From NCBI RefSeq assembly GCF_010729665.1, contig NZ_AP022611.1, positions 62,001 to 126,000 of the forward strand: a stretch of 64,000 nt of DNA. The letters are read 5' to 3'. A program made the translations under genes and the position numbers. This document shows, one piece after another, positions 1 to 64,000 of the stretch; positions within the stretch are counted from its first letter, which is position 1; every line of letters begins with the position of its first letter. Origin of the DNA: Mycolicibacterium madagascariense (lineage in GTDB: Bacteria; Actinomycetota; Actinomycetes; Mycobacteriales; Mycobacteriaceae). The notes under the pieces were generated by a model. That model searched no databases. It was given only the letters and a program-made list of their open reading frames with translations, and had not been told where the DNA came from.

Positions 1-989
1 ACCGGATGGTCAAGGAACTCCGCGACGGTGTTGACCCCTGCGTAGGCCACTCGCGCCGCGGTGAGCAAGGACTCGAGGTGACCACTGTCGTGTTCGGCGA
101 GGGCTGCCGAGACGATTGCGTTGAGCTCGTCTCGGTGCGCGACGCGCTGAGAGTTGGAGACGAACCGCGGATCGGTGGCGAGCGCGGGCCACGCCAACAC
201 GTGATCGCAGAACCTCGCCCATTCGGGCTCGTTCTGGATCGCGAACAAAATGGTGTGACCGTCGGATGCCTGGTAGGGGCCGTACGGGGCGATCGTGGCG
301 TGCTGCGCTCCGAACCGCCCCGGCTGCCGACCGGCGCCTGCGGTGTAGTGCGCGGGCTGGCCCACCCATTCTGCGAGGGCCTCGAACAAGGACACCTCGA
401 TGGAGGCGCCCTCACCGGTCACCTCACGCCGGTACAACGCCGCCAGTGTGGCGCTAAAGGCGTACATGCCCGCGGCGATGTCGGCAACGGACACTCCCAC
501 CTTGGCGACGTCGTCCCCGGTGCCGGTCAATGAGACGAGCCCGGTCTCGCATTGCACTAGTAGGTCATAGGCCTTGCGGTCGGCCCACGGTCCGTCGCTG
601 CCCCATCCGGTGATGCTCACGACGATCTTGCGGGGGTCTCGTCCGCGGATGGCCGCCGCCGATAGACCTAGCCGGTCGGCTGCGCCCGGCCCGAGGTTCT
701 GCACCACGACGTCCGCGTGCTCGACGAGACGTGGGAGCATCGCGCGACCGAGGTCTGACTTCAGGTCCACGGCCACCGACTCCTTCGAGCGGTTGAGCCA
801 GACGAAGTAGCTCGACAATCCTGCGACTGACTCGTCGTACTGGCGGGCGAAGTCTCCGGTTCCGGGCCGTTCCACCTTGATCACCCGGGCCCCGAGATCA
901 GCCAACTGGCGGGTGGCGAACGGAGCAGCCACGGCATGCTCCAACGACAACACCGAGACACCGGTTAGTGGGTGCAAGTGGTCCTCCAT
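1..989 (-). CDS. CaiB/BaiF-family CoA-transferase, 3' end cut by window edge
   Basis: Class III CoA-transferase, which would move CoA between acyl-CoA and a free acid in carboxylate degradation. The reading frame runs from ATG at 989 leftward without a stop to position 1, so about 329 residues of a roughly 380-residue family are visible. The N-terminus (MEDHLHPLTGVSVLSLEHAV) leads into the usual 'APFATRQLADLGARVIKVE' region. About residue 90-100 is a GP/RNPRKI-like segment, then KAYDLLVQCETG, where the Asp is at the position of the catalytic Asp of the family. It is divergent from the amidohydrolase at 1334 across a 344-bp spacer. No strong ribosome-binding site is seen before the ATG. The substrate is unknown. 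Family assignment is firm; the exact role is inferred. Confidence 0.85.
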   Translation of the reverse strand, partial: MEDHLHPLTGVSVLSLEHAVAAPFATRQLADLGARVIKVERPGTGDFARQYDESVAGLSSYFVWLNRSKESVAVDLKSDLGRAMLPRLVEHADVVVQNLGPGAADRLGLSAAAIRGRDPRKIVVSITGWGSDGPWADRKAYDLLVQCETGLVSLTGTGDDVAKVGVSVADIAAGMYAFSATLAALYRREVTGEGASIEVSLFEALAEWVGQPAHYTAGAGRQPGRFGAQHATIAPYGPYQASDGHTILFAIQNEPEWARFCDHVLAWPALATDPRFVSNSQRVAHRDELNAIVSAALAEHDSGHLESLLTAARVAYAGVNTVAEFLDHP

Positions 990-1333
990 GTCAGGTCAGC
1001 GACCTGCCAAGACTACGCGCCAATCATGTTCCATCACAACTTACCGTTACCACGGATGCAGCCATGCGCGGCAGGCGCAGCCTACCGCCACGCAGCCCCC
1101 TGGCCGCCAACGGTCAGGGGTTTTGGTCGTCATTGAGAGCCGAAATACCCATCGCGGGAATGTGATTGGGGTAGACAATCTACGACAGGATGTGCGACCT
1201 CGACGGCTCGGGATCGTGCACTATGCGGCCGTCCTCCATAGTAGGTGCATAGTGGTCTTCGAGTGACTTTCAACACCAGTGAGTAGCGTCCCCCGTGACA
1301 GCGGCGGGCGCGGCAGCGCATCGGAGGTTCAAC
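990..1333. promoter_or_regulatory. Divergent intergenic region with an inverted repeat
   Basis: No gene is supported here. The region separates the CoA-transferase (-) from the amidohydrolase (+), so it should hold both promoters. It contains a perfect 8-bp inverted repeat, CACTATGC at 1219-1226 and GCATAGTG at 1247-1254. CATAGT is also repeated at 1237 and 1249. These are candidate operator elements. The 16-bp palindrome of the right-hand block is not present. Confidence 0.35.
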
Positions 1334-3061
1334 GTGGCGGCATCGGCAGACTTCGACCTCGTCGTACGCGGGGGCACCGTCTACGACGGCACCGGCGCCA
1401 CGGGCGTAACCGGCGACGTCGCCGTGCGTGACGGCGTCATCGTCGCAGTCGGACGGGTCCCGGGGCGGGGCACGGAGGAGATCGACGCGCGCGGGCGTCT
1501 GGTGACGCCCGGGTTCGTGGACGTCCACACCCACTACGACGGCCAGGTCGTGTGGTCGGACCGTTTGACACCGTCGTCGTGGCACGGCGTGACGACGGCG
1601 GTGATGGGAAACTGCGGTGTCGGTTTTGCTCCGTGCCGCCCGGAGGACAGAGATGCCCTGGTGGCCCTGATGGAGGGCGTCGAGGACATTCCGGCGGCCG
1701 TGATGCACGAAGGGCTGCCCTGGCAGTGGGAGACCTTCGAGGAATATCTGGACGTGGTCGCCGGCACTCCACGGGACATCGACGTGTGTGCCTTGGTGCC
1801 GCACGCCCCGATCCGGGTGTTCGTCATGGGGGAGCGCGCATTACGCCTGGAGCCCGCCACCGCCGCCGACGTCGAGCAGATGCGGTCGATCGTCGCCGAG
1901 GCGGTCCGGGCGGGCGCGTTCGGTGTGTCGACGTCGCGGACGGTCGCGCACAGGAATCGCGCCGGTGATCTGACGCCCACCCTGCTGGCCCGGGAGTCGG
2001 AGATCGTCGGACTGACTCAGGGATTGGCCGACGCCGGCCGCGGGGTGTTCGAAGTGGTGGGGGAGTTGAGCGACGCCGAAGTCGTCGGCGAGTTCGAGAT
2101 GATTCGTCGGGCGCTTCGACGATCGGGCCGGCCAGGGCTGTTCAGCTTGCTGCAGAGTGGTTCACAGCCCGACAAGGACAAGTGGCGCGAGCTGATGGCG
2201 TTCGCCGACGACGCCATCGCCGAGGGTGTCTCGCTACGGCCCGTGGTGGCCCCACGGTCGATCAGCCTGCTCCTGGGACTGGAAGGAAGCCAGCACCCGT
2301 TCTCGGGCACGGAGACCTACGCCGACATGGCGCATCTCGGCCTGCCCGACCGGCTAACGGCCTTGCGCGATCCCGACGTCCGGGCGAGGATCCTGCAGGA
2401 GGACCCTACCGAATACAGCACGTTCCCGTTGATGAGTCGCATCTCGTATTCGAACATGTTCAGATTCGGTGATCCGCCCAATTACGTTCCTGCACAGTCG
2501 GAATCATTGGCGGCCATCGCCGGCAGGCAAGGACGAACACCGGCGGAGGTGGCCTACGACGTCTTGCTCGAACGCGACGGGATGGGCTTCATCTACGTAC
2601 CGTTCGCCAACTTCGCCTCGGGTGACCTGTCGGTCTGCGAGGAGATGCTGTCCAACCCCAACGCCATCATGGGGCTCGGTGACGGAGGGGCTCACGTGGG
2701 GTTCATCCTCGACGCCGGCTTTCCGACGTGGTTGCTGACCTACTGGGTCCGCGACCAACGCCGGTTCTCCGTGGCCGAGGGGGTTCGCCGCCTCACATCC
2801 GACACCGCCGACAGCGTCGGGCTGACCGATCGGGGGCGGATCGCGGTGGGCCTGCGCGCCGACCTCAACGTGATCGACCTCGACGCCTTGACCTTCAGTG
2901 GTCCGTTCGTGGGGTACGACCTGCCGGCAGGGGGGAAACGTCTGCTGCAGACGGCGACCGGGTACGTGGCGACGATCGTGGCCGGCGAGATCACTTATCG
3001 CGACGGGGTCGCCACCGGGGCCCGGCCCGGCCGGCTGGTGCGATCTGGCGAGGTGGGCTGA
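1334..3061 (+). CDS. N-acyl-D-amino-acid deacylase-like amidohydrolase
   Basis: Amidohydrolase superfamily, D-aminoacylase-like (amidohydrolase 3) branch; such enzymes hydrolyse amide or cyclic amide bonds with a mononuclear or binuclear metal site. I chose GTG at 1334 because GGAGG at 1323-1327 sits six bases upstream and the protein then begins just before the typical FDLVVRGGTVYDGTG opening. A GTG at 1295 in the same frame would add 13 residues without a good ribosome-binding site. About residue 65 is the metal motif HTHYDGQ, followed by GVTTAVMGNCGVGF, and near the C-terminus GDGGAHVGF supplies the late Asp/His. Length 575 aa is normal. It abuts the esterase at 3062 with no gap, so the two are probably translated together. 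The substrate is unknown. Confidence 0.85.
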   Translation: MAASADFDLVVRGGTVYDGTGATGVTGDVAVRDGVIVAVGRVPGRGTEEIDARGRLVTPGFVDVHTHYDGQVVWSDRLTPSSWHGVTTAVMGNCGVGFAPCRPEDRDALVALMEGVEDIPAAVMHEGLPWQWETFEEYLDVVAGTPRDIDVCALVPHAPIRVFVMGERALRLEPATAADVEQMRSIVAEAVRAGAFGVSTSRTVAHRNRAGDLTPTLLARESEIVGLTQGLADAGRGVFEVVGELSDAEVVGEFEMIRRALRRSGRPGLFSLLQSGSQPDKDKWRELMAFADDAIAEGVSLRPVVAPRSISLLLGLEGSQHPFSGTETYADMAHLGLPDRLTALRDPDVRARILQEDPTEYSTFPLMSRISYSNMFRFGDPPNYVPAQSESLAAIAGRQGRTPAEVAYDVLLERDGMGFIYVPFANFASGDLSVCEEMLSNPNAIMGLGDGGAHVGFILDAGFPTWLLTYWVRDQRRFSVAEGVRRLTSDTADSVGLTDRGRIAVGLRADLNVIDLDALTFSGPFVGYDLPAGGKRLLQTATGYVATIVAGEITYRDGVATGARPGRLVRSGEVG

Positions 3062-4540
3062 ATGGACGTCGTCGAGGTCGCGCAGGGCCGCATTCGTGGG
3101 GCGTGCGTCGACGGGGTGTGGTCGTTCAAGGGCATCCCCTACGCCGCACCCCCGGTGGGCCCGTTGAGGTTCGCCCGGCCGCATCCGGCCCCGACCCACG
3201 TCGGGGTCCTCGAGGCGACGACCTACGGGCCCACCGTCGCGGCGCCGCCGCAACGCTCACCCGCACTGGCCGGTCTCATCGCCGATTCGTCCCGCCCCGG
3301 CGGGGACGCGCTCAACTTGAACGTGTGGACCTCCGCTCCCGGCGGGTCTCAGCTACCGGTGCTGGTGTGGATACACGGCGGCGGCTTCCTCACCGGAAGC
3401 GGGTCGACCACCGCCTTCGACGGCAGCGGGTTCGCGCGAAACGGCGTAATCGTGGTGACGATCAATTACCGACTCGGAGTCGAGGGGTTCCTGTGGCTCG
3501 ACGGCGCGGTGCCCAACCGCGGTCTGCTCGATCAAGTCGCGGCGTTGACCTGGGTGAAGGAGAACATCGCCGCCTTTGGTGGCGACCCCGAGTCGATCAC
3601 CGTGGCCGGAGAGTCCGCAGGTGCGATGAGCGTGCTGACCCTGGCGACGATGCCGGCGGCGAAGGGGCTGTTCAGGCGGGCCATTGCGCAAAGCGGCGAC
3701 GGCCACCACGTGCACTCGGTGGGCGATGCGCAGCTCATGACGCTCGAGCTGAGCGCACGGCTGGGGGTGCCTCCGACCCCGCGGGGCATCGAGGGAGTCA
3801 ACCTGGCCGACCTGCATCGGGTGACCAACGACGTGGTCACCCGGGTGACCAGCGGCACCGAGCCGCGCTTCCGCGCATTTCGTCGCCTCGCTTTCCAACC
3901 CGTCGTCGACGGGGAGATCCTCACCGCGCACCCGGTCACCGCGGCGCGAGCGGGCGCCACCAACGGCATGGAGCTGCTCATCGGGACCAACGCCGACGAA
4001 TACGGCTTGTTCACCGCACCCACCGGGCTGGGCGACCGGATGACTGCTGACATGCTGCGCAGCAGTGTGGACAGACTGGTCGACGACGACCCGCTCGGTC
4101 TGATCGCGCGGTACCGCGCGGAGATGCCCACCGCAAGCGCAGCGCAGCTGTTCGTGGCCATCCAGTCGGACTGGTTCTGCAGGGTACCCACAGTGCTGTA
4201 CGCAGACGCGAGACGAGACGCCGGTGCGGACTGCTTCATGTACGAATTCACTTGGCGGCCAACCACTTTCGGAGGTCACCTGGGTGCTTGCCACACCCTT
4301 GAAATCCCCTTCGTGTTCGACACCTTGAAGGATCCGTGGGGCGGTGCGCTCCGCGGGCGAGACGCACCCCAAGAATTGGCCGACCAGATGCACACTGCCT
4401 GGACGAGCTTCGTGACGCGCGGGCACCCCGGGTGGGAACCCTACGGCGCGGCACGACGGGTACGGCAGTTCGACCTGCCTGGCGCCGTCGTCACCGACCC
4501 GCACCCGTGGCGACGCGCGGCCTGGGAGGGCCGCATCTGA
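3062..4540 (+). CDS. Type B carboxylesterase/lipase
   Basis: Alpha/beta-hydrolase of the carboxylesterase type B family, predicted to hydrolyse carboxylic esters. The oxyanion loop HGGGF is at residues 105-109, the nucleophile Ser185 lies in GESAGA, the acid is probably the Glu of NADEYGLF (about residue 318), and the His is in GACHTLEIPF near residue 405. The motif FGGDPESITVAGESAG is diagnostic. Length 492 aa is usual. No signal peptide is evident, so it is likely cytoplasmic. Its ATG directly follows the TGA of the amidohydrolase, which indicates one operon that could open amide and ester bonds of an imported compound. It is convergent with the reductase at 5546. Confidence 0.9.
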   Translation: MDVVEVAQGRIRGACVDGVWSFKGIPYAAPPVGPLRFARPHPAPTHVGVLEATTYGPTVAAPPQRSPALAGLIADSSRPGGDALNLNVWTSAPGGSQLPVLVWIHGGGFLTGSGSTTAFDGSGFARNGVIVVTINYRLGVEGFLWLDGAVPNRGLLDQVAALTWVKENIAAFGGDPESITVAGESAGAMSVLTLATMPAAKGLFRRAIAQSGDGHHVHSVGDAQLMTLELSARLGVPPTPRGIEGVNLADLHRVTNDVVTRVTSGTEPRFRAFRRLAFQPVVDGEILTAHPVTAARAGATNGMELLIGTNADEYGLFTAPTGLGDRMTADMLRSSVDRLVDDDPLGLIARYRAEMPTASAAQLFVAIQSDWFCRVPTVLYADARRDAGADCFMYEFTWRPTTFGGHLGACHTLEIPFVFDTLKDPWGGALRGRDAPQELADQMHTAWTSFVTRGHPGWEPYGAARRVRQFDLPGAVVTDPHPWRRAAWEGRI

Positions 4541-4574
4541 CACGCGGTGTCGCGCAGCATGGGTCGTCCTACGG

Positions 4575-5546
4575 TCAGAGTTCCAAGACCAGCCGCGCCG
4601 AGCGGGAACGGGACACGCACACCAGCATGGTCTCGTTGCTCGCCTGCTCCTCTTCGCTGAGGACGGAGTCGCGGTGGTCGGGTTGACCGTTCAAGACCAC
4701 GGTTTCACACGAGCCGCACGTACCGTCGCGGCACGAACTGGCCACCGGAACGTCGTGGTCGTCGAGCACGTCGAGGATGGACCGGTCTGCGGGGATGGAT
4801 AGGACGTCACCGGTGACGGCGAGTTCGACTTCGAACGCCTCGTTCTGAGCGCCGACGACGGCCTTGGCCGTGAAACGCTCGATGTGCAACGCGCCCTTGG
4901 GCCATGTTGCGCACTTGGCCTCCACTGCGTCCAGCAGAGGTTCGGGCCCGCAGCAGTAGACCACGGTGTCGGGGTCCGGTGAGCCCAGCAGCGCGGCTAG
5001 GTCGATGAGGCCGGCCTCGTCCTGCGGGATGAACGTGGTGCGGTGGTCGCCGAACCGGGCAGCGAGTTCGTCGCGGAACGCCATGGTGTTGCGAGACCGT
5101 CCGCCGTAATGCAACTCCCACTCGATGCCGGCGTCGGTGGCGGCGGCCATCATGGGAATCAGCGGTGTGATGCCGATGCCTCCGGCGATGAACAACACCT
5201 TCTTGCCAGGGACGAATTTGAAGTGGTTGCGGGGTCCTCGAATCCCCAACTGGTCGCCGGTGCGCAACGAGTGGTGGATGTAGGACGAGCCGCCACGGCT
5301 TTGCGGTTCTAGGAAAACCGCCACGCGGTAAGTCGAGCGGTTGGCGGGGTCGCCGCACAGCGAGTATTGGCGGGTCACGGCGTCGGGTAGTACCAGGTCG
5401 ACATGAGCTCCCGGCGCCCACTCGGGAAGTGCCTCACCCATGGGGTGGGACAGCTCGAGCAGGACGACCTCCGGGGTCAGCACCTCACGTCGAGTGACGT
5501 CCAGGGTCATCTCGACTTCGGCGGTCTCACCACGTAGTCCACTCAT
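4575..5546 (-). CDS. VanB/phthalate-dioxygenase-reductase-type oxidoreductase with 2Fe-2S domain
   Basis: Single-chain flavin/iron-sulfur reductase that would pass electrons from NAD(P)H to a terminal oxygenase. Order of domains: flavin-binding barrel with RQYSLCGD (about residues 58-65), NAD-binding domain with VLFIAGGIGITPL and YCCGPEPLLDAVE, then a C-terminal plant-type ferredoxin whose ligands are C-x4-C-x2-C in SCRDGTCGSC plus the Cys of MLVCVSRS. Length 323 aa matches the PDR family. It is the only obvious electron-transfer reductase in the window. The neighbouring P450s have [3Fe-4S] ferredoxins, so whether it serves them, or an oxygenase elsewhere, is open. The ribosome-binding site before ATG 5546 is weak. 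Confidence 0.88.
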   Translation of the reverse strand: MSGLRGETAEVEMTLDVTRREVLTPEVVLLELSHPMGEALPEWAPGAHVDLVLPDAVTRQYSLCGDPANRSTYRVAVFLEPQSRGGSSYIHHSLRTGDQLGIRGPRNHFKFVPGKKVLFIAGGIGITPLIPMMAAATDAGIEWELHYGGRSRNTMAFRDELAARFGDHRTTFIPQDEAGLIDLAALLGSPDPDTVVYCCGPEPLLDAVEAKCATWPKGALHIERFTAKAVVGAQNEAFEVELAVTGDVLSIPADRSILDVLDDHDVPVASSCRDGTCGSCETVVLNGQPDHRDSVLSEEEQASNETMLVCVSRSRSARLVLEL

Positions 5547-5649
5547 GAGTTAGCTCGTTTTCTGTCGTCTCTATTGTGTTACTAGATTATAGCGGTCGGC
5601 GGCGCAAAGACCAGCCGGGCGCCAGCGGACGCGATCGGATCGCGCTGCC

Positions 5650-6027
5650 CAGGTCAGATGGGTGATCGACCGGCGGCGGCCAATGTTTGTCCAGTGATGA
5701 AGAATGCGTCGTCGGACCAGCATGGTGGCGATGACGCGGGAATCTCCGCCTTCGCCGGCACGGCGACTCGGGCCAAGGGGATGCGGTCCGCCAGTCGTGC
5801 GTCCCTGGGTTGGTCGGAGCCCCGTCGATGATGGGTGTGCGGGCGTGTCCTGGACGGCGCCGTCGAGCGGGTGACAGCGGTCCAACCGGCTGGCGACGAC
5901 GCGGTGAATCTCCCCGGGGACACGCAGATCGCCGTCAAGTGCGAATCCTGACCCCCACGTGCGACGGCCTCCTCGGCGACGTCGCGACCGAGCACCGGTT
6001 CGCGATGACGCTGATCGCCCCGGCATG
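5650..6027 (-). pseudogene. Decayed C-terminal part of an SDR
   Basis: No intact frame exists, but pieces in different minus-strand frames resemble the end of a short-chain dehydrogenase. TAICVSPGRF (near 5930) matches the post-YxxxK 'NAICPG' stretch, RIPLARVA (near 5780) the usual 'RIPLGRVG', and DAFFITGQTLAAAG (near 5690) the typical 'ASFITGQTLxVNGG' terminus. The pieces come in the right order with frameshifts between them. The N-terminal Rossmann half is absent. It lies between the reductase and the flavin monooxygenase and is probably a relic of a former operon gene. The interpretation rests on motif recognition only. Confidence 0.5.
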
Positions 6028-6068
6028 ACCCTGCACGACGCGGTCGCCAGATTGCCCCGTGGGCTGGG

Positions 6069-7907
6069 TCATGCGGGGGCGTCGACCACCGGTTGCGGCT
6101 CGGGGGACTTCTTCACCACGCTGATGTGAGGATCGAGCAGCCCCTCGTCGATGGCCTTGATCATGACGGCGACCGGCTTGGACTGCATGCGGCCGATGCG
6201 CAGCCCGTTGGCGACGAACCACAGCTTCTCATGGCCAGAATGTCGCATCGAGGTGCGGACTTCCCCGCGGGAGTCGATGTTCCAAACCGTGGCGAGGCCG
6301 TCGGTGACCTCGTCGCCCAGGATGGGGCGGACGGATTCACGAACGTTGGTGTACCCGGTACACAAGACGACGATGTCGGCCTGTTCCTCGGTGCCGTCGG
6401 CATACTGCACACCGGTGGCGGTGAATCTGGCGATGTCGCCCTGCTGGATGCGTATCTTGCCTTCGATGATGAGCTTCGACGCGCCCTTGTCGATGTAGTA
6501 GGCGCCACCGGTGGTGGCGATCGGTGTCAACCCGGCGTCGTCGGGGCCCAGCGTGGTGCGGAATCCGGCGGCTTCCAGACCTTGCAACAACTCGGCGTCG
6601 ACGTCGGCCATCTTGCGCGTGACGATCGGCCCCAGCTTGCGGGCCAGTGCCGTGGGGCTGATGCTGGCGAGCAGGTCGGCGTCGTCGATGAGCATGTGGT
6701 CGTGGCCGTAGAAGCTGCCGAATTGAATCGGCACCCCGCGGTTCTGGGAGTAGACGTAGGTCGGGCTGCGCTGCACCATGGTGACGGTGGTCGCGCCGTT
6801 CTCGTAGGCGTCTTGCGCCACGTCGTGACCGCTGGAGCCGCTGCCGACCACCACGACGCGCTTTCCCGTCGCGGTGCGCCCGCCTTGATAGCCACTGGAG
6901 TGCACGATCTGACCGGCGAACTCGGCCATTCCCTCGATGTCGGGCATCTTGGGCAGACCGTTGAGGCCGGTGGCAATGACGAGGTGGTTGGGGTGCAACG
7001 TCCGCGCTTCGCCGTCGCGGTCGAGCTGCACCGTCCACCGGCCGGACTCTTGGTCGTAGACGGCACTGTGCACCGTGGTGCTCGTCCACAAGTTGAGTTC
7101 CATGTTGGTGACGTACTGCTCGAGCCAATCGGCGAGGAAGTCCTTCGAGAGGAACACCGGCCAGCTGGGCGGGAACGGCATGTAGGGGAATTGGACGGCC
7201 CACTTCAGGTCGTGCAACGCCAGTCCGCTGTATCGCAACCGCCAGTTGTCCCCGGCGTTGGCGTAGCGGTCGACGAGTAGCGTCGGCACTCCCAGCCGTT
7301 CCAGATGCGCCGCGAGAAACATTCCGGAGTGACCGGCGCCGATGACCAGCACGCTGGGCTCGGACTGGGTGAAGGCGCGGCGTTCCTCGGCCAGCTCGGT
7401 GGTGCTCTTGCGCTGACCGGCCGGTACGGCGTAGTTGAACTCAGGGAGGTCGACGTCGGCCATCGTGGCAAATCGGAACGGGAACTCCTTCAGCCCAGTC
7501 AGCAGGGTCGAGAGTTGGATCGCCACCCATTGCCCGGCCTCGTTGGCCAGTCGGATGACTCCGCGACCCGTGGCCACGTTAGTGGTGAAGGTGTACATCG
7601 CTTCGATGTAGGTGTCGTTGTGCAGCCGTACCGGATAGTGCTCGTCGAGTTCGACGCTGCCCATGCCGACGTCGGGCAGTGCGGCGGCGAGGACCTCGCC
7701 GATGTCGTCGTGGCCGTGCATGCCGGTCAGATCCCACGTCAGGGCATAGAGATCCCGCCACCACGGGTCCTCGGCCAAGAGGTCGACCACGCCGGCGACG
7801 TTGCCTGCGGAGACGGCGTCGTTGAAGTCGCCGAGCCACGCCAAGGCCACCGCGCGGTAGTCGGTGTCCACGGCCGGGGGCGAGGTGTCCGGTAGGAGTT
7901 GCGTCAT
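6069..7907 (-). CDS. FAD-dependent monooxygenase (FMO/BVMO type) with N-terminal NTF2-like domain
   Basis: Flavoprotein monooxygenase using FAD and NAD(P)H. Residues about 20-140 resemble a SnoaL/NTF2-like fold (DYRAVALAWLGDFNDAVSAG onward). The FAD Rossmann motif is VIGAGHSGMF near residue 187, and the NADPH motif VVVVGSGSSGHD is near residue 355. CTGYTNVRESVRPIL near residue 520 resembles the ATGY-type motif of this group. Length 612 aa is standard for the two-part family. The start at 7907 is preceded by AGGAGG about eleven bases upstream. It is divergent from the P450 at 8276. It could hydroxylate or insert oxygen (Baeyer-Villiger) in a carbonyl intermediate; which of the two cannot be decided by eye. 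Confidence 0.88.
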   Translation of the reverse strand: MTQLLPDTSPPAVDTDYRAVALAWLGDFNDAVSAGNVAGVVDLLAEDPWWRDLYALTWDLTGMHGHDDIGEVLAAALPDVGMGSVELDEHYPVRLHNDTYIEAMYTFTTNVATGRGVIRLANEAGQWVAIQLSTLLTGLKEFPFRFATMADVDLPEFNYAVPAGQRKSTTELAEERRAFTQSEPSVLVIGAGHSGMFLAAHLERLGVPTLLVDRYANAGDNWRLRYSGLALHDLKWAVQFPYMPFPPSWPVFLSKDFLADWLEQYVTNMELNLWTSTTVHSAVYDQESGRWTVQLDRDGEARTLHPNHLVIATGLNGLPKMPDIEGMAEFAGQIVHSSGYQGGRTATGKRVVVVGSGSSGHDVAQDAYENGATTVTMVQRSPTYVYSQNRGVPIQFGSFYGHDHMLIDDADLLASISPTALARKLGPIVTRKMADVDAELLQGLEAAGFRTTLGPDDAGLTPIATTGGAYYIDKGASKLIIEGKIRIQQGDIARFTATGVQYADGTEEQADIVVLCTGYTNVRESVRPILGDEVTDGLATVWNIDSRGEVRTSMRHSGHEKLWFVANGLRIGRMQSKPVAVMIKAIDEGLLDPHISVVKKSPEPQPVVDAPA

Positions 7908-8275
7908 GCTGGGCTGGACCTCCTGGTGAGCGGGATGAACGGCGGATCGACATTGGTGAGCACTGTGGCGAGCACATCGTCACGCTGCCGCACGACGCGG
8001 TGCCCGCGAGCGGCCCGCACGTTGTGTCGTTGGGCGATCCCAAAACGGCCGCCCCTCATCGCAATGATGTTACAGCATGGTAGCAGCGGCGGCGGACGTC
8101 GGACGGACTCGCTGCTAGTTGACGTTGTGGGCTGTAGGTCTCTACAGTCGAACATAGTTGTACGATCATTGCAGCCGGTTCAGTCCCAATTCAGCGAGGT
8201 TGGCGACCTGATCAACCCGCGTACCGGCCATCTCGCCACCCCAGACATGATGCATAGCGAAGGAGAGGGGTTCGG
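7908..8275. promoter_or_regulatory. Divergent intergenic region of FMO and P450 with candidate promoter/operator
   Basis: No gene is seen in these 368 bp. For the rightward P450 a promoter can be drawn as TTGACG (8119-8124), 18 bp, TACAGT (8143-8148). Overlapping its downstream edge is an imperfect palindrome TCGAACA-TAGT-TGTACGA (8148-8165). A similar left half, TCGAACA, occurs upstream of the second P450 at 11438. This is suggestive only. Confidence 0.3.
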
Positions 8276-9481
8276 ATGCCTCCCGGTCAACAGACGCGCA
8301 TCACCGACTTCAGCCATCACGACAGCGCGTTCGCGCGCGACCCGTTCAACACGATCACCCGCCTGCTGACAGACGAGCCAGTGGCGTGGTCTACCAAGCA
8401 CGACGGGTTCTGGGTGGTCAACCGCTTCGACGACGTGACCTCCGCCTTCCGCGACTACCGGACGTTCAGCTCGCAGCGCGGCGCGGCGATTCCGGTGCTG
8501 AACCTCGGCGGTGACCACATTCCGGTCTCCATGGATCCACCCCAGCATGCCCAGTACCGGAAGGTCCTCAACCCCTGGTTCACCGCCGAGGCAATCGCGG
8601 CGCGCGAGGACGGCATCCGCGCCTTCGTGCGCGAGGTGATCGAGCCGCTGGCGAAGGTGGGCGAGTGGGACTTCGTTCCCGACGTCGCCAACGTCGTGCC
8701 TGGATCGGTCATCCTGGGCATCATCGGTTTCGGCGCCCAGCGCCGCGCCGAATTCTTGAGCCGGATGGAACTGGCCATGTCTCATCAGGCGTCGACCGAT
8801 CCAGACACCGTCGAGCAGATCAAGCGCGACAAGGAATGGATCGACAACGAGATCCTCGAACTCATGCGGGCCCGCCGCGCCAAGCCCGAGGGCGACCTGA
8901 TGTCGGTCCTCGCCAACGACCCCCTCGGCGACGGGAACGAGCTCACCGACGAGCAGATGCTCGGCGTGGGCATGCTGTTGGTGCTGGCGGGTTTTCACAC
9001 CACCAGCGCGGCGTTCGCGGCGATGATGGTCCACCTGTCCAAACACCCCGATCAGCGCCAGTGGCTCATCGAAGACTTCGGCCGAATCCCGGCGGCGATC
9101 GAAGAGATCATCCGGGTCTACTCGCCCGCCACGGCGGAGGGCCGATACGTCACCCAGGACGTCGAACTCGGCGGCGAAACGCTCAACGCGGGTGACATGG
9201 TGCTGCTCAACATCGCCGCCGCCAACAAGGATCCCAGCAAATTCGAGGACCCGTTCCACGTCGACTTCCAGCGCGACAATCGTCGGGCCATCTCCTTTGG
9301 CTGGGGCGTGCACCGATGCCTCGGACAGCATCTCGCAAAGGCGATCCTGCGGATCGAGATCGAGACGGTGCTGGAATCGATGCCGGGGTACGTCGTCGAC
9401 TTGGAGAAGACCGTGGTCTCCGACGCCATGGGCATCGGATTCGTTCACGACGCCGTACCTGCGCGACTGGTCCGCCCGTGA
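8276..9481 (+). CDS. Cytochrome P450 (with His in the I-helix acid position)
   Basis: Soluble bacterial class I P450, 401 aa, expected to hydroxylate a hydrophobic substrate using a ferredoxin. The heme ligand Cys is in FGWGVHRCLGQHLA near residue 350, and the ExxR is in EEIIRVYSP (about residue 280). The I-helix oxygen-activation motif reads AGFHTT rather than the usual AGx(D/E)TT, so the conserved acid is replaced by His. The ATG has a good ribosome-binding site (GGAGAGG at about 8262-8268). Its stop overlaps the GTG of the ferredoxin gene at 9478, so the two are coupled. The P450 subfamily is not recognised. Confidence 0.93.
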   Translation: MPPGQQTRITDFSHHDSAFARDPFNTITRLLTDEPVAWSTKHDGFWVVNRFDDVTSAFRDYRTFSSQRGAAIPVLNLGGDHIPVSMDPPQHAQYRKVLNPWFTAEAIAAREDGIRAFVREVIEPLAKVGEWDFVPDVANVVPGSVILGIIGFGAQRRAEFLSRMELAMSHQASTDPDTVEQIKRDKEWIDNEILELMRARRAKPEGDLMSVLANDPLGDGNELTDEQMLGVGMLLVLAGFHTTSAAFAAMMVHLSKHPDQRQWLIEDFGRIPAAIEEIIRVYSPATAEGRYVTQDVELGGETLNAGDMVLLNIAAANKDPSKFEDPFHVDFQRDNRRAISFGWGVHRCLGQHLAKAILRIEIETVLESMPGYVVDLEKTVVSDAMGIGFVHDAVPARLVRP

Positions 9482-9669
9482 GGCCGGGCATTCACCGCAG
9501 GTTGTGTGAAAGCAACGCCGTCTGCGTAGCCCTTGCGCCCGACGTCTTCGATCTCGACGAGGACGGCATCGCGGTGCCGTTGGTCGCCGAACTGGACGAA
9601 TCTCAGGAGGACCCGACCCGGATGGCGGTCGACGGTTGCCCGCGGGCCGCCGTCTTCGTCCGCCGATGA
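9478..9669 (+). CDS. [3Fe-4S] ferredoxin
   Basis: Small 63-residue ferredoxin, the likely electron donor of the preceding P450. Ligands fit the mycobacterial P450-associated type: Cys10 and Cys16 (C-x5-C in LCESNAVC) and a distal Cys in GCPRAAV. The middle reads APDVFDLDEDG, as in the other two ferredoxins of this window. The GTG start at 9478 overlaps the P450 stop (GTGA). The N-terminus is slightly atypical (RPGIHRRLC instead of the MRVxVDxxxC pattern). Confidence 0.88.
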   Translation: MRPGIHRRLCESNAVCVALAPDVFDLDEDGIAVPLVAELDESQEDPTRMAVDGCPRAAVFVRR

Positions 9670-9764
9670 GTGATCGGGTGTGGACGCGCCGTCGGCGGCA
9701 CGGCCAGACCGGGCCACCGGGATGCTTACGACCAACGCGGTAGCCGCGAGATTGAGATTGGTAC

Positions 9765-11375
9765 ATGGAATTCGACTACATCATCGTCGGCAGCGGGGCT
9801 GGCGGATCAGTCCTGGCGAGCCGACTCAGCGCCGACCGGGGGAGCCGAGTCCTGATTTTGGAGGCCGGTGCCTCCGACCGCGGCCCCGTTCACCGGGTTC
9901 CCAAGGGCTTTGCGTTCACCATGACCGACCCGAAGTTCACAACCAGCTATGTCACCGAACCGTCGCAGCCGGGCAGCCCTGGTGACACCTGGTTTCGGGG
10001 CCGCGTGGTAGGGGGTTCGACCACGATCAACGGTTTGGTGTGGAACCGCGGCTGGCGGCCAGACTTCGACCGCCTCGAGGCCGAGGGAAACTCTGGCTGG
10101 GGATGGCAGACGTTCCTGGGTGCCTATCGCGACCTGGAGAACTTCCGCGCCGGCGTGCCGACCCAACCCGGCCTGCACGGCCGCGGCGGACCCGTCGACG
10201 TCGAGATGGCCCTGCCCGCCGAGGAAGTGTGCGAGGCGTTCCTCGGCTCGGCAGCCGCGGTGGGTATGCCACGGACCGCCGACGTCAACGGATCCGACGA
10301 CGACCGGGCGGGCTACGCGCAATTCTCGACGCGTCGGGGTCTGCGTGTGAGCGCCTCCAGTGCACACCTGCGTCCATCCCTGCGACGGGACAACCTAACC
10401 CTGGTCACCGGCGCGACGGTTCAACGCATCCTGTTCGAGGGCAAGCGCGCCGTCGGAGTACTCGTTGACCAGGGTGGACGCCGCCGCGAATACCGTGCCG
10501 CCAGGGAAGTGCTGGTATCCGCCGGGGCGTTGGAGTCGCCCTTATTGCTTGAGCGCAGTGGGATCGGGCGCGGCGACGTCCTCCAGGCTGCAGGCATCGA
10601 GCAACGCGTGGAGAGCCCCAACGTGGGTGAGCGCATGTCCGAACATCGCGGGCTGCGATTCATGTACCAGGTCAAGGGCGCCAAAGGATTCAATCACCAA
10701 GTCAACTCACAGCGTGATCAGCTGCTGACCGGGGCGAAGTTTCTGCTGACTCGACGCGGCATCATCGCCCAGGGTTCAGCGAGCGTGCTGACATACTTCT
10801 CGGCTCACCACGACGCCACCCGGCCCGACGCCATCGGCTTCTTCAGCCCCATGTCGACGAAGACGGCGACCTTGCACGACAAGAAGCTCGCCACCGCCGA
10901 CGAACCGGGAATGATGGTGGCGGTCTATCCGCTGCGCCCGACCAGTCAGGGCTCCATCCACCTTCCCTCCGCCGGCGCCGGCCCGACACCGGTAGTCACC
11001 GCCAACTTCTTGTCTACCGACTACGACCGTGCACTGATTGTGGCGATGGCTCGGCGCATGCGTGAACTGTTCGCCAGTGGACCGGTCGCGCGGTTGGTCG
11101 ACGCGCCGCTGTCACCGGCGTGTGAGATGCAGGACGACGACGAACTGGTCCAGCACGCCTTGACCGCTGGGGCGAGCGGCTATCACACCTTGGGTACCTG
11201 CGCGATGGGACCAAATGACGCCGATGTGGTGGACAGCGAACTCAAAGTACGTGGCGTGGAAGGACTTCGGGTCGTCGACGCCTCGGTCTTTCCCCACCAG
11301 CCCAGCGGGAACACCTCGGCGCCGACCCAGGCGCTGGCGTGGCACGCCGCTCGACTCATCTTGGCCGATGCCTAG
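9765..11375 (+). CDS. GMC-family FAD oxidoreductase (choline dehydrogenase-like)
   Basis: Glucose-methanol-choline oxidoreductase, 536 aa, oxidising an alcohol to a carbonyl with FAD. The N-terminal dinucleotide motif is IIVGSGAGGSVLASRL, followed by the LEAG Glu that holds the ribose. GMC signature 1 is near GRVVGGSTTINGLVWNRG. The catalytic His is in GYHTLGTCAMG near residue 470, followed by the terminal QPSGNTSAPTQALAW. It lies 95 bp after the ferredoxin, in the same direction, so it could oxidise the alcohol made by the P450. A second GMC protein is encoded at 32434. The ribosome-binding site is weak. Confidence 0.92.
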   Translation: MEFDYIIVGSGAGGSVLASRLSADRGSRVLILEAGASDRGPVHRVPKGFAFTMTDPKFTTSYVTEPSQPGSPGDTWFRGRVVGGSTTINGLVWNRGWRPDFDRLEAEGNSGWGWQTFLGAYRDLENFRAGVPTQPGLHGRGGPVDVEMALPAEEVCEAFLGSAAAVGMPRTADVNGSDDDRAGYAQFSTRRGLRVSASSAHLRPSLRRDNLTLVTGATVQRILFEGKRAVGVLVDQGGRRREYRAAREVLVSAGALESPLLLERSGIGRGDVLQAAGIEQRVESPNVGERMSEHRGLRFMYQVKGAKGFNHQVNSQRDQLLTGAKFLLTRRGIIAQGSASVLTYFSAHHDATRPDAIGFFSPMSTKTATLHDKKLATADEPGMMVAVYPLRPTSQGSIHLPSAGAGPTPVVTANFLSTDYDRALIVAMARRMRELFASGPVARLVDAPLSPACEMQDDDELVQHALTAGASGYHTLGTCAMGPNDADVVDSELKVRGVEGLRVVDASVFPHQPSGNTSAPTQALAWHAARLILADA

Positions 11376-11524
11376 CCGCGGTTGTGAAGCGGGTGACCGT
11401 GCCCCGGTTGACGTGACCTACATAACTCGGCAATAATTCGAACACAATTGGTTCATGGCTTGCAACACTAGAGCCGGGGTAGTCAGCCGCCAACGCAAAC
11501 CGCACTCATGAGAACAGGACCGCT

Positions 11525-12751
11525 GTGAACATCGACTTGCAGGACCCGGAACTCTTCCGCGAAGGCGCGCCCTACGATGTCTACAAGCATCTCCGGGAAA
11601 CCGATCCCGTGCACTGGCAAGACGAAGCCGACGGGCCGGGCTACTGGGCATTGACGCGTTACGAGGACATCAAGCGCGTCGAACTCGACTCCGAGACCTT
11701 CTCCAATGAACCCACCGTGCTGATCTCCGACGTGGGCATCGCCGGAGACGAGACGCATAAGCACCTCATCTTCTCGGACGCGCCGCACCACACCGAGCAC
11801 CGTCAACTCCTCAGCAAGGAGATTGGCCTGAGCCGAATCCGCAAGGCTCGAGAGGGCATGGAGACGTTGGTCGACTCGATCATCGACGTCGTCATCGAGA
11901 AGGGCGAGGCCGATTTGGTGGTCGACTTGTCGAGCAAGATGGCCAGTTTTGCAATTGCGGACCTGATGGGCCTCGACCGCGCGGAGTCGTTAGAGATGTT
12001 CCACGCCGCAGAGATCCTCACGCGCAACGTTCCGGTCACCGAGGGGATCGGGCTTGAGGCAATAACCACGATGTTCACCCATGCGTCGCAAGCTTGGGCT
12101 CAACGGTCCGCCGATCCCCGTGATGACACGCTAAGCCGCATTGCGCACGCCGAGATCATGGGCAATCCCGTCGACGAGTTCCAGTTCCAGCTCGACTACC
12201 AACTGTTGGTGAGCGCGGGCAGTGACACTTCGCGCAACGTGCTCTCCACCGGCATGATCACCCTCTTCGAGCACCCCGAGGCCAGACAAGCTCTGCTGGA
12301 CGACCCCACCCTGCTACCCAAGGCGCTCGAAGAGATCTTGCGGTATACCCCGCCGATCATGGCGATGCGCCGAACGACGACGGCTGACACCGAAATTGGA
12401 GGGACCAAGATCGGCAAGGGTCAGAAGGTGGTGATGTACTACGGTGCCGCCAACCGCGACCCCGAGGTGTTCGACGACCCCGACACCTTCGAAATTCGCC
12501 GAAAGGTCAACCCGCACATGACCTTCGGCGGGGGACGTCATCACTGCCTGGGCGCGCACCTCGCGAGGCTCGAGCTGACCACGATGTTCTCGGCGATGCT
12601 GCGTCGCATGCCGGACATGGCGCCCATCGGTCCGGTGGACTGGCCCGAGCTGGGGACACCACCCATGGTGGGCGGCCCGGCCGGTTTGCGGGTCGGCTTC
12701 ACCCCCGGGACCCGCATCGTCGAAGACTCCGTCGCACCAATCTTCGCATGA
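11525..12751 (+). CDS. Cytochrome P450
   Basis: Class I bacterial P450, 408 aa. The heme motif is FGGGRHHCLGAHLA near residue 340, the ExxR is EEILRY, and the I-helix is SAGSDTSRN with a normal acid/alcohol pair. The start is GTG at 11525. The 149 bp upstream include a possible promoter, TTGACG (11408-11413), 18 bp, AATAAT (11432-11437), with a TCGAACA half-site at 11438. A [3Fe-4S] ferredoxin gene follows after 31 bp and an aldehyde dehydrogenase after that, consistent with a P450-to-aldehyde-to-acid sequence. The subfamily is not assigned. Confidence 0.93.
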   Translation: MNIDLQDPELFREGAPYDVYKHLRETDPVHWQDEADGPGYWALTRYEDIKRVELDSETFSNEPTVLISDVGIAGDETHKHLIFSDAPHHTEHRQLLSKEIGLSRIRKAREGMETLVDSIIDVVIEKGEADLVVDLSSKMASFAIADLMGLDRAESLEMFHAAEILTRNVPVTEGIGLEAITTMFTHASQAWAQRSADPRDDTLSRIAHAEIMGNPVDEFQFQLDYQLLVSAGSDTSRNVLSTGMITLFEHPEARQALLDDPTLLPKALEEILRYTPPIMAMRRTTTADTEIGGTKIGKGQKVVMYYGAANRDPEVFDDPDTFEIRRKVNPHMTFGGGRHHCLGAHLARLELTTMFSAMLRRMPDMAPIGPVDWPELGTPPMVGGPAGLRVGFTPGTRIVEDSVAPIFA

Positions 12752-12782
12752 CGACGCCGACGTCGGCCCAGGAGCAGCACTT

Positions 12783-12995
12783 ATGAAATTTCGCGTCGAC
12801 CTCAACGCCTGCCAAAGCATGGGCCAGTGCAGTTTCACTGCGCCGGACCTGTTTCCCCTTGACGACGACGGAGTGTTGGAGTTCGCCGAGCCAGGTGCGC
12901 AGGAGTACGTCTCGGAGGAATTGACCGCAGACGACGGGGAGCTGGCCGAGGAGGCGTCGTTCCTGTGCCCGATGCGTGCCATCAGCATGCATTGA
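12783..12995 (+). CDS. [3Fe-4S] ferredoxin
   Basis: 70-residue ferredoxin, the probable redox partner of the P450 at 11525. It begins MKFRVDLNACQSMGQC, giving Cys10 and Cys16 (C-x5-C), and the third ligand is the Cys of FLCPMRAI near residue 62. The APDLFPLDDDG segment matches the family. It sits between the P450 and the aldehyde dehydrogenase in one apparent operon. Confidence 0.9.
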   Translation: MKFRVDLNACQSMGQCSFTAPDLFPLDDDGVLEFAEPGAQEYVSEELTADDGELAEEASFLCPMRAISMH

Positions 12996-13077
12996 CCGAT
13001 CCGGGGTGGCGCACCGACCCCGCCCACCAAATGGCCGGCTGGCTGGCCGCCTTCACTACTTTCAACGAGGGAACTTG

Positions 13078-14481
13078 ATGACGACCACGACGAGCGCTTC
13101 GGTGCGGACCAGCGCCACCTACAAGACGGTTAACCCTGCGACCGGTGAGCAACTCAACGACTGGGGCCTACTCGAGGACGACCAGGCCGATTCCGCGCTG
13201 ACCCGCGCCCACGAGGCGTTTCAGGTGTGGCGATGGGTGCCGGTCGACGAGAAGATCCGACTGTTCACCAGGGTGGCCGACCTCATCGACCGCGCAGCGC
13301 CAGATCTGGCACGACAGACCGCCCTGGAGATGGGCAAGCCGGTCGCCCAGGCCACCGCCGAAGCCGGGATCTGCTCGGCGATGTTCCGTTACTACGCCGA
13401 CCGGGCTCACGACCTCCTCGCCGACGAAGCCGTCGAGCTCCCTGGTATGAGTAGAACCGTCATCCGACGCGAACCCCTTGGCGTCATCCTCGGCATCGAG
13501 CCGTGGAACGCCCCACTCTTCCAGGCGATGCGCGCCACCGCACCAAACCTCATGGTGGGCAACACCGTGCTCCTCAAACCCGCCAACATCTGCGCCGGGT
13601 CGACGCTGATGTTCGACGACCTGTTCGTCGAGGCTGGATTCCCGGCCGGGGTGTATCAGACGGTGTTGACTACTCGTCAACAGGTCCTGGGCTACATCGC
13701 CCACCCGAAGGTGCGGGCCGTCACCCTGACCGGTTCCGACGACGCAGGTTCCGTCGTCGGCGAATTGGCCGGCAAACACATCAAACCCGTCGTGTTGGAG
13801 CTGGGCGGCTCGGACGCGTTCGTCGTACTCGACGGTGCCGACGTCGCCAAGGCGGCGGCCACCGCCTCTACCTGTCGACTGTTCATCGGGGGTCAGGCGT
13901 GCGCCTTGCCCAAGCGCGTGATCGTCACCGACAAGGTGGCCGATGAATTCACTTCGTTGTACCTGGAGGCGTTCCGCAGTCAGGTCATCGGGGATCCGCT
14001 CGACCCGACCACCACCATGGGCCCACTGTCGAGCCCGTCGGCCGTCGCCGAACTACAAGCCCAGTACCAGGATGCCGTCGACCTCGGGGCGACGGTCTTG
14101 GAAAGCGGGGGACCGCTGGACCGGCCGGGCAATTACTTCAAGCCCGCCGTTCTCACCGACGTGACACCCGAGATGCGGCTCTATCACGAAGAGGCCTTCG
14201 GGCCGCTGGGTTTGATCTACCGCGTGCCCGACGCCGAAGCGGCCATCGAGCTCGCCAACGACACCAAGTACGGACTCGGTGGGACGGTGTTCTCCGAAGA
14301 CCTCGACCAGGCGGCGTATGTCGCCGCGCGTCTGGACACCGGCGGCGTGGGAATCAACGCCTGGTTGGGTGCACCGATCGACATCCCATTCGGGGGCACC
14401 AAGGCCTCAGGGGTGGGTCGCGAACTGGGCAAGACGGGCATGGACTACTTCGCCAACATCAAGACCTACGCAACGGCTTGA
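13078..14481 (+). CDS. NAD(P)-dependent aldehyde dehydrogenase
   Basis: Aldehyde dehydrogenase superfamily, 467 aa, close in layout to succinate-semialdehyde dehydrogenases; oxidises an aldehyde to the acid. The catalytic Glu is in LELGGSDAF and the catalytic Cys in [10 protein letters not shown]. The cofactor region reads IEPWNAPLF and [10 protein letters not shown] placed the start at ATG 13078 with GAGGGAA just upstream. An in-frame upstream ATG at 12976 lies inside the ferredoxin gene and is less likely. It would act after the P450 and GMC steps. Confidence 0.9.
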
Positions 14482-14547
14482 TCGACGGCGCATGCCGACG
14501 ACCCGCAACGGCGTGGCCGTTCGATCTACGGAGATTGGAGACCGGTC

Positions 14548-15459
14548 ATGCACGAACCCTTGGTGCGCAACGGCACGTCTGTGCGGGGATGGTTGCGGGT
14601 GACGCTGGCGCTCATCTGCGGGCTGTCCATTTGGACCGCGACGCAGGCGAGGGCCGACGGCATGGAAACACTCATGGTCCCGTCGGCGGCGATGGGCCGC
14701 GACATACCGGTCGCATTCCAGGCGGGCGGGCCCCACTCGGTCCTACTGCTCGACGCCTTCAATGCGGCCCCGGACGTAAGCAACTGGGTCACCGCCGGCC
14801 ACGCCTTGAGTTCCCTTGCTGGCAAGGGTGTTTCGATCGTGGCGCCAGCCGGCGGAGCTTACAGTCTGTACACCGACTGGGAGGGCGACGGCGGCAAGCA
14901 GTGGGAAACCTTCCTCACCAGCGAGCTGCCAGATTGGCTCACCGCCAACAAGGGTCTGGCACCGCACGGCAACGCCGTGGTCGGGGCCTCGCAGGGTGGT
15001 ACCGCGGCGCTGACGTTGGCAGCCTTTCACCCCGACCGTTTTCGCTACGCCGGCTCGCTGTCAGGCTTCCTCACGCCTGCGGCGACCACGATGAACGGGG
15101 CCATCGCCGCGGGAATGGCGCAGTACGGCGGCGTCGACACCCAAACCATGTGGGGACCGGTGCAGCTCGGCCGATGGAACCGACACGACCCGGCGGTGCA
15201 CGTGCAACTGTTGGTCGCCAACGACACTCGGTTGTGGATCTACAGCCCCTCGACCCTGACGTGCAGCGATCCGGCGGCCATGATCGGGTACTGCGACCAG
15301 GCACAAGGGAGCAACCGCGACTTCTATCATCGCTACCGCAACGACATGGGCGGTAACAATGCCCACTTCGACCTGCCGGTCGGAGGGCAGCACGATTGGG
15401 GAAGTTGGGGTCCACAATTGGCGGCGATGTCCGCCGACCTCACCGCAACCATCAGATAG
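14548..15459 (+). CDS. MPT51/FbpD-like secreted mycolyltransferase-family protein
   Basis: Antigen 85-family alpha/beta-hydrolase with an N-terminal signal peptide (about residues 1-36, ending ATQARADG). By recognition it is nearest to MPT51 (FbpD): the stretches VPSAAMGRDIPVAF, LLDAFNAAPDVSNWVTAG, GAIAAGMAQYGGVDT and MWGPVQLGRW follow MPT51 almost word for word. MPT51 is described as catalytically inactive, with GAAQGG in place of the nucleophile motif. This protein has Ser148 in GASQGG and His282 in QHDWGSW at the Ag85 catalytic His position, while no obvious Ag85-type Glu is visible. Cys239 and Cys249 are extra. It is last in the P450 operon, 66 bp after the aldehyde dehydrogenase, not beside fbpA. 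Confidence 0.85.
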   Translation: MHEPLVRNGTSVRGWLRVTLALICGLSIWTATQARADGMETLMVPSAAMGRDIPVAFQAGGPHSVLLLDAFNAAPDVSNWVTAGHALSSLAGKGVSIVAPAGGAYSLYTDWEGDGGKQWETFLTSELPDWLTANKGLAPHGNAVVGASQGGTAALTLAAFHPDRFRYAGSLSGFLTPAATTMNGAIAAGMAQYGGVDTQTMWGPVQLGRWNRHDPAVHVQLLVANDTRLWIYSPSTLTCSDPAAMIGYCDQAQGSNRDFYHRYRNDMGGNNAHFDLPVGGQHDWGSWGPQLAAMSADLTATIR

Positions 15460-16108
15460 GCGGTCGGCCGGGAGCTGTGGGCAGCCAGATACCTCCGTTC
15501 GTCGACACCCTGCCGCCCGGACGTTGGTGGTGCGGCGGAGCGGCGGAGCCAACTTCTGACATCGACGCCCCACACCACCACACGTCGGCGGCGCAGACTC
15601 AGCATCGGTGCACCGACGGCAGGAGCGAACCGCTTCTCTCACATGCGATGACCTTCGAGCGGAGGCGGCTGGCATTCTCGGCCCGCCGGTAATTCACCTT
15701 GGCCGGCCGACACGGATACCGTCGGTGCCCGCCGCCGTCCCGGAGCGCCGCGCAGTCAGCAATCGCGTCGCGCTGCGACGGGGGAAGACGAGACCACGCA
15801 CGGCACGGGCCGAAGCAGTCCGCGGGGACACACGAAGAAGCTGGTCGGGCTTTTCTGGGCGCGGTTAGGTCCTGTCGGCCAACTGTGAGAAGACACCATT
15901 CATTGACAATTAGTGATCTGCGCCTCTAATCTAACTTCAACATTGCAGCTTGGTTGAACATCACAGGCCGACCTGCGCAGCTACCACAGCCAGACGCCGC
16001 GGCAAACCCCGGGTCCTTAGCTGCAGCAGGCCATGAGAGGGAAGTCTAGAAATTGCCCAACCCGCAGCATGGTTGTCGAACCGGCGGCCCCTCCACGGTG
16101 AGCGCCAC
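15460..16108. promoter_or_regulatory. Non-coding region with candidate promoter for the mce operon
   Basis: I see no supportable gene in about 650 bp between the MPT51-like gene and the mce operon. A near-consensus promoter is present: TTGACA at 15903-15908, 18 bp, TAATCT at 15927-15932, pointing right. This would give a leader of about 170 nt before the first yrbE gene. No attenuator or riboswitch structure was recognised. Confidence 0.5.
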
Positions 16109-16942
16109 ATGAGCGAAGTCGACTACGTCGCCGAACCGTCGACCTTCGACCGAGTCAAGGGCGGCACGCTGTGGTCCGCCACGGCGACCCGCGGCGCCAA
16201 GCCGTTCCGGGCCGTAGGCGGATTCTTCGCCATGGCGCTGGACACCCTGATACTCATCCCGCGTCGGCCATTCGCCTGGCGGGAGTTTCTCCAGCAGTCG
16301 TGGTTCGTGGCAAGGGTGTCGCTCGTGCCCACGCTGTTACTCGCCATCCCGTTCACCGTGCTCCTGGTCTTCACCTTCAACATCCTGTTGCTCGAGTTCG
16401 GCGCGGCCGACTTCTCCGGCACCGGTGCCGCCTACGGCACGGTCACCCAGATCGGTCCCGTCGTGACCGTGCTGGTGGTCGCCGGTGCCGGTGCCACCGC
16501 CATGTGCGCCGACCTCGGAGCCCGCACCATCCGCGAGGAGCTCGACGCCCTGCGCGTGATGGGGGTCAACCCCATTCAGTCCCTGGTCGTTCCGCGGGTA
16601 CTGGCCGCGACCCTGGTCGCGACCCTCCTGTCCTCGGTGGTCATCGTCGTCGGGTTGGTGGGTGGCTTCGTGTTCTCGGTGTTCGTCCAGCACGTGACAC
16701 CTGGCTCCTACATCAGCGGTCTGACCGTCATCACCCACGCCGCCGACGTGGTCATCTCCATGATCAAGGCCGCCTTGTTCGGATTGGCCGCGGGACTGAT
16801 CGCCTGCTTCAAGGGGATATCGGTCGGCGGCGGCCCGGCCGGTGTCGGCAACGCGGTCAACGAGACCGTCGTGTACACCTTCGTGGCGCTGTTCGCCATC
16901 AACATCATCGCCTCCGCCGTCGGCATCCAGGCCACGCTGTGA
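16109..16942 (+). CDS. yrbEA: YrbE-family ABC permease (YrbEA of an mce operon)
   Basis: MlaE/YrbE-type permease subunit of a lipid/steroid Mce importer, 277 aa, in the plasma membrane. It has five or six hydrophobic segments, beginning about residue 65 (FVARVSLVPTLLLAIPF), and the family motif EELDALRVMGVNPIQSLVVPR in the central loop that couples to the MceG ATPase. The C-terminus has the GGGPAGVGNAVN motif. ATG 16109 is chosen; in-frame codons upstream lack support. It opens an unbroken run of overlapping genes to 29194. Its TGA overlaps the GTG of the next gene. Confidence 0.93.
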   Translation: MSEVDYVAEPSTFDRVKGGTLWSATATRGAKPFRAVGGFFAMALDTLILIPRRPFAWREFLQQSWFVARVSLVPTLLLAIPFTVLLVFTFNILLLEFGAADFSGTGAAYGTVTQIGPVVTVLVVAGAGATAMCADLGARTIREELDALRVMGVNPIQSLVVPRVLAATLVATLLSSVVIVVGLVGGFVFSVFVQHVTPGSYISGLTVITHAADVVISMIKAALFGLAAGLIACFKGISVGGGPAGVGNAVNETVVYTFVALFAINIIASAVGIQATL

Positions 16943-17793
16943 CCGCCGCAGCACCCAGCAAGCGCCGCGCGCCGCTGACCCGACAAGCCAAGGGCTGGGT
17001 GAACGGCCTGACGCGCATCGGCACCCAGGCGCAGTTCTACTTTCAGACCGTCGGCGCCATCAAGGACGTGTTCGTCCACTACCGCATCGAGATGATTCGG
17101 TTGATTGCCCAAATGAGTTTGGGCGTCGGAGCGTTGGCCGTCATCGGCGGCACCGTGGTGATCGTTGGCTTCCTCACCTTGTCGACCGGAGCTCTGGTCG
17201 CGGTGCAGGGTTACAACCAGTTCGCCGACGTCGGCGTCGAGGCACTCACCGGGTTCGCCTCGGCATACTTCAACGTTCGACTCATCGCACCGGTCATCGC
17301 CGGAATCGCGCTGGCGGCCACCATCGGCGCGGGGGCCACCGCGCAACTGGGCGCGATGCGCATCAACGAGGAAATCGACGCTTTGGAAGTAATGGGCGTC
17401 CGTTCCATCGCCTACCTTGCGTCCACCCGTGTCGTGGCCGGCGTCGTCGTGGTCATCCCCTTGTACTGCGTGGCCGTGCTCTCGGCCTTCTGGGCCGCCA
17501 GGTTTGGCACGATCTTCATCTACGGGCAGTCATCCGGGGTCTACGACCACTACTTCAACACCTTCCTCAACCCCACCGACATCCTGTGGTCGTTCTTCCA
17601 GGCCGTCGTGATGGCAATCGTGATCATGCTTGTCCACACCTACTACGGATTCACCGCGACGGGTGGCCCGGCCGGTGTCGGCGAGGCCGTGGGACGCGCG
17701 GTACGCACGTCCTTGATCGCGGCCGTGTTCGTGGTGGTGTTCCTCTCGCTGGCCATCTACGGCCAGTCCGGCCACTTCAACCTCGCCGGGTGA
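16939..17793 (+). CDS. yrbEB: YrbE-family ABC permease (YrbEB of an mce operon)
   Basis: Second permease of the Mce transporter, 284 aa. GTG at 16939 overlaps the TGA of the first permease (GTGA), which is why I chose it. The EQ-loop equivalent reads NEEIDALEVMGVRSIAYLASTR, and the C-terminal motif TATGGPAGVGEAVG matches the partner. Hydrophobic segments begin near residue 45 (LGVGALAVIGGTVVIVG). With YrbEA it would form the membrane heterodimer. The MceA gene follows after 4 bp. Confidence 0.93.
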   Translation: MTAAAPSKRRAPLTRQAKGWVNGLTRIGTQAQFYFQTVGAIKDVFVHYRIEMIRLIAQMSLGVGALAVIGGTVVIVGFLTLSTGALVAVQGYNQFADVGVEALTGFASAYFNVRLIAPVIAGIALAATIGAGATAQLGAMRINEEIDALEVMGVRSIAYLASTRVVAGVVVVIPLYCVAVLSAFWAARFGTIFIYGQSSGVYDHYFNTFLNPTDILWSFFQAVVMAIVIMLVHTYYGFTATGGPAGVGEAVGRAVRTSLIAAVFVVVFLSLAIYGQSGHFNLAG

Positions 17794-17797
17794 CGGG

Positions 17798-19276
17798 ATG
17801 AATCGACCACACGGCACCCACCGCGTACACCCACTGTGGTGGACCGCCGCGCTCTTCGTCAGCATCACCGCGCTCGTCCTGTTGTGCGTGTCGATCTTCG
17901 CCGGCACGTTCCGTTCCTACGTACCGGTCACACTGAGCTCCGACCGAGCGGGCCTGGTGATGGAACCCGGCGCCAAGGTGAAGCTGCGTGGGGTGCAAGT
18001 CGGGCGGGTCGCAGGCATCACCGGCGGCCACGGCACGGCGAGTCTTCAACTCGAGATCGACCCCGACCAAGCCGACCGCATCCCGGCCAATGTCGGCGCC
18101 GAGATCGCGTCCACCACGGCCTTCGGCGCCAAGTACGTCGACCTCATCTACCCGGCCGACCCCAGCGTCAAGAAGATCGCCGCGGGTGCAGTCCTGCAGT
18201 CGCGCAACGTGACCACCGAAGTGAACACCGTCTTCGGCAATCTGGTCGGGCTCCTCGACCAGATCGACGTGACCAAGCTGAATTCGGTGCTGACCGCACT
18301 GTCCGACGGTGTCCGCGGCAAGGGCCAACGAATTGGGGAAGCCACCACCGCCGCCAATGAGGTGCTCCAGGCGGTCAACCCCAAGATGGACACCGTCGAC
18401 GCCGACCTCCGCTCATTCAAGGGGTTCAGCGACGCCTACAGCGCCGCCGCCCAGGAAATCTTGACCGTCTTGGACGACGGCAGCACCACGGCCACCACGG
18501 TCACCAACCACGCCAAAGACCTAGATGCGTTGTTGCTCAACGTGATCGGTTTCGCCAACGACGGCACCCAACTGGTCGCCCCCAACAGGGACAACCTCAT
18601 CAACGGGATCAACGTCCTGGAACCCACGACGAGCCTGCTCCTGAAGTATCAACCGGAATACACCTGTCTGCTGGTGGGCGCGAAGTTCCTCTACGACCAC
18701 GGCGCATACCGTGACATCGGCGGCAACGGCAGCTCTATCGTGCAGGACGGCAGCATCGGTTTCGGTGACGACGCCTACCGGTACCCGGACAACCTGCCGA
18801 TCGTCAACGCCAAGGGCGGGCCGGGCGGCAGACCGGGCTGCGGCTCCCTTCCCGACGTCAGCAAGAACATGCCCGTTCGATATCTGGTGACCGACACCGG
18901 GTTTGGCACCGGCCTGGACATGCGACCCAATCCCGGCATCGGTTTCCCCGGGCTGATCAACTACTTCCCGGTCACCAAGGGCACCCCAGAGCCGCCCAAG
19001 GTCCGTTACGAGGGTGGCCCGGCGCCCGGGCCGCCACCGGCCTACCCCGGCGGCCCGCCCTACGGTGCGCCGCTCTACGGACCGGGTGGGGTACCGCTGT
19101 GGCCCGGCGTGCCTCCAGCACCGCCGCAAGCAGACGCCGCGCCCGCGCCCGCACCTGCAGCCCCCGGCCCCGGAGGGCCCATGTTCCCCGCCGAGGCGAA
19201 CCCCGCGGCCCAACCACCGCCGCCGGACAACGCCCCCGTCGCAGCGCCCGCTGCGGAAACGCCGCCAGCATCATGA
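17798..19276 (+). CDS. mceA: Mce family protein MceA
   Basis: First of six MCE-domain proteins that build the periplasmic substrate tunnel of the importer; 492 aa. One N-terminal transmembrane segment (TAALFVSITALVLLCVSIFA) is followed by the MCE/MlaD domain at about residues 38-115, with the core GAKVKLRGVQVGRV. A long alpha-helical region and a conserved FLYDHGAYRDIGGNG-like part follow, and residues about 405-492 are rich in Pro, Ala and Gly, probably a flexible cell-wall tail. I cannot assign it to mce1-4 or another numbered cluster by eye. Confidence 0.93.
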   Translation: MNRPHGTHRVHPLWWTAALFVSITALVLLCVSIFAGTFRSYVPVTLSSDRAGLVMEPGAKVKLRGVQVGRVAGITGGHGTASLQLEIDPDQADRIPANVGAEIASTTAFGAKYVDLIYPADPSVKKIAAGAVLQSRNVTTEVNTVFGNLVGLLDQIDVTKLNSVLTALSDGVRGKGQRIGEATTAANEVLQAVNPKMDTVDADLRSFKGFSDAYSAAAQEILTVLDDGSTTATTVTNHAKDLDALLLNVIGFANDGTQLVAPNRDNLINGINVLEPTTSLLLKYQPEYTCLLVGAKFLYDHGAYRDIGGNGSSIVQDGSIGFGDDAYRYPDNLPIVNAKGGPGGRPGCGSLPDVSKNMPVRYLVTDTGFGTGLDMRPNPGIGFPGLINYFPVTKGTPEPPKVRYEGGPAPGPPPAYPGGPPYGAPLYGPGGVPLWPGVPPAPPQADAAPAPAPAAPGPGGPMFPAEANPAAQPPPPDNAPVAAPAAETPPAS

Positions 19277-19304
19277 CCGTCGACGAACCGAAGGAGGTGC
19301 AACC

Positions 19305-20333
19305 GTGAACACGAAGATGTCGCGTGTGGTCGTCAACCTGACCGCCTTCGTCCTGGTGTGCGTGGTCGCCTCGTTCGGCCTCTTGGCGATCTTCGCCAAC
19401 CTGCGGTTCTCCGACGAGCGGAACTATCTCGCCGACTTCACCGACGTCAGCGGTCTGAAGGTCGACGACTTCGTCCGCATCGCCGGCGTGGAAGTCGGCC
19501 AAGTCAAGAAGATTTCGATCAACGACCAGTCCGTCGCGGTCGTGGAGTTCACCGCTGACCCCTCGGTAACTCTCACCCAAGGCACCAAGGTCGCCATACG
19601 GTGGGCCAACCCCATCGGCGACCGCTACGTCTCCCTGCTCGAAGGCCCAGGCGACCCCCATCGGATCAACCCAGGAGACACCATCCCGATCTCCCGCACC
19701 GAACCTGCGCTGGACCTGGACACGTTGCTGGGAGGTTTCCGGCCGCTGTTCCGCGCCCTGAATCCGCAAGACGTCAACACCCTTTCTAGCGCACTCATCC
19801 AAGCCTTCCAGGGCGAAGGCGACACGATCGGATCGTTCCTGGCCCAGGCGTCCACCGTGACCAATACGCTCGCCGACCGCGATCAGCTGATCGGGCAGGT
19901 CATCACCAACCTCAACGTCGTCCTCGGCTCGTTCGGAGACCAGACCGATCAGCTGGGCAAGACCGTCGACTCGCTGTCGAAGCTGATCAAGGGATTGGCC
20001 GACCGCAAGACCGACATCACCAACGCCATCGCCTACACCAACGCAGCCACCGGAACCATCGCCGACCTGCTGTCCCAGGCCCGTCAACCCTTCAAGGACA
20101 CCGTCGCGCAAACCGACCGTACCGCGGGCATCGTCGTCGCCGACCATGACTACTTCGACAACCTTCTCGCGACTCTGCCCAGTGCCTACAAGGCGTTGGC
20201 CAACCTCGGCAAGCGCGGCGACTTCCTCAACGAGTATCTGTGCTCAATCAGCATCAAACTCAACGGCAAGGGCGGCCAACCGGTGTACGTGAAGCTGATC
20301 TCGCAAACCTCAGGGCGGTGCGCACCGAAATGA
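19305..20333 (+). CDS. mceB: Mce family protein MceB
   Basis: MCE-domain protein of 342 aa. The GTG start at 19305 has AAGGAGG at 19291-19297, seven bases upstream. An N-terminal membrane segment (VVNLTAFVLVCVVASFGLLA) precedes the MCE domain with DFVRIAGVEVGQVKKI at about residues 55-70, then a helical region rich in 'tail-needle' heptads and a C-terminal YLCSISIKL segment. ATG of mceC overlaps its TGA (ATGA). It is a likely pore-forming subunit of the hexameric assembly. Confidence 0.93.
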   Translation: MNTKMSRVVVNLTAFVLVCVVASFGLLAIFANLRFSDERNYLADFTDVSGLKVDDFVRIAGVEVGQVKKISINDQSVAVVEFTADPSVTLTQGTKVAIRWANPIGDRYVSLLEGPGDPHRINPGDTIPISRTEPALDLDTLLGGFRPLFRALNPQDVNTLSSALIQAFQGEGDTIGSFLAQASTVTNTLADRDQLIGQVITNLNVVLGSFGDQTDQLGKTVDSLSKLIKGLADRKTDITNAIAYTNAATGTIADLLSQARQPFKDTVAQTDRTAGIVVADHDYFDNLLATLPSAYKALANLGKRGDFLNEYLCSISIKLNGKGGQPVYVKLISQTSGRCAPK

Positions 20334-21691
20334 AGTCCTTCTCCGAACGCAACCTCTTCGTCGTAGGCGTGGTAGGCGTGGTCCTGACCGTCGGCACCGC
20401 GATCGCGGCCTTGAACTTCCACAGTCTGCCCTTCGTCGACTCCAACGACGACTACTCCGCGGCCTTCGCCGAGGCCGGAGGCTTGCGTGCCGGCGCGCCC
20501 GTGCAGGTCGCCGGATATCGGGTAGGGCAGGTCTCCTCGGTCGACCTGGACGGCACCCACGTGCTGGTCAAGTTCGACGTCCAGGACGACGTGCGCCTCG
20601 GCCAACTCACCGAAGCCAACATCAGGACCAAGAGCCTGCTCGGGTCCAAGGTGCTCGAAGTCACCCCCCGGGGCGACGGGCGCCTCGCCGAAACCATTCC
20701 ACTGGCACGTACCCGCTCGCCGTATCAGCTGCCCGACGCGCTGGGGGACCTGTCGTCGACGATCAACGGGCTCAACACCGATTCCGTGTCCAACGCGCTG
20801 GCCACCTTGTCCGACACGTTCAAGGACACCCCGCCCGCGCTGAGGGACGCCGTGGCAGGCGTCGGCCGCTTCTCTCAGTCACTCGGAGACCGCGACGCTC
20901 AACTCCGTACCTTGCTGGCCAACGCCAGCAAGGCCACCTCGGTGCTTTCTGCGCGCGCCGACGAGATCGTGCAGCTCGTCTCCAACAGCAACGCACTGCT
21001 GGCTGCACTACGAACGCAAAGCACTGCGTTGCAACAGGTCTCGGGCAACCTGTCGGCGTTCGCCCAGCAGCTCAAGGGGTTCATCGCCGACAACGGTGCG
21101 CAACTGCGTCCGGCCTTGGACAAGCTCAACGGCGTGTTGACCATCGTCGACAACCGCAAGAACGACCTCACCCAAGCCATCAAGTACCTCAACCAGTACG
21201 CGATGTCCCTCGGTGACGCGGTGGGGTCGGGCCCCTTCTTCAAGGCCATGATCCCCAACCTGCTGCCGGGACAATTGTCCCAGCCCTTCATCGACGCCGC
21301 GTTCCGTGACTTGGGACTGGACCCCACCACGCTCGCACCGTCACAAGCGTCCGATCCCCAAACCGGCCAGCCAGGCACCCCGCCGTTGCCGGTTCCCTAC
21401 CCCCGCACGGGCCAGGCCGGCGATCCGCGGCTCAACTTGCCCGACGCGATCACCGGCAACCCCGGCGACGAACAGTGCGGCCCACCCGGGTTGCCGTTGC
21501 CGGGGCCAGGGTGTTACCCCCTGCGCGAACAGCTGCCACCCACAGCACCAGGCGGCCCGCCGCCGGGACCCCCGTTGGTCCCACCTGGTTCGGAACGGAC
21601 CACCGACCCCACGCCGGCACCGATCTTCGTGCCCGCCCCCGGTGAACCGGGTTCGCAGACAACGGCTTCCGAGCCCACCGGAGGACAATGA
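20330..21691 (+). CDS. mceC: Mce family protein MceC
   Basis: MCE-domain protein of 453 aa starting at ATG 20330, overlapping the mceB stop. The N-terminal membrane helix (VVGVVGVVLTVGTAIAAL) is followed by the MCE domain with GAPVQVAGYRVGQVSSV and SLLGSKVLEVTP. A long helical part ends near residue 340, and the last 110 residues are Pro/Gly-rich (PGGPPPGPPLVPPG). It has the usual position and shape for MceC. The mceD ATG overlaps its stop. Confidence 0.93.
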   Translation: MKSFSERNLFVVGVVGVVLTVGTAIAALNFHSLPFVDSNDDYSAAFAEAGGLRAGAPVQVAGYRVGQVSSVDLDGTHVLVKFDVQDDVRLGQLTEANIRTKSLLGSKVLEVTPRGDGRLAETIPLARTRSPYQLPDALGDLSSTINGLNTDSVSNALATLSDTFKDTPPALRDAVAGVGRFSQSLGDRDAQLRTLLANASKATSVLSARADEIVQLVSNSNALLAALRTQSTALQQVSGNLSAFAQQLKGFIADNGAQLRPALDKLNGVLTIVDNRKNDLTQAIKYLNQYAMSLGDAVGSGPFFKAMIPNLLPGQLSQPFIDAAFRDLGLDPTTLAPSQASDPQTGQPGTPPLPVPYPRTGQAGDPRLNLPDAITGNPGDEQCGPPGLPLPGPGCYPLREQLPPTAPGGPPPGPPLVPPGSERTTDPTPAPIFVPAPGEPGSQTTASEPTGGQ

Positions 21692-23001
21692 TGCGTACGC
21701 GCCATCTGCGGATCGGACTGTCCGTCGCACTGGTCCTCGCCCTCGTCGCCGGCGCCTTCGTCGCCTACCAAGGCTTCGACAAGGCGAACCGAACGCACGT
21801 CGTGGCGTACTTCGACACCACCAACGGTCTGTTCACCGGCGACGAGGTCCGCATCCTGGGCGTACCCGTCGGCGTCATCGACAGCATCGAGCCGCAAGCG
21901 CAACGGGTCAAGGTGGGATTCTGGGTAGACGACTCCTACAAAGTGCCCGCAGACGCCAAGGCCGTGATCGTCTCACCGCAACTGGTGACGGCCCGCGCAA
22001 TTCAGCTGACCCCGGTGTACACGACGGGTCCCCAGATGCGCGACGGGGCCACCATCCCCCTCGACCGTACGGCGGTTCCGCTCGAATACGACGATCTGCG
22101 AGCACAACTGGAGAAGCTGACCACCGCGCTGCAGCCGACACAGCCCGGGGGCGTCAGCACCTTGGGAGCATTCGTCGACACCGCGGCGGACAACCTCCGC
22201 GGCCAAGGCGCCAACATCCGCTCGACGGTCATCCAACTGTCCAAAGCACTCTCCGCCCTTGGTGATCACAGCGGCGACACCTTCACCACCATCAAGAACA
22301 TTTCAGTGGTGGTCTCTGCTCTGCAGGACAGCGCGTCCCTGCTCACACAGCTCAACGGCAACCTGGCGACGGTAACCGGACTGCTGACCAGCGACCCCAA
22401 CGCGGTGGGCAACGCGCTCTCCGACCTCAACTCGGTGGTCACCGACGCCACCCAGTTCATCAAGGACAACCGCGACTCCCTCGGCACCGCCACCGACAAG
22501 CTGGCGTCGATCTCCACCACCGTCAACTCCAACCTCGACGACATCAAACAGGCCTTGCACGTCTTTCCCAACGCCGCAGCCAACTTCGCGAACGTCTACC
22601 AACCCTCGCAGGGAGCTCTCACCGGCGCCATCGCCCTCAACAACTTCGCCGACCCACTGAGGTTCATCTGCGGATCGATCGAGGCGGCCTCAAGACTCAA
22701 CGGCGAGATCTCCTCCAAACTCTGCATGCAATATCTCGCCCCCATCGTCAAGAACCGGCAGATCAACTTCCTGCCAATTGGCGGAAACCCCATCGTCGGC
22801 GAATCGGCGCGGCCCAACGAGCTCACCTACAGCGAAGACCGCTTGCGGCCCGACTTCGTCCCCCCGCTGCCCGCGGCGCCAGCAGAGCCCGACCCCGCCC
22901 TGGCGGTCTCGGTGGGGGACACCCCGCCCCCCGACGCCACTGCCACAGATCCCGCCGCCGGTTTGCCGGGACTCATGGTGCCCACCCAAGGTGGATCGTG
23001 A
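21688..23001 (+). CDS. mceD: Mce family protein MceD
   Basis: MCE-domain protein of 437 aa. ATGATG at 21688 gives two adjacent starts; the first overlaps the mceC stop and is annotated. Membrane helix LSVALVLALVAGAFVAYQGF, MCE core DEVRILGVPVGVIDSI near residue 51, then a helical stretch and a Pro-rich end. CGSIEAASRLNGEISSKLC near residue 330 is typical of MceD. The GTG of mceE overlaps its stop. Confidence 0.93.
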   Translation: MMRTRHLRIGLSVALVLALVAGAFVAYQGFDKANRTHVVAYFDTTNGLFTGDEVRILGVPVGVIDSIEPQAQRVKVGFWVDDSYKVPADAKAVIVSPQLVTARAIQLTPVYTTGPQMRDGATIPLDRTAVPLEYDDLRAQLEKLTTALQPTQPGGVSTLGAFVDTAADNLRGQGANIRSTVIQLSKALSALGDHSGDTFTTIKNISVVVSALQDSASLLTQLNGNLATVTGLLTSDPNAVGNALSDLNSVVTDATQFIKDNRDSLGTATDKLASISTTVNSNLDDIKQALHVFPNAAANFANVYQPSQGALTGAIALNNFADPLRFICGSIEAASRLNGEISSKLCMQYLAPIVKNRQINFLPIGGNPIVGESARPNELTYSEDRLRPDFVPPLPAAPAEPDPALAVSVGDTPPPDATATDPAAGLPGLMVPTQGGS

Positions 23002-24146
23002 TCGCCGCCGACCGTCCGCTGACCCGACGCTGGGGCAGAACGGCGTTCCTCGCCGCCGTCGCCACCATCGTCGCCGGATGTCAATGGCAGGGCCTGAACT
23101 CGCTGCCGATGCCCGGCACCCAAGGGGGCGGTGACGGTTCCTACACAGTGCAGGCGCAGCTGCCCGACGTCGGTGTCATCGAACGCAATTCGCGGGTTCG
23201 CGTCGGCGACGTGAACGTCGGCACTATTACCAACATCGAGCGGCAAGGGTGGCACGCGTTGGTGACCATGAGACTCAACGGTGACGTGTCCCTGCCCGCC
23301 AACACCACCGCAAAGATTGGACAAACGAGCCTGCTGGGTTCCTTGCACCTGGAGCTGAACCCGCCAAGCGAAGCCCCAGCTGCCGGCAAGCTCCACGAAG
23401 GTTCGCTGATCCCGCTGACGAACGGCGGCTCCTATCCCAACACCGACCAGACATTGGCGGCGCTGTCGATGCTCCTCAACGGTGGCGGCATCGGTCAGCT
23501 CCAAGACATCAACGCTGCGTTCGCCACGGCATTCTCCGGACGTGAAGGCGACCTTCGTAGTCTCGTCGACCAGGTCAACGAGTTCGTCGGGCACGTCAAC
23601 GACCAAACCGACGACATCATCGCCGCCACCGACAGCTTCAACAAACTCGTGGACCAGTTCGCCGCCCAGAAACCCGTGCTGGACAAGGCGTTGCACACCA
23701 TTCCCGACGCTCTCACCGTGCTCGCCGATCAACGCAACAACCTGAGCGACGCCCTGGACTCATTTGGCAAGTTCAGTGCAGTGACCGCCGACGCCGTCAG
23801 CCAGACCAAACAGAATCTGGTTTCCGAACTCAAAGCCGCCGCGCCGGTCCTCAATTCCCTGGCCAACGCAGGCCCCGCCTTGACACGTTCGCTGAGCATG
23901 CTGACGACCATGCCCTTCCCCATCGAAAACATTCCCAAGCTGATCCGCGGCGAATACATCAACACCGACGTGGTGTTCGACCTCACCCTGAGCCGGCTGG
24001 ACGCCAGCTTCCTCACCGGCACCCGCTACGAAGGCGTCCTCACCAAACGCGAGTTGAAATGGGGACGCACCATCGGCCAAGCGCCAAGTCCGTACACCGT
24101 GGGCAACCCGCTGGTCGCCCCCTACCACCTCGATCAGGGGCCTTAG
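22998..24146 (+). CDS. mceE: Mce family lipoprotein MceE (LprK type)
   Basis: MCE-domain lipoprotein, 382 aa. A signal peptide ends in the lipobox IVAG-C with the lipidated Cys at residue 28. The MCE domain follows (NSRVRVGDVNVGTITNI at about residues 64-80, then KIGQTSLLGSLHLEL). GTG 22998 overlaps the mceD stop. The lipid anchor at the fifth position is the standard order of mce operons. Confidence 0.93.
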   Translation: MIAADRPLTRRWGRTAFLAAVATIVAGCQWQGLNSLPMPGTQGGGDGSYTVQAQLPDVGVIERNSRVRVGDVNVGTITNIERQGWHALVTMRLNGDVSLPANTTAKIGQTSLLGSLHLELNPPSEAPAAGKLHEGSLIPLTNGGSYPNTDQTLAALSMLLNGGGIGQLQDINAAFATAFSGREGDLRSLVDQVNEFVGHVNDQTDDIIAATDSFNKLVDQFAAQKPVLDKALHTIPDALTVLADQRNNLSDALDSFGKFSAVTADAVSQTKQNLVSELKAAAPVLNSLANAGPALTRSLSMLTTMPFPIENIPKLIRGEYINTDVVFDLTLSRLDASFLTGTRYEGVLTKRELKWGRTIGQAPSPYTVGNPLVAPYHLDQGP

Positions 24147-24147
24147 C

Positions 24148-25581
24148 GTGCTGACGAAGCGAATCAAGATACAGCTGGCCCTGTTCGGGGTGATAGCCGT
24201 GGTGGCCGGAGCCATCATGGCGTTCGGGTACATCAGGGTGCCGGCGATGTTCGGGGTGGGGCACTACACCGTCACCGTGCAACTCCCCGACGCAGGAGGG
24301 CTGTATGCCTCCGGAAACGTGACCTACCGTGGGACCGAGGTGGGTCGTGTCACCGACGTCCGCGTGACCGATTCGGGGGTCGAGGCAGTGTTGGACCTCA
24401 ACTCCGACATCAAGATCCCGTCGAATCTGGACGCTCAGGTGCACAGCACCTCTGCCATCGGCGAGCAGTACGTGGCACTGCTTCCGCGCAACGACGACGG
24501 ACCCGCACTCAAGAACGGCGACGTCATTCCGATCAGCCGCACGTCGGTCCCCCCGCCCATCGGCCAGCTGCTCGACGCCGCCAACCGGGGAGTCAAGGCA
24601 ATACCTCAAGGCAACGTCAAGACCGTCATCGACGAAAGCTACACCGCCGTCGGAGGACTGGGGCCCGAGATATCACGCATCGTGGACGGGTCCACTCAGC
24701 TGGCCACCGACGCACGCGCCAATCTCGACCCGCTGCTTGCCCTCATCGACCGAGCGCAGCCGGTCCTCGACTCGCAAACTGACTCAGCCGACTCCATCCG
24801 CGCGTGGGCCGCGCACCTCGCGGACCTGTCGCGTCAGGTGAAGACGCAAGACGCGGCCGTCACCGGGCTGCTGCAGAACGGCCCCGCCGCCGCCGACGAG
24901 GGTCGCCAACTCGTCGACCGGCTCAAGCCAGCCCTACCCATTCTGTTGGCGAACTTGGTCAGCATCGGTCAGGTCGCCGTCGTCTATCAGCCTGCGCTCG
25001 AACAGATTTTGGTTCTCGAACCTCAGATCGTCGCCAGCATGCAGGGCGCAGAGGTTCCCAACCTAGACAACCCGCGACCGTTCCCCGGAATCTACGTCAA
25101 CTTCAACCTCAACCTCAACGATCCGCCACCATGCACGACTGGATTCCTGCCAAAGGAACAGTTGAGCCCCCCGGCGGTGACGAGCATCCCGGACCGCCCC
25201 GCCGGCGACTTGTATTGCCGGATCCCGCAAGACGCACGAAACGTCGTGCGCGGCACCCGAAATCTGCCCTGCATCACCCGGCCCGGCAAACGCGCGCCGA
25301 CGGTGAAGATGTGCGAAAGCGACGAGCAGTACGTGCCGCTCAACGACGGCGACTATTGGAAGGGCGACCCCAACGCCACCGACACCGGCCAGGCAGTTCC
25401 GCAGCTGCCCCCCGGGACCCCTCAGCAGGGGCAGGGGCCGACACCTCCGGCTGCCGTCGTGCAGTACGACCCGGCGACGGGCAGTTACCCCGCGCCCGAC
25501 GGAAACGTCTACACCCAAGGCGACCTCGCCCAAAGCACGGAAGGCAAGACATGGCAAAACATGATGACACCGCCGAAGTAG
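24148..25581 (+). CDS. mceF: Mce family protein MceF
   Basis: Sixth MCE-domain protein, 477 aa, starting at GTG 24148 one base after the mceE stop. Membrane helix LALFGVIAVVAGAIMAFGYI, MCE core GNVTYRGTEVGRVTDV and STSAIGEQYVALLP. The C-terminal 80 residues are rich in Pro/Gln and include several Cys (for example PCTTGF, LYCRIP, LPCITRP). It overlaps the first Mce-associated gene by 31 bp. Confidence 0.93.
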   Translation: MLTKRIKIQLALFGVIAVVAGAIMAFGYIRVPAMFGVGHYTVTVQLPDAGGLYASGNVTYRGTEVGRVTDVRVTDSGVEAVLDLNSDIKIPSNLDAQVHSTSAIGEQYVALLPRNDDGPALKNGDVIPISRTSVPPPIGQLLDAANRGVKAIPQGNVKTVIDESYTAVGGLGPEISRIVDGSTQLATDARANLDPLLALIDRAQPVLDSQTDSADSIRAWAAHLADLSRQVKTQDAAVTGLLQNGPAAADEGRQLVDRLKPALPILLANLVSIGQVAVVYQPALEQILVLEPQIVASMQGAEVPNLDNPRPFPGIYVNFNLNLNDPPPCTTGFLPKEQLSPPAVTSIPDRPAGDLYCRIPQDARNVVRGTRNLPCITRPGKRAPTVKMCESDEQYVPLNDGDYWKGDPNATDTGQAVPQLPPGTPQQGQGPTPPAAVVQYDPATGSYPAPDGNVYTQGDLAQSTEGKTWQNMMTPPK

Positions 25582-26237
25582 ACAGCCCGCCCATCGACGA
25601 CGGCTCCGCGCTCGACGCCGACGACGCCGACGGGGATGACGGCGCCGAGGGGGACCACGACGGTCCGACGACCAAGGACGACGCGTCACCCGACGACACC
25701 GCAACAGATGTCGAACCCGGCGAAGACACACGAGCACCGTTCTGGCGACAGAAGCTCGCCAGCCCGACCGGCGCGGCCGCAGTCTGCGTGACAGCCATTG
25801 TCGCGCTGGGAGCCCTCGGCGGCATCCTCGGACACCAACTCCTCAACGAGCGTCAGGAAAGCTTGCGGCGGGAGGTCTTCGTCCAAGCGGCCCGACAAGG
25901 GGTGATCGACCTGACCACGATCGACTACACCAGCGTCGAGGCCGACGTCGCCCGCATCCTGGACTCGTCCACCGGAGCTTTTCACGACGACTTCCAGACA
26001 CGGTCCCAGCCGTACGCCGAAGTGATCAAGCAGGCCAAGACGAAGTCTCAAGGCACCGTAACCGCAGCCGCCATGCAGTCCCAAGACGGCGACACAGCCA
26101 AGGTCTTGGTCACGGTCTCGATGAAGATGTCCAATGCTGGTGCACCGGAACAACCTTCGCGCAACTGGCGAATGCTCATCAACGTCCAGAAGACCGGTGA
26201 CACCGCCAAGGTGTCCGACGTGCAGTTCGCGACATGA
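25551..26237 (+). CDS. Mce-associated membrane protein (first)
   Basis: 228-aa Mas-type protein. ATG 25551 lies inside mceF, in another frame. The first 60 residues are strongly acidic (runs of Asp/Glu), then a membrane helix (AAAVCVTAIVALGALGGILG) at about residues 75-95, and an extracytoplasmic NTF2-like domain with VIDLTTIDYTSVEADVARIL and STGAFHDDFQ, typical for this group. Mas proteins are thought to stabilise Mce complexes. The next gene overlaps by ATGA. Confidence 0.88.
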   Translation: MAKHDDTAEVDSPPIDDGSALDADDADGDDGAEGDHDGPTTKDDASPDDTATDVEPGEDTRAPFWRQKLASPTGAAAVCVTAIVALGALGGILGHQLLNERQESLRREVFVQAARQGVIDLTTIDYTSVEADVARILDSSTGAFHDDFQTRSQPYAEVIKQAKTKSQGTVTAAAMQSQDGDTAKVLVTVSMKMSNAGAPEQPSRNWRMLINVQKTGDTAKVSDVQFAT

Positions 26238-27001
26238 CCACAGCTACACCGGATCTCACCCACCGACGAACGGAGACAGCGTTGTCCACGCACGCACCGA
26301 CCGACGAGCGGATCGACAAGCCCCACACCGACGGCGTTATACCCGGCCTAGAGGAACCGTCCGACATCCCCGATTCCGACACCTGCGAACCCACCGCCGC
26401 CGGTCACGCCGGCGATGACGATGACGAGACGGCACCTTCAGGGGACGGCGAAGAATCCGACGAGACGCCCCAGGCGCAGGGATCCTCCGACGACGGCACG
26501 CAATCCACTAGACGACCAGTGCCATGGAGTCGGGTGCTGGCGTTTGGCATCCTGCCCGCACTAGTGATGCTCCTCGCCGCCGGTGTCGGCTACCTCAAAT
26601 GGCAAGAGGCGAACTATCGCGGATCGGAAGTGGCCGCGGCACAGTCGGTGTCGGCGGCCACCGACACCACGGTGGCCATCCTGTCCTACCAGGCAGACAC
26701 TGCCGACAAGGAGCTCACCGCTGCGCGCGACCGGCTGACGGGCAGCTTCCGCGACGACTACACCAAGCTCATCAACGAGCTCGTCATCCCAGGGGCGAAG
26801 GAGAAGAAGATCTCGGTCACTGCGACTGTTCCCCAAGCCGCATCGGTCTCGGCCACCCCGAATCACGCCGTCGTCCTGGTGTACGTCAACCAGACGACGA
26901 ACGTCGCAAACGACCCACCCAGCGACACGGCGTCCGCCGTTCTCGTCACCTTGGATAAGGACGGCGACAACTGGCTGGTGTCCAAGTTCGACCCCGTCTA
27001 A
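26234..27001 (+). CDS. Mce-associated membrane protein (second)
   Basis: 255-aa protein of the same architecture as the preceding gene: acidic cytoplasmic N-terminus (residues 1-95), membrane helix (ILPALVMLLAAGVGYLKW) and an outer NTF2-like domain (ATDTTVAILSYQADTADKEL; LTGSFRDDYTKLI). ATG 26234 overlaps the preceding TGA. Two Mas proteins in tandem after mceF is a known arrangement. Confidence 0.88.
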   Translation: MTTATPDLTHRRTETALSTHAPTDERIDKPHTDGVIPGLEEPSDIPDSDTCEPTAAGHAGDDDDETAPSGDGEESDETPQAQGSSDDGTQSTRRPVPWSRVLAFGILPALVMLLAAGVGYLKWQEANYRGSEVAAAQSVSAATDTTVAILSYQADTADKELTAARDRLTGSFRDDYTKLINELVIPGAKEKKISVTATVPQAASVSATPNHAVVLVYVNQTTNVANDPPSDTASAVLVTLDKDGDNWLVSKFDPV

Positions 27002-27061
27002 TCCAAGCTGATCGTCTAAGCATTTGCCCGCACGAAGATCATCGAAGAGGAGACGGCGACA

Positions 27062-27172
27062 ATGGATCCCAACCCCGACTACGACGTTAGCGATGAGCTC
27101 GAATACCTGTTCAACTTCATACCGTGGGCGCTGCGCGGCGTGTATCCGCCGCCGGCATACCCATCGGTGTAG
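27062..27172 (+). CDS. Small ORF, 36 aa, between Mas and MceG genes
   Basis: ATG 27062 opens 36 codons to TAG at 27172, with GAGGAG about nine to ten bases upstream (near 27048). The peptide begins MDPNPDYDVSDELEYLFN, continues with a short hydrophobic stretch (FIPWALRGVY) and ends PPPAYPSV. Acidic start, aromatic-hydrophobic middle and Pro-rich end look like a designed small protein, perhaps a membrane-edge partner of the transporter, rather than random sequence. No function is known to me. Confidence 0.5.
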   Translation: MDPNPDYDVSDELEYLFNFIPWALRGVYPPPAYPSV

Positions 27173-27312
27173 GCAAAGCCTGCACGGACGGCGCCACCGG
27201 ATGGCTACCACCCCTGGCGAGTCGGCCAACAGTAAACCTTGGTGTGTGAGTACGGGGAAGACCTCGTCGGTCACACCGGTCAGTGCACAAGACGAAAGCG
27301 GAAAGGTCGCGC

Positions 27313-28398
27313 GTGGGCATTGGTATTCAGGTTGAGGGACTGACGAAGTCCTTCGGGCCCCAGCGAATCTGGGAGGACGTCACCTTCGATCTCCCGGCCG
27401 GTGAGGTCAGCGTGTTGCTGGGCCCGTCCGGTACCGGCAAGTCGGTGTTCTTGAAGTCGCTCATCGGTTTGCTGCGCCCCGAGCGCGGCAAGATCGTCGT
27501 CGACGGCACGAACATCCTCGAGTGCTCGGCCAAGGAGCTCTACGAGATCCGCACGCTGTTTGGGGTGATGTTTCAGGACGGTGCGCTGTTCGGGTCCATG
27601 TCGCTGTACGACAACACCGCGTTCCCGCTTCGTGAGCACACGAAGAAGAAGGAATCCGAGATCCGTCAGATCGTGATGGAGAAGCTCGACCTGGTCGGTC
27701 TGACCGGTGACGAGACGAAGTTCCCCGGCGAGATCTCCGGCGGTATGCGCAAGCGCGCCGGGCTGGCCCGCTCGCTGGTGCTCGACCCGCAGATCATCCT
27801 TTGCGACGAGCCCGACTCCGGTCTGGACCCGGTGCGTACGGCGTATCTGTCGCAGCTGCTGATCGACATCAACGCCCAGATCGACTGCACCATCCTCATC
27901 GTCACCCACAACATCAACATCGCCCGCACGGTGCCCGACAACATGGGCATGCTGTTCCGCAAGCACCTGGTGATGTTCGGTCCGCGCGAAGTCTTGCTGA
28001 CCTCCGACGAGCCCGTCGTCAAGCAGTTCCTCAACGGCCGCCGCATCGGCCCGATCGGTATGTCCGAGGAGAAGGACGAGTCGACGATGGCCGAGGAGCA
28101 GGCCATGATCGACGCCGGTCACCACGACGGTGGCACCGAGGAGATCGAAGGCGTGCCACCGCAGGTGAACGCCACCCCGGGTATGCCGGAGCGCAAGGCC
28201 GTCGGTCGTCGTCAGGCGCGGGTGCGCGAGATCATGCACACCCTGCCGCCGGCCGCGCAGGAAGCCATCCGCGCCGACCTCGACGGCACCAACGCCCACA
28301 ACTACAACGGCGACGACGCCACCGCGCGCAATCGCAGCACCGAAGAAGAGGCCCCCACGGCGTCGATCTCCGTCGTCCACGACAGCGGTGTCCGGTGA
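27313..28398 (+). CDS. mceG: MceG (Mkl) ATP-binding protein of the Mce transporter
   Basis: ABC ATPase energising Mce import, 361 aa. GTG 27313 gives the N-terminus VGIGIQVEGLTKSFG, equal in register to Mkl of M. tuberculosis, and AAAGG lies just upstream. A GTG at 27283 would add ten residues. Walker A GPSGTGKS (37-44), signature ISGGMRKRAG, Walker B IILCDEPDSGLD, switch His in VTHN. The C-terminal extension after NGRRIGPIGMSEEKDE is specific to MceG. The gene is highly like the usual mkl, which in M. tuberculosis (Rv0655) is far from any mce operon; here it is linked to one. It is coupled to the next gene by GTGA. Confidence 0.95.
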   Translation: MGIGIQVEGLTKSFGPQRIWEDVTFDLPAGEVSVLLGPSGTGKSVFLKSLIGLLRPERGKIVVDGTNILECSAKELYEIRTLFGVMFQDGALFGSMSLYDNTAFPLREHTKKKESEIRQIVMEKLDLVGLTGDETKFPGEISGGMRKRAGLARSLVLDPQIILCDEPDSGLDPVRTAYLSQLLIDINAQIDCTILIVTHNINIARTVPDNMGMLFRKHLVMFGPREVLLTSDEPVVKQFLNGRRIGPIGMSEEKDESTMAEEQAMIDAGHHDGGTEEIEGVPPQVNATPGMPERKAVGRRQARVREIMHTLPPAAQEAIRADLDGTNAHNYNGDDATARNRSTEEEAPTASISVVHDSGVR

Positions 28399-28835
28399 AC
28401 CGCGCCGACGAGAACGTCCTGGCCTGGTCACTCCTGGACGAGGCGACAGATCTCCTCACCCGCACGGCGCGAGCGGCCGTTTGCGTGATGATCGGCGCCG
28501 GAGACGAGGTGGACGCCATTCACGGGCTCCTGCGTCTCCTAGCCGACCACGGGGTCGAATTGCCCACGCAGCACAGGGCCCTTGTATGGGACTGGGTGTG
28601 GGGATACTTCGGCAGCGATGACGAGGACGCCCTTGCCGCGCTTCTGACGCGCCTGGGCGTACCGGAGATGCGTCGCCCGGTAGTAATTGCGCCGTCGGTG
28701 GTCCCGCCTTCAGGGATTTACGACCGACGTCCAAAGCGGGTACACGACAAATACCCGGTGTCGAAGAGAGCATTTTCTGGGTCCAAGCAGGTCAAATCGT
28801 TCCACGACGACATGCGTAACGAGAGGGTGTCATGA
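28395..28835 (+). CDS. Unrecognised 146-aa protein in the mce operon
   Basis: GTG 28395 overlaps the mceG stop, and its own stop overlaps the next ATG, so it is translated with its neighbours. The N-terminal 90 residues look helical and soluble (LAWSLLDEATDLLTRTARAA; GDEVDAIHGLLRLLADHG; WDWVWGYFGSDDEDALAALL). The rest is basic and Pro/Lys-rich (YDRRPKRVHDKYPVSKRAFSG). No membrane segment, no signal peptide, no domain recognised. Its location suggests a role linked to MceG or to the operon's regulation. Confidence 0.65.
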   Translation: MNRADENVLAWSLLDEATDLLTRTARAAVCVMIGAGDEVDAIHGLLRLLADHGVELPTQHRALVWDWVWGYFGSDDEDALAALLTRLGVPEMRRPVVIAPSVVPPSGIYDRRPKRVHDKYPVSKRAFSGSKQVKSFHDDMRNERVS

Positions 28836-29194
28836 AGCGCCGCGCCGAATCCGTCGCCGTCCTCGCGGTTGCCGCGATCTTCGCAACGCTCGGTCAACAA
28901 TCCGTCGCTCGCGCCGCCCCCGCGCCCGAAGTCGAGTACACCTACGACGTCGTCGTGCGTCGTCACTACGACTTCCCCAACAACGACGCCATCGGCTACG
29001 GGTTCGGAATTTGCGGCAAGGTACGCGGCGGCGAGAGCTACCCCCAAATCATGGGCGAGGTCAAGACCGATGTGACGCCGAACGACGAGTTCGCCGCCAA
29101 CTACCTCGTCTCCTACGCGGTGGGCATTCTATGCCCCGCACAAATTTGGCAATTACGCCACTCCGCCGCAGGGTACGTCCCCCCATCGGGCTGA
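28832..29194 (+). CDS. DUF732-like secreted protein
   Basis: 120-aa secreted protein: signal peptide of about 28 residues (LAVAAIFATLGQQSVARAA), then a small domain with two Cys in the DUF732 pattern (GYGFGICGKV near residue 55 and VGILCPAQIW near residue 100). DUF732 proteins are common in mycobacteria and their function is unknown. ATG 28832 overlaps the stop before it. It is the last gene of the mce operon. Confidence 0.75.
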   Translation: MKRRAESVAVLAVAAIFATLGQQSVARAAPAPEVEYTYDVVVRRHYDFPNNDAIGYGFGICGKVRGGESYPQIMGEVKTDVTPNDEFAANYLVSYAVGILCPAQIWQLRHSAAGYVPPSG

Positions 29195-29645
29195 CGCAAC
29201 GTTGAGCGCGCCAGTCCGTGTATTGCGGCAGTCCGACGAACTCCTGCCGCACCATTCTTTACGGTTCTGCCCTGCTCTCCGCCACTGGGGACACGTCGCT
29301 GCCGGTTCATAACCGTCAATTCTTTCAGCGACGGCCGCCAGAAGCGTTCCGGACGGAGCCACCAGCGGTTTGGACCCCGTCGGCTCCGGGGGCGAAACTC
29401 TGACTCAGTTCCGGTGGCACCAGTCGCACCGCCCGATGGACGGACCTTCGAGGCGTGCCGGGGATTGGCCGCTCTCGTGTCAGCTCGGCTGGGGTCAGCA
29501 GCAGCGCGGCTGGAGCTTGAAGTGACCATCCAGCGGCCGAGGTATCAACGAACGTGTTTGAACGAACTGGGCTCCGCACCACCATCTTTCAATACCGTGA
29601 CGATAATGAAGACGGTTACGTGTCAACTTCACGTTTCCCGCAGGC

Positions 29646-29672
29646 TTCATGGATAATAAAATTATCCTTGAA
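29646..29672. repeat. Inverted repeat TTCATGGATAAT-AAA-ATTATCCTTGAA
   Basis: Twelve-base arms with one mismatch and a 3-nt centre. The core ATGGATAAT...ATTATCC recurs at 58790-58811. Geometry (GATAAT-short spacer-ATTATC) is like that of Xer/tyrosine-recombinase core sites, but a regulator site is equally possible. Confidence 0.55.
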
Positions 29673-29894
29673 TGCATCAAACGCGATGCTGGTTGCGGGG
29701 GAGGGCTTTTGGCCGCCGTCCGGGTGTGCAGGGCATTGTTGACGTAGGTGAGCAGGTGGATTGTTCGTCTGGTGTATTGCAGGCGGGCATTGGGCGATGC
29801 GCACGCCGTCGACCGGTCTCGGCGCTCGGTCGCCAGCGTCGAGACCGAGGGTGTCGCAATCTGCACGTCGCTCGACGGCTGACGTCGTCATCGA

Positions 29895-29911
29895 TACGTC
29901 ACCGTGACGAA
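29895..29911. repeat. Palindrome TACGTCACCGTGACGAA
   Basis: Perfect CGTCAC-C-GTGACG palindrome with flanks TA and AA. The same palindrome with a different centre base occurs at 58988-59000 (flanks TA/AA again) and at 59952-59964. Confidence 0.5.
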
Positions 29912-30005
29912 AACAGTCGCGGACCGCGGATCCGGTTACAAGCACACCGGTTTGACAGCCCCGTTGGGGCTGATTGTCGAAGCGTCGGCGCCGCCCGTCG
30001 GCTGA

Positions 30006-30860
30006 CGACTTTGTGCTTGCGGAACCCCTGCCCGTGCGCGTCACTACTTTTGGACTCTGGCAGGGGCGCGCTACCAGGTGCCCACCCGCAGCGGATTCGA
30101 TGCCTACGACCAGTACCGCCTGGCCAACGGCACGCCGCGGTATCCGCAACGGCCCGTCCTGGCCGGTGCCGCCATCTCGCAGGCGGTCAGTGGCGGCGGC
30201 ACTCACTCCGGAGCGATCACCGGCAAGGTGATCGCGGTCAGCAGCCTGCTGGACGCCGACGCGTTCCCGTGGCACGCCGACTGGTACGGCAGGCAGGTGC
30301 GTTCCGCACTCGGCGCCGGGTTCGAGGACACCTTCCGGTTGTGGTTCACCGACCACGCCGATCACATCGCACCCGGTCGTACCCCGCGCTTGATCGACTA
30401 CACGGGCATTGTCGAACAGGCGCTCCGCGACGTCGCGGCTTGGGCGGAGCATGGTCGAGCGCCTGCACCGTCCACGCGCTACACCGTGGCTGGCGGCCAA
30501 GTCGAGGTCGCCGCAGCAGCTGCACAGCGCCGCGGTCTGCAGCCCAAGGACGACGTCACGGTGGATGACCGCCAAAGCTTCACCACCACCGTCGGCCAAC
30601 CGCTTCGCCTCGATGCGGAGATCGCCGTGCCCCCAGGCGCGGGGTCGGTCGTAGACATTGCCTGGAACGCAACCGGGCTGGGACCGTTCGAGCCGGTTCA
30701 GTTCACCGACTCTTCGCGCGTGTCGCACACCGTCACCTACTCGGCGCCGGGCACCTACTATCCGGCCGTCCGGGTCAGTGTGCAGCGTGAAGCAGACCGT
30801 CGGACACCATTCGCCCGTATCGAGACGCTGGGCCGGATGCGCATCGTGGTCCACCCCTGA
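30006..30860 (+). pseudogene. 5'-truncated secreted-type protein with C-terminal Ig/PKD-like domain
   Basis: The frame from just after a TGA at 30003-30005 to the stop at 30860 reads like the C-terminal half of a larger protein. The coding character (ARHYFWTLAGARYQVPTRS onward) continues upstream of the first usable start, GTG 30078, with no signal peptide and no start region. The middle includes AGAAISQAVSGGGTHSG and DADAFPWHADWYGRQV, and the end (about the last 90 residues) is a beta-rich PKD/Ig-like unit with TYSAPGTYYPAVRVSV. I regard it as a remnant left beside the left bracket element; if it is expressed, it would start at 30078 (260 aa). Confidence 0.5.
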
Positions 30861-30879
30861 CCTGCGGGAGCACTCAGCG

Positions 30880-31692
30880 CTACCCGAACTGTGTGATGCC
30901 GCCGTCGACGACCAGCGACTGCGCGGTGATGTACGCGGATTCGGCGCTGAGCATGAACACGGTTGCGTAGGCGACGTCCCACGCGCTGGCCTGGCGGCCC
31001 AGCGGCCAGCGGATCTTCGTACGGCCCGTGACGGTCGCGTCGCCGACGCGGCCCAGCGGCGTGTCGACGGGGCCAGGAATGACGTAGTTGGCCCGGATAC
31101 GTCTCGTCGCACCTTCGAGCGCGACATGCCGGGTGAGTCCGAACAACGCGGCCTTCGAGGAGTCGTAGGCGGGGAAGCGGGTGCCGGCCTTCAGTCCGGC
31201 TGCCGACCCGATGAACACGAACGCGCCGTCCTCGTCGAGCAGGGGCATTGCGGCTCGCGCGACGAGGAAGTGCGACCGCACGTTGACCGCGAAGATGTCG
31301 TCCCACAACTCGGGTGTCGTGCCTTCGAGACCTCTGCCTTCCCCGTAGCCCACGTTGGCCACGACGCCATCGACACCGCGAAGATCTTCGTGAGCCTGCT
31401 CGACGAGTCGTACGCACGCCGCGTCGTCGCGCACGTCGGCGACAATGGCGACCGCGGCGTTGCCTTCCTGGGTGCAGAGGTCGGCGGTGAATCTGGCGGC
31501 CACTTCGTTGACGTCGACGCACGCCACCCTGGCTCCCTCGCGCGCACACAGCACGGCGATCGCGCGGCCGTTGCCGAGGGTGACCTCTGGATCTGGTGAG
31601 GGGCGTGAACCGGCACCGACGACGATGATCCTGCGGCCGGTCAGCCGACCTCGACCAGCGGCGGTGCCAGCCGACTCGGGGGCGAGAGTCAT
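30880..31692 (-). CDS. SDR-family oxidoreductase with extended Gly-rich loop
   Basis: Short-chain dehydrogenase/reductase, 270 aa. The cofactor motif is stretched: GAGSRPSPDPEVTLGNGRA instead of GxxxGxG, an insertion of about nine residues. Active site: Ser in IGSAAGLKAG, Tyr-x3-Lys in AYDSSKAAL; terminus AYITAQSLVVDGG. It is divergent from the gene at 31737. The start at 31692 has no ribosome-binding site; TACGTT (31699-31704) ends six bases before the ATG, which fits a leaderless promoter, with the 16-bp operator at 31714-31729 just behind it. Confidence 0.87.
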   Translation of the reverse strand: MTLAPESAGTAAGRGRLTGRRIIVVGAGSRPSPDPEVTLGNGRAIAVLCAREGARVACVDVNEVAARFTADLCTQEGNAAVAIVADVRDDAACVRLVEQAHEDLRGVDGVVANVGYGEGRGLEGTTPELWDDIFAVNVRSHFLVARAAMPLLDEDGAFVFIGSAAGLKAGTRFPAYDSSKAALFGLTRHVALEGATRRIRANYVIPGPVDTPLGRVGDATVTGRTKIRWPLGRQASAWDVAYATVFMLSAESAYITAQSLVVDGGITQFG

Positions 31693-31713
31693 CGCCCGAA
31701 CGTAACACCCACG

Positions 31714-31729
31714 CTGTACGGATGTACAG
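31714..31729. promoter_or_regulatory. Operator copy 1, CTGTACGGATGTACAG
   Basis: Lies in the 44-bp gap between two divergent genes. The right arm contains TACAGT (31725-31730), placed as a -10 for a leaderless transcript from ATG 31737. One of eleven copies of consensus CTGTACG-NN-CGTACAG. Confidence 0.75.
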
Positions 31730-31736
31730 TCCAGTC

Positions 31737-32366
31737 ATGACCGAAGAGAAGGAGCAGCGAACTTCGCCGCGGTTGGCGCCGATTCCCGCGGATCAGTGGG
31801 ATGACGTCGCCATTGCGGCGATCCGTGAAGCCTTCCCCGCGAGCGCAGTTGAGGCTTTTCGATCGAAGGGGCGCGCACCGAACGTGCTGGCCACGATGCT
31901 TCATCATCCGGCGCTGGCCGCATCGTTCAACCGATTCGGCAACGTGCTGCTGGCCGAGCCGGCGATCGGTCATCGCGAACGAGAATTGATGCTGCTGCGC
32001 GTGGCCTGGCGCACCCGAGCGCGTTACGAATGGGTGCACCACGTCCGGCTGGCGAGGACTTACGGAGTCGACGCCCTTGACGTCGCGGCGATAGCGAAGG
32101 GCGACTCAGGATCGTGGTCACCGCTGGAACGCGACCTCGTCGCGGCAACGGATCAACTGCTCGACGACTACCGCATCGACGACGACACCTGGGGTCGGCT
32201 GCGCGGCCAGCTCAGCGACGAGCAGCTCGTCGAGCTGCCCTTCATCGTCGGGGCCTATACGTGCCTGGCGATGGCGTTCAACAGCTGGGAGCTTCAAGTC
32301 GAGGTCGGGGTTAACACGAGTGGCGTTCCGCCGCTTCCGGATCGGCCCGCCCCGGCAAGCGAGTGA
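31737..32366 (+). CDS. Carboxymuconolactone decarboxylase/AhpD-like protein
   Basis: All-helical AhpD-like protein, 209 aa. The core APNVLATMLHHPALAASFNRFGNVLL and the pattern RERELMLLRVAWRTRARYEWVHH fit the carboxymuconolactone decarboxylase family as common in actinobacterial degradation clusters. The CxxC of true AhpD is missing (YEWVHH at that place), so peroxidase activity is unlikely. ATG 31737 is preferred over the ATG at 31722, which lies inside the operator. TACAGT ends six bases before 31737, so a leaderless mRNA is likely. Confidence 0.82.
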   Translation: MTEEKEQRTSPRLAPIPADQWDDVAIAAIREAFPASAVEAFRSKGRAPNVLATMLHHPALAASFNRFGNVLLAEPAIGHRERELMLLRVAWRTRARYEWVHHVRLARTYGVDALDVAAIAKGDSGSWSPLERDLVAATDQLLDDYRIDDDTWGRLRGQLSDEQLVELPFIVGAYTCLAMAFNSWELQVEVGVNTSGVPPLPDRPAPASE

Positions 32367-32379
32367 CGTCCGTCCAGTA

Positions 32380-32395
32380 CCATACGACCGTACAG
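32380..32395. promoter_or_regulatory. Operator copy 2, CCATACGACCGTACAG
   Basis: Located 38 bp before the GMC oxidoreductase start at 32434. Two mismatches in the left arm, perfect right arm. Confidence 0.7.
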
Positions 32396-32433
32396 CGCAC
32401 GTCGTCGCGCTGAACTTGGACGAAGGGCCACCG

Positions 32434-34035
32434 ATGAGCAGCTATGACTACGTGATCGCCGGTGCAGGTTCAGCCGGATGCGTCCTGGCCAACCGCCTGT
32501 CCGAGGATCCGACCATCACCGTTCTCCTGGTGGAAGCCGGTGGGCCCGACCGCAGCCCGCTGTTCCGCGTCCCCAAGGGATCAGGCAAGTTGTTCGACAG
32601 CGACAAGTACATGTGGCATTACGCCACCACACCGTTCGGCCCAAACCCGCACTCCGAGCAGTGGATGCGGGGGAAGGTGCTCGGTGGTTCCAGTTCCATC
32701 AACGGGATGATCTACAACCGCGGTCACCGCGCCGATTGGGACGGGCTGGAACGGCTCGGCAACAAGGGGTGGGGCTGGAACGACATGCTGCCCATCTTCA
32801 CCGGCTTCGAAGATCACGTCCTGGGCGCATCCGCCACCCGCGGCGTCGGCGGTCCGGTTCGCGTCTCCGTCCCGCGAGACCCGGACCCGCTGTGCGAGGA
32901 GATGATTTCTGCTGGTGCAGCATTCGGCATGCAGCGTGTCGAGGACATCAACGAGGCCGACGAAGCCCGCATCGGATACGCGACCTCCACCATTCGTGAC
33001 GGAATTAGGGTCAGCGCGTCCTCGGCGTTCCTCAAGCCCGTGCTGAACCGCCCCAACCTGACAGTGCGCACTGGCACACACGTCGAGCACATCGTCTTCC
33101 GCAGCGGCAGAGCCGTCGGGCTGCGGATCGCCGCGAAGGGCGGATCGACGACTGTTCACGCGGCACGCGACGTCATCCTAAGCCTGGGGAGCCTCAACAC
33201 CCCGAAGGTGTTGCATTTGTCGGGGATCGGACCTCGAGGCGTCTTGGAGGCTGCGGGCGTCGCCGTCCGCCTCGACCGCGACAACGTGGGACGTGGGCTA
33301 CACGAACACCGCTGCGCCACCTTGCGCCTGCAATTGAACGAAGACCTGGGGTACAACCGGCAGTTGTCGAGCAGCGTGGCGCAGGCCTTGACGGCCGCGC
33401 GCTACCTGGCGACACGCAAGGGGCCCTTGGCCGCGCCGTCCTTCGACGTCGTCGGATTCGTCAAGTCCCAACCCGACGTCGCGCGTCCCGATGGCCAGAT
33501 CATGCTGGGTCCATGGACGATTCCGCCCTACAACCTCGGCGAACCCGTGGCCATCGAGCGCCAGGCCGGTGTCTCCTGCCTGGGGATGGTGCTGCGTCCC
33601 ACCTCGGAGGGCACGATAGAGATCACGTCCGCGGACCCGTCGGCGCCGCTGCGCATCGACCCGAACTACCTTCACACCGACTACGACCGCACGACGAGCG
33701 CGAACTTGCTGCGCACGATGCGCGGCATCTTCGAGCAGTCACCGATTGCCGAGCGCATCAGCCACGAGACCTATCCCGGCCCGGGCGTTCTCTCCGACGG
33801 TGACTTGGTCGACACGGTGCTCGATGGGGGCTACTGCGGGTATCACGCGGCGGGGACGTGCGCGATGGGCCCCAGTGACGACGACGTCGTCGACGATCAG
33901 CTCCGGGTTCGCGGTGTCGACGGTCTGCGCGTCGTGGACTGTTCGGTGCTGCCCACCATGGTGGCCGGCAACCTGAACGGCCCGATTATGGCGATGGCTT
34001 GGCGCGCAGCCGATTTGATCCTCGACGGTCGGTGA
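32434..34035 (+). CDS. GMC-family FAD oxidoreductase (choline dehydrogenase-like)
   Basis: 533-aa GMC oxidoreductase. FAD motif VIAGAGSAGCVLANRL, LVEAGG Glu, signature around GKVLGGSSSINGMIYNRG, and the catalytic His in GYHAAGTCAMG near residue 475; the end AGNLNGPIMAMAW is typical. Start ATG 32434 has GAAGGG upstream. It is close in length and layout to the GMC protein at 9765 and is probably a paralogue with a different substrate. Its operator is at 32380. It is convergent with the mycofactocin-type SDR; a GTGACCG/CGGTCAC inverted repeat at 34032-34061 between them could serve as a terminator. Confidence 0.92.
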   Translation: MSSYDYVIAGAGSAGCVLANRLSEDPTITVLLVEAGGPDRSPLFRVPKGSGKLFDSDKYMWHYATTPFGPNPHSEQWMRGKVLGGSSSINGMIYNRGHRADWDGLERLGNKGWGWNDMLPIFTGFEDHVLGASATRGVGGPVRVSVPRDPDPLCEEMISAGAAFGMQRVEDINEADEARIGYATSTIRDGIRVSASSAFLKPVLNRPNLTVRTGTHVEHIVFRSGRAVGLRIAAKGGSTTVHAARDVILSLGSLNTPKVLHLSGIGPRGVLEAAGVAVRLDRDNVGRGLHEHRCATLRLQLNEDLGYNRQLSSSVAQALTAARYLATRKGPLAAPSFDVVGFVKSQPDVARPDGQIMLGPWTIPPYNLGEPVAIERQAGVSCLGMVLRPTSEGTIEITSADPSAPLRIDPNYLHTDYDRTTSANLLRTMRGIFEQSPIAERISHETYPGPGVLSDGDLVDTVLDGGYCGYHAAGTCAMGPSDDDVVDDQLRVRGVDGLRVVDCSVLPTMVAGNLNGPIMAMAWRAADLILDGR

Positions 34036-34057
34036 CCGTGACTCGACCACGTGGCGG

Positions 34058-34879
34058 TCACATCGTGGCGAAGCCAGCGTCAACGGGCAGCGCCGTGCCG
34101 GTGAGGTAACGCGCGGAGTCGTTGACGAGGAACAGCACCGCGTTCGTGACGTCGACCGGTTCGATGAACGGAACGGGCAACAGGTTGCCCGACATGGCGC
34201 TGGCGTCCGGATTGGCCGCGAACAGATTGGCCATGTGCTCGTTGAAGATCATCGGCGTGCCCACGCCGGTCGGGTGCACCGAGTTGACACGAATACCGTA
34301 CTGCGCGTACGCATAGGCCGCGGAGCGCATCAGACCGACGACGCCGTGCTTGGAGGCGGCGTAGGCGAAGGTGGCCGCGCTTCCGTCGCCGCCGCGACCG
34401 ACCAGGCCCTGCATCGAACTGATCAACACCATCGAACCCCCCGTGCCCCGGCGGATCATCAAGGGGGCGGTGGCGGCGATCGTGTTCCAGACTCCGCGCA
34501 GATTGGTGTCGACGATGTCGTCGAACACCCCTTCGTCGAGCGGGTCGGTCAGCCCCATGCCGACGACGCCGGCGTTGGCGATCACGACGTCGACGTCGCC
34601 GAACTCCGCGACGCCGGAGTCGACGGCAGCTCTCAGCTCGCCGAGGTCGCGAACGTCGGCCACCGCGGTGCGAATGCGCCCACCGGCGTCGCGCACCAGG
34701 TCGGCGGTCTCGGCGAGATCGGCCTCGGTGGCCAACGGATACGGAATCGATGCGATGTCGGCACACCGGTCGATGGCGATGACGTCGATGCCCTGGTGTG
34801 CCAGGGCCACCGCGTGGCTCCGTCCTTGCCCCCGCGCGGCGCCGGTGATGACGGCGACGCGGTTCGGCGAAGCGTCCAT
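34058..34879 (-). CDS. Mycofactocin-coupled SDR-family oxidoreductase
   Basis: 273-aa SDR whose N-terminus reads VAVITGAARGQGRSHAVALA and then DVIAIDRCADIASIPYPLAT; this QGRSHA signature and the following insertion mark the mycofactocin-dependent SDR subfamily, in which NAD is held tightly and electrons go to the peptide-derived cofactor mycofactocin. Active site YAASK in TFAYAASKHGV. No mycofactocin biosynthesis genes are in the window. Its ATG (34879) starts one base after the P450 stop, so it is cotranscribed and might oxidise the alcohol formed by that P450. Confidence 0.88.
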   Translation of the reverse strand: MDASPNRVAVITGAARGQGRSHAVALAHQGIDVIAIDRCADIASIPYPLATEADLAETADLVRDAGGRIRTAVADVRDLGELRAAVDSGVAEFGDVDVVIANAGVVGMGLTDPLDEGVFDDIVDTNLRGVWNTIAATAPLMIRRGTGGSMVLISSMQGLVGRGGDGSAATFAYAASKHGVVGLMRSAAYAYAQYGIRVNSVHPTGVGTPMIFNEHMANLFAANPDASAMSGNLLPVPFIEPVDVTNAVLFLVNDSARYLTGTALPVDAGFATM

Positions 34880-34880
34880 C

Positions 34881-36068
34881 CTAGGAAAGGTTGGCGGGCA
34901 TGGTGTCCCAGCCGCGCACCGTCGAGGTGCGCGACCGCGTCGCACCCGCCATGTCGATGTCCCACTCCGGCCACCGCTTGAGCACCTCCTCCAGAGCCAC
35001 TCGGCCCTCCAGGCGTGCCAGCGGGGAACCGACGCAGAAGTGTGCTCCACGGCCGAAGGTCAGGTGTCCGCCGGGCTTGCGGTGGATGTCGAACCTGTCC
35101 GGATCCTCGAAGTGCCGTTCGTCGCGGTTGGCCGAGGCCAGCATCATCAGCAGGGCACTGCCCGCTGGCACGACCTGCTCTTGGAAGGTCACGTCGTCGG
35201 TGGCGACGTAGCGCGCAACGTGGGGTCCCGGTGGCTCGAATCGCAGTAGCTCCTCGATCGCCATCGGGATCATCGTATGGTCCTGCGCCAATTCCTTGCG
35301 CTGGTCGGGGTGCTCGGCCAGCACCTTGCCCATCCAGCCGAAGAGGCGTCCCGTCGTCTCGACACCCGCGCCCGCGACAACGGCCAGGAACACCACGAGT
35401 TCCTGCTTGGTCAACTTCCGCGTGGTGCCGGTCTCGTCTTCGAACTCCACGTCGAGCAATTCGGTGATGAGGTCGTCGGAGGGGTTCTTCTCGCGCCAGT
35501 CGACGTACTCGCCGAACATGTCGCCGCGAAAGTACTGATCCTTCTTGATCTTCATGGGCTTGCCCGCCTCATTGCGCAGCACCTCGTTCGCGTGCTCCCG
35601 CACGGCCGGTTGTTCGGCATCGGGGATTCCGGCGAGCATGCCGATGGTGCGCATGGGAAGTTCGGCGCCCAGGTCCACGACGAAGTCGAAACGGTCTCCA
35701 CCGACGAGTGGATCGAGGCACGCGACGCAGAACGCGCGGATCTTGTCCTCGATGGCCCTCATCTTCTTGGGCGTGAACGCTCGCGAGACGATCGCCCGGT
35801 GGATCGTGTGCAACGGAGGATCCTCGTTGATGAAGATCCCCGGCGGCATCACCGGATCGGCCATGACGACTTCGAGGATGTCGCCCTTGGCGGAACTGAG
35901 TCGTGTCGTGTCCTTCAGCGCTGCATCGACATCGGCGTATCGGCTCACGCCCCAGAAGTCGTGGCGTTCGTTGTAGTAGACCGGGCGCTCGTCGCGTAGA
36001 CGTCGGTACGTGGGATAGGGATCGAGGTCGATGTCGAAGTCCCATGGGTCGTAATACAGATCGCTCAA
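34881..36068 (-). CDS. Cytochrome P450
   Basis: Class I P450, 395 aa with the start chosen. Heme motif FGRGAHFCVGSPLARLE, ExxR in EELLRFEPPG, I-helix AGAGVETTGRL. I favour TTG at 36068 (GAGGAG at 36075-36080, six bases upstream), which yields the family-typical opening SDLYYDPWDFDIDLDPYP. An in-frame ATG at 36104 would add 12 residues without a ribosome-binding site. No ferredoxin gene is adjacent; the ferredoxin at 39353 may serve both P450s of the block. Operator at 36118-36133. Confidence 0.92.
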   Translation of the reverse strand: MSDLYYDPWDFDIDLDPYPTYRRLRDERPVYYNERHDFWGVSRYADVDAALKDTTRLSSAKGDILEVVMADPVMPPGIFINEDPPLHTIHRAIVSRAFTPKKMRAIEDKIRAFCVACLDPLVGGDRFDFVVDLGAELPMRTIGMLAGIPDAEQPAVREHANEVLRNEAGKPMKIKKDQYFRGDMFGEYVDWREKNPSDDLITELLDVEFEDETGTTRKLTKQELVVFLAVVAGAGVETTGRLFGWMGKVLAEHPDQRKELAQDHTMIPMAIEELLRFEPPGPHVARYVATDDVTFQEQVVPAGSALLMMLASANRDERHFEDPDRFDIHRKPGGHLTFGRGAHFCVGSPLARLEGRVALEEVLKRWPEWDIDMAGATRSRTSTVRGWDTMPANLS

Positions 36069-36117
36069 CGTCGGCTCCTCGGCAGCTGCACATCGCACGC
36101 GCATGACACCCGTGCCG

Positions 36118-36133
36118 CTGTACGACTGTATAG
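36118..36133. promoter_or_regulatory. Operator copy 3, CTGTACGACTGTATAG
   Basis: Just upstream of the leftward P450/mycofactocin-SDR operon. On the minus strand it reads CTATACAGTCGTACAG and includes TACAGT, a possible -10. Confidence 0.72.
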
Positions 36134-36178
36134 GAGTCTGGGACGGCGAGGCAACCGCGCATAGCCATACGCTCCGGA

Positions 36179-36817
36179 CTACCAGCCGTTCCAGTGCGTC
36201 ACGCGCTCGGGTTCGAGTCGTCGCGCCGGCTTGAAGTCCACGCCCAACGTGTAGGCGATGGGGAACATCCCGACCTGGCTGTAGTTGTCGTACGGGATGT
36301 TCAGCACGTCGGCCGCCGCGCGCTCCCCGTTTCCGAACAGGTGCAACGTGGTCCAACACGTACCCAGCCCGCGAGAGCGAAGGGCCAGACAGAAGCTCCA
36401 CACCGCAGGCATCATCGACGCCCAGAAGGTGGCGCTCATCGCCGAGGACTTGCGGTCGACCCGCCCCTCCAGGCAGGGAATCAGAAGAAATGGCGCGTCC
36501 TGCATATGCGTGACCAAATGCGCTCCGGAGGCGGCCATCCGTCCCTGCTGCGGCGTTTGGTCCGATGCTTCACCTGCAGTGTTCCGGTTGGACCCAGCGA
36601 GATTGGCCCGGTATATCTCGGCGAGCGCGCGCTTCTTCTCGGGATCGTCGACGAACACCCATCGCCAGCCCTGGGCACCCGAGGCGCTAGGTGCCTGTAA
36701 CGCCAGGGTGAGGCATTCGCTCAAGACGTCGCGCGGCACCGGTGTCTCGAAGTCGAGCCGCAGGCGCACCGATCGGGTCGTCGACAGGAGTTCGTCGGTG
36801 GTCAGATCCAAGGTCAT
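36179..36817 (-). CDS. Nitroreductase-family flavoprotein
   Basis: 212-aa FMN-dependent nitroreductase-fold protein. It has the family start RSVRLRLDFETPVPRDVLSECLTLALQAPSASGAQGWRW (residues about 15-53), with the FMN-contacting RSVR and the APSASGAQ loop, and ends GLGTCWTTLH...IPYD. Start ATG 36817 is preceded by GAAGG. It is divergent from the SDR at 36913 with an operator between. Such proteins reduce enones or quinones or act as dehydrogenases; the substrate is unknown. A distant paralogue is at 53673. Confidence 0.85.
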   Translation of the reverse strand: MTLDLTTDELLSTTRSVRLRLDFETPVPRDVLSECLTLALQAPSASGAQGWRWVFVDDPEKKRALAEIYRANLAGSNRNTAGEASDQTPQQGRMAASGAHLVTHMQDAPFLLIPCLEGRVDRKSSAMSATFWASMMPAVWSFCLALRSRGLGTCWTTLHLFGNGERAAADVLNIPYDNYSQVGMFPIAYTLGVDFKPARRLEPERVTHWNGW

Positions 36818-36848
36818 CGTGAGGCCTTCGCTCGGGCGGGGTGCTGTG

Positions 36849-36864
36849 CTATACGCTCGTACAA
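36849..36864. promoter_or_regulatory. Operator copy 4, CTATACGCTCGTACAA
   Basis: In the 95-bp gap between the divergent nitroreductase and SDR genes; likely controls both. Confidence 0.7.
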
Positions 36865-36912
36865 CATAGCGGTCCGGCGCGCGCGGCCCGCCACAAACCC
36901 GAGGAGTGCGCA

Positions 36913-37683
36913 ATGAGCAGTCGGTTCTCACTCGACGGCCGTGTCGCCGTCATCACCGGTGGAGGGACCGGCATCGGTCGCGGCGCCGCCCTCGTGCTCG
37001 CCGAACACGGCGCCGACGTCGTGCTGGCGGGCCGCCGGCCGGACCCTCTGGAGTCGACGGCCAAGGAGGTCCTGGCCCTGGGACGCCGCGCGTTGGCTGC
37101 GCCCACCGACGTCACCAGCATGCAGGCCTGTCAGCAATTGATCGACACCACGCTCGACGAGTTCGGCCGGGTGGACATCCTGGTGAACAACGCAGGCGGG
37201 GCGCAGACCAAGCCGATCAAGCGGTGGTCCGAGGACGAGTTCGGCGACGTGCTCGCCCTCAACTTGGGCAGCGTCTGGCATCTGTCGAGGGCTGCGTCGG
37301 TGCCGATGCTCGCCCAGGGTAAGGGCGCGATCGTCAACATCTCGTCGGGTGCCAGCCTGCTGGCCATGCCCATGGCGGCGCCCTATGGGGCCGCGAAGGC
37401 GGCGGTCAACAACCTGACCGGCTCCATGGCGGCCGCCTGGTCGCGCAAGGGAGTTCGCGTGAACGCCATCGCCTGCGGGGCCGTCCGTGCGGCAACCCTG
37501 ATGGACGAAGCCGAGAAGCTGGGCCTCGACGAGAGCACGCTCGCCATGTCCAACGGAGTGGGTCGCCTCGGCGAACCCGACGAGATCGGTCATGGCGTGC
37601 TGTTCTTCGCCTCCGACGCGTCGAGCTTCTGTTCGGGGCAGACGCTGTACATGCACGGCGCGCCCGGACCCGCCGGCGTCTGA
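36913..37683 (+). CDS. SDR-family oxidoreductase
   Basis: 256-aa classical SDR. TGGGTGIGRGAA cofactor motif, NNAG, Ser in ISSGASLL, PYGAAKAAV as the YxxxK site, and a terminal SSFCSGQTLYMHG. ATG 36913 has GAGGAG at 36901-36906, six bases upstream. The gene is followed by a separate operator (37721) and a secreted protein gene. Confidence 0.9.
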   Translation: MSSRFSLDGRVAVITGGGTGIGRGAALVLAEHGADVVLAGRRPDPLESTAKEVLALGRRALAAPTDVTSMQACQQLIDTTLDEFGRVDILVNNAGGAQTKPIKRWSEDEFGDVLALNLGSVWHLSRAASVPMLAQGKGAIVNISSGASLLAMPMAAPYGAAKAAVNNLTGSMAAAWSRKGVRVNAIACGAVRAATLMDEAEKLGLDESTLAMSNGVGRLGEPDEIGHGVLFFASDASSFCSGQTLYMHGAPGPAGV

Positions 37684-37720
37684 CACGCGAGGATCCAACC
37701 CGACACGCTGACGAGCAATG

Positions 37721-37736
37721 CCATACGTGCGTACAG
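37721..37736. promoter_or_regulatory. Operator copy 5, CCATACGTGCGTACAG
   Basis: About 155 bp upstream of the secreted protein gene at 37892; the rest of the gap shows no other gene. Confidence 0.7.
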
Positions 37737-37891
37737 CGGGCGGCTAGTGTGAGCCACGACACACGGGATGCGTCCCGGTCCGGGGTCGCCGTCGATGACC
37801 ATCATCGGCGGTCGCCCGCCCCCTTCGTGCCTCGCGGGGAGTCCGGCGTGTCCTGGGGCGGTGAAATGCATTCACCGAAAGGGACATTCAC

Positions 37892-38428
37892 ATGTATCGC
37901 ACGCCATCACTTCGTTCCACGACCAAGGGTGGGGCCCTGGCCGTCGGCCTCGCCGCCGTCGTCGGCACCTCGCTGCTCGCAAGTTCACCGGCGATGGCAG
38001 CTCCCAAACCGGTCCCCAAGGGTGTGCGCATTCAATGCGGCGGGTTCTCCGGCCCCAATGCGACCTTCCCGCACTTCCTCACCGACTGCACCCGTCGCAA
38101 CGGCACCACGGGGACCGGGCAGTCCAACCGTACGGCTCCCGGCACGGAGACGATCACCTGGGACGCACCGTTCGTCAAGGGCAAGAGTATGCCGCTGACC
38201 AACATCACCAACTCCCCGGTGAGCCCGCCGAGCGGCGCATGCCCCGCCGACCATCCCGGTGAGGTCAACGTCTCCGGCGTGATCGGCGGGACGAAGTGGG
38301 CGGGCTCCCCGGTCACTGCCACGATCTGTGCCAACGCCAACGACTTCCTGTTGAAGCCAGGCACCTACTTCGTCATCGGCAAGACGCCCAAGGATGCGGA
38401 CATCGACGACTTCAACGACGAGCCCTAA
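37892..38428 (+). CDS. Secreted protein of unknown function
   Basis: 178 aa with a long signal peptide (about 37 residues, hydrophobic core GGALAVGLAAVVGTSLLA, cleavage after SPAMA). The mature part has four Cys (IQCGGF, LTDCTRR, SGACPAD, TICANAN), probably two disulfides, and a terminal acidic ADIDDFNDEP. No catalytic motif or domain is recognised. It lies within the operator-controlled block, so it may bind or deliver the substrate outside the membrane; that is inference from context only. Confidence 0.75.
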   Translation: MYRTPSLRSTTKGGALAVGLAAVVGTSLLASSPAMAAPKPVPKGVRIQCGGFSGPNATFPHFLTDCTRRNGTTGTGQSNRTAPGTETITWDAPFVKGKSMPLTNITNSPVSPPSGACPADHPGEVNVSGVIGGTKWAGSPVTATICANANDFLLKPGTYFVIGKTPKDADIDDFNDEP

Positions 38429-38510
38429 ACGCGATCCGGTCCAGCGGCCGACCCAGCCCGGTCGAGAGTCCCCCCGCAGCACCCTCGCCTTGTGCCCCAC
38501 CCCACCATGG

Positions 38511-38526
38511 CTATACATTCGTACAG
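38511..38526. promoter_or_regulatory. Operator copy 6, CTATACATTCGTACAG
   Basis: 37 bp before the first gene of the SDR-ferredoxin-P450-SDR-ACAD operon (38563 to 43047). Confidence 0.72.
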
Positions 38527-38562
38527 CAGTGCGCGTGGTCACAGTCAGAGGAGTGATGTGAG

Positions 38563-39306
38563 TTGAGCCGAGTAGCAGTCGTGACCGGCGGGGGTTCCGG
38601 GTTGGGTCAGTCGATCAGCGCCAAGCTGGCCGCGGATGGCCATCGGGTGGCAGTGATGGACGTGAATGTGGAACATGCCGAGAAGGTGGCCGCGGAGATT
38701 CAGGCGGTGGGGGGCAGCGCACTCGCGGTCGGCGTCGACGTGTCGGACGAAGCGGCGGTAGGGTCGGCTTTCTCCGCGGTTCGCCAATCACTGGGCCCCA
38801 TCGGCATTCTCGTCACCAGCGCCGCGATTGCAGGGTTCACCCGGTTCGACAAGATCACCCTCGAGGAATGGAATCGCTACCTGGCGGTGAACCTGACCGG
38901 CACGTTCCTCGCCGTCCGCGAGGCGCTCTCGGACATGGTGGAAGCCAACTGGGGCCGGATCGTCACCATCTCCTCAGCCGCCGGCCAACAAGGTGCGCCC
39001 CGGCAGGGGCACTACGCGGCCACCAAGGGTGGAGTGATCGCGATGACGAAGACACTCGCCCTGGACTACGCGCGCAAGGGCATCACGGCCAACACCGTGC
39101 CGCCATTCGTCATCGACTCACCGATGCTTCGCCAACAGCAATCCGACGGAAAGCTCCCTGCAACTGTGCATCTCGTCCGGGCCATCCCCGCCGGGCGCCT
39201 TGGCGCGGGTGACGACGTGGCCGCCGTGTGCTCGTTTCTGTGCTCGGAGGGTGCGGGGTACGTCAACGGACAGGTGATCGGCGTGAACGGCGGCGCCGTC
39301 GTGTGA
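38563..39306 (+). CDS. SDR-family oxidoreductase (FabG-like)
   Basis: 247-aa classical SDR with VVTGGGSGLGQSISAKL, Ser in ISSAAGQQG and YAATK; the terminus GYVNGQVIGVNGG is typical. The start must be TTG at 38563, since upstream ATG and GTG codons run into stops; GAGGAG lies nine bases before it. First gene of an operon with ferredoxin and P450. Confidence 0.9.
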   Translation: MSRVAVVTGGGSGLGQSISAKLAADGHRVAVMDVNVEHAEKVAAEIQAVGGSALAVGVDVSDEAAVGSAFSAVRQSLGPIGILVTSAAIAGFTRFDKITLEEWNRYLAVNLTGTFLAVREALSDMVEANWGRIVTISSAAGQQGAPRQGHYAATKGGVIAMTKTLALDYARKGITANTVPPFVIDSPMLRQQQSDGKLPATVHLVRAIPAGRLGAGDDVAAVCSFLCSEGAGYVNGQVIGVNGGAVV

Positions 39307-39352
39307 CCCATGCTCGGAATCCATTGTCAAGGCTTGCACACCAGGAGGTGAC

Positions 39353-39598
39353 GTGCGCGTCGAAGTAGATCCATCCCGCTGTCAAGGGCACACACTGTGC
39401 GCGATGATCGCGCCCGATTCGTTCGAACTCGACGACGTCGACGGCCATGCGCACCCCGTCGTTGGCGACGTACCCGCCGACCATCACGCCCAGGTGCTCG
39501 AAGCCGTGCAGTCCTGCCCGGAGCAGGCCATCGCGGTGATGGTCGAGCATCTTGCCCGGGCCCGCGCCGCCCACGGCCAACGAGGAACCGCGACATGA
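39353..39598 (+). CDS. [3Fe-4S] ferredoxin
   Basis: 81-residue ferredoxin beginning MRVEVDPSRCQGHTLC, with Cys10 and Cys16 and the third ligand in SCPEQAIAV; APDSFELDDVDG in between. GTG 39353 has AGGAGG four bases upstream. Its stop overlaps the ATG of the P450 (ATGA), so it is that enzyme's electron donor. Confidence 0.92.
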   Translation: MRVEVDPSRCQGHTLCAMIAPDSFELDDVDGHAHPVVGDVPADHHAQVLEAVQSCPEQAIAVMVEHLARARAAHGQRGTAT

Positions 39599-40962
39599 CC
39601 GCCCTTGCAAGCGATTCCACGGCCGACGACGAGCACCCGCGCTATCATTTCGACCGACACACCGCGGACTACCGCGAGAGCTTTCTCGACGTCACCCACG
39701 AAATGCATCAGCGATGCCCGGTCGCGTGGACCGACACCTATGGTGGCCACTGGGTGGCCGCCGGCGGCGAACAGGTCTTCGAGTTGGCACGCTGCCCGCA
39801 GGTCAGCAATGACCACGACGTGCGCAACGAGCGGCGGGGTTACAAGGGCATCGGCATCCCCGTGATGATCGAAACGGAGGGGTTCCGTGGCGGCATGCTG
39901 GAGATGGACGATCCCGAGCACCGGTTCTACCGCAGTGCGCTGAACCCCTACTTGTCCCCGGCGGCCGTCAAGCGGTGGGAACCGTTCGTCGACGAGATCG
40001 CGCGGGCCTGCATCGACGACCACATCGAATCCGGTCGCATCGACTTCGTCGACGACCTGGCCAACGTCGTGCCCGCGGTGCTGACACTCGCGATGCTCGG
40101 TGTGCCGCTGGAGAAGTGGTCGATGTACAACGAGCCCGCCCACGCCTCGGTGTACACCCCGCCGGACTCACCGGATTCCGAGCGGGTCCGCGAGCTCTAC
40201 ATGGCCATGGCCGTCGACCTGTTCACGAACCTGGCGGAAATCCGCCAGAACCCACGCCCAGGGATCATCGACGCGCTGGCCAGAATGCGGATCGACGGGC
40301 AGGCACCGCCGGACATCGAACACATCGGGATGTTGAACCTGTTGATCGGTGGTGGCTTCGACACCACCACGGCACTGACCGCGCACGCCTTGGAGTGGTT
40401 GTCGTTCAACCCCGACCAGCGGTCGCGGTTGAGCCGCGAACGTGACACCCTCCTGAATCCGGCGACCGAAGAGTTCCTGAGGTACTTCACGCCTGCCCCG
40501 GGTGACGGGCGCACCGTGTCCGAGGACCTCGCCGTCGGCGACGCACAGCTCAGGGAGGGGCAACGGCTCTGGTTGTCCTGGGCCATGGCCAACCGCGACC
40601 CTGCGCTGTTCGCCGAACCCGACGCCGTCGTCCTCGACCGGAAGGCCAACCGCCACTTCAGCTTCGGGCTGGGTGTGCATCGGTGCATCGGCTCCAACGT
40701 GGCGCGCACGGTGTTCAAGTCCATGGTGACCGCGGTCCTCGACCGCATGCCCGACTACGCATGTGACCTCGAGGCGGCCGTGCACTACGACAGCATTGGC
40801 GTCATCCAGGGCATGCGGCATCTGCCCGCCACGTTCACCCCGCGCAAGCGCTTGGGTCCAGGTGTCGCGGAAACGGTCGAGAATCTGCAGAGAATCTGTG
40901 ACGAACAAGGGTTGGCGCGCCCCATCACCGAAATGAAGGAGTCAGCGCGGATCTCCGACTAG
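39595..40962 (+). CDS. Cytochrome P450
   Basis: 455-aa class I P450, longer than the others at both ends. Heme motif FGLGVHRCIGSNVA, ExxR in EEFLRYFTP, I-helix GGGFDTTTAL with a normal Asp. The C-terminal 45 residues after ATFTPRKRLGPG form an extension. ATG 39595 overlaps the ferredoxin stop. The next gene is an SDR, suggesting hydroxylation followed by oxidation. Confidence 0.93.
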   Translation: MTALASDSTADDEHPRYHFDRHTADYRESFLDVTHEMHQRCPVAWTDTYGGHWVAAGGEQVFELARCPQVSNDHDVRNERRGYKGIGIPVMIETEGFRGGMLEMDDPEHRFYRSALNPYLSPAAVKRWEPFVDEIARACIDDHIESGRIDFVDDLANVVPAVLTLAMLGVPLEKWSMYNEPAHASVYTPPDSPDSERVRELYMAMAVDLFTNLAEIRQNPRPGIIDALARMRIDGQAPPDIEHIGMLNLLIGGGFDTTTALTAHALEWLSFNPDQRSRLSRERDTLLNPATEEFLRYFTPAPGDGRTVSEDLAVGDAQLREGQRLWLSWAMANRDPALFAEPDAVVLDRKANRHFSFGLGVHRCIGSNVARTVFKSMVTAVLDRMPDYACDLEAAVHYDSIGVIQGMRHLPATFTPRKRLGPGVAETVENLQRICDEQGLARPITEMKESARISD

Positions 40963-40992
40963 GCCACGCCACCCCCAGAGGAAGGGGCAGTC

Positions 40993-41856
40993 ATGCCCAA
41001 GGACAAACCGGTCGCAGTAGTCACCGGCGCTAGCCGGGGTGCCGGCGCGGGGATCGCCCACGCACTGGGAGGCCACGGCTGCACGGTCTACGTCACCGGT
41101 CGCACCAGGGATTCCACCGCATCCGGTTCGGCGGGCACCATCGACGAAACCGCAGCGCGCGTGACCGCCGCGGGTGGAACGGGAATCGCCGTCGCCGTCG
41201 ATCACGGTGACGACGACCAGGTGCAGGCACTCTTCGCGCGCATCGGCGAAGAGTCGGGGCGCGTCGACATCCTGGTCAACAACGCTGCGATCATCCGCGA
41301 CGAGATGATGGGCCGGACGAAGTTCTGGGAGGAGCCCATCAACGTCATCGACACCCTCGACGTGGGCTTGCGCAGCAGCTATGTCGCTACGGTGTACGCA
41401 GCGCCGTTGATGTTGCCGCAGCACAAGGGATTGGTGGCCTTTTCTTCGTCGTCGGGTGCGGTGCACTACGCGTTTGGACCCGCCTACGGAGTGCCGAAGG
41501 CGGCCACCGACAAGATGGCCGCCGACATGGCGTTCGACTTCAAGGAGTTCGGCGTTGCGGCAGTGTCGATTTGGATGGGTTCGTTACTCACCGGGCGCGT
41601 CCGCAAGATCATCGCCAGCAACCCCGAGAAGTTCGGGCACATTCTGAAATCCGCCGAAACCCCCGAGCTGACCGGCCACGTCATTTGGGCGCTCTACCAC
41701 GACCCCGATCTGATGAACGTCACCGGCAAGACGCTGATCGGCGCCGAGTTGGCGATGAAGTACGGAATCGCCGACGAAGACGGCCGGCAACCACCGTCCT
41801 ACCGCGACCTCTACGACGTCCACCCCCAGCAGCAGTGCGCCCACGTCATGCGATGA
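40993..41856 (+). CDS. SDR-family oxidoreductase (DHRS1-like)
   Basis: 287-aa SDR: TGASRGAGAGIAHAL, NNAAI, Ser in FSSSSGAVH, YGVPK as YxxxK, and IWMGSLLTGRV after it. The longer C-terminal tail (GIADEDGRQPPSYRDLYDVH) is typical for the DHRS1-like group. AGAGGAAGG precedes ATG 40993. Third enzyme of the operon from 38563. Confidence 0.88.
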   Translation: MPKDKPVAVVTGASRGAGAGIAHALGGHGCTVYVTGRTRDSTASGSAGTIDETAARVTAAGGTGIAVAVDHGDDDQVQALFARIGEESGRVDILVNNAAIIRDEMMGRTKFWEEPINVIDTLDVGLRSSYVATVYAAPLMLPQHKGLVAFSSSSGAVHYAFGPAYGVPKAATDKMAADMAFDFKEFGVAAVSIWMGSLLTGRVRKIIASNPEKFGHILKSAETPELTGHVIWALYHDPDLMNVTGKTLIGAELAMKYGIADEDGRQPPSYRDLYDVHPQQQCAHVMR

Positions 41857-41863
41857 GCGCCCC

Positions 41864-43047
41864 GTGAGACTGGACTTCGACGCCGACGTCGAAGCGTTCC
41901 GGGCCGAGTTCGTCGACTTCCTCAACGCCGATCTGCCGACCGCGGCCGAGGCGTCGGCGCAGCGATGTCGCTCCAGCGCCCACGTTCCGCAGTGGGCGCG
42001 CCGGTGGCAGTGCGCGCTCTTCGATAACGGCTGGCTGCAACCGGGCTATCCGCCGGAATTCGGCGGGCGCAACGCGACCGTGGTCGAGCAGTACGTGTAC
42101 TTCGAGGAACTTTCCCGTCGGCGCATCTATAGGACGTTCAACCCGCAGGGCGTCGGGATCATCGCCGCCTCGCTGATCCAGCACGGCACCGCCGAGCAAC
42201 AGCGGCGGTGGGTCGTGCCCATCCTGCGCGCAGACATCACGGCCGCACTGGGCATGAGCGAACCCGGTGCGGGCTCCGATCTGGCGTCGCTGCGCACCAG
42301 AGCGACCCGCGAGGGGGACAGCTTCATCGTCAACGGACAGAAGGTGTGGACCTCGGGGGCCCACGACGCCGACGTCATCTTCATCTTGGTGCGTTCCGAC
42401 CCAACTGCACCCGAGCACGAGGGGATCAGCGTGCTACTGATCCCCTCCGGAATTGCCGGGGGTGACGTACGGCCGTTCGCCTCCGCGTGCGGACTGGACG
42501 ACGTCGACTTCAACGAAGTGTTCTTCTCCGACGTGCGCGTCCCGGTCGAAAACTTCGTCGGCGAACTGAACACGGGCTGGCAAGTCGCCAACTCATCCCT
42601 TGGTGACGAACGAACGCTGCTGTGGCTCAGTTACGCCGACCGGCTCCAAGAGTTCATCGACGACTGGACCCCGTCCGCTCCCATCGACCGTGCGCCCACG
42701 CCACCCTCATCATGGACACGTGGGCGCTGCGCCTCCTGGGATCAGCAGAAATGGGACGAGCCTCCCGCGGAGACGGCGATCCGGCATCCATGTCGGTCCT
42801 CAAACTGCTTGGTTTCGAGGCAATTCAAGCTGCAGCCGAGGCGGCTCTGGGCTCCGCTGGAATCGAGGGCCTCGTCGGCGGAGGTCAGACCGGTCCGTTC
42901 TCGCCGTACCACCTCGAGGCCTACACGAGTAGTTGGGTCACGCGATACCTGCGAAGCTTCGGTGCCACCATCGCCGGAGGCACTTCGGCGATGCAGCGCA
43001 ACGTGATCGCCCAACGCGTCCTCGGGCTGCCGCGCGGGACGCACTAA
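41864..43047 (+). pseudogene. Acyl-CoA dehydrogenase with a frameshift near 42695
   Basis: Acyl-CoA dehydrogenase family. The first frame (GTG 41864) gives GYPPEFGGR, SEPGAGSDLASL and GQKVWTSGAH, the classical ACAD signatures, and continues in good alignment to RLQEFIDDW near 42665. The C-terminal part, ATLIMDTWALRLLGSAEMG to RNVIAQRVLGLPRG, is in another frame and ends at TAA 43047. The switch lies between about 42680 and 42705, so one base was lost (or two gained). Without it the protein would be about 393 aa. The Glu base and FAD contacts of the C-terminal half are thus not translated with the first half. It could be a true mutation or a sequencing error. Confidence 0.8.
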
Positions 43048-43064
43048 CCCCGCACCGAGCGATG

Positions 43065-43080
43065 CTGTACGAGTGTATGG
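43065..43080. promoter_or_regulatory. Operator copy 7, CTGTACGAGTGTATGG
   Basis: Followed directly by TATGGT (43076-43081), a plausible -10, and ATG 43089 seven bases later, so the sulfotransferase mRNA is probably leaderless. Confidence 0.72.
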
Positions 43081-43088
43081 TGCGGTGC

Positions 43089-44276
43089 ATGGGCTCGGAC
43101 ACACGCGCGCAGACGCTTAGCACTGAGGGACTCGTCGACGCAGCCTCCTCCGCAACCGGTCTCGACGACTTTGGCGACGACGATTGGCGAGAAGGACTCG
43201 AACGCCTGGTGCAGGCGCTCGTCGAGGAAGCCGCGCTGACCGACGTAGGCACGGTCGCTGCGCACAAGGAACTCAAATACCTGCTGATGGCGCGGCTGGG
43301 CATCGTCGCCCACCGCACCGCACACCCGGAGGTGTCCACCGCCGACGTCATCCCCCCGATCGTGATCGTCGGCCAGGCACGTACCGGCACGACAATCCTG
43401 CACGACCTGTTGGCACAGGACCTCGCGGCGCGGGTCCCGCTCACCTGGGAGGTCCAACGCCCCTGTCCGCCACCGAAAGCCTCGACCTACGCCGTTGATC
43501 CGCGCATCGAGGCCGTGGACGCGCGGATCGCGGCCGTGGGGGCGGCGATGCCCGACCTGTTCGGCATGCATCCGATGGGTGCGCGACTCGGCCAGGAATG
43601 CGTGTGCATCACCACGTCGGCATTCCGCAGCATCCTGTTCGCCACCGAGTACCGGATCCCGTCCTACGCCCGGTGGCTCTTCGAGGAAGCCGATCACGAG
43701 CCAGCCTACGACTGGCACCGAACGTTCCTGCAGCACCTTCAATCTCGTCACCCAACCGATAGGTGGGTACTCAAGTCACCCGGACACATCTGGACCCTGA
43801 GCGACCTGATGAGCGCCTACCCGGCGGCCATGCTGGTGCAGACCCATCGTGACCCACTGCGCATCATCGCGTCCGTGACCTCTATGTATACGACGTTGCG
43901 CGGCACGACGAGCGACGACGTCGACCCCACGGAAATCGCCGCCGAATGGGCCGAACACATCATCACCGGCCTCGACAGGTCGGTGACGGCCCGCCAGGAC
44001 GGCACACTGGATGCCGCCAAAGTCGTCGACGTCGGATTCGGTGACTTCATGCGCGACCAAGTGGCCACCGTCGAACGGATCTACGCCGAGCTCGGACTAC
44101 CCTTCACCACCGACGTGCGCCGATGCGTCACCGACTTTCTGGCCGATCACCCCCGGGACAAGCACGGAGGACACCGCTACACGTTCGCTGCCACCGGTTT
44201 GGACGCCGACGAGTGGCGCGAGCGCGCCCAGCGCTACCAGGAGTTCTTCGACGTCCCCTCAGAGAGGCTGGACTGA
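43089..44276 (+). CDS. Sulfotransferase-family protein
   Basis: 395-aa protein of the Sulfotransfer_3 family (PAPS-dependent). The 5'-phosphosulfate loop is IVGQARTGTTILHDLLAQD near residue 95, and the 3'-phosphate region is QTHRDPLRIIASVTSMY. Such genes occur often in mycobacterial lipid and xenobiotic clusters; sulfation of a hydroxylated intermediate or another use of the fold are both possible. ATG 43089 is favoured as a leaderless start; ATG 43077 in frame would lie inside the operator. First gene of a three-gene operon. Confidence 0.85.
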   Translation: MGSDTRAQTLSTEGLVDAASSATGLDDFGDDDWREGLERLVQALVEEAALTDVGTVAAHKELKYLLMARLGIVAHRTAHPEVSTADVIPPIVIVGQARTGTTILHDLLAQDLAARVPLTWEVQRPCPPPKASTYAVDPRIEAVDARIAAVGAAMPDLFGMHPMGARLGQECVCITTSAFRSILFATEYRIPSYARWLFEEADHEPAYDWHRTFLQHLQSRHPTDRWVLKSPGHIWTLSDLMSAYPAAMLVQTHRDPLRIIASVTSMYTTLRGTTSDDVDPTEIAAEWAEHIITGLDRSVTARQDGTLDAAKVVDVGFGDFMRDQVATVERIYAELGLPFTTDVRRCVTDFLADHPRDKHGGHRYTFAATGLDADEWRERAQRYQEFFDVPSERLD

Positions 44277-44279
44277 CCC

Positions 44280-45047
44280 GTGACCGATGGAATCCTCAGC
44301 GGCAGAGTGCTCTTCCTCGCCGGTGCCGGACCGCAGATCGGCGCCGCCACCGCTCACATCGCCGCGCGAGAAGGGGCTCGTGTCGCCCTGGCGGCCCGGC
44401 GCGTGGAGGTTGCCGAACACATCGCGGCGGCAGTCCGGAAGGGCGGCGGTGATGCGGTGGCCCTGCGGTGTGACGTCACCCGCGACGAAGACGTCGATGC
44501 CGCACTCGACGCCACCAGGAGCGAGTTCGGCGCCATCGACACGGTCTTCTTTAACGCCGCCTACTACGACAACCGCCAGGCCTCCCTCGACGTCGACGAA
44601 GACGCCTGGGACACGTCCATGGACGTCAACCTCAACGCCGCAGTTCGCGTGGCCCGACGCACGGTGCCGCAGATGATCGAACGCGGAGGCGGGTCCCTGG
44701 TGTTCACGTCGTCCGCAGCGTCCATCGTGGCCGGTGATACGAGATTCGGATACCAGGTGTCCAAGGCCGGGCTCAACGCCGTGACCCGCTTCGTCGCCGG
44801 AAAGTACGGCCGCCAGGGCATTCGCGCCAACGCCGTGTTGCCGTTCGTTCTGGAGGGGCCGGTCGGCGCCGCAGCCGCCTCGCTGAACTGTCTCGGACGC
44901 TCACCGACCGCTGAGGAGATCGGCGAGGCGGTGGTGTTCCTGCTCTCCGACCGCGCCTCGGTCATCACCGGGCAACTGATTCACCTCGACGGCGGCCTCT
45001 TCGTCCGCGCTCCATGGCCAACCCCGGCATCCAAACCTCGCGCATGA
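44280..45047 (+). CDS. SDR-family oxidoreductase
   Basis: 255-aa SDR with a divergent cofactor loop (LAGAGPQIGAATA), NAAYYDN in place of NNAG, Ser in FTSSAASIV, YQVSK as YxxxK, and the terminal ASVITGQLIHLDGG. GTG 44280, three bases after the sulfotransferase stop. It overlaps the next gene by 34 bp. Confidence 0.87.
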   Translation: MTDGILSGRVLFLAGAGPQIGAATAHIAAREGARVALAARRVEVAEHIAAAVRKGGGDAVALRCDVTRDEDVDAALDATRSEFGAIDTVFFNAAYYDNRQASLDVDEDAWDTSMDVNLNAAVRVARRTVPQMIERGGGSLVFTSSAASIVAGDTRFGYQVSKAGLNAVTRFVAGKYGRQGIRANAVLPFVLEGPVGAAAASLNCLGRSPTAEEIGEAVVFLLSDRASVITGQLIHLDGGLFVRAPWPTPASKPRA

Positions 45048-46081
45048 CGGTCGATCTCAGCGGTGGACTCGACCCTGCGCGGGAATACTTCCTCATCGAC
45101 CAACCCCATCCCGACATGCGCGACTCGGCCAGCTTCTGGGCCTACGACGACGCCGGATTCGTCGGCTTGCCTCGGATCGGGATCGAGGCCGTCGGCGCCA
45201 AGTGGGCCGAGCATCAGTACCAGGTGAACGTGGCCTTCGCCGATGGCCGAGTCTTCCGCATCCGAGAGTCCGGAGCCCGCCACCCGTCGATCGGGGCGGA
45301 CGGCAACGCGACCGTGCTCGGCGCCGGCCCACTGGAAATCCGCTGCATCCGACCCTTCGAAGCGTCGACGGTCTCCTTCGACGGCACTGCCCTGCGGACC
45401 TCCACCGAAGCGCTGCTGCGCGGAGAACGCAATGGGCAGTCCGCTCGCCTGGAGTTCCACCTCGACGTGAGCATGGTGGCACCGCCGTGGGTCAACGGCT
45501 CGATGTCGCAGGATGCGGCCAACCGCATGAAGTCCTCCATCGAAGGCGGATTCATGGGCGGTGACCGATTCGAGCAGCTGTTCCGAGCGACCGGCTACGT
45601 CCGCGTGGATGGCGAAGACCACCCCTTCAACGGAACTGGCACCCGAGTGCGGCGGCAAGGTCCACGCGACATGGCCGGCTTCTGGGGCCACTGTCAGCAG
45701 TCAGCCACCTTCCCCAGCGGCCGCGGCTTCGGCTACATCGCCTACCGCCCTCGCCCCGACGGAACGGGCTCCTACAACGAAGGCTACGTCTTCACCGGAG
45801 ACGGGCGCCTCGTTCCCGCCCGCGTCATCCGCGCGCCGTGGCTCTCGGCTCCTCCGCGCATCGGCGAGGACGTGTCGCTGGTGCTTCAATCCGATGTGGG
45901 CACAGTACAAGTGGCAGGCACCACGACGGTATCGGTGTTCAATCTCGGAGATCCACGGTCGGACAACGCTCTCGCGGCTCTGCATCAGGCCGGTGTTCGG
46001 TACCGGTGGGGCGACGAAGTCGCATCGGGTGCTCTGGAACGCTCCACCCCGCCGCGGGACATCGCCGCTCTAGCTGGGTGA
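45014..46081 (+). CDS. Uncharacterised protein, possibly CrtC-like/lipocalin-type fold
   Basis: 355 aa, no signal peptide, no membrane helix. The sequence is beta-rich with many aromatic and Trp positions (SASFWAYDDAGFVGLPRIGI; FWGHCQQSATFPSGRGFGYI), which reminds me of the hydroxyneurosporene-synthase (CrtC)-like double lipocalin proteins that hydrate or cyclise isoprenoids. I have no diagnostic motif to prove this. ATG 45014 lies in the preceding SDR; an in-frame ATG at 45044 is an alternative and would reduce the overlap. It is cotranscribed with the sulfotransferase and SDR. Confidence 0.6.
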   Translation: MANPGIQTSRMTVDLSGGLDPAREYFLIDQPHPDMRDSASFWAYDDAGFVGLPRIGIEAVGAKWAEHQYQVNVAFADGRVFRIRESGARHPSIGADGNATVLGAGPLEIRCIRPFEASTVSFDGTALRTSTEALLRGERNGQSARLEFHLDVSMVAPPWVNGSMSQDAANRMKSSIEGGFMGGDRFEQLFRATGYVRVDGEDHPFNGTGTRVRRQGPRDMAGFWGHCQQSATFPSGRGFGYIAYRPRPDGTGSYNEGYVFTGDGRLVPARVIRAPWLSAPPRIGEDVSLVLQSDVGTVQVAGTTTVSVFNLGDPRSDNALAALHQAGVRYRWGDEVASGALERSTPPRDIAALAG

Positions 46082-46202
46082 TCGCGCACTCCACCTGCAG
46101 CGGTGCGCACGGCTCTACTGTCCGCTCCGAGCTCATCAGCGGCCGTTGTCGCTCGCCCGGCGCGGTTGCGGCTGACGAACGCAGCGTCACTTTGACACGA
46201 CA

Positions 46203-46218
46203 CTGTACGGGTGTACAG
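46203..46218. promoter_or_regulatory. Operator copy 8, CTGTACGGGTGTACAG
   Basis: First of two tandem copies before the secreted protein gene. A promoter TTGACA (46192-46197), 16 bp, TACAGT (46214-46219) overlaps it. Confidence 0.75.
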
Positions 46219-46225
46219 TGCCTTG

Positions 46226-46241
46226 CTGTACGGCCGTATGG
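46226..46241. promoter_or_regulatory. Operator copy 9, CTGTACGGCCGTATGG
   Basis: Second tandem copy, 23 bp centre to centre from copy 8, roughly two helix turns, which would permit binding of two dimers on one DNA face. Confidence 0.75.
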
Positions 46242-46301
46242 TGACCTGCGTCACTTCAGCATCATTGGACTTGCCACACCCCTTCACATTGGAGCCACCC
46301 C

Positions 46302-49271
46302 ATGACCGCGCACCCACCCCGTGTCAATCCACTGTTCTCGTCTTCCTCGCCGATCCAGTCGGCCACCGCCGCCCGATCGCGGCAGGCAGCTCAACGTGCC
46401 GTCAAGTTCGGTGGGTTCGGCGGGATGGCCGTAGCAGCATGGCTTGTCACCGCGGTCGCCACTGGCTACGGAGTATCCGCGGCCGACACCACCGGCACGT
46501 CATCGGACTCTTCGTCGGCGAGTTCATCAACCTCATCGTCGACGAGCGAGGGGTCAGATCGCACATCGACCGGCACCGGCACCGGGGTCGGGCCGGACTC
46601 CACGAACGGCGCCTCCAACACCTCGACGCCGAAGAAGACCGACGGCGAGTCGGCGCCGGCGACCAGATCGTCGTCGACCACGACGGGAGCATCGGCGACC
46701 GACACCACCAAGGAGTCGGGCGGTGAGTCCCCGAGCAAGCAGGTCGCACCCGGTGTGACCGTTAGCAGCAGTGGAGAAGTGCGAAGCAGTACGACAACGT
46801 CGAAAGAATCGGCGAACCCGCCCGCGAAGGACCCACAGTCACCTGAGGAGGCTTCCGACCCCGAAGTGCCCAGCGAGCCGGGCACCCCCGCCGCGACGAC
46901 CGAGCCCATCCAGGAAACCGGCCCACCGCTGCTTCCCGTGCTCGAATCCGAGCAGACGAAACCAGGGCCCGTCGACAACGATTCGAAGTCGACTCTTCCA
47001 ATCGCTGTCAAAGCAACGGCGTCAACGGCACTTCCGCCCACGGCCGCGGTAGACCCCGAGGATTCCTCCTCGGCCGCGGAATCGGCGGACACTGTGAGCA
47101 CCTCGACCGGAGTAGCCCTGGCGAGAACGTTCAAGACCACGTTTACGGGCGATGCGTTCCCTGCCGCCGCGGTGACTGCAGCCGTCACGCCCATCGCGCC
47201 CGTCACCCAGGTCGCTGCTCCAGCAACCGGCTTGGTGGGTCTCCTCAATGCCGTCGTCACCAACCTCCTCAACCCCTTCCTCGCGCCGGCTCCCGCCACG
47301 GGTGACCCCTTCACACCGGTGGTTTGGGCCGTCCTGGCATACGTGCGCCGCAACTTCTTCAACGAAGCCCCGGCCATCACCTACGACCCGACTACGACGG
47401 TGCAGACCGGCCAGACACTCACCGGCACCATCGGAGCAACCGACCCCGAGGGTGATGCCGTGACCTACACGGTCACGAAGGGTCCGAAGTACGGCACCCT
47501 GACCATCGATCAAGCGACCGGTAACTTCACCTACACGCCCAACGACATCGATTACGATGCAGCACAGACCGATTCGTTCACGGTGTCGGCCGCCGACGGC
47601 AAGTTCAACCTGCTCAGCCTGGTTGGCGTGCCACATAGCACAGGCGCGGAGATCAAGGTCAACGTACTGAGTCCGCACGCCGACCGAGTGATCGTCAATC
47701 TGCCCGCCGGCTTCACCGACGCCCAGATTCCGCGGTTCGCGGCGGACGGACAATCCCTTCTGTTCAGCGCCACACCCCCGGGTGCGGCGGCAGACGCACG
47801 CCTGGAGATCTATCACGTCAACGTCGATGGAACCGGATTGAACTGCGTCACGTGCGGCATTGCCGACCCCACCCCCCTTCGTGCCGGCACCACTGCACCA
47901 CGGGACCTGTTCAAGCCCGTTCCCTTCGACGACGGCACCGGGCGGATCCTGTTCCAATCAGTCGACCCGACCACTGGGGCCTACACCCACGTCATCTACG
48001 AAAGCGATACCAAGGGAGCGCGACTCGTTCAAGTTCTGACGCCGGCGGGCAAGCCAGGAGTCATCGTCACCGATCCGCAGCGTGAGATGAGGATCTCGCC
48101 GGACGGGACCCACGTGCTGTTCAGCCAAATCCAACTGGTGCCGAATCCACTGGACCCTCCTGGCTTCATCACGGCGGTACCCATCGTGGGCGCGCTGACT
48201 CCTGGCGTTGATGCCAACGGCCGCGAGGTCTACACCGTCACCGACGCTCGGGTCGTCAACCCGGTCGGCGAAGGCAAACAGTGGACGAAGGACGGCAAGG
48301 GCGTGATAGTCCTGGGCGGCCTCTACGAAGCCGGCAACGTCGACGATGTCGTCGTCGACGTTGCGACCGGACAGGTGACACGATTGACCGCCAACCTCGA
48401 TTACGACGAGGACGCCGACCTGTCACCCAACAATCAGTGGCTCGTCATCGACAGCGCTCGCGGCCTGGATGCACTGACGCCGGTGACCAAGATCGAGCGG
48501 CCGCCCTTCGTAGCGCTATTGGTCCAGGGGAACGCCTACTACGCCTACGCGGGTACCTCGAACTATACGAACGTCACCAACCAGCCATGGCTGGTTGCAG
48601 TACAGGACGACTTGAAGGGGGAGAACGGCATTCCCCTGTTCGTCAGCGACGACCCCTCCACCCCCGAGGACGAAGGCGACGGATGGACCGCCCGGAGCAT
48701 GCCCAGCTGGAATGCCGACGGTACCCAGGTCGCGTTCTGGGAGGCCAACGCATCGGGCCAGTCACGTCTGGTCGTGACCAACCTGAAGTACACCACCAGC
48801 GTGGGGACGGTAACCGACGACACGACGCCCGCGGTGTCTACGACCTTGCCGACGCTGGCCTCCAACACCCCACAGCACGTGACCTTGCCGGATGCTGGAA
48901 CCGTCGCGGCACCAAAGGTTTACGAAGGTCCGGGCGGCGGCACCGCTGAGGTCAGCGAGACGGTCGACGCCACAACGGGCCACGTCGTGCGCACTGCAAA
49001 GTACATCGACTACGTCAATGGTCAGGGCATGATCCTCAACGGTACGGAGACGACCAACCAGAGCGCAGCGGAGAACACCATCCACTACGTCGCCGCGATC
49101 ACCGTGACGGGGACCCACACTGGGTCCTTGACCGGGGACGTGACGATTGGCAAGTTGACGCGGACGGTCGTTCCGACGACACCCGGTTCGCAAATCACGA
49201 CGACCCTCGATGGGGAGACGCTGACCTTCTTGGACCCGGCGAGGATTGCGTCGGCTCAAGCCGGCACCTAG
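46302..49271 (+). CDS. Large secreted protein: Ser/Thr-rich linker, cadherin-like repeat and PD40/TolB-like propeller
   Basis: 989 aa. The N-terminus has a long signal-type region with a hydrophobic core (GMAVAAWLVTAVATGYGVSAA, about residues 45-65). Residues about 65-260 are a low-complexity Ser/Thr/Pro/Glu-rich segment. A cadherin/VCBS-like unit at about 360-450 contains ATDPEGDAVTYTV and GNFTYTPND. From about 460 several PD40/TolB-like blades follow (RFAADGQSLLFSA; RISPDGTHVLFSQ; LSPNNQWLVIDSA; SWNADGTQVAFWEA). It is likely cell-wall associated. Two tandem operators precede it, and GGAG lies eight to ten bases before the ATG. It may bind the substrate or its source material outside the cell; this is inferred from context. 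Confidence 0.82.
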   Translation: MTAHPPRVNPLFSSSSPIQSATAARSRQAAQRAVKFGGFGGMAVAAWLVTAVATGYGVSAADTTGTSSDSSSASSSTSSSTSEGSDRTSTGTGTGVGPDSTNGASNTSTPKKTDGESAPATRSSSTTTGASATDTTKESGGESPSKQVAPGVTVSSSGEVRSSTTTSKESANPPAKDPQSPEEASDPEVPSEPGTPAATTEPIQETGPPLLPVLESEQTKPGPVDNDSKSTLPIAVKATASTALPPTAAVDPEDSSSAAESADTVSTSTGVALARTFKTTFTGDAFPAAAVTAAVTPIAPVTQVAAPATGLVGLLNAVVTNLLNPFLAPAPATGDPFTPVVWAVLAYVRRNFFNEAPAITYDPTTTVQTGQTLTGTIGATDPEGDAVTYTVTKGPKYGTLTIDQATGNFTYTPNDIDYDAAQTDSFTVSAADGKFNLLSLVGVPHSTGAEIKVNVLSPHADRVIVNLPAGFTDAQIPRFAADGQSLLFSATPPGAAADARLEIYHVNVDGTGLNCVTCGIADPTPLRAGTTAPRDLFKPVPFDDGTGRILFQSVDPTTGAYTHVIYESDTKGARLVQVLTPAGKPGVIVTDPQREMRISPDGTHVLFSQIQLVPNPLDPPGFITAVPIVGALTPGVDANGREVYTVTDARVVNPVGEGKQWTKDGKGVIVLGGLYEAGNVDDVVVDVATGQVTRLTANLDYDEDADLSPNNQWLVIDSARGLDALTPVTKIERPPFVALLVQGNAYYAYAGTSNYTNVTNQPWLVAVQDDLKGENGIPLFVSDDPSTPEDEGDGWTARSMPSWNADGTQVAFWEANASGQSRLVVTNLKYTTSVGTVTDDTTPAVSTTLPTLASNTPQHVTLPDAGTVAAPKVYEGPGGGTAEVSETVDATTGHVVRTAKYIDYVNGQGMILNGTETTNQSAAENTIHYVAAITVTGTHTGSLTGDVTIGKLTRTVVPTTPGSQITTTLDGETLTFLDPARIASAQAGT

Positions 49272-49400
49272 TCGATGGGGGAGAGGTCGGCTGTCCACCT
49301 GCGCGGCGGCCGGCCGACCTCGCCTCGACGTCGCGCGGACACCTACGCGCTTACTTCTGCCGACAGGCAGCCATCACCACGGAACACGAGACGAGGCACG

Positions 49401-50777
49401 ATGCCCAAGCGCATGATCTTCACCCTTCTGGTGATGGACTCCATCGGTCACAACTTTCATGGCATCTGGCGACATCCCCGTGCACGCAACCGCGAGTTCA
49501 AGGCATTCGACCCCTGGGTGGACCTCGCCAAGCGGGCTGAGCAGGCCAAGGTCGACGCATTCTTCTTCACCGATGTCATTGGCGTGCAGGGGCAGTACAA
49601 GGGGTCCAGCGACGTCGTCTTCGAGATGGCGATGAACGTGCCCATCGGCGACTGCACCATGCTGATACCCGCGATGGCCCACCAGACCCAGGACATTGGC
49701 TTCCTCTACACCAGCTCGGTGATCCAGCACCATCCCTTCGTATTCGCCCGCGCCGCCTCCACACTGGATCACTTGAGCAACGGCCGCATCGGTTGGAACA
49801 TCGTCACCTCCGCCAACGAACAAGCGTTCCGAAATCTCGGCCTGCCGGGGAATCTGTCGCACGACGAGCGCTACGCGTGGGCCAAGGAGTACGTCGACGT
49901 GACCTACAAGCTGTGGGAGGGCTCCTGGGATGTCGACGCCATCGTCGACGACCCGGCGGCTGGCATCTACGCCGACCCGGCCAAGGTGCACCCCATCAAG
50001 CACGACGGCGAGCGGTACAGCGTCGACGGGTTCAACCTGATGGAACCCTCGCCGCAGCGAACACCGGTGCTCGCGCAAGCCGGCGGCTCCCCGGCAGGAC
50101 TGGACTTCGCCAGCAGGCACGCCGAGCTGATGTTCCTCTCGGCGATGTCACTGGAGACCATTACCCAACAGATCGCCGGCGTCCGAACCATGGCCCGGGA
50201 GCAGGGTCGCCGCGACGGGGACATCCTCTTCCTGCAGGGCATGATGTTCATCGTCGGGTCCACCGACGAAGAGGCCCATCGCAAGTGGGGCGAACTCGAG
50301 GAATACCGCAGTCAGGAAGCCCAGACCGCCTACTTCTCGAGCCTCAGCGGCATGGATCTCGGCCGGTTCGATGCCGCTACCCACCTCGAAGACATCCTCG
50401 ACGATATTCCGGGAATCCGCGGCGCGTTCCTTTCGATGATCAATGCGTGGCCGGCCGGAGCGAAGCCAACGATCAAGGACTTCCTGACCTCCTTGTCGTT
50501 GCCGCAGATGGTCGTTGGATCACCCGAGACCATCGCCTCGCGCCTCTTCGAGTATCAGTCCGCGGGAGTCGACGGCGTGCAGATCATGAATGCCCTGATG
50601 CCGGAGAGCTATCACGACTTCTTCGACTACGTCGTACCCGTGCTCCAGGACAAGGGACTGATGCAGACCCAGTACCACCCTGGTACCTTGCGGGAGAAAC
50701 TCTTCGAGACGCCCACAGCAGACATCGGCGAGCGCCACCCGGCGTATGGCTACCGCGGCATGTTTTGCAGCGAGTGA
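49401..50777 (+). CDS. LLM-class flavin-dependent monooxygenase (NtaA/SnaA/DszA type)
   Basis: 458-aa FMNH2-dependent bacterial luciferase-like monooxygenase. The opening RMIFTLLVMDSIGHNFHGIWRHP and the segments HHPFVFARAASTLDHLSNGR and GWNIVTSANEQAFRNLG mark the NtaA/SnaA/SoxA branch (nitrilotriacetate monooxygenase, DszA-type). It needs a flavin reductase, which is not adjacent. ATG 49401 has GAGG just upstream. 129 bp separate it from the secreted protein and no operator copy is seen in that gap, so it may be read through from 46200. It is convergent with the tetR gene. Confidence 0.9.
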   Translation: MPKRMIFTLLVMDSIGHNFHGIWRHPRARNREFKAFDPWVDLAKRAEQAKVDAFFFTDVIGVQGQYKGSSDVVFEMAMNVPIGDCTMLIPAMAHQTQDIGFLYTSSVIQHHPFVFARAASTLDHLSNGRIGWNIVTSANEQAFRNLGLPGNLSHDERYAWAKEYVDVTYKLWEGSWDVDAIVDDPAAGIYADPAKVHPIKHDGERYSVDGFNLMEPSPQRTPVLAQAGGSPAGLDFASRHAELMFLSAMSLETITQQIAGVRTMAREQGRRDGDILFLQGMMFIVGSTDEEAHRKWGELEEYRSQEAQTAYFSSLSGMDLGRFDAATHLEDILDDIPGIRGAFLSMINAWPAGAKPTIKDFLTSLSLPQMVVGSPETIASRLFEYQSAGVDGVQIMNALMPESYHDFFDYVVPVLQDKGLMQTQYHPGTLREKLFETPTADIGERHPAYGYRGMFCSE

Positions 50778-50817
50778 ACGAACGACCGACGCACCGTCAG
50801 AGCACGGTCACCGTCGC

Positions 50818-51465
50818 TCACGCCTTGCGCACGGGGGTACGTCGGCGCGAATTCGGCTTTCGCTTCGGCACTTCGGGCCGAGGCTCCACGGCGTCGATGT
50901 ATTGCTCGAAGGCCTCGGTCACTTCCGCGTGTGCCGACGTCACGCCAATTCCCTCTTCGAGATTGAGGAGCTTCGGCAGACCCGACATCAACAACTGCAA
51001 CGCAGGCAAGGAGAGATCGCCGATTGGCCGCGCGCTCTTGCCGAACTTCGCGACGAGTGCCTCCAGTTGGATCTTGCGGACACCCTCGGTGGCATTCGCG
51101 ATCTCTGCCCGGATTGACTTGCGGTGATTTCCCAGGGCCATGAACTCGGTCATCATCGCACCGGTCGCCTCCTGCCAGGAGTACTCCCAGACCGCGCGCA
51201 GGGGATCCTCGGTGCGGCGTGCGAACGCGTCGGCCAGGTAGGCCAGGCTGCGCTCGGAGTAGCGCTTGATCGCGGCCACGAAGATGTCGTCGAGGGTGGG
51301 AAAGTAGTACTGCACCAGGCTGGGCGTAACGCCGGCCTTCGACGCCAGCGTCCGGTACGTCACGCTCGCGTAGCCCTCGTCGAGCATGGTCTTCTCGACG
51401 CAGTCGAGAAGAATGTCCCGAGTTTTGGACGTTTCGGCGCCAATGCGCCGCGACGATGTCGCCAT
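50818..51465 (-). CDS. TetR-family regulator, probable regulator of the surrounding block
   Basis: 215-aa TetR-type regulator. The N-terminal helix-turn-helix spans about residues 15-60 (RDILLDCVEKTMLDEGYASV, TYRTLASKAGVTPSLVQYYF), and the C-terminal ligand domain is helical, ending with a basic tail (PKRKPNSRRRTPVRKA). ATG 51465 is chosen: GGGAG is just upstream and the extended frame to 51534 would cross the operator. The gene is divergent from the SnoaL operon, with operator copy 10 between, so autoregulation is expected. It is the only regulator gene in the window, and all eleven operator copies lie within 27 kb around it; the assignment to these sites is inference. Confidence 0.9.
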   Translation of the reverse strand: MATSSRRIGAETSKTRDILLDCVEKTMLDEGYASVTYRTLASKAGVTPSLVQYYFPTLDDIFVAAIKRYSERSLAYLADAFARRTEDPLRAVWEYSWQEATGAMMTEFMALGNHRKSIRAEIANATEGVRKIQLEALVAKFGKSARPIGDLSLPALQLLMSGLPKLLNLEEGIGVTSAHAEVTEAFEQYIDAVEPRPEVPKRKPNSRRRTPVRKA

Positions 51466-51512
51466 GGTCTCCCGATCTGTTCGCTGAACGTATTCTGACA
51501 CCCAATCCACTG

Positions 51513-51528
51513 CTGTACGGTCGTATAG
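51513..51528. promoter_or_regulatory. Operator copy 10, CTGTACGGTCGTATAG
   Basis: Between tetR (-) and the SnoaL-ALDH operon (+). TATAGT (51524-51529) overlaps its right arm as a probable -10 for the rightward transcript. Confidence 0.78.
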
Positions 51529-51536
51529 TCTCATTT

Positions 51537-52157
51537 GTGTGCCGACACGGGTCGGTACCGACCTACTCGACCGGCAGGACGACGATGACCAGCTCCCTCA
51601 CTTCCAGCTCCCTGGAATCGCTCCAGAAGGACGTCCGCTATCTCATGGATCGCACCGAGATCCTCGATAGCATCTCGCGCCACGCCCGCGGCTGCGACCG
51701 TCACGACGTCGACCTCATCACCTCGGCCTATCACGGCGACGGTGTCGATGAGCATGGCCACGCCGTCAACTCGGGCCCGGATTACGGAGAGTGGGCCAAC
51801 CGCACCCACGCCGAGACGTCCCGTGTGCACACCCACAACATCACCACCCACAGCTGCGAGATCGACGGCGACACCGCACACGCCGAGAGCTACGTCCTCG
51901 TGGTGCTGATCGGACCGGACACCAAGAGTGCCCAGTTCATCACCGGTCGCTACCTCGACCGACTCGAGCGTCGCGACGACCAGTGGCGCATCGTCGTCCG
52001 ACGATCCACGGTCGAAGGAATGTTCATCGGCGACGCACGGGTACTGCAGTCACCGTTCTTCACCGAGAAGGGCTACCTCGTCGGCACGCGCAATCGCGAC
52101 GACCTGTCCTACGAACGCCCGCTCAGCATCGACACTCCAGCACCCGCACGGTGGTAG
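51537..52157 (+). CDS. SnoaL-like (NTF2-fold) protein
   Basis: Small alpha+beta-barrel protein of the SnoaL_4-type: RTEILDSISRHARGCDRHDVDLI and the Trp/His-rich barrel (HTHNITTHSCEIDGD; RYLDRLERRDDQWRIVVRR). Many members act as ketosteroid-isomerase-like enzymes or dehydratases; catalytic residues cannot be fixed here. GTG 51537 lies seven bases after the TATAGT -10, matching the leaderless pattern of neighbouring genes (206 aa). The alternative ATG 51585 with AGGA upstream gives 190 aa and is the natural domain start, so the N-terminus is uncertain. Confidence 0.8.
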   Translation: MCRHGSVPTYSTGRTTMTSSLTSSSLESLQKDVRYLMDRTEILDSISRHARGCDRHDVDLITSAYHGDGVDEHGHAVNSGPDYGEWANRTHAETSRVHTHNITTHSCEIDGDTAHAESYVLVVLIGPDTKSAQFITGRYLDRLERRDDQWRIVVRRSTVEGMFIGDARVLQSPFFTEKGYLVGTRNRDDLSYERPLSIDTPAPARW

Positions 52158-52159
52158 CG

Positions 52160-53638
52160 ATGACCACCACCGATACGGGCATCCAGGCCGGCGAGCAGCG
52201 GATGCTCATCGACGGCGAGCTACAACTCACCGACGGCGGCACCCTGTTCGACGTCGAGCATCCCGGCAGCGGCCAAGTCGTCGGCCAGGCCACCGATGCA
52301 ACGGTCGCCGACATGGCGCGTGCGGTCGGCGCGGCGTGGCGAGCGTCCGAGAACGCGAACTGGGCCAGAGACATCGAGTTCCGCTTCCACTGCCTGATGC
52401 AGTTGCACGACGCGCTGGACCGGAACAAGGAACGGCTGCGCCGCGTGCTGGTGACCGAGGTCGGGTGCCCGATCAGCGTCACCGGCGCCCAGATCGAGGA
52501 GCCGATCGCCGAAGTCAAGCACTGGGCCGAGCATGGGCGCAACTTCGAGTACTTGGTCGACACCGGCATCCACCAGACCCATCTCGGACCTGCCCGCCGC
52601 AAACTGTCCTACGAGCCCGTCGGGGTGGTGGGTGCGATCACTCCGTGGAACGTGCCGTTCTACCTGAACGTCGCCGAGACCGTCCCGGCGCTCATGGCCG
52701 GCAACACCGTGGTCCTCAAACCGGCCCAGCTCACTCCGTGGTCGGGCACCGAACTGGGTCGTATCGTCGCCGAGGAGACCGACATCCCCGCGGGGGTCTT
52801 CAACGTGGTGTCCTCAAATGCTAATGAGGTGGGTGCTGCGCTGTCGGCCGACCCACGTGTCGACATGATCACCTTCACCGGCTCGACGGCCACCGGACGG
52901 GCGATCCTGGCCGCCGGCGCCGCCACCGTCAAGAAGACCTTGTTGGAGTTGGGTGGCAAGTCGGCCCACATCGTGCTCGACGACGCGCACTTCGGGTCGG
53001 CGTTGCCGCTGGCGGCGATGATGGCGTGCGTGATGTCGGGTCAATCCTGCATCCTGCCCAGCCGAATACTGCTGCCGCGCAGCCGCTACGACGAAGGAGT
53101 GGCCGTACTCAAAGCCGCGATGGAGAACTTCCCGGTCGGGGACCCGTGGACTCCCGGCATCATGCAGGGGCCGCAGATCAGCGCCGCGCAGAGGCAGAAG
53201 GTACTCGGGCTGATCGCCAGTGGAATCGAATCCGGCGCCAGACTGGTGACCGGCGGTGGGGTGCCCGAGAATCTGCCCAACGGCTACTACACCCAACCCA
53301 CCCTGCTGGCCGACGTCGACCCCGACTGCCAGGTCGCCCAGGAGGAGATCTTTGGGCCGGTGCTGACCGTCACCCCGTACGACAACGACGACGAGGCCGT
53401 CGCCATCGCCAACAACAGCATCTACGGCCTATCCGGTGAAGTCAGCGGAACCGACGTCGACCGGGCCTTCGCCATCGCTCAGCGCATGCGCACCGGAAAC
53501 GTCACCATCAACGGCAAGAGTCACTTCGGAATCGCCAGCCCGTTCGGCGGAACGAAGCAAAGCGGACTGGGCTACCGCAACGGCACCCACGGATACGCCG
53601 AGTACCTCGCCATCAAGACCATCGGTCTCCCGGAATAG
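52160..53638 (+). CDS. NAD(P)-dependent aldehyde dehydrogenase
   Basis: 492-aa aldehyde dehydrogenase: ITPWNVPFYLNVAETVPAL, TGSTATGRAI cofactor loop, catalytic Glu in LELGGKSAH, catalytic Cys in MSGQSCILPSR, and the terminal FGGTKQSGLGYRNG. ATG 52160, two bases after the SnoaL stop. Second gene of the operon; oxidises an aldehyde to the acid, as the enzyme at 13078 may do in the left block. Confidence 0.92.
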   Translation: MTTTDTGIQAGEQRMLIDGELQLTDGGTLFDVEHPGSGQVVGQATDATVADMARAVGAAWRASENANWARDIEFRFHCLMQLHDALDRNKERLRRVLVTEVGCPISVTGAQIEEPIAEVKHWAEHGRNFEYLVDTGIHQTHLGPARRKLSYEPVGVVGAITPWNVPFYLNVAETVPALMAGNTVVLKPAQLTPWSGTELGRIVAEETDIPAGVFNVVSSNANEVGAALSADPRVDMITFTGSTATGRAILAAGAATVKKTLLELGGKSAHIVLDDAHFGSALPLAAMMACVMSGQSCILPSRILLPRSRYDEGVAVLKAAMENFPVGDPWTPGIMQGPQISAAQRQKVLGLIASGIESGARLVTGGGVPENLPNGYYTQPTLLADVDPDCQVAQEEIFGPVLTVTPYDNDDEAVAIANNSIYGLSGEVSGTDVDRAFAIAQRMRTGNVTINGKSHFGIASPFGGTKQSGLGYRNGTHGYAEYLAIKTIGLPE

Positions 53639-53672
53639 ACAGGCACATGCGGCTTTACGACGAGGCTCGGAC

Positions 53673-54350
53673 ATGAGCATGGGCAGTGACGACCTCTGGG
53701 AGGTCATGTCCACCGCGCGATCGATCCGGCGGTTCGCCGCCGACCCGGTCGATGACCGCGTGCTGGATCGGTGCCTGGAAGCTGCCACCTGGGCGCCGTC
53801 GGGTGCCAACGCCCAGTGTTGGCGCTTCGTGGTCTTGCGGTCACCAGAGGTGCGGGCCGTCGTGGCGCGCGCCGCGGCCCAGGCGTTGGCCGTCATCGAA
53901 CCGGTCTACGGCATGTCGCGCCCCGCCGCCGCCGACGACACCCCCCGAGCACGGTCCTACCGCGCCATCTACGAACTGCACGATGGCGCCGGCGAGCATG
54001 CCTCAGTGCTCTTCGCCCAGCAGAAGCTCCCGGCCACCAGTGACCTGCTATTGGGCGGTTCCATCTTCCCCGCGATGCAGAACTTCCTGCTGGCGGCGCG
54101 GGCCATGGGACTGGGCGCCTGTCCGACCAGCTGGACTTCCTACGGCGGAGAGCAAGTTCTCCGCGAAGTGATTGGCATGCCTGACGATTGGGTCATCGCA
54201 GGGCACGTGATGATCGGGTGGCCGCGAGGAAGTCACGGGCCGGTCAGGCGACATCCGATCACCGACGTCGTCGACGTGGACCGGTGGAACCACGAGGCGG
54301 TCACCTCCTTGGACCGAGCCAACGCACAACGACGTGCTGGCACGACGTGA
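53673..54350 (+). CDS. Nitroreductase-family flavoprotein
   Basis: 225-aa nitroreductase-fold protein with the FMN motifs ARSIRRFAADPVDD and APSGANAQCWRFVV near the start and GLGACPTSWTSYGGEQVLREVIGMP near residue 155-180. It shares only the fold with the nitroreductase at 36179. ATG 53673, 34 bp after the aldehyde dehydrogenase. The last 17 bp overlap the next frame. Confidence 0.87.
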   Translation: MSMGSDDLWEVMSTARSIRRFAADPVDDRVLDRCLEAATWAPSGANAQCWRFVVLRSPEVRAVVARAAAQALAVIEPVYGMSRPAAADDTPRARSYRAIYELHDGAGEHASVLFAQQKLPATSDLLLGGSIFPAMQNFLLAARAMGLGACPTSWTSYGGEQVLREVIGMPDDWVIAGHVMIGWPRGSHGPVRRHPITDVVDVDRWNHEAVTSLDRANAQRRAGTT

Positions 54351-54651
54351 TGAGTACGCCTCCGAGACGGGACGGGTCGTAGTGGACTCCTTTGACCGGC
54401 ACCTGCTGCAGTTCGTCCTGACGTGGACACCATTTGGTGGCCCGGCGGACGAAGACACCTTTCCGCGGTTCGGTCTGCGTGCATCGGTGGTGCACGATCG
54501 ATTCATCGCCATCGCGAATTCCGTTGGGTCGCAACTGTCCACTCTCGACCATGACGACGCCGACCTGGTACGACGGGCGCAAGCTCACCTGCATGAGGCT
54601 CGACCGGTTTCCGCACCCGCGGGACACGCATCCGATAGGACCTTCGGCTGA
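54334..54651 (+). CDS. Small protein, possibly DUF3263-like
   Basis: 105 aa from GTG 54334, overlapping the nitroreductase end; the conserved-looking part begins later (VDSFDRHLLQFVLTWTPFGG, then FPRFGLRASVVHDRFIAIAN). The pattern resembles the short helical DUF3263-type proteins of actinobacteria, which may bind DNA. A start at GTG 54382 is also possible. Its TGA overlaps the ATG of the next gene (54651), so it is in the operon. Function unknown. Confidence 0.6.
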   Translation: MLARRDEYASETGRVVVDSFDRHLLQFVLTWTPFGGPADEDTFPRFGLRASVVHDRFIAIANSVGSQLSTLDHDDADLVRRAQAHLHEARPVSAPAGHASDRTFG

Positions 54652-55703
54652 TGGACAGATTGCGCGTCATCCAGTGGACCACCGGCAAGGTCGGCAAGCT
54701 CAGCACCCGCGGAATACTGGACGATCCGCGGCTCGAACTGGTTGGCGTCTACGCGCATTCGGACGACAAGGCCGGTACCGACGCAGGCACACTGTGCGGC
54801 CGACCCGAGACGGGCGTTCAAGCGACCACGGACATCGACGCGCTGATCGCTCTCGGTGCAGACACCGTGATCTACACACCGTTCATGGCCGATGTCGAGC
54901 ATGCCGTCCGGTTGCTCGAAAGCGGACTCGACGTGATCAGCACCAATCTGTTCCTCAACGTGGGCGGCATTCAGGGCGATACGAAGCAACGGCTCGCCGA
55001 CGCCTGCCGGCGGGGAGACAGCTCGCTGTACGTCACCGGGGTCAACCCAGGTTGGATCAACACGATAACTGCTGCGATGACCATGACCGCGGTCTGCCGC
55101 GGCGTCGAGATGGTGTCGGTCGCCGAGTCGGCGAACGTATCGGTATACGAGTCCGCCGAGACGTGGCGAGCGCTCGGCTTTGGACTTCCGCACGCGACAC
55201 CCGAGGTCATCGAGATGGCCCAGATGTGGCTCAGCACCTTCCACGACTCCGTCCAACGGATGGCGGTCGCGCTGCACCACACCCTCGACGACATGGAGTT
55301 CTTCATCGAGTATGCAACCGCGGCCGAGACAGTCGATCTCGGCTGGCTGCGGTTGAACAAGGACACCATTGCCGCGGTTCGAGCGGGCTGGAACGGCAAG
55401 GCGAACGGTAACACCGTCGTGCAGTCGAACGTCGCCTGGTACCTCACCAAGCATCTCAATGAGCACTTGGAGTTCGACGACGATCATTACCACGTCGTGA
55501 TCAAGGGGGAGCCCGAGGTGCAGACCCGCATCCGGTTCATCCCGCCCGAAACCTGGGGCAACCACGAATGGGACACGATGACGGCGATGCCCGCGGTGAA
55601 CGCCGCCGTCGACGTCGCCGCCGCACCCCCGGGCATTCTCACGCTGCACGACGTCGGGCTCGCTTCTGCACCGGCGGGCATCTGGTTGAACGAGCGCGCC
55701 TAA
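54651..55703 (+). CDS. DapB-like NAD(P)H-dependent dehydrogenase
   Basis: 350-aa protein of the dihydrodipicolinate reductase-like/2,4-diaminopentanoate dehydrogenase-like group. N-terminal Rossmann motif VIQWTTGKVGKLSTRGIL, then GVYAHSDDKAGTDAGTL; LESGLDVISTNLF and VTGVNPGWINT are typical of this mycobacterial family, which is common in steroid and terpenoid clusters but has no established reaction. ATG 54651 overlaps the previous stop. Last gene of the operon from 51537, convergent with the acyltransferase. Confidence 0.85.
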   Translation: MDRLRVIQWTTGKVGKLSTRGILDDPRLELVGVYAHSDDKAGTDAGTLCGRPETGVQATTDIDALIALGADTVIYTPFMADVEHAVRLLESGLDVISTNLFLNVGGIQGDTKQRLADACRRGDSSLYVTGVNPGWINTITAAMTMTAVCRGVEMVSVAESANVSVYESAETWRALGFGLPHATPEVIEMAQMWLSTFHDSVQRMAVALHHTLDDMEFFIEYATAAETVDLGWLRLNKDTIAAVRAGWNGKANGNTVVQSNVAWYLTKHLNEHLEFDDDHYHVVIKGEPEVQTRIRFIPPETWGNHEWDTMTAMPAVNAAVDVAAAPPGILTLHDVGLASAPAGIWLNERA

Positions 55704-55734
55704 CAGTCCGGTGCGTGGGCGGCCGCGACGCGAC

Positions 55735-56541
55735 CTAACCGATGAACGGAAGTCGGCGCTCGCGTGCCAGCGTGTCGAGGGCTTGCTGCATCACGGATCG
55801 AACGTGTGCGTCTACTTCGGCAACGTCGGGTTGCTTGCCGAACTCGCCGACGACGTCGATCGGCGCCAACACCTGGGTGACGATCTTCGCAGGAAGTGGG
55901 ATGTTGGGAGGAACGAAAACGCTGACACCGAAGGGGAATCCGATGCTGACGGGTAGAATCCCGACACGGAATCGACCGAGGCCCAATTTCTTGGCCAGCC
56001 CCGTACCCCGTGTCAGGAAGAGTTGGGTCTCTTGTCCGCCGATCGAGACGATCGGCACGATCGGCACCCCGGTTTCGATCGCCGTCCTCACGTAGCCTGT
56101 TCGTCCGTTGAAGTCGATGACGTTCGCGCTCCCAGTTGGCCGGTACGCGTCATAGTCCCCGCCAGGGAACACCAGCACAGCCGCTCCCGAGTGCAATGCC
56201 GACGCAGCGTTCTCCCGGCTTGCGTGGATGACGCCCAACCGGCCTAGCCAGCCCTCGAACGGTCCGACGAACACCTGGCTGTGCGCGAGTGTGAACAGAG
56301 GGCGGTCGTATCCGAACTTTTCGTAGAAGGCGGACCCGAAGATGACTACGTCGGGTGTCAGTGAACCGCCGGAGTGGTTTCCCACCAACAGGGCTCCGCC
56401 CACCTCCGGGAGCGCATCCAGTCCACGTACCTCCGCGCGGAAGTAACGCTTGAGCACGGGCCACGCCTTGTCCTTCACCTGCTCTGTGAAGGCAGGGTCC
56501 CACTTCACGGCTTCGTCACCTGTGCTCACGGTGTTCCTCAT
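55735..56541 (-). CDS. PlsC/MGAT-like acyltransferase
   Basis: 268-aa lysophospholipid acyltransferase-fold protein: LLVGNHSGGSLTPDVVIFG, where the catalytic His stands in NHSGG with the Asp further on than in the canonical NHxxxxD, then VFPGGDYDAYRPTG and GVPIVPIVSIGGQE. It resembles the mycobacterial LPLAT/MGAT-like group and would acylate a lipid acceptor. It follows the WS/DGAT gene by 31 bp on the same strand, so both may make storage or waste esters. The start at 56541 lacks a strong ribosome-binding site. Confidence 0.85.
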   Translation of the reverse strand: MRNTVSTGDEAVKWDPAFTEQVKDKAWPVLKRYFRAEVRGLDALPEVGGALLVGNHSGGSLTPDVVIFGSAFYEKFGYDRPLFTLAHSQVFVGPFEGWLGRLGVIHASRENAASALHSGAAVLVFPGGDYDAYRPTGSANVIDFNGRTGYVRTAIETGVPIVPIVSIGGQETQLFLTRGTGLAKKLGLGRFRVGILPVSIGFPFGVSVFVPPNIPLPAKIVTQVLAPIDVVGEFGKQPDVAEVDAHVRSVMQQALDTLARERRLPFIG

Positions 56542-56572
56542 CAGTCGCTGATCGAAAGGGTTGCGGCTTCGC

Positions 56573-58003
56573 TCATTGCGCGCTGCTCACCGCAGCCATT
56601 GCCGTCTCCACCTTGCGCAAGTCATCGGATAGACCGGCAGCCCTGCGGAGTTCGGCGAAGGCGTGGACGATCGCGTCCGTCGCTTCGTGAACGTCGTCGA
56701 AGGTTCGGTCATCGGCCAGCACCGCGATGTTGAGCTGGTCAACGTAGCTCCACACCGTGATGTTGACGCCGACACCGGCCGACAACACGCCCGTCGAATA
56801 GAACTCACTGACCGGCGACCCGCCGATGTTCCCGCGTTGCCGGGGCCCTGGGACGTTGGAGACCGGGACGTTCATCACCTTGTTGGACGTGGCCCGCTTG
56901 GCCTGGCGCCGAAACGCCGCGGGAGCCAAAGCCGTCGGCAAATAACCCATCATGCGGCTGTACAGGTCGGGTCCGACGACGTGGTGATCCTCCTTGGCGG
57001 TCGTCGTGGCCAGCCCGATCAGGCGCACCCGCTCACGTGGGTCATTGATGTGTACTGGCAGGGACACGGGGAGGCCGCTGAGCTCGTTGCCGCTGAGGCG
57101 GTCCGGGGATCGATCGGTGCTGATCGGGACGTTCGACAACAACGGTCGGTCGGCTCTGCCGTCGTACCGAAGTAGAAGATCCCGCAGCGCCCCGGCGACC
57201 GTGGCCAGCACCATGTCGTTGAAGGTCACGCCGAGCTGCGCGGAGGTCTCCTTGGCATCTGCCAACGACAAGGTGGCGCTGGCGAATGTCCGAACCGGCG
57301 AGACCACATGATTGAGGAAGGTTGGTGGCGGTTTGAACATCTTGGCCATGTGGGGCCGATCGCCGCGTTCGCGGACCCGCTGGTGGAGTTGAGACAGTCC
57401 GGTGGTGGCGTCGCGCAACAACTTCGGCAAGCCAGCGACCTGCTCGATGTGGTCGCGTCCTGCGGACCGCAGCAAGGCGGACGTCGAAGGCGTCACTCGG
57501 TGCCCAGCGGTGACGGTCGGCGTCGTGTCGTCCATCAAGCCCATGAAACGGGCCATGAGGGTGGCCGATGCCACCCCGTCGGCAAGTGCGTGATGCACCT
57601 TGCCGATGAGCGCGTAGCGGTTGTCGGCCACTCCCTCGGCGAAGTAGAACTCCCACAGCGGACGGCTTCGGTCCAACGGCGTACTGGCCACGTCACCGAT
57701 CACCTGGTTCAGTTCGCGGCGGCCTCCGGGGCTCGGCACCCGCACCACCCGCAGGTGGTAATCCAGGTCGACCTCGCAGTCCGCCAGCCGGATCGGATGA
57801 TGTAGCCGCCATGGAATTCCCTGAAGCTTGAAGCGCAGCGGATCCAACAGGTGAAGGCGGTCCGCGACCGTCTGTCTGAAGGTGTCGAAGGTGAACGCGG
57901 AGGGATCGTCGGGGTGGACGACCAACACCTTCAACGTGTGCATGTGCAGGTTGGGGGTTTCGCCGTACAGCAGCATGGCGTCCATGCCGTTGAGTCGCTT
58001 CAC
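56573..58003 (-). CDS. WS/DGAT-family O-acyltransferase
   Basis: 476-aa wax ester synthase/diacylglycerol acyltransferase, making triacylglycerol or wax esters from acyl-CoA. The catalytic HHALADGVAS (HHxxxDG) is near residue 130; NVPGPRQRGNIGG and LSGNELSGLPVSLPV are further family blocks. GTG 58003 with GGGGGG six bases upstream gives the typical opening KRLNGMDAMLLY. Operator copy 11 lies 43 bp upstream. It may act as a sink for fatty acyl-CoA released during degradation. Confidence 0.93.
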   Translation of the reverse strand: MKRLNGMDAMLLYGETPNLHMHTLKVLVVHPDDPSAFTFDTFRQTVADRLHLLDPLRFKLQGIPWRLHHPIRLADCEVDLDYHLRVVRVPSPGGRRELNQVIGDVASTPLDRSRPLWEFYFAEGVADNRYALIGKVHHALADGVASATLMARFMGLMDDTTPTVTAGHRVTPSTSALLRSAGRDHIEQVAGLPKLLRDATTGLSQLHQRVRERGDRPHMAKMFKPPPTFLNHVVSPVRTFASATLSLADAKETSAQLGVTFNDMVLATVAGALRDLLLRYDGRADRPLLSNVPISTDRSPDRLSGNELSGLPVSLPVHINDPRERVRLIGLATTTAKEDHHVVGPDLYSRMMGYLPTALAPAAFRRQAKRATSNKVMNVPVSNVPGPRQRGNIGGSPVSEFYSTGVLSAGVGVNITVWSYVDQLNIAVLADDRTFDDVHEATDAIVHAFAELRRAAGLSDDLRKVETAMAAVSSAQ

Positions 58004-58046
58004 GTGTATCCCCCCGGAGCGCGGAATAAACTGCCTGGTGGCGATG

Positions 58047-58062
58047 CTGTACGGGCGTACAG
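58047..58062. promoter_or_regulatory. Operator copy 11, CTGTACGGGCGTACAG
   Basis: The only copy with a perfect 7+2+7 palindrome; precedes the WS/DGAT-acyltransferase operon. It is the rightmost copy in the window. Confidence 0.78.
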
Positions 58063-58788
58063 GGCGCCGCAAAATATACGGCATTGATGGGAGGTGCGCT
58101 AGGGCCAAATCGGTAGAGGTGGATATCCCGACAACGCCCGAGAGCGTCCCACGCGGCGCTACGCACCGCCCCGTTGCCCCAGTGCCTCCCGTGAATGAGA
58201 TGTGCGTTCAGGATCTGTTGCCTCCGTGCAGTTGTATTCAAATGTTTCTTGCGCCAGCGCACTTCGTGCCCACCCGATCCGTGCTTTGGGCGAAAGCCCT
58301 AAACGCTCGAGGGACCCGCTCTCAACGCGTCGTTCCAGGGCGCCACGTAGGCCATGAAGGAATAGCCGCGGCCAAATCGCTTGGGGCCGACGTCGGCCTG
58401 GCTACCCTGCGCATGGGTTTTACGGCGCGGAGCATTGTGGCGGGCCAACAAGAGCCCCCGTGAGGACTAGGCGGCCGTAATTGTTTGCGCCCAAGCCCAG
58501 GGTGCGACACGCCGAGTACCTGCTGTATAGCAGACCACGCACGATGCTAAAGACGCCAGCGTCTGCAAGACCGTACACCTGCATCCTTCAGCGGTGCAGG
58601 CACCGGTGGAAGGTCGGTGTCGCTCAACTAGGCGCGCCGCAGGAAGGAGCGTACTGCAGCCCCCAAATGAGCCGCAGTTCCGTCTTAGTCGCGGCGGCCT
58701 CCTATTCAGCGTGACTGGGTTGATCGGAGCCGCGTCGTCAAAGAGGGATCGGATGCCGATTTGTCGGACGCAAAATGGAGACTTTTGT

Positions 58789-58812
58789 CATGGATAATGA
58801 CAATTATCCATG
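58789..58812. repeat. Inverted repeat CATGGATAAT-GACA-ATTATCCATG
   Basis: Perfect 10-bp arms with a 4-nt centre. It shares ATGGATAAT...ATTATCC with the repeat at 29646. Spacing and sequence are reminiscent of dif/Xer-type core sites. Confidence 0.6.
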
Positions 58813-58985
58813 GGCCTGAGACGCACTGTCGCAGTGGGGGATAGGGCACCGCGCGGTTTGAAATGTCGCGGCACACCGATCTAACGACCTTCGAAGCGCC
58901 AAAGAGCTGACACGGCTATGACGTGAAGCGTGCCATCGAGTGACGACTGGCCGCAGTTCGTGAGGGTTTCAGGAACCGGTGCTTT

Positions 58986-59002
58986 TACGTCACAGTGACG
59001 AA
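58986..59002. repeat. Palindrome TACGTCACAGTGACGAA
   Basis: CGTCAC-A-GTGACG with the same TA/AA flanks as the copy at 29895. Confidence 0.5.
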
Positions 59003-59289
59003 TAATCAGCCGCTAAGGGCGCAGCTCTACCAAGACGTGCTGCTAAAGCTGTACCCGTGAGCGACAGCCGCACATGTCTGCAACGAGCGCAACGCCTTTG
59101 CGCCACAAGGTCCGCAAACCGGTCGACTCCGGGGTCAAATCCGCACGTCCCGAATTTGATGACAACAGCAATGAGACAAAACGGACAAAATCCCAAATGA
59201 ACACCTTCATTGCGAAAGATGACAACTACATCGAGACTGGACAGACGCCGCCGACGCGGAAGCCATGAGACACGTTGCGCGCCAACGGA

Positions 59290-59316
59290 ACTGACATAAT
59301 AACCCTTATCGGCATA
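59290..59316. other. dif-like sequence ahead of the mazEF module
   Basis: TGACATAAT-AACC-CTTATCGGC matches, from memory, most of the actinobacterial dif consensus in reverse (TTGACATAAT, 4 nt, ATTATCGG). It ends where the mazEF operator begins. Either a Xer/tyrosine-recombinase target or a chance AT-rich promoter part. Confidence 0.4.
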
Positions 59317-59341
59317 CCAAATGTATGCCAATCGGGCATAC
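59311..59341. promoter_or_regulatory. mazEF operator/promoter
   Basis: GGCATAC-CAAAT-GTATGCC (59311-59329) followed by a third half-site GGCATAC (59335-59341). TACTAT (59349-59354) ends six bases before ATG 59361, so the mRNA is probably leaderless. Autoregulation by the antitoxin is the usual case. Confidence 0.6.
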
Positions 59342-59360
59342 CTTGAGGTACTATAACCAT

Positions 59361-59606
59361 ATGTCGGATCTGACCACGATCAAGGTGAGTAAGCCGCTGC
59401 GCGAGCGCATCAGCGCCGGTGCCGCCGAAGAGGGCGAGACCGTCCAGAAGTTCCTGGAACAGCTCATGGAGGGACGGGAGCGGCAGAAGCGCCTTTCCTC
59501 CGTCGCGGCCGCCATCAGTGGTGCCGACGAGGAGACGCTGACCTCCTGGCGCACGGAGACCGCCGATTGGGCCACGGTCGACGCCGACACTGACCCCACG
59601 CAGTGA
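59361..59606 (+). CDS. mazE: MazE-type antitoxin
   Basis: 81-aa antitoxin: a ribbon-helix-helix-like N-terminus (LTTIKVSKPLRERISAGAAE) for DNA binding and an acidic C-terminal part (SWRTETADWATVDADTD) for toxin binding. Start at ATG 59361 with the leaderless promoter described. Its TGA overlaps the toxin GTG (GTGA). Confidence 0.85.
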   Translation: MSDLTTIKVSKPLRERISAGAAEEGETVQKFLEQLMEGRERQKRLSSVAAAISGADEETLTSWRTETADWATVDADTDPTQ

Positions 59607-59962
59607 GCGTTCTCGTGGCTCCCGGATCGGTGGTGTGGGTCAACCTCGATCCCACCGTGGGTCGTGAGCAAGCCGGCCGCCGACCGGCAGTCGTCGTCGC
59701 ATCGTCCGGCTACCTCGATGCGGTCACCGAGCTGGCCATCGTCGTTCCCGTGACGACCACCGACCGGGGCTGGCCTCAGCACGTCAGACTCAGCGGACCG
59801 AGCCTCACCCTGGATCGCCCGTCCTTCGCGATGACCGAGCAGCCGCGGACGATCAGCCGGCAACGCATCGCCAGCCTGGCCGGAACGGTCGACGATGGAT
59901 GTCTGACGTCGATACGGCAATGGCTAAGCGACTTCATCCACGACGAGCATTCGTCACGGTGA
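59603..59962 (+). CDS. mazF: MazF/PemK-type endoribonuclease toxin
   Basis: 119-aa type II toxin that cleaves mRNA at short sites. It has the family opening PGSVVWVNLDPTVGREQAGRRPAVVV with the Arg of GRRPAVV, then VVPVTTTDRGWPQHVRL and the Thr of QPRTISRQRI. GTG 59603 overlaps the antitoxin stop. The stop falls within the palindrome CGTCACGGTGACG. Confidence 0.92.
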   Translation: MSVLVAPGSVVWVNLDPTVGREQAGRRPAVVVASSGYLDAVTELAIVVPVTTTDRGWPQHVRLSGPSLTLDRPSFAMTEQPRTISRQRIASLAGTVDDGCLTSIRQWLSDFIHDEHSSR

Positions 59963-59964
59963 CG
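59952..59964. repeat. Palindrome CGTCACGGTGACG
   Basis: Third copy of the CGTCAC-N-GTGACG palindrome; it covers the mazF stop codon and could act as a weak terminator stem here. Confidence 0.4.
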
Positions 59965-59993
59965 CAATTGGCTCAGGAAGGGGAATCGAACTC

Positions 59994-60197
59994 ATGGCCT
60001 ACGAAGGCATGCCGCCGGAGGTGAACACAGCCAGGTCTGCGCGGAGGGCGTCGGCGAACTCACCCGGCCCGGCGAGTGACCAAGCGCCCGAACCGGCGGT
60101 TCCTTGCACGCGAGGCGTCACGATCGTCGATGTCGACGATGATGGCAACGTGGTCAAGGAGCGGATAACGGTCGACGGTGACCACCGGCGCGCCTGA
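59994..60197 (+). CDS. Small hypothetical protein, 67 aa
   Basis: ATG 59994 with GGAAGGGG about ten bases upstream. The first 40 residues are low in structure (Ala, Pro, Ser-rich), then CTRGVTIVDVDDDGNVVKERITVDGD looks like a beta-hairpin. No domain recognised. It is 31 bp after mazF on the same strand and precedes three other unknown genes. Confidence 0.5.
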   Translation: MAYEGMPPEVNTARSARRASANSPGPASDQAPEPAVPCTRGVTIVDVDDDGNVVKERITVDGDHRRA

Positions 60198-60214
60198 GTC
60201 TTGGCGCTCTACCC

Positions 60215-60682
60215 ATGACGTCGATCATCCGGTACGAACTACGCTCCCTCGACTCGCTGCCGTGGCCGCACGGACTGGGCAAGTCCGAGTATCGGCGCCT
60301 GGAGCGCCGGTTGGTAGCACTGCTCGGCTCGGGATGTCTCACACCTGCCGTTCACAAGCGGGCCTTCGAAACGAACATCGATTACAAGAACGTGGTCCTC
60401 GAGGAGTTGGGAGCGCGGGCCTGGAGCCGCGACGTGATCGACGTGGCGGCCGGCGCGGCCACGCTCGCGGGCGCGGCGCCGCTGCTCGGGGTCGATCTGA
60501 TCGACGATGAGCAATGGTGGGCTTGGGTGCGCGAGCAGCCAATCGCCGACCCGTTCGTGCGGGGCTGGCTCATCTCACCGCCCGACATCACCGGCGGATA
60601 CCTCGATGCGCGGCACCGCATCACCTACTTGAGGTTCATGTGTGGCCCGGCGTTCTCGGTCCTCGTCAGGTATCAACGGTGA
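60215..60682 (+). CDS. Hypothetical protein, 155 aa
   Basis: Soluble protein beginning MTSIIRYELRSLDSLPWPHG. The middle is helical and Ala-rich (VIDVAAGAATLAGAAPLLGVDLI), the end basic-aromatic (RHRITYLRFMCGPAFSVLVRYQR). No motif recognised. It is 17 bp after the preceding gene and likely cotranscribed. Confidence 0.6.
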   Translation: MTSIIRYELRSLDSLPWPHGLGKSEYRRLERRLVALLGSGCLTPAVHKRAFETNIDYKNVVLEELGARAWSRDVIDVAAGAATLAGAAPLLGVDLIDDEQWWAWVREQPIADPFVRGWLISPPDITGGYLDARHRITYLRFMCGPAFSVLVRYQR

Positions 60683-60721
60683 TCCGACCAGGTGTCGCCT
60701 GCTGGTTGCAGAATGGGTGCT

Positions 60722-61408
60722 GTGACGTTGATGGACACCCAGGCCGCCGCCGCCGCCGAAGCCGCCAGCCGTTCGTGGTACGTCCCTGCGTACCGCGGCC
60801 GAGACGCAATCAACATGCAGGCCTTCGCGAAGCTGGCTCCCGGTCGTCGCCTCACCTCACGGAGCTGGAAGGGCTTCCGCCTCTTCGAGGAGCCGGCGTA
60901 CATGGTGAACTTCGGCTACGCACACCAATACCTCCCCTGGGAGGTTTGGGAAGTCAGACCGACGCGTGTGCTGGGCTTCGAGCCGATGCTGCAGCACGAG
61001 GCACGTCAAATCCGGGCCCGACACATCGAAGTCGTTCAGCTCATGCCCGATGGCTTCGAGTTTGGGCCCAACGGCCACGCCGTACGCCTCCTGGTCGAGC
61101 AGCTCGCCCAGTGCACCCAGCCCGGCGGGGCGCCGGGACCGGACTACGTCGCCGCCATGACGTTTCTTCAGGACCAACTCGCCACGACCACAAGCTGGCT
61201 GCACGATTCGCGAGTCTCGTTGGCGCGCGCGTATCTTGATTTCTTGGCGTCAGGCAAGACCACCGGCCCCATCGGGCGATGGGACAGCCACCTTGCGCCA
61301 AGGCTGCCGGCGTACCCCCTGATCGATGCCGCCGTATCCGGCCTGACCATCCCGCAGCCCATCGCCAGCCACTGGGGCATCGCGCCAGACTCGCGTACGC
61401 CCAGCTGA
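60722..61408 (+). CDS. Hypothetical protein, about 228 aa
   Basis: The start is uncertain (GTG 60722, ATG 60731 or GTG 60692, all in frame). Contains SWKGFRLFEEPAYMVNFGYAH and WEVRPTRVLGFEPML, then a helical region (YVAAMTFLQDQLATTTSWLH). No known domain is seen and no secretion signal. Part of the run of unknown rightward genes after mazEF. Confidence 0.55.
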   Translation: MTLMDTQAAAAAEAASRSWYVPAYRGRDAINMQAFAKLAPGRRLTSRSWKGFRLFEEPAYMVNFGYAHQYLPWEVWEVRPTRVLGFEPMLQHEARQIRARHIEVVQLMPDGFEFGPNGHAVRLLVEQLAQCTQPGGAPGPDYVAAMTFLQDQLATTTSWLHDSRVSLARAYLDFLASGKTTGPIGRWDSHLAPRLPAYPLIDAAVSGLTIPQPIASHWGIAPDSRTPS

Positions 61409-61485
61409 GCAACCAAACCTCCGCCCACATGCACCGCCGGCCGGCCAGTAGGGGTGAGTTTCGAATCACCCCACCTAGGAGACGA

Positions 61486-62184
61486 ATGACAGCAGTCGAT
61501 ATCGCTGACTACATCCGCGGGCTTCAGCACGACGGATGCGCCACGACTGTCGAATTCACAGCTCCTCGAATGCATTACGAGAGTCTGGACACCTGGTCGG
61601 CAACGGTGACGTGCGGTCTGGATTGGCGAGCGGAGATTCACCTTTCACCGCTCGACGCACGTGGGCCCGCGCCCGACGTCATCGCCGGTTACGTCGATTT
61701 CCTCGTGCTGCGGCTCGGTGAGCAGCCTGTCGCGGAAGTGCTTGATCTTTACGGCCCCGTCGCGGCCGACTTCGCCGAACTCTTCGACGGCGCTTGGCTT
61801 GTCGACCGGCTCGGTGAGGAAGATGACTTCACCGGCGGTGTGCCGATCGGAACAGTGCTGCTGGTGCTGGACGCCGTAGTCGACGCCGCCTTCCAACACC
61901 ACGATCGGCTCAGACCGTGGTCGGTCGCCGAAGTCGCCCACACCATGCTCCCCACGACAGCAGGGGTTGTCGCCATGCACACAATTCCCGCCCCTTCCCC
62001 GAAGGAGCGACATCGAGGCCTGGTGGCCGCTGATCGCGTCGATCCGCACTGGCCCCAGGTCGGCTGCGTGTTAATACCCGGCCTCCCCCGGTACGCCGGC
62101 TGCGCCACCGCCTACCGCTACCTCGAAGACGCCCGAGCGGAGCTGAGCGTCATTCGCAAAGACACCTTCCGTGCTGGAGGCTAA
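61486..62184 (+). CDS. Hypothetical protein, 232 aa
   Basis: ATG 61486 with AGGAG seven bases upstream (61477-61481). Globular, acidic protein with DYIRGLQHDGCATTVEFTA at the start and a region LVLDAVVDAAFQHHDRLRPW; no recognised fold. 77 bp after the preceding gene, convergent with the RES-domain gene. Confidence 0.6.
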   Translation: MTAVDIADYIRGLQHDGCATTVEFTAPRMHYESLDTWSATVTCGLDWRAEIHLSPLDARGPAPDVIAGYVDFLVLRLGEQPVAEVLDLYGPVAADFAELFDGAWLVDRLGEEDDFTGGVPIGTVLLVLDAVVDAAFQHHDRLRPWSVAEVAHTMLPTTAGVVAMHTIPAPSPKERHRGLVAADRVDPHWPQVGCVLIPGLPRYAGCATAYRYLEDARAELSVIRKDTFRAGG

Positions 62185-62255
62185 CGACTGATGGCATCGC
62201 CAGAGCCAATAGCTCTGTGCCAGGCCCGTTTTGGCCCCACGTGCTTGTCTGATCG

Positions 62256-63449
62256 TTACCGCTTGATGACAGTGGTGACGCGATGCTTGGTCACCGACGC
62301 ACGGATGAGGATGAGCCGGGTGTAGTCGCCGACATCGCCTTCATCCGCGCAGAATTCAGGTCCGTAGAACACCACGACATTCGCTCCTGGACCCTGCGCG
62401 CTGGGAAACATCAGACCATCGACGCGGGCAGGGAAGGAGTACTTGAGGTACTCGGTGAATACCTGGGTGGGCACGTAGTCGATGTGTTCACGGCCGTCGA
62501 GGTCGACCGGCAAGGTGAGATCCCGAACGAAGTTGTGCAAGAACGAGATCGTGTAGTAGCTACGAAAGGACTGTTCGTCGAAGATGCTGGGAATCGCGGG
62601 GAGCTTGGTCAGGTCAATCAGTCGTACTTCGCGGGCGGTCGTGAACTCCCCGGTGACGGCATACCCGTACGAACTGTGAGCTCCGATTTCGGCCACGGCG
62701 GTGTCGAGGTCGGTGGCGCCGTAGAACATGCTGATCCCGGCGGGACTCATCCGGTTGGCGGCGGCCCGCTGCGGCGGGGGTGGCCCAAGTTTGGCGGCGT
62801 CGTAGTCACTCGGGTCTGGGTCTGTTGCGGTCATGCGGCCGCGGAACAACCGGGGGCACGGCTGGGGAAATATTTCGGGGGTCTGGGACAACACCGCAGC
62901 CAGTTGGCGGAAGAATTCGAGCACCGACAGCCTCTCGCCATCGGCACTCGCGTCGCCTAGGGCCCCGGTGAAGAAGAACCGCGTGGAGTACTTCACAAGC
63001 TCTTTGAAGGAGTCCCAGCTATATTGCAGGACCTGATCGGGTGTGAGTCGCTGCCAGTCTCGCCGTACCCACGATTGCGTGGTGAGGGCGGCTGTGATGT
63101 CCGAGGCCAACCCGTCGTCGGGGGTCCGTCCGGTCGTGGCATGCTCTTCCAGCACCTCCCACACGACGTCGTCGGCGTCGTACACGGTGGTCACCTGGCG
63201 GCCCGGTTGAATCGGCACCCCCGAGGCCTCGGCTTCCTCGTAGAGATGCCGGACACCGACCATGAAGACGTCCAACAAATCATCGAGCGGAGCCGCTACG
63301 GGATTCGAGTCGTCGCCGACGATCTCGCAGTAGCTGCAGTTCGGCTCGGAAAGGTGGTCCGCGATGGCGGCCTTCAGTACCGAGTCGTCGACATGGGCCA
63401 AGCACACGGTGCGGTCGGTCGCCCAGTAGCCACGTGCCTCGGCCGCCAT
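62256..63449 (-). CDS. HEPN/RES-type protein (RES domain with N-terminal zinc-finger/HEPN part)
   Basis: 397 aa. The N-terminus has CLAH...CSYC (about residues 16-41), a C-x2-H/C-x2-C metal site as in the N-terminal part of RES-domain proteins, followed by a helical HEPN-like region to about residue 200. The C-terminal RES domain starts at PRLFRGRM with the Arg, then NRMSPAGISMFYGATDLDTAVAEI and GLMFPSAQGPGANVVVFYGPE. RES toxins degrade NAD+ as phosphorylases; the fused form without an adjacent Xre antitoxin is common but its role is unclear. ATG 63449 is preferred (AAGGGGA upstream) over 63473. Confidence 0.82.
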   Translation of the reverse strand: MAAEARGYWATDRTVCLAHVDDSVLKAAIADHLSEPNCSYCEIVGDDSNPVAAPLDDLLDVFMVGVRHLYEEAEASGVPIQPGRQVTTVYDADDVVWEVLEEHATTGRTPDDGLASDITAALTTQSWVRRDWQRLTPDQVLQYSWDSFKELVKYSTRFFFTGALGDASADGERLSVLEFFRQLAAVLSQTPEIFPQPCPRLFRGRMTATDPDPSDYDAAKLGPPPPQRAAANRMSPAGISMFYGATDLDTAVAEIGAHSSYGYAVTGEFTTAREVRLIDLTKLPAIPSIFDEQSFRSYYTISFLHNFVRDLTLPVDLDGREHIDYVPTQVFTEYLKYSFPARVDGLMFPSAQGPGANVVVFYGPEFCADEGDVGDYTRLILIRASVTKHRVTTVIKR

Positions 63450-63490
63450 GGCTTCCCCTTTGACAAGACCCACATCCCCTCCAGCGGACG

Positions 63491-64000
63491 CTACGGTGCC
63501 GGCGCGGGCACGGTCGTCGTCACAGGTGCCTTCGTCGTCCCGCTAGCGGGCGAGCTGCCTGCCGGAGCGAGCTGTACCGCGCTACCCGTGGGCTGGCTCG
63601 ACGCCGTCGCCGGTGCCGGTGTCGCGGCCGGAGCCGCGGGGTCGGAGGGCATGGACGTCCCCGCGGTCCCCGCGGGGACGTCCCTTGCGGTGCCCGTTGG
63701 TGAGGTCGAGGTGCCCGGCAACGGGGTCCCGGAGCTGCCCTCGGGCAGCGGCGTCCCAGTGCTGCCGGGGAGGGGCGTGCCGGAGGCCCCAGTCGGCGGC
63801 GGTGTTCCAACAGGGACTGGCCCCGCGGCCGGAACAACACCGGGCGGTGCTGCTGGAGCCGGCGGCACCGCGGCGGACGGTGCAGCATCGGCCACCCCCG
63901 GGCGAGAACCGCCGAACGGCGCGGCGCTCGTTCCTGAGGGGACGGGTGCAGGCGGCGGGGTCAGCCAGACGGCAAGATCATGGCCGCCGCTGTTGTAGAC
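63491..64000 (-). CDS. Pro/Ala/Thr-rich C-terminus of a protein cut by the right edge
   Basis: Open minus-strand frame from position 64000 to the stop at 63491, about 169 residues visible. It starts VYNSGGHDLAVWLTPPP, which looks like the end of a folded domain, then turns into a Pro/Ala/Gly/Thr/Ser-rich tail with short repeats (SGTPLPGS, TGTPLPEG, SGTPLPGT). Such tails are typical for mycobacterial cell-wall or exported proteins. The folded part lies outside the window, so no function is given. Confidence 0.6.
   Translation of the reverse strand, partial: VYNSGGHDLAVWLTPPPAPVPSGTSAAPFGGSRPGVADAAPSAAVPPAPAAPPGVVPAAGPVPVGTPPPTGASGTPLPGSTGTPLPEGSSGTPLPGTSTSPTGTARDVPAGTAGTSMPSDPAAPAATPAPATASSQPTGSAVQLAPAGSSPASGTTKAPVTTTVPAPAP

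Follow-up and report, generated by a model that had tools for sequence, protein, structure and literature searches.

A predicted TetR-type repressor and eleven probable palindromic operators around an oxidative gene block in Mycolicibacterium madagascariense

Introduction

The closest described systems are TetR-type regulators, given here as the cited passages describe them. AcnR of Corynebacterium glutamicum, whose known target is the aconitase gene, has the operator CAGNACnnncGTACTG (PMC2723105), while the proposed operator of EdcR, the TetR repressor of an estrogen cluster in Caenibius tardaugens, is TnnCnnTACnAnTnGTAnnGnnA (PMC8700777). KstR, which controls nearly 100 genes, has the operator TNNAACGTGTTNNA, and KstR2 has AAGCAAGNNCTTGCTT (PMC8228715). 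The operator of BkaR is GTTA(N)T(N4)A(N)TAAC, with 10 genes controlled in M. smegmatis (PMC3920632), and that of MftR is T-N2-GGCA-N5-TGCC-N2-A (PMC8728441). A wider set of 30 motifs is presented by Balhana et al. 2015 without letters in the text and with the regulators designated by M. tuberculosis gene numbers (PMC4482099).

Results

Comparison with described TetR-type regulators

The window, which is the whole 64,000-nucleotide stretch analysed, contains eleven similar palindromes around one tetR gene. A logo of 182 distinct sites describes the operator as a 20-bp palindrome, TGCTRTACGATCGTAYAGCA, which resembles the operators of AcnR and EdcR and matches neither. As far as the cited passages describe it, AcnR is also a TetR-type repressor with a 16-bp palindrome, similar half-sites and equal overall spacing, but its half-site is CAGNAC rather than CTRTAC, and AcnR has A at position 2 and T at position 15, where the present operator has T/C and A/G, respectively. 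Its aconitase target also sets it apart from the genes of this block, where Pfam found no aconitase family among the scanned proteins. AcnR was therefore rejected as the identity of the regulator on its operator word and on a neighbourhood without aconitase. The genome does feature an exact AcnR-type site (C1:880878), upstream of an isocitrate lyase gene and outside the proposed regulon. The EdcR operator shares the half-site CnnTACnA, and EdcR likewise represses a multi-promoter catabolic cluster according to its source passage; its operator has one more central base, however, and its C-terminal TetR_C_11 domain (PF16859) was not found in the present protein at E ≤ 1e-3. EdcR was rejected on these two differences.

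KstR and KstR2 are comparable in being actinobacterial TetR repressors that control lipid catabolism through multi-gene regulons, but their published words are unrelated to this logo, in agreement with the sequence-only reading, which had not recognised the motif as that of either, and the present regulon would be nearly confined to 26 kb. From the cited passages, BkaR is similar in being an autoregulated mycobacterial TetR repressor with a palindrome before nearby units, and MftR in being a mycobacterial TetR repressor with a conserved palindromic operator. BkaR differs in operator word, gene content and its fewer sites (one palindrome), and MftR in operator word and in its target, the mycofactocin genes; the logo matched neither of these published words. 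Three papers contain one of six operator words of 12-14 letters, and none of them deals with this regulator, as judged by titles and the starts of abstracts. Neither the repressor-operator pair nor the gene cluster is described among the literature matches listed (subscription journals lying outside the coverage); the kind of system is that of known TetR repressors.

Operator sites within the block

The sequence-only reading had proposed eleven copies of a 16-bp word, CTGTACGNNCGTACAG, and all are present (11/11):

Operators (no strand; mismatch and core scans, with logo sites in addition for 32380)
31714..31729: between SDR1 (minus) and the carboxymuconolactone decarboxylase-family (CMD) gene (plus)
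32380..32395: upstream of the GMC oxidoreductase gene (in-frame ATG 32434)
36118..36133: upstream of P450a-SDR2 (minus)
36849..36864: divergent promoter of NTRa (minus) and SDR3 (plus)
37721..37736: upstream of the gene for the probably secreted 178-aa protein (37892-38428)
38511..38526: upstream of SDR4-ferredoxin-P450b-SDR5-ACAD
43065..43080: upstream of SULT-SDR6-DUF; the weakest of the eleven
46203..46218: tandem operator 1, upstream of the surface-protein gene
46226..46241: tandem operator 2, 23 bp from tandem operator 1
51513..51528: divergent promoter of tetR and SnoaL; the 20-bp palindrome spans 51511-51530
58047..58062: upstream of WS/DGAT-acyltransferase (minus); exact CTGTACGNNCGTACAG

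Each copy lies within 3 mismatches of the word, but the word is complete only at 58047, because the other ten carry 1-3 mismatches (one in 3 sites, two in 6 sites and three in 1 site), all of them transitions. A degenerate core, YRTACRNNYGTAYR, fits all eleven and has zero matches elsewhere in the window, consistent with the reported lack of copies left of 31 kb and right of 58.1 kb. The palindrome itself is thus real, whereas its length had to be adjusted from 16 to 20 bp: TG...CA flanks, which played no part in site selection, are kept over the 182 distinct sites of the logo.

Such a concentration of eleven alike palindromes within 26 kb could also arise from base composition or from a dispersed mobile repeat. 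The probability of such an artefact is negligible, since the window contains 13 matches to CTGTACGNNCGTACAG at ≤3 mismatches where 100 shuffles gave an average of 2.46 (sd 1.47, maximum 6), conservation drops off more than 10 bp from the operator centre, and the sites recur around tetR across genera. The two matches beyond the eleven copies, at 8132 and 58563, each have 3 mismatches.

Genes of the block

The tetR block is carried on a plasmid. Gene starts are our readings of the sequence, and domain assignments are given in brackets:

Genes
30880..31692, minus: SDR1, short-chain dehydrogenase (PF13561)
31722..32366, plus: carboxymuconolactone decarboxylase-family protein (PF02627, domain from residue 63); the ORF start falls inside the operator and the true start is probably further downstream
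32434..34035, plus: GMC oxidoreductase (PF00732/PF05199; PDB relatives); the ORF opens at 32320, the domain begins at residue 42 and the start is read from sequence
34058..35050, minus: SDR2 (PF00106; ORF limits, over-extended start)
34881..36401, minus: P450a (PF00067; ORF limits; solved P450s align from about residue 106-128 onwards)
36179..36931, minus: NTRa, nitroreductase/BluB-like flavoprotein (PF00881; ORF limits)
36841..37683, plus: SDR3 (PF00106; ORF limits)
37892..38428, plus: 178-aa protein, probably secreted (signal-like N-terminus by our reading; no Pfam family; a homologous stretch in locus L043, 81% over 79 residues)
38563..39306, plus: SDR4 (PF13561)
39353..39598, plus: 81-aa ferredoxin-like protein (CxxHxxC...CP, read from sequence)
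39595..40962, plus: P450b (PF00067; nearest solved structure P450cin, E 3e-53; start read from sequence)
40993..41856, plus: SDR5 (PF00106)
41864..43006, plus: acyl-CoA dehydrogenase-like protein (PF02770/PF02771)
42933..44276, plus: sulfotransferase (PF13469, domain from residue 142; ORF limits)
44280..45047, plus: SDR6 (PF13561)
45014..46081, plus: 355-aa protein, DUF (no match to a Pfam or NCBIfam family at E ≤ 1e-3; in relatives, members of the family adjoin SDR6 and SULT)
46302..49271, plus: 989-aa Ser/Thr-rich protein, probably exported by our reading (weak TolB-propeller match)
49401..50777, plus: NtaA/DmoA-family flavin monooxygenase, LLM (TIGR03860 above cut-off; nearest PDB entry hexachlorobenzene dehalogenase; the ORF opens at 49275 and alignments to PDB entries start at residue 41-47)
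50818..51465, minus: tetR, 215 aa, proposed repressor (PF00440, E 7e-6; AlphaFold model; tree)
51585..52157, plus: SnoaL_4/NTF2-like protein (PF13577)
52160..53638, plus: aldehyde dehydrogenase, Rv0768-like (PF00171; TIGR04284 below cut-off; start read from sequence)
53436..54350, plus: NTRb, nitroreductase-family protein (PF00881; ORF limits)
54651..55703, plus: 2,4-diaminopentanoate dehydrogenase/DapB-like protein (PF01113; NF040740 below cut-off)
55735..56541, minus: acyltransferase (PF01553)
56573..58108, minus: wax-ester synthase/diacylglycerol acyltransferase, WS/DGAT (PF03007/PF06974; ORF limits)

The sites lie between or just before genes, as had been described, although the longest mechanical ORFs overlap seven of them (31714, 32380, 36118, 36849, 43065, 51513 and 58047); these ORF starts were taken as over-extended because the conserved domains begin past the site. 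Site 51513 and the tetR start at 51465 place one copy in the divergent promoter of tetR, again as described. The claim that copies precede every unit except a remnant at 30006 and the LLM gene holds for nearly all probable units. The LLM gene has no site in the ~130 bp upstream, but the DapB-like gene has none in its ~300 bp either.

Genome-wide distribution of the core

A scan of the whole 5.94-Mb genome found 14 matches to the core, against 2 for the reversed control: the eleven in the 26-kb block and three on the chromosome, with no match on C2. The 20-mer at ≤3 mismatches gave a similar picture, with 8 of 9 matches inside the block (control 2), whereas the 3-mismatch pattern is noise at this scale (131 matches versus 141 for the reversed pattern). 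Sites are therefore nearly confined to the block, and the many equal sites elsewhere that would contradict a local regulon were not seen; the chromosomal matches do not cluster. Two of these lie within a called gene (266353) and between called genes (5667135), respectively. The third, C1:78647, occupies a divergent gap between a gene without assignment and an enoyl-CoA hydratase gene, so the regulon may extend beyond the block, with C1:78647 as a possible further target.

The operator tracks a clade of TetR proteins

The 215-aa protein features a TetR_N helix-turn-helix (PF00440, 26.2 bits versus a cut-off of 24) as its single Pfam domain at E ≤ 1e-3, and its AlphaFold model is all-helical, with nine helices (pLDDT 87.9). 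Nearly all of the best 50 of 833 Foldseek matches in the PDB have titles that name TetR-type regulators, the lowest E being 8e-5. Assignment of a ligand class from the fold was rejected, as these best 50 are varied structures of 15-22% identity that name no ligand class.

For phylogenetic footprinting, 78 loci were retrieved by the TetR protein alone and then scanned for the exact core. It was present in 47/48 loci at TetR identities of ≥60%, 8/9 at 50-59%, 9/11 at 40-49% and 0/10 below 40%. Across the 41-85% range, 64/68 loci contain the core, with 209 sites versus 3 for the reversed pattern; these counts are per sequence and are inflated by near relatives. The four exceptions are L076, L096, L107 and L108, of which three have one-mismatch sites and L096 (5.7 kb) has none. 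In 60 relatives, a site accompanied 5/5 homologues of at least 65% identity (loci ≤3.6 kb), three of which are on the same contigs as loci of the 78-locus set, versus 0/24 of the weaker homologues retrieved. Core matches cluster near tetR in four of the five orthologue genomes (G027 4/6, G021 4/6, G016 4/5 and G012 4/7), while the fifth, G008, has 1/3 near tetR, on a 3.3-kb contig. G040, with a 39% TetR homologue, has 23 core matches versus 11 for the control. Three sphingomonad loci of ~24 kb (L124-L126; TetR 37-39%) gave 0 matches to either this word or that of EdcR, which places these relatives outside the range of the operator.

A tree built from 105 TetR rows has a well-supported branch (100/99) with 74 rows on one side, of which 68 have an exact site at most 3 kb away, and 31 site-less paralogues (0/31) on the other. 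Three pairs of rows are identical, being the same contigs twice (L002/L094, L003/L061 and L004/L066), and L030, L118 and L119, whose matches were short, were included in neither the tree nor the helix table. The recognition helix also changes on this branch: T47 and Q52 are each present in 63/63 TetR proteins of ≥50% identity, whereas the 34 rows labelled site-less mostly feature K/Q47 and H/Y52. The operator thus follows the TetR clade over many species and ends where the clade ends, and related tetR genes in many actinobacteria are flanked by the same word.

These data bear on whether the sites might belong to another regulator encoded elsewhere, with tetR merely among its targets. The genome does encode 13 further matches to the TetR protein at E ≤ 1e-3, but sites vanish at the clade boundary, the recognition helix changes together with them, and in relatives they cluster at tetR, all of which makes such a regulator improbable. 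Genome confinement, footprinting, tree and recognition helix instead argue for a regulon of this TetR protein, as predicted from sequence.

Gene families preceded by a site

Across the relatives, a site lies near the ORF start in 41/46 members of the SnoaL family (a count for the conserved family of the relatives, as the counting script did not call the SnoaL gene of the window), 34/48 of P450a, 28/35 of SDR4, 18/23 of LLM and 36/75 of TetR. SnoaL and TetR excepted, these most often site-preceded families are oxidoreductases. Because of the 18/23 proportion, the LLM gene, despite lacking a site of its own here, probably belongs to the regulon. Sites are rarer upstream of P450b (2/23), SDR_9 (0/19), SDR2 (0/11), SDR5 (8/26), SDR3 (14/36), F420-LLM (9/21), NTRb (6/11), GMC (4/11) and TauD (4/13), some of which may be explained by co-transcription.

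In SnoaL, P450a, SDR4 and LLM the first start codon lies a median 33-37 bp past the site, values that are biased short because the first in-frame ATG or GTG was taken; this is near where a bound dimer would be expected to hinder polymerase. Certain TetR-family proteins are activators, as with AtrA in the cited passage (PMC3511530), so the protein might be an activator on many units, or its action might be limited to its own promoter and the closest units, leaving the block as something other than one regulon. The rarely site-preceded families and the uneven site quality (0-3 mismatches to CTGTACGNNCGTACAG) fit this, but the upstream sites in most SnoaL, P450a, SDR4 and LLM members and their spacing from the start codon render it unlikely.

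Discussion

The TetR protein (50818-51465) very probably controls ~26 neighbouring, mostly oxidative genes through the eleven operators. With high confidence, we favour an explanation in which these palindromes are operators of an autoregulating repressor that would be released by a ligand. A TetR dimer would occupy every site, on or close to the promoter, repressing its own gene and ~26 genes in ~ten transcription units. A lipophilic pathway substrate or early intermediate would then bind the C-terminal domain and release the protein, switching on an oxidative catabolic pathway.

It is plausible that the block genes form one inducible pathway. Their substrate might be a lipophilic compound, perhaps cyclic or terpenoid/steroid-like. 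P450s with a ferredoxin, SDRs, GMC, LLM, ALDH and an enzyme of SnoaL type may act in its oxidation, with carbon perhaps being stored through WS/DGAT. A hallmark of P450cin (CYP176A1) is an I-helix Asn that replaces the conserved Thr. P450b, although nearest to P450cin among solved structures, has GGFDTTTA where P450cin has GGIDNTAR, and a cineole pathway was rejected on the absence of this Asn, which also makes the terpenoid/steroid-like guess a weak one. The presence of a sulfotransferase, a WS/DGAT, an acyltransferase and two proteins that are probably exported could also point to biosynthesis or modification, for example of a sulfated or acylated lipid. We regard this as doubtful, yet deserving some weight: the Pfam-scanned block proteins gave no match to families of PKS, NRPS or terpene synthases, and it is oxidoreductases that sites most often precede in relatives, SnoaL and TetR aside.

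More tentatively, the TetR clade and its 20-bp operator might be an undescribed regulatory code for a pathway that is widespread in actinobacteria (Mycobacterium, Mycolicibacterium, Nocardia, Williamsia, Rhodococcus and Frankia) and oxidises a lipophilic natural compound with no earlier link to these genes, with cooperative tandem operators at a fixed 23-bp step. Here, on a conjugative-type plasmid beside an mce lipid-uptake operon, it could form a mobile module for uptake, oxidation and storage. Operator word, recognition-helix residues and clade boundary agree, which makes the prediction of the repressor-operator pair unusually precise, and a large cluster of unassigned oxidoreductases around tetR in many mycobacteria and their relatives can now be tested as one unit. 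Any operator-bearing promoter, fused to a reporter, would provide a screen for the inducer, which would in turn indicate the pathway.

Eleven palindromes around a single tetR gene

The eleven palindromes that the sequence-only reading had placed between 31714 and 58062 of the window, around one tetR gene (50818-51465, minus strand), are all present. The word proposed for them, CTGTACGNNCGTACAG, is exact at one site and carries 1-3 mismatches, all transitions, at the other ten; a degenerate core, YRTACRNNYGTAYR, fits all eleven. This core has 14 matches in the genome (5.94 Mb, two contigs), 11 in the block and 3 on the chromosome, with two for the reversed pattern used as control. A 20-base form, TGCTRTACGNNCGTAYAGCA, searched with up to three mismatches, gave nine matches, eight of them inside the block (control, two). 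The 16-mer at three mismatches is noise at genome scale (131 matches vs 141 in the control); it takes the right core to set the block apart. One chromosomal core match (G000:C1:78647-78660; L121:2148) lies in the divergent gap between a 337-aa gene without an assigned family and an enoyl-CoA hydratase gene, and is possibly a distant target.

The proposed operator accompanies close homologues of this TetR protein

Loci were fetched with the TetR protein alone, and the operator was sought only afterwards. A search of genome contigs returned 78 loci, in which the predicted operator was present with close TetR homologues and absent from distant ones. Exact core sites were found in 47/48 loci at ≥60% identity (172 sites, one control match, 922 kb), 8/9 at 50-59% (19 sites, no control match), 9/11 at 40-49% (18 sites, two control matches) and 0/10 below 40% (no site, no control match), two of these ten (L118, L119) being short partial matches. 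The exact core found no match in four loci at ≥41% (L076, L096, L107 and L108); sites appeared in all of these except L096, a 5.7-kb contig, once a single mismatch was tolerated. Homologues fetched from relatives' genomes gave a site in 5/5 cases at ≥65% vs 0/24 weaker ones (loci up to 3.6 kb), three of the five lying on contigs also among the 78 loci. Contigs of relatives from the same genus recur there under mycobacterial names (L002/L094, L003/L061, L004/L066), which marks the genome as mycobacterial.

Genome-wide core matches cluster at tetR in four of these genomes (G027, 4/6; G021, 4/6; G016, 4/5; G012, 4/7), and one of three does so in G008, where the contig with tetR is 3.3 kb long. 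In five genomes whose homologues are all weaker, there were 4, 2, 3, 3 and 23 core matches vs 9, 7, 8, 6 and 11 in the control; the 23, in a member of the same order (G040), are spread over four contigs, and many of these matches contain CGTACG. Tandem TGTACA-type palindromes 14 bp apart were observed in three genomes with weaker homologues only (G006:C1:2009666, G029:C1:3232354, G023:C5:529087) and are probably the operator of another regulator.

A midpoint-rooted tree of 105 TetR rows, built after three short matches had been dropped, is split by one well-supported branch (100/99) into a group of 74, in which 68 have an exact site no more than 3 kb away, and a group of 31 that have no site. 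Among the other six of the 74, exact sites lie further off in L101 and L104, a one-mismatch site is present in three, and L096 lacks both. The recognition helix also changes at this branch: all 63 rows at ≥50% identity have T47 and Q52, and of the seven rows at 40-50% that have a site inside the 3-kb range, 7/7 have Q52 and 5/7 have T47. The 34 rows labelled site-less, which include three Frankia-group rows with distant or mismatched sites (L104, L107, L108), mostly have K/Q at 47 and H/Y at 52, with Q52 in three. In an AlphaFold model, helix 48-54 occupies the position expected for a TetR-type recognition helix.

Operator shape and position

Information in the consensus TGCTRTACGATCGTAYAGCA, from 182 distinct sites in loci at ≥50% identity, spans 20 bp and falls off beyond. 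The outer TG...CA, conserved over these sites, lies outside the selecting pattern and therefore constitutes independent support. Median distances from site to first in-frame ATG or GTG, which lean short by construction, are 33-50 bp in 10/12 site-bearing families (P450b, 324; NTRb, 71); sites would thus lie close to the core promoter, a position consistent with repression. The tandem sites at 46203 and 46226 are 23 bp apart. Exact 23-bp pairs recur in seven further loci (L085, L098-L101, L104, L105), one from Nocardia and six from Frankia/Parafrankia, two of the six from one strain, while spacings of 18 and 20 bp are seen in six mycobacterial loci related to one another. The window and 68 loci together contain 44 neighbouring pairs within 150 bp, and this recurring tandem arrangement suggests cooperative binding.

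Genes of the block and its neighbours

Pfam and NCBIfam assign to the block six SDRs, two P450s, a GMC oxidoreductase, a CMD-family protein, two nitroreductase-family proteins, an acyl-CoA dehydrogenase, a sulfotransferase, an NtaA/DmoA-type LLM monooxygenase, a SnoaL_4 protein, an Rv0768-like ALDH, a DapB-like dehydrogenase, an acyltransferase and a WS/DGAT. Among the proteins scanned, the TetR protein is the sole regulator, as had been proposed. Three genes were added by reading the sequence, and the total is ~26 genes, counting the 355-aa protein and the small conserved frame.

Additional block genes and neighbouring features (window coordinates)
Ahead of P450b: ferredoxin-like protein, 81 aa, by reading
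37892-38428: 178-aa protein behind its own operator (37721), by reading; no Pfam family, a 79-residue stretch 81% alike in L043; probably secreted
Upstream of the LLM gene: 989-aa Ser/Thr-rich protein, by reading; weak TolB-propeller match, probably exported
Within the block: 355-aa protein without a Pfam or NCBIfam family
~54382-54585: small frame behind NTRb, conserved in L064 (59%) and L050 (53%)
1295-15459: second oxidative block (amidohydrolase, two esterases, Fer2-type reductase, FMO-like protein, two P450s, GMC, ferredoxin, ALDH)
16073-28398: mce-type lipid-uptake block (MlaE permease, six Mce/MlaD proteins, ABC ATPase)
59603-59962: PemK/MazF-like protein, right of the block
62256-63473: HEPN/RES-domain protein, right of the block

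The core scan found no operator in the mce-type block or in the second oxidative block, and the latter is therefore probably under separate control. All lie on a 228,287-base contig (C2) of the two-contig genome, of which the window is C2:62001-126000; it is very probably a plasmid, since it encodes a TrwC-type relaxase (C2:135933-137195).

Gene families were built from the window and 68 loci, and a site was counted if ≤350 bp upstream of a called ORF start or within the first 330 bases, the latter because called starts were over-extended. The proportion of site-preceded members was highest for SnoaL (41/46), P450a (34/48), SDR4 (28/35) and LLM (18/23); the other values were SDR3 (14/36), F420-type LLM (9/21), SDR5 (8/26), NTRb (6/11), TetR (36/75), TauD (4/13), GMC (4/11), P450b (2/23), SDR_9 (0/19) and SDR2 (0/11). 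Several low-count families sit behind same-direction genes (ten loci drawn out of 68), and Mycobacterium colombiense (L046) has nearly the gene order of the window, mirrored. The LLM gene (49401), initially exempted from the regulon, indeed lacks its own copy here, but its relatives often have one; its transcription probably comes from the tandem sites ahead of the 989-aa gene, although ~130 bp lie between the two genes.

Comparison with known regulators and predicted function

The motif had not been recognised as that of KstR or KstR2, and their published operators, TNNAACGTGTTNNA and AAGCAAGNNCTTGCTT (PMC8228715), do differ from it, as do those given for BkaR, GTTA(N)T(N4)A(N)TAAC (PMC3920632), and MftR (PMC8728441). 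Closest in letters among the systems compared are the operators of AcnR, CAGNACnnncGTACTG (PMC2723105), and EdcR, TnnCnnTACnAnTnGTAnnGnnA (PMC8700777); each system fails at least one tested feature and was rejected as the identity of this one. An exact fit to the published AcnR word, CAGTACGAGCGTACTG, occurs at G000:C1:880878-880893 (L120:2879), ~230 bp ahead of an isocitrate lyase gene, not aconitase.

P450b has P450cin as its nearest solved relative (E 3e-53), but carries Thr where P450cin has Asn, so cineole itself is unsupported and was dropped as a substrate. Closest to the LLM protein come hexachlorobenzene dehalogenase, dimethyl-sulfide monooxygenase and alkane monooxygenase, a range that illustrates how little can be learned about substrate from its family. 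A Sphingobium TetR relative (L124) has NTF2-like, SDR and TauD neighbours; such an operator was not found at this locus. We judge any named substrate class improbable as an assignment, while a catabolic pathway seems likely to us.

Neither the operator nor the cluster is described among the literature matches listed, most subscription papers falling outside their scope. The eleven-site observation is confirmed, and the comparative evidence supports its interpretation as a TetR regulon. Its gene families suggest that a lipophilic compound is oxidised, and the block would represent a TetR regulon of a familiar kind, undescribed among those matches, that is both clean and testable.
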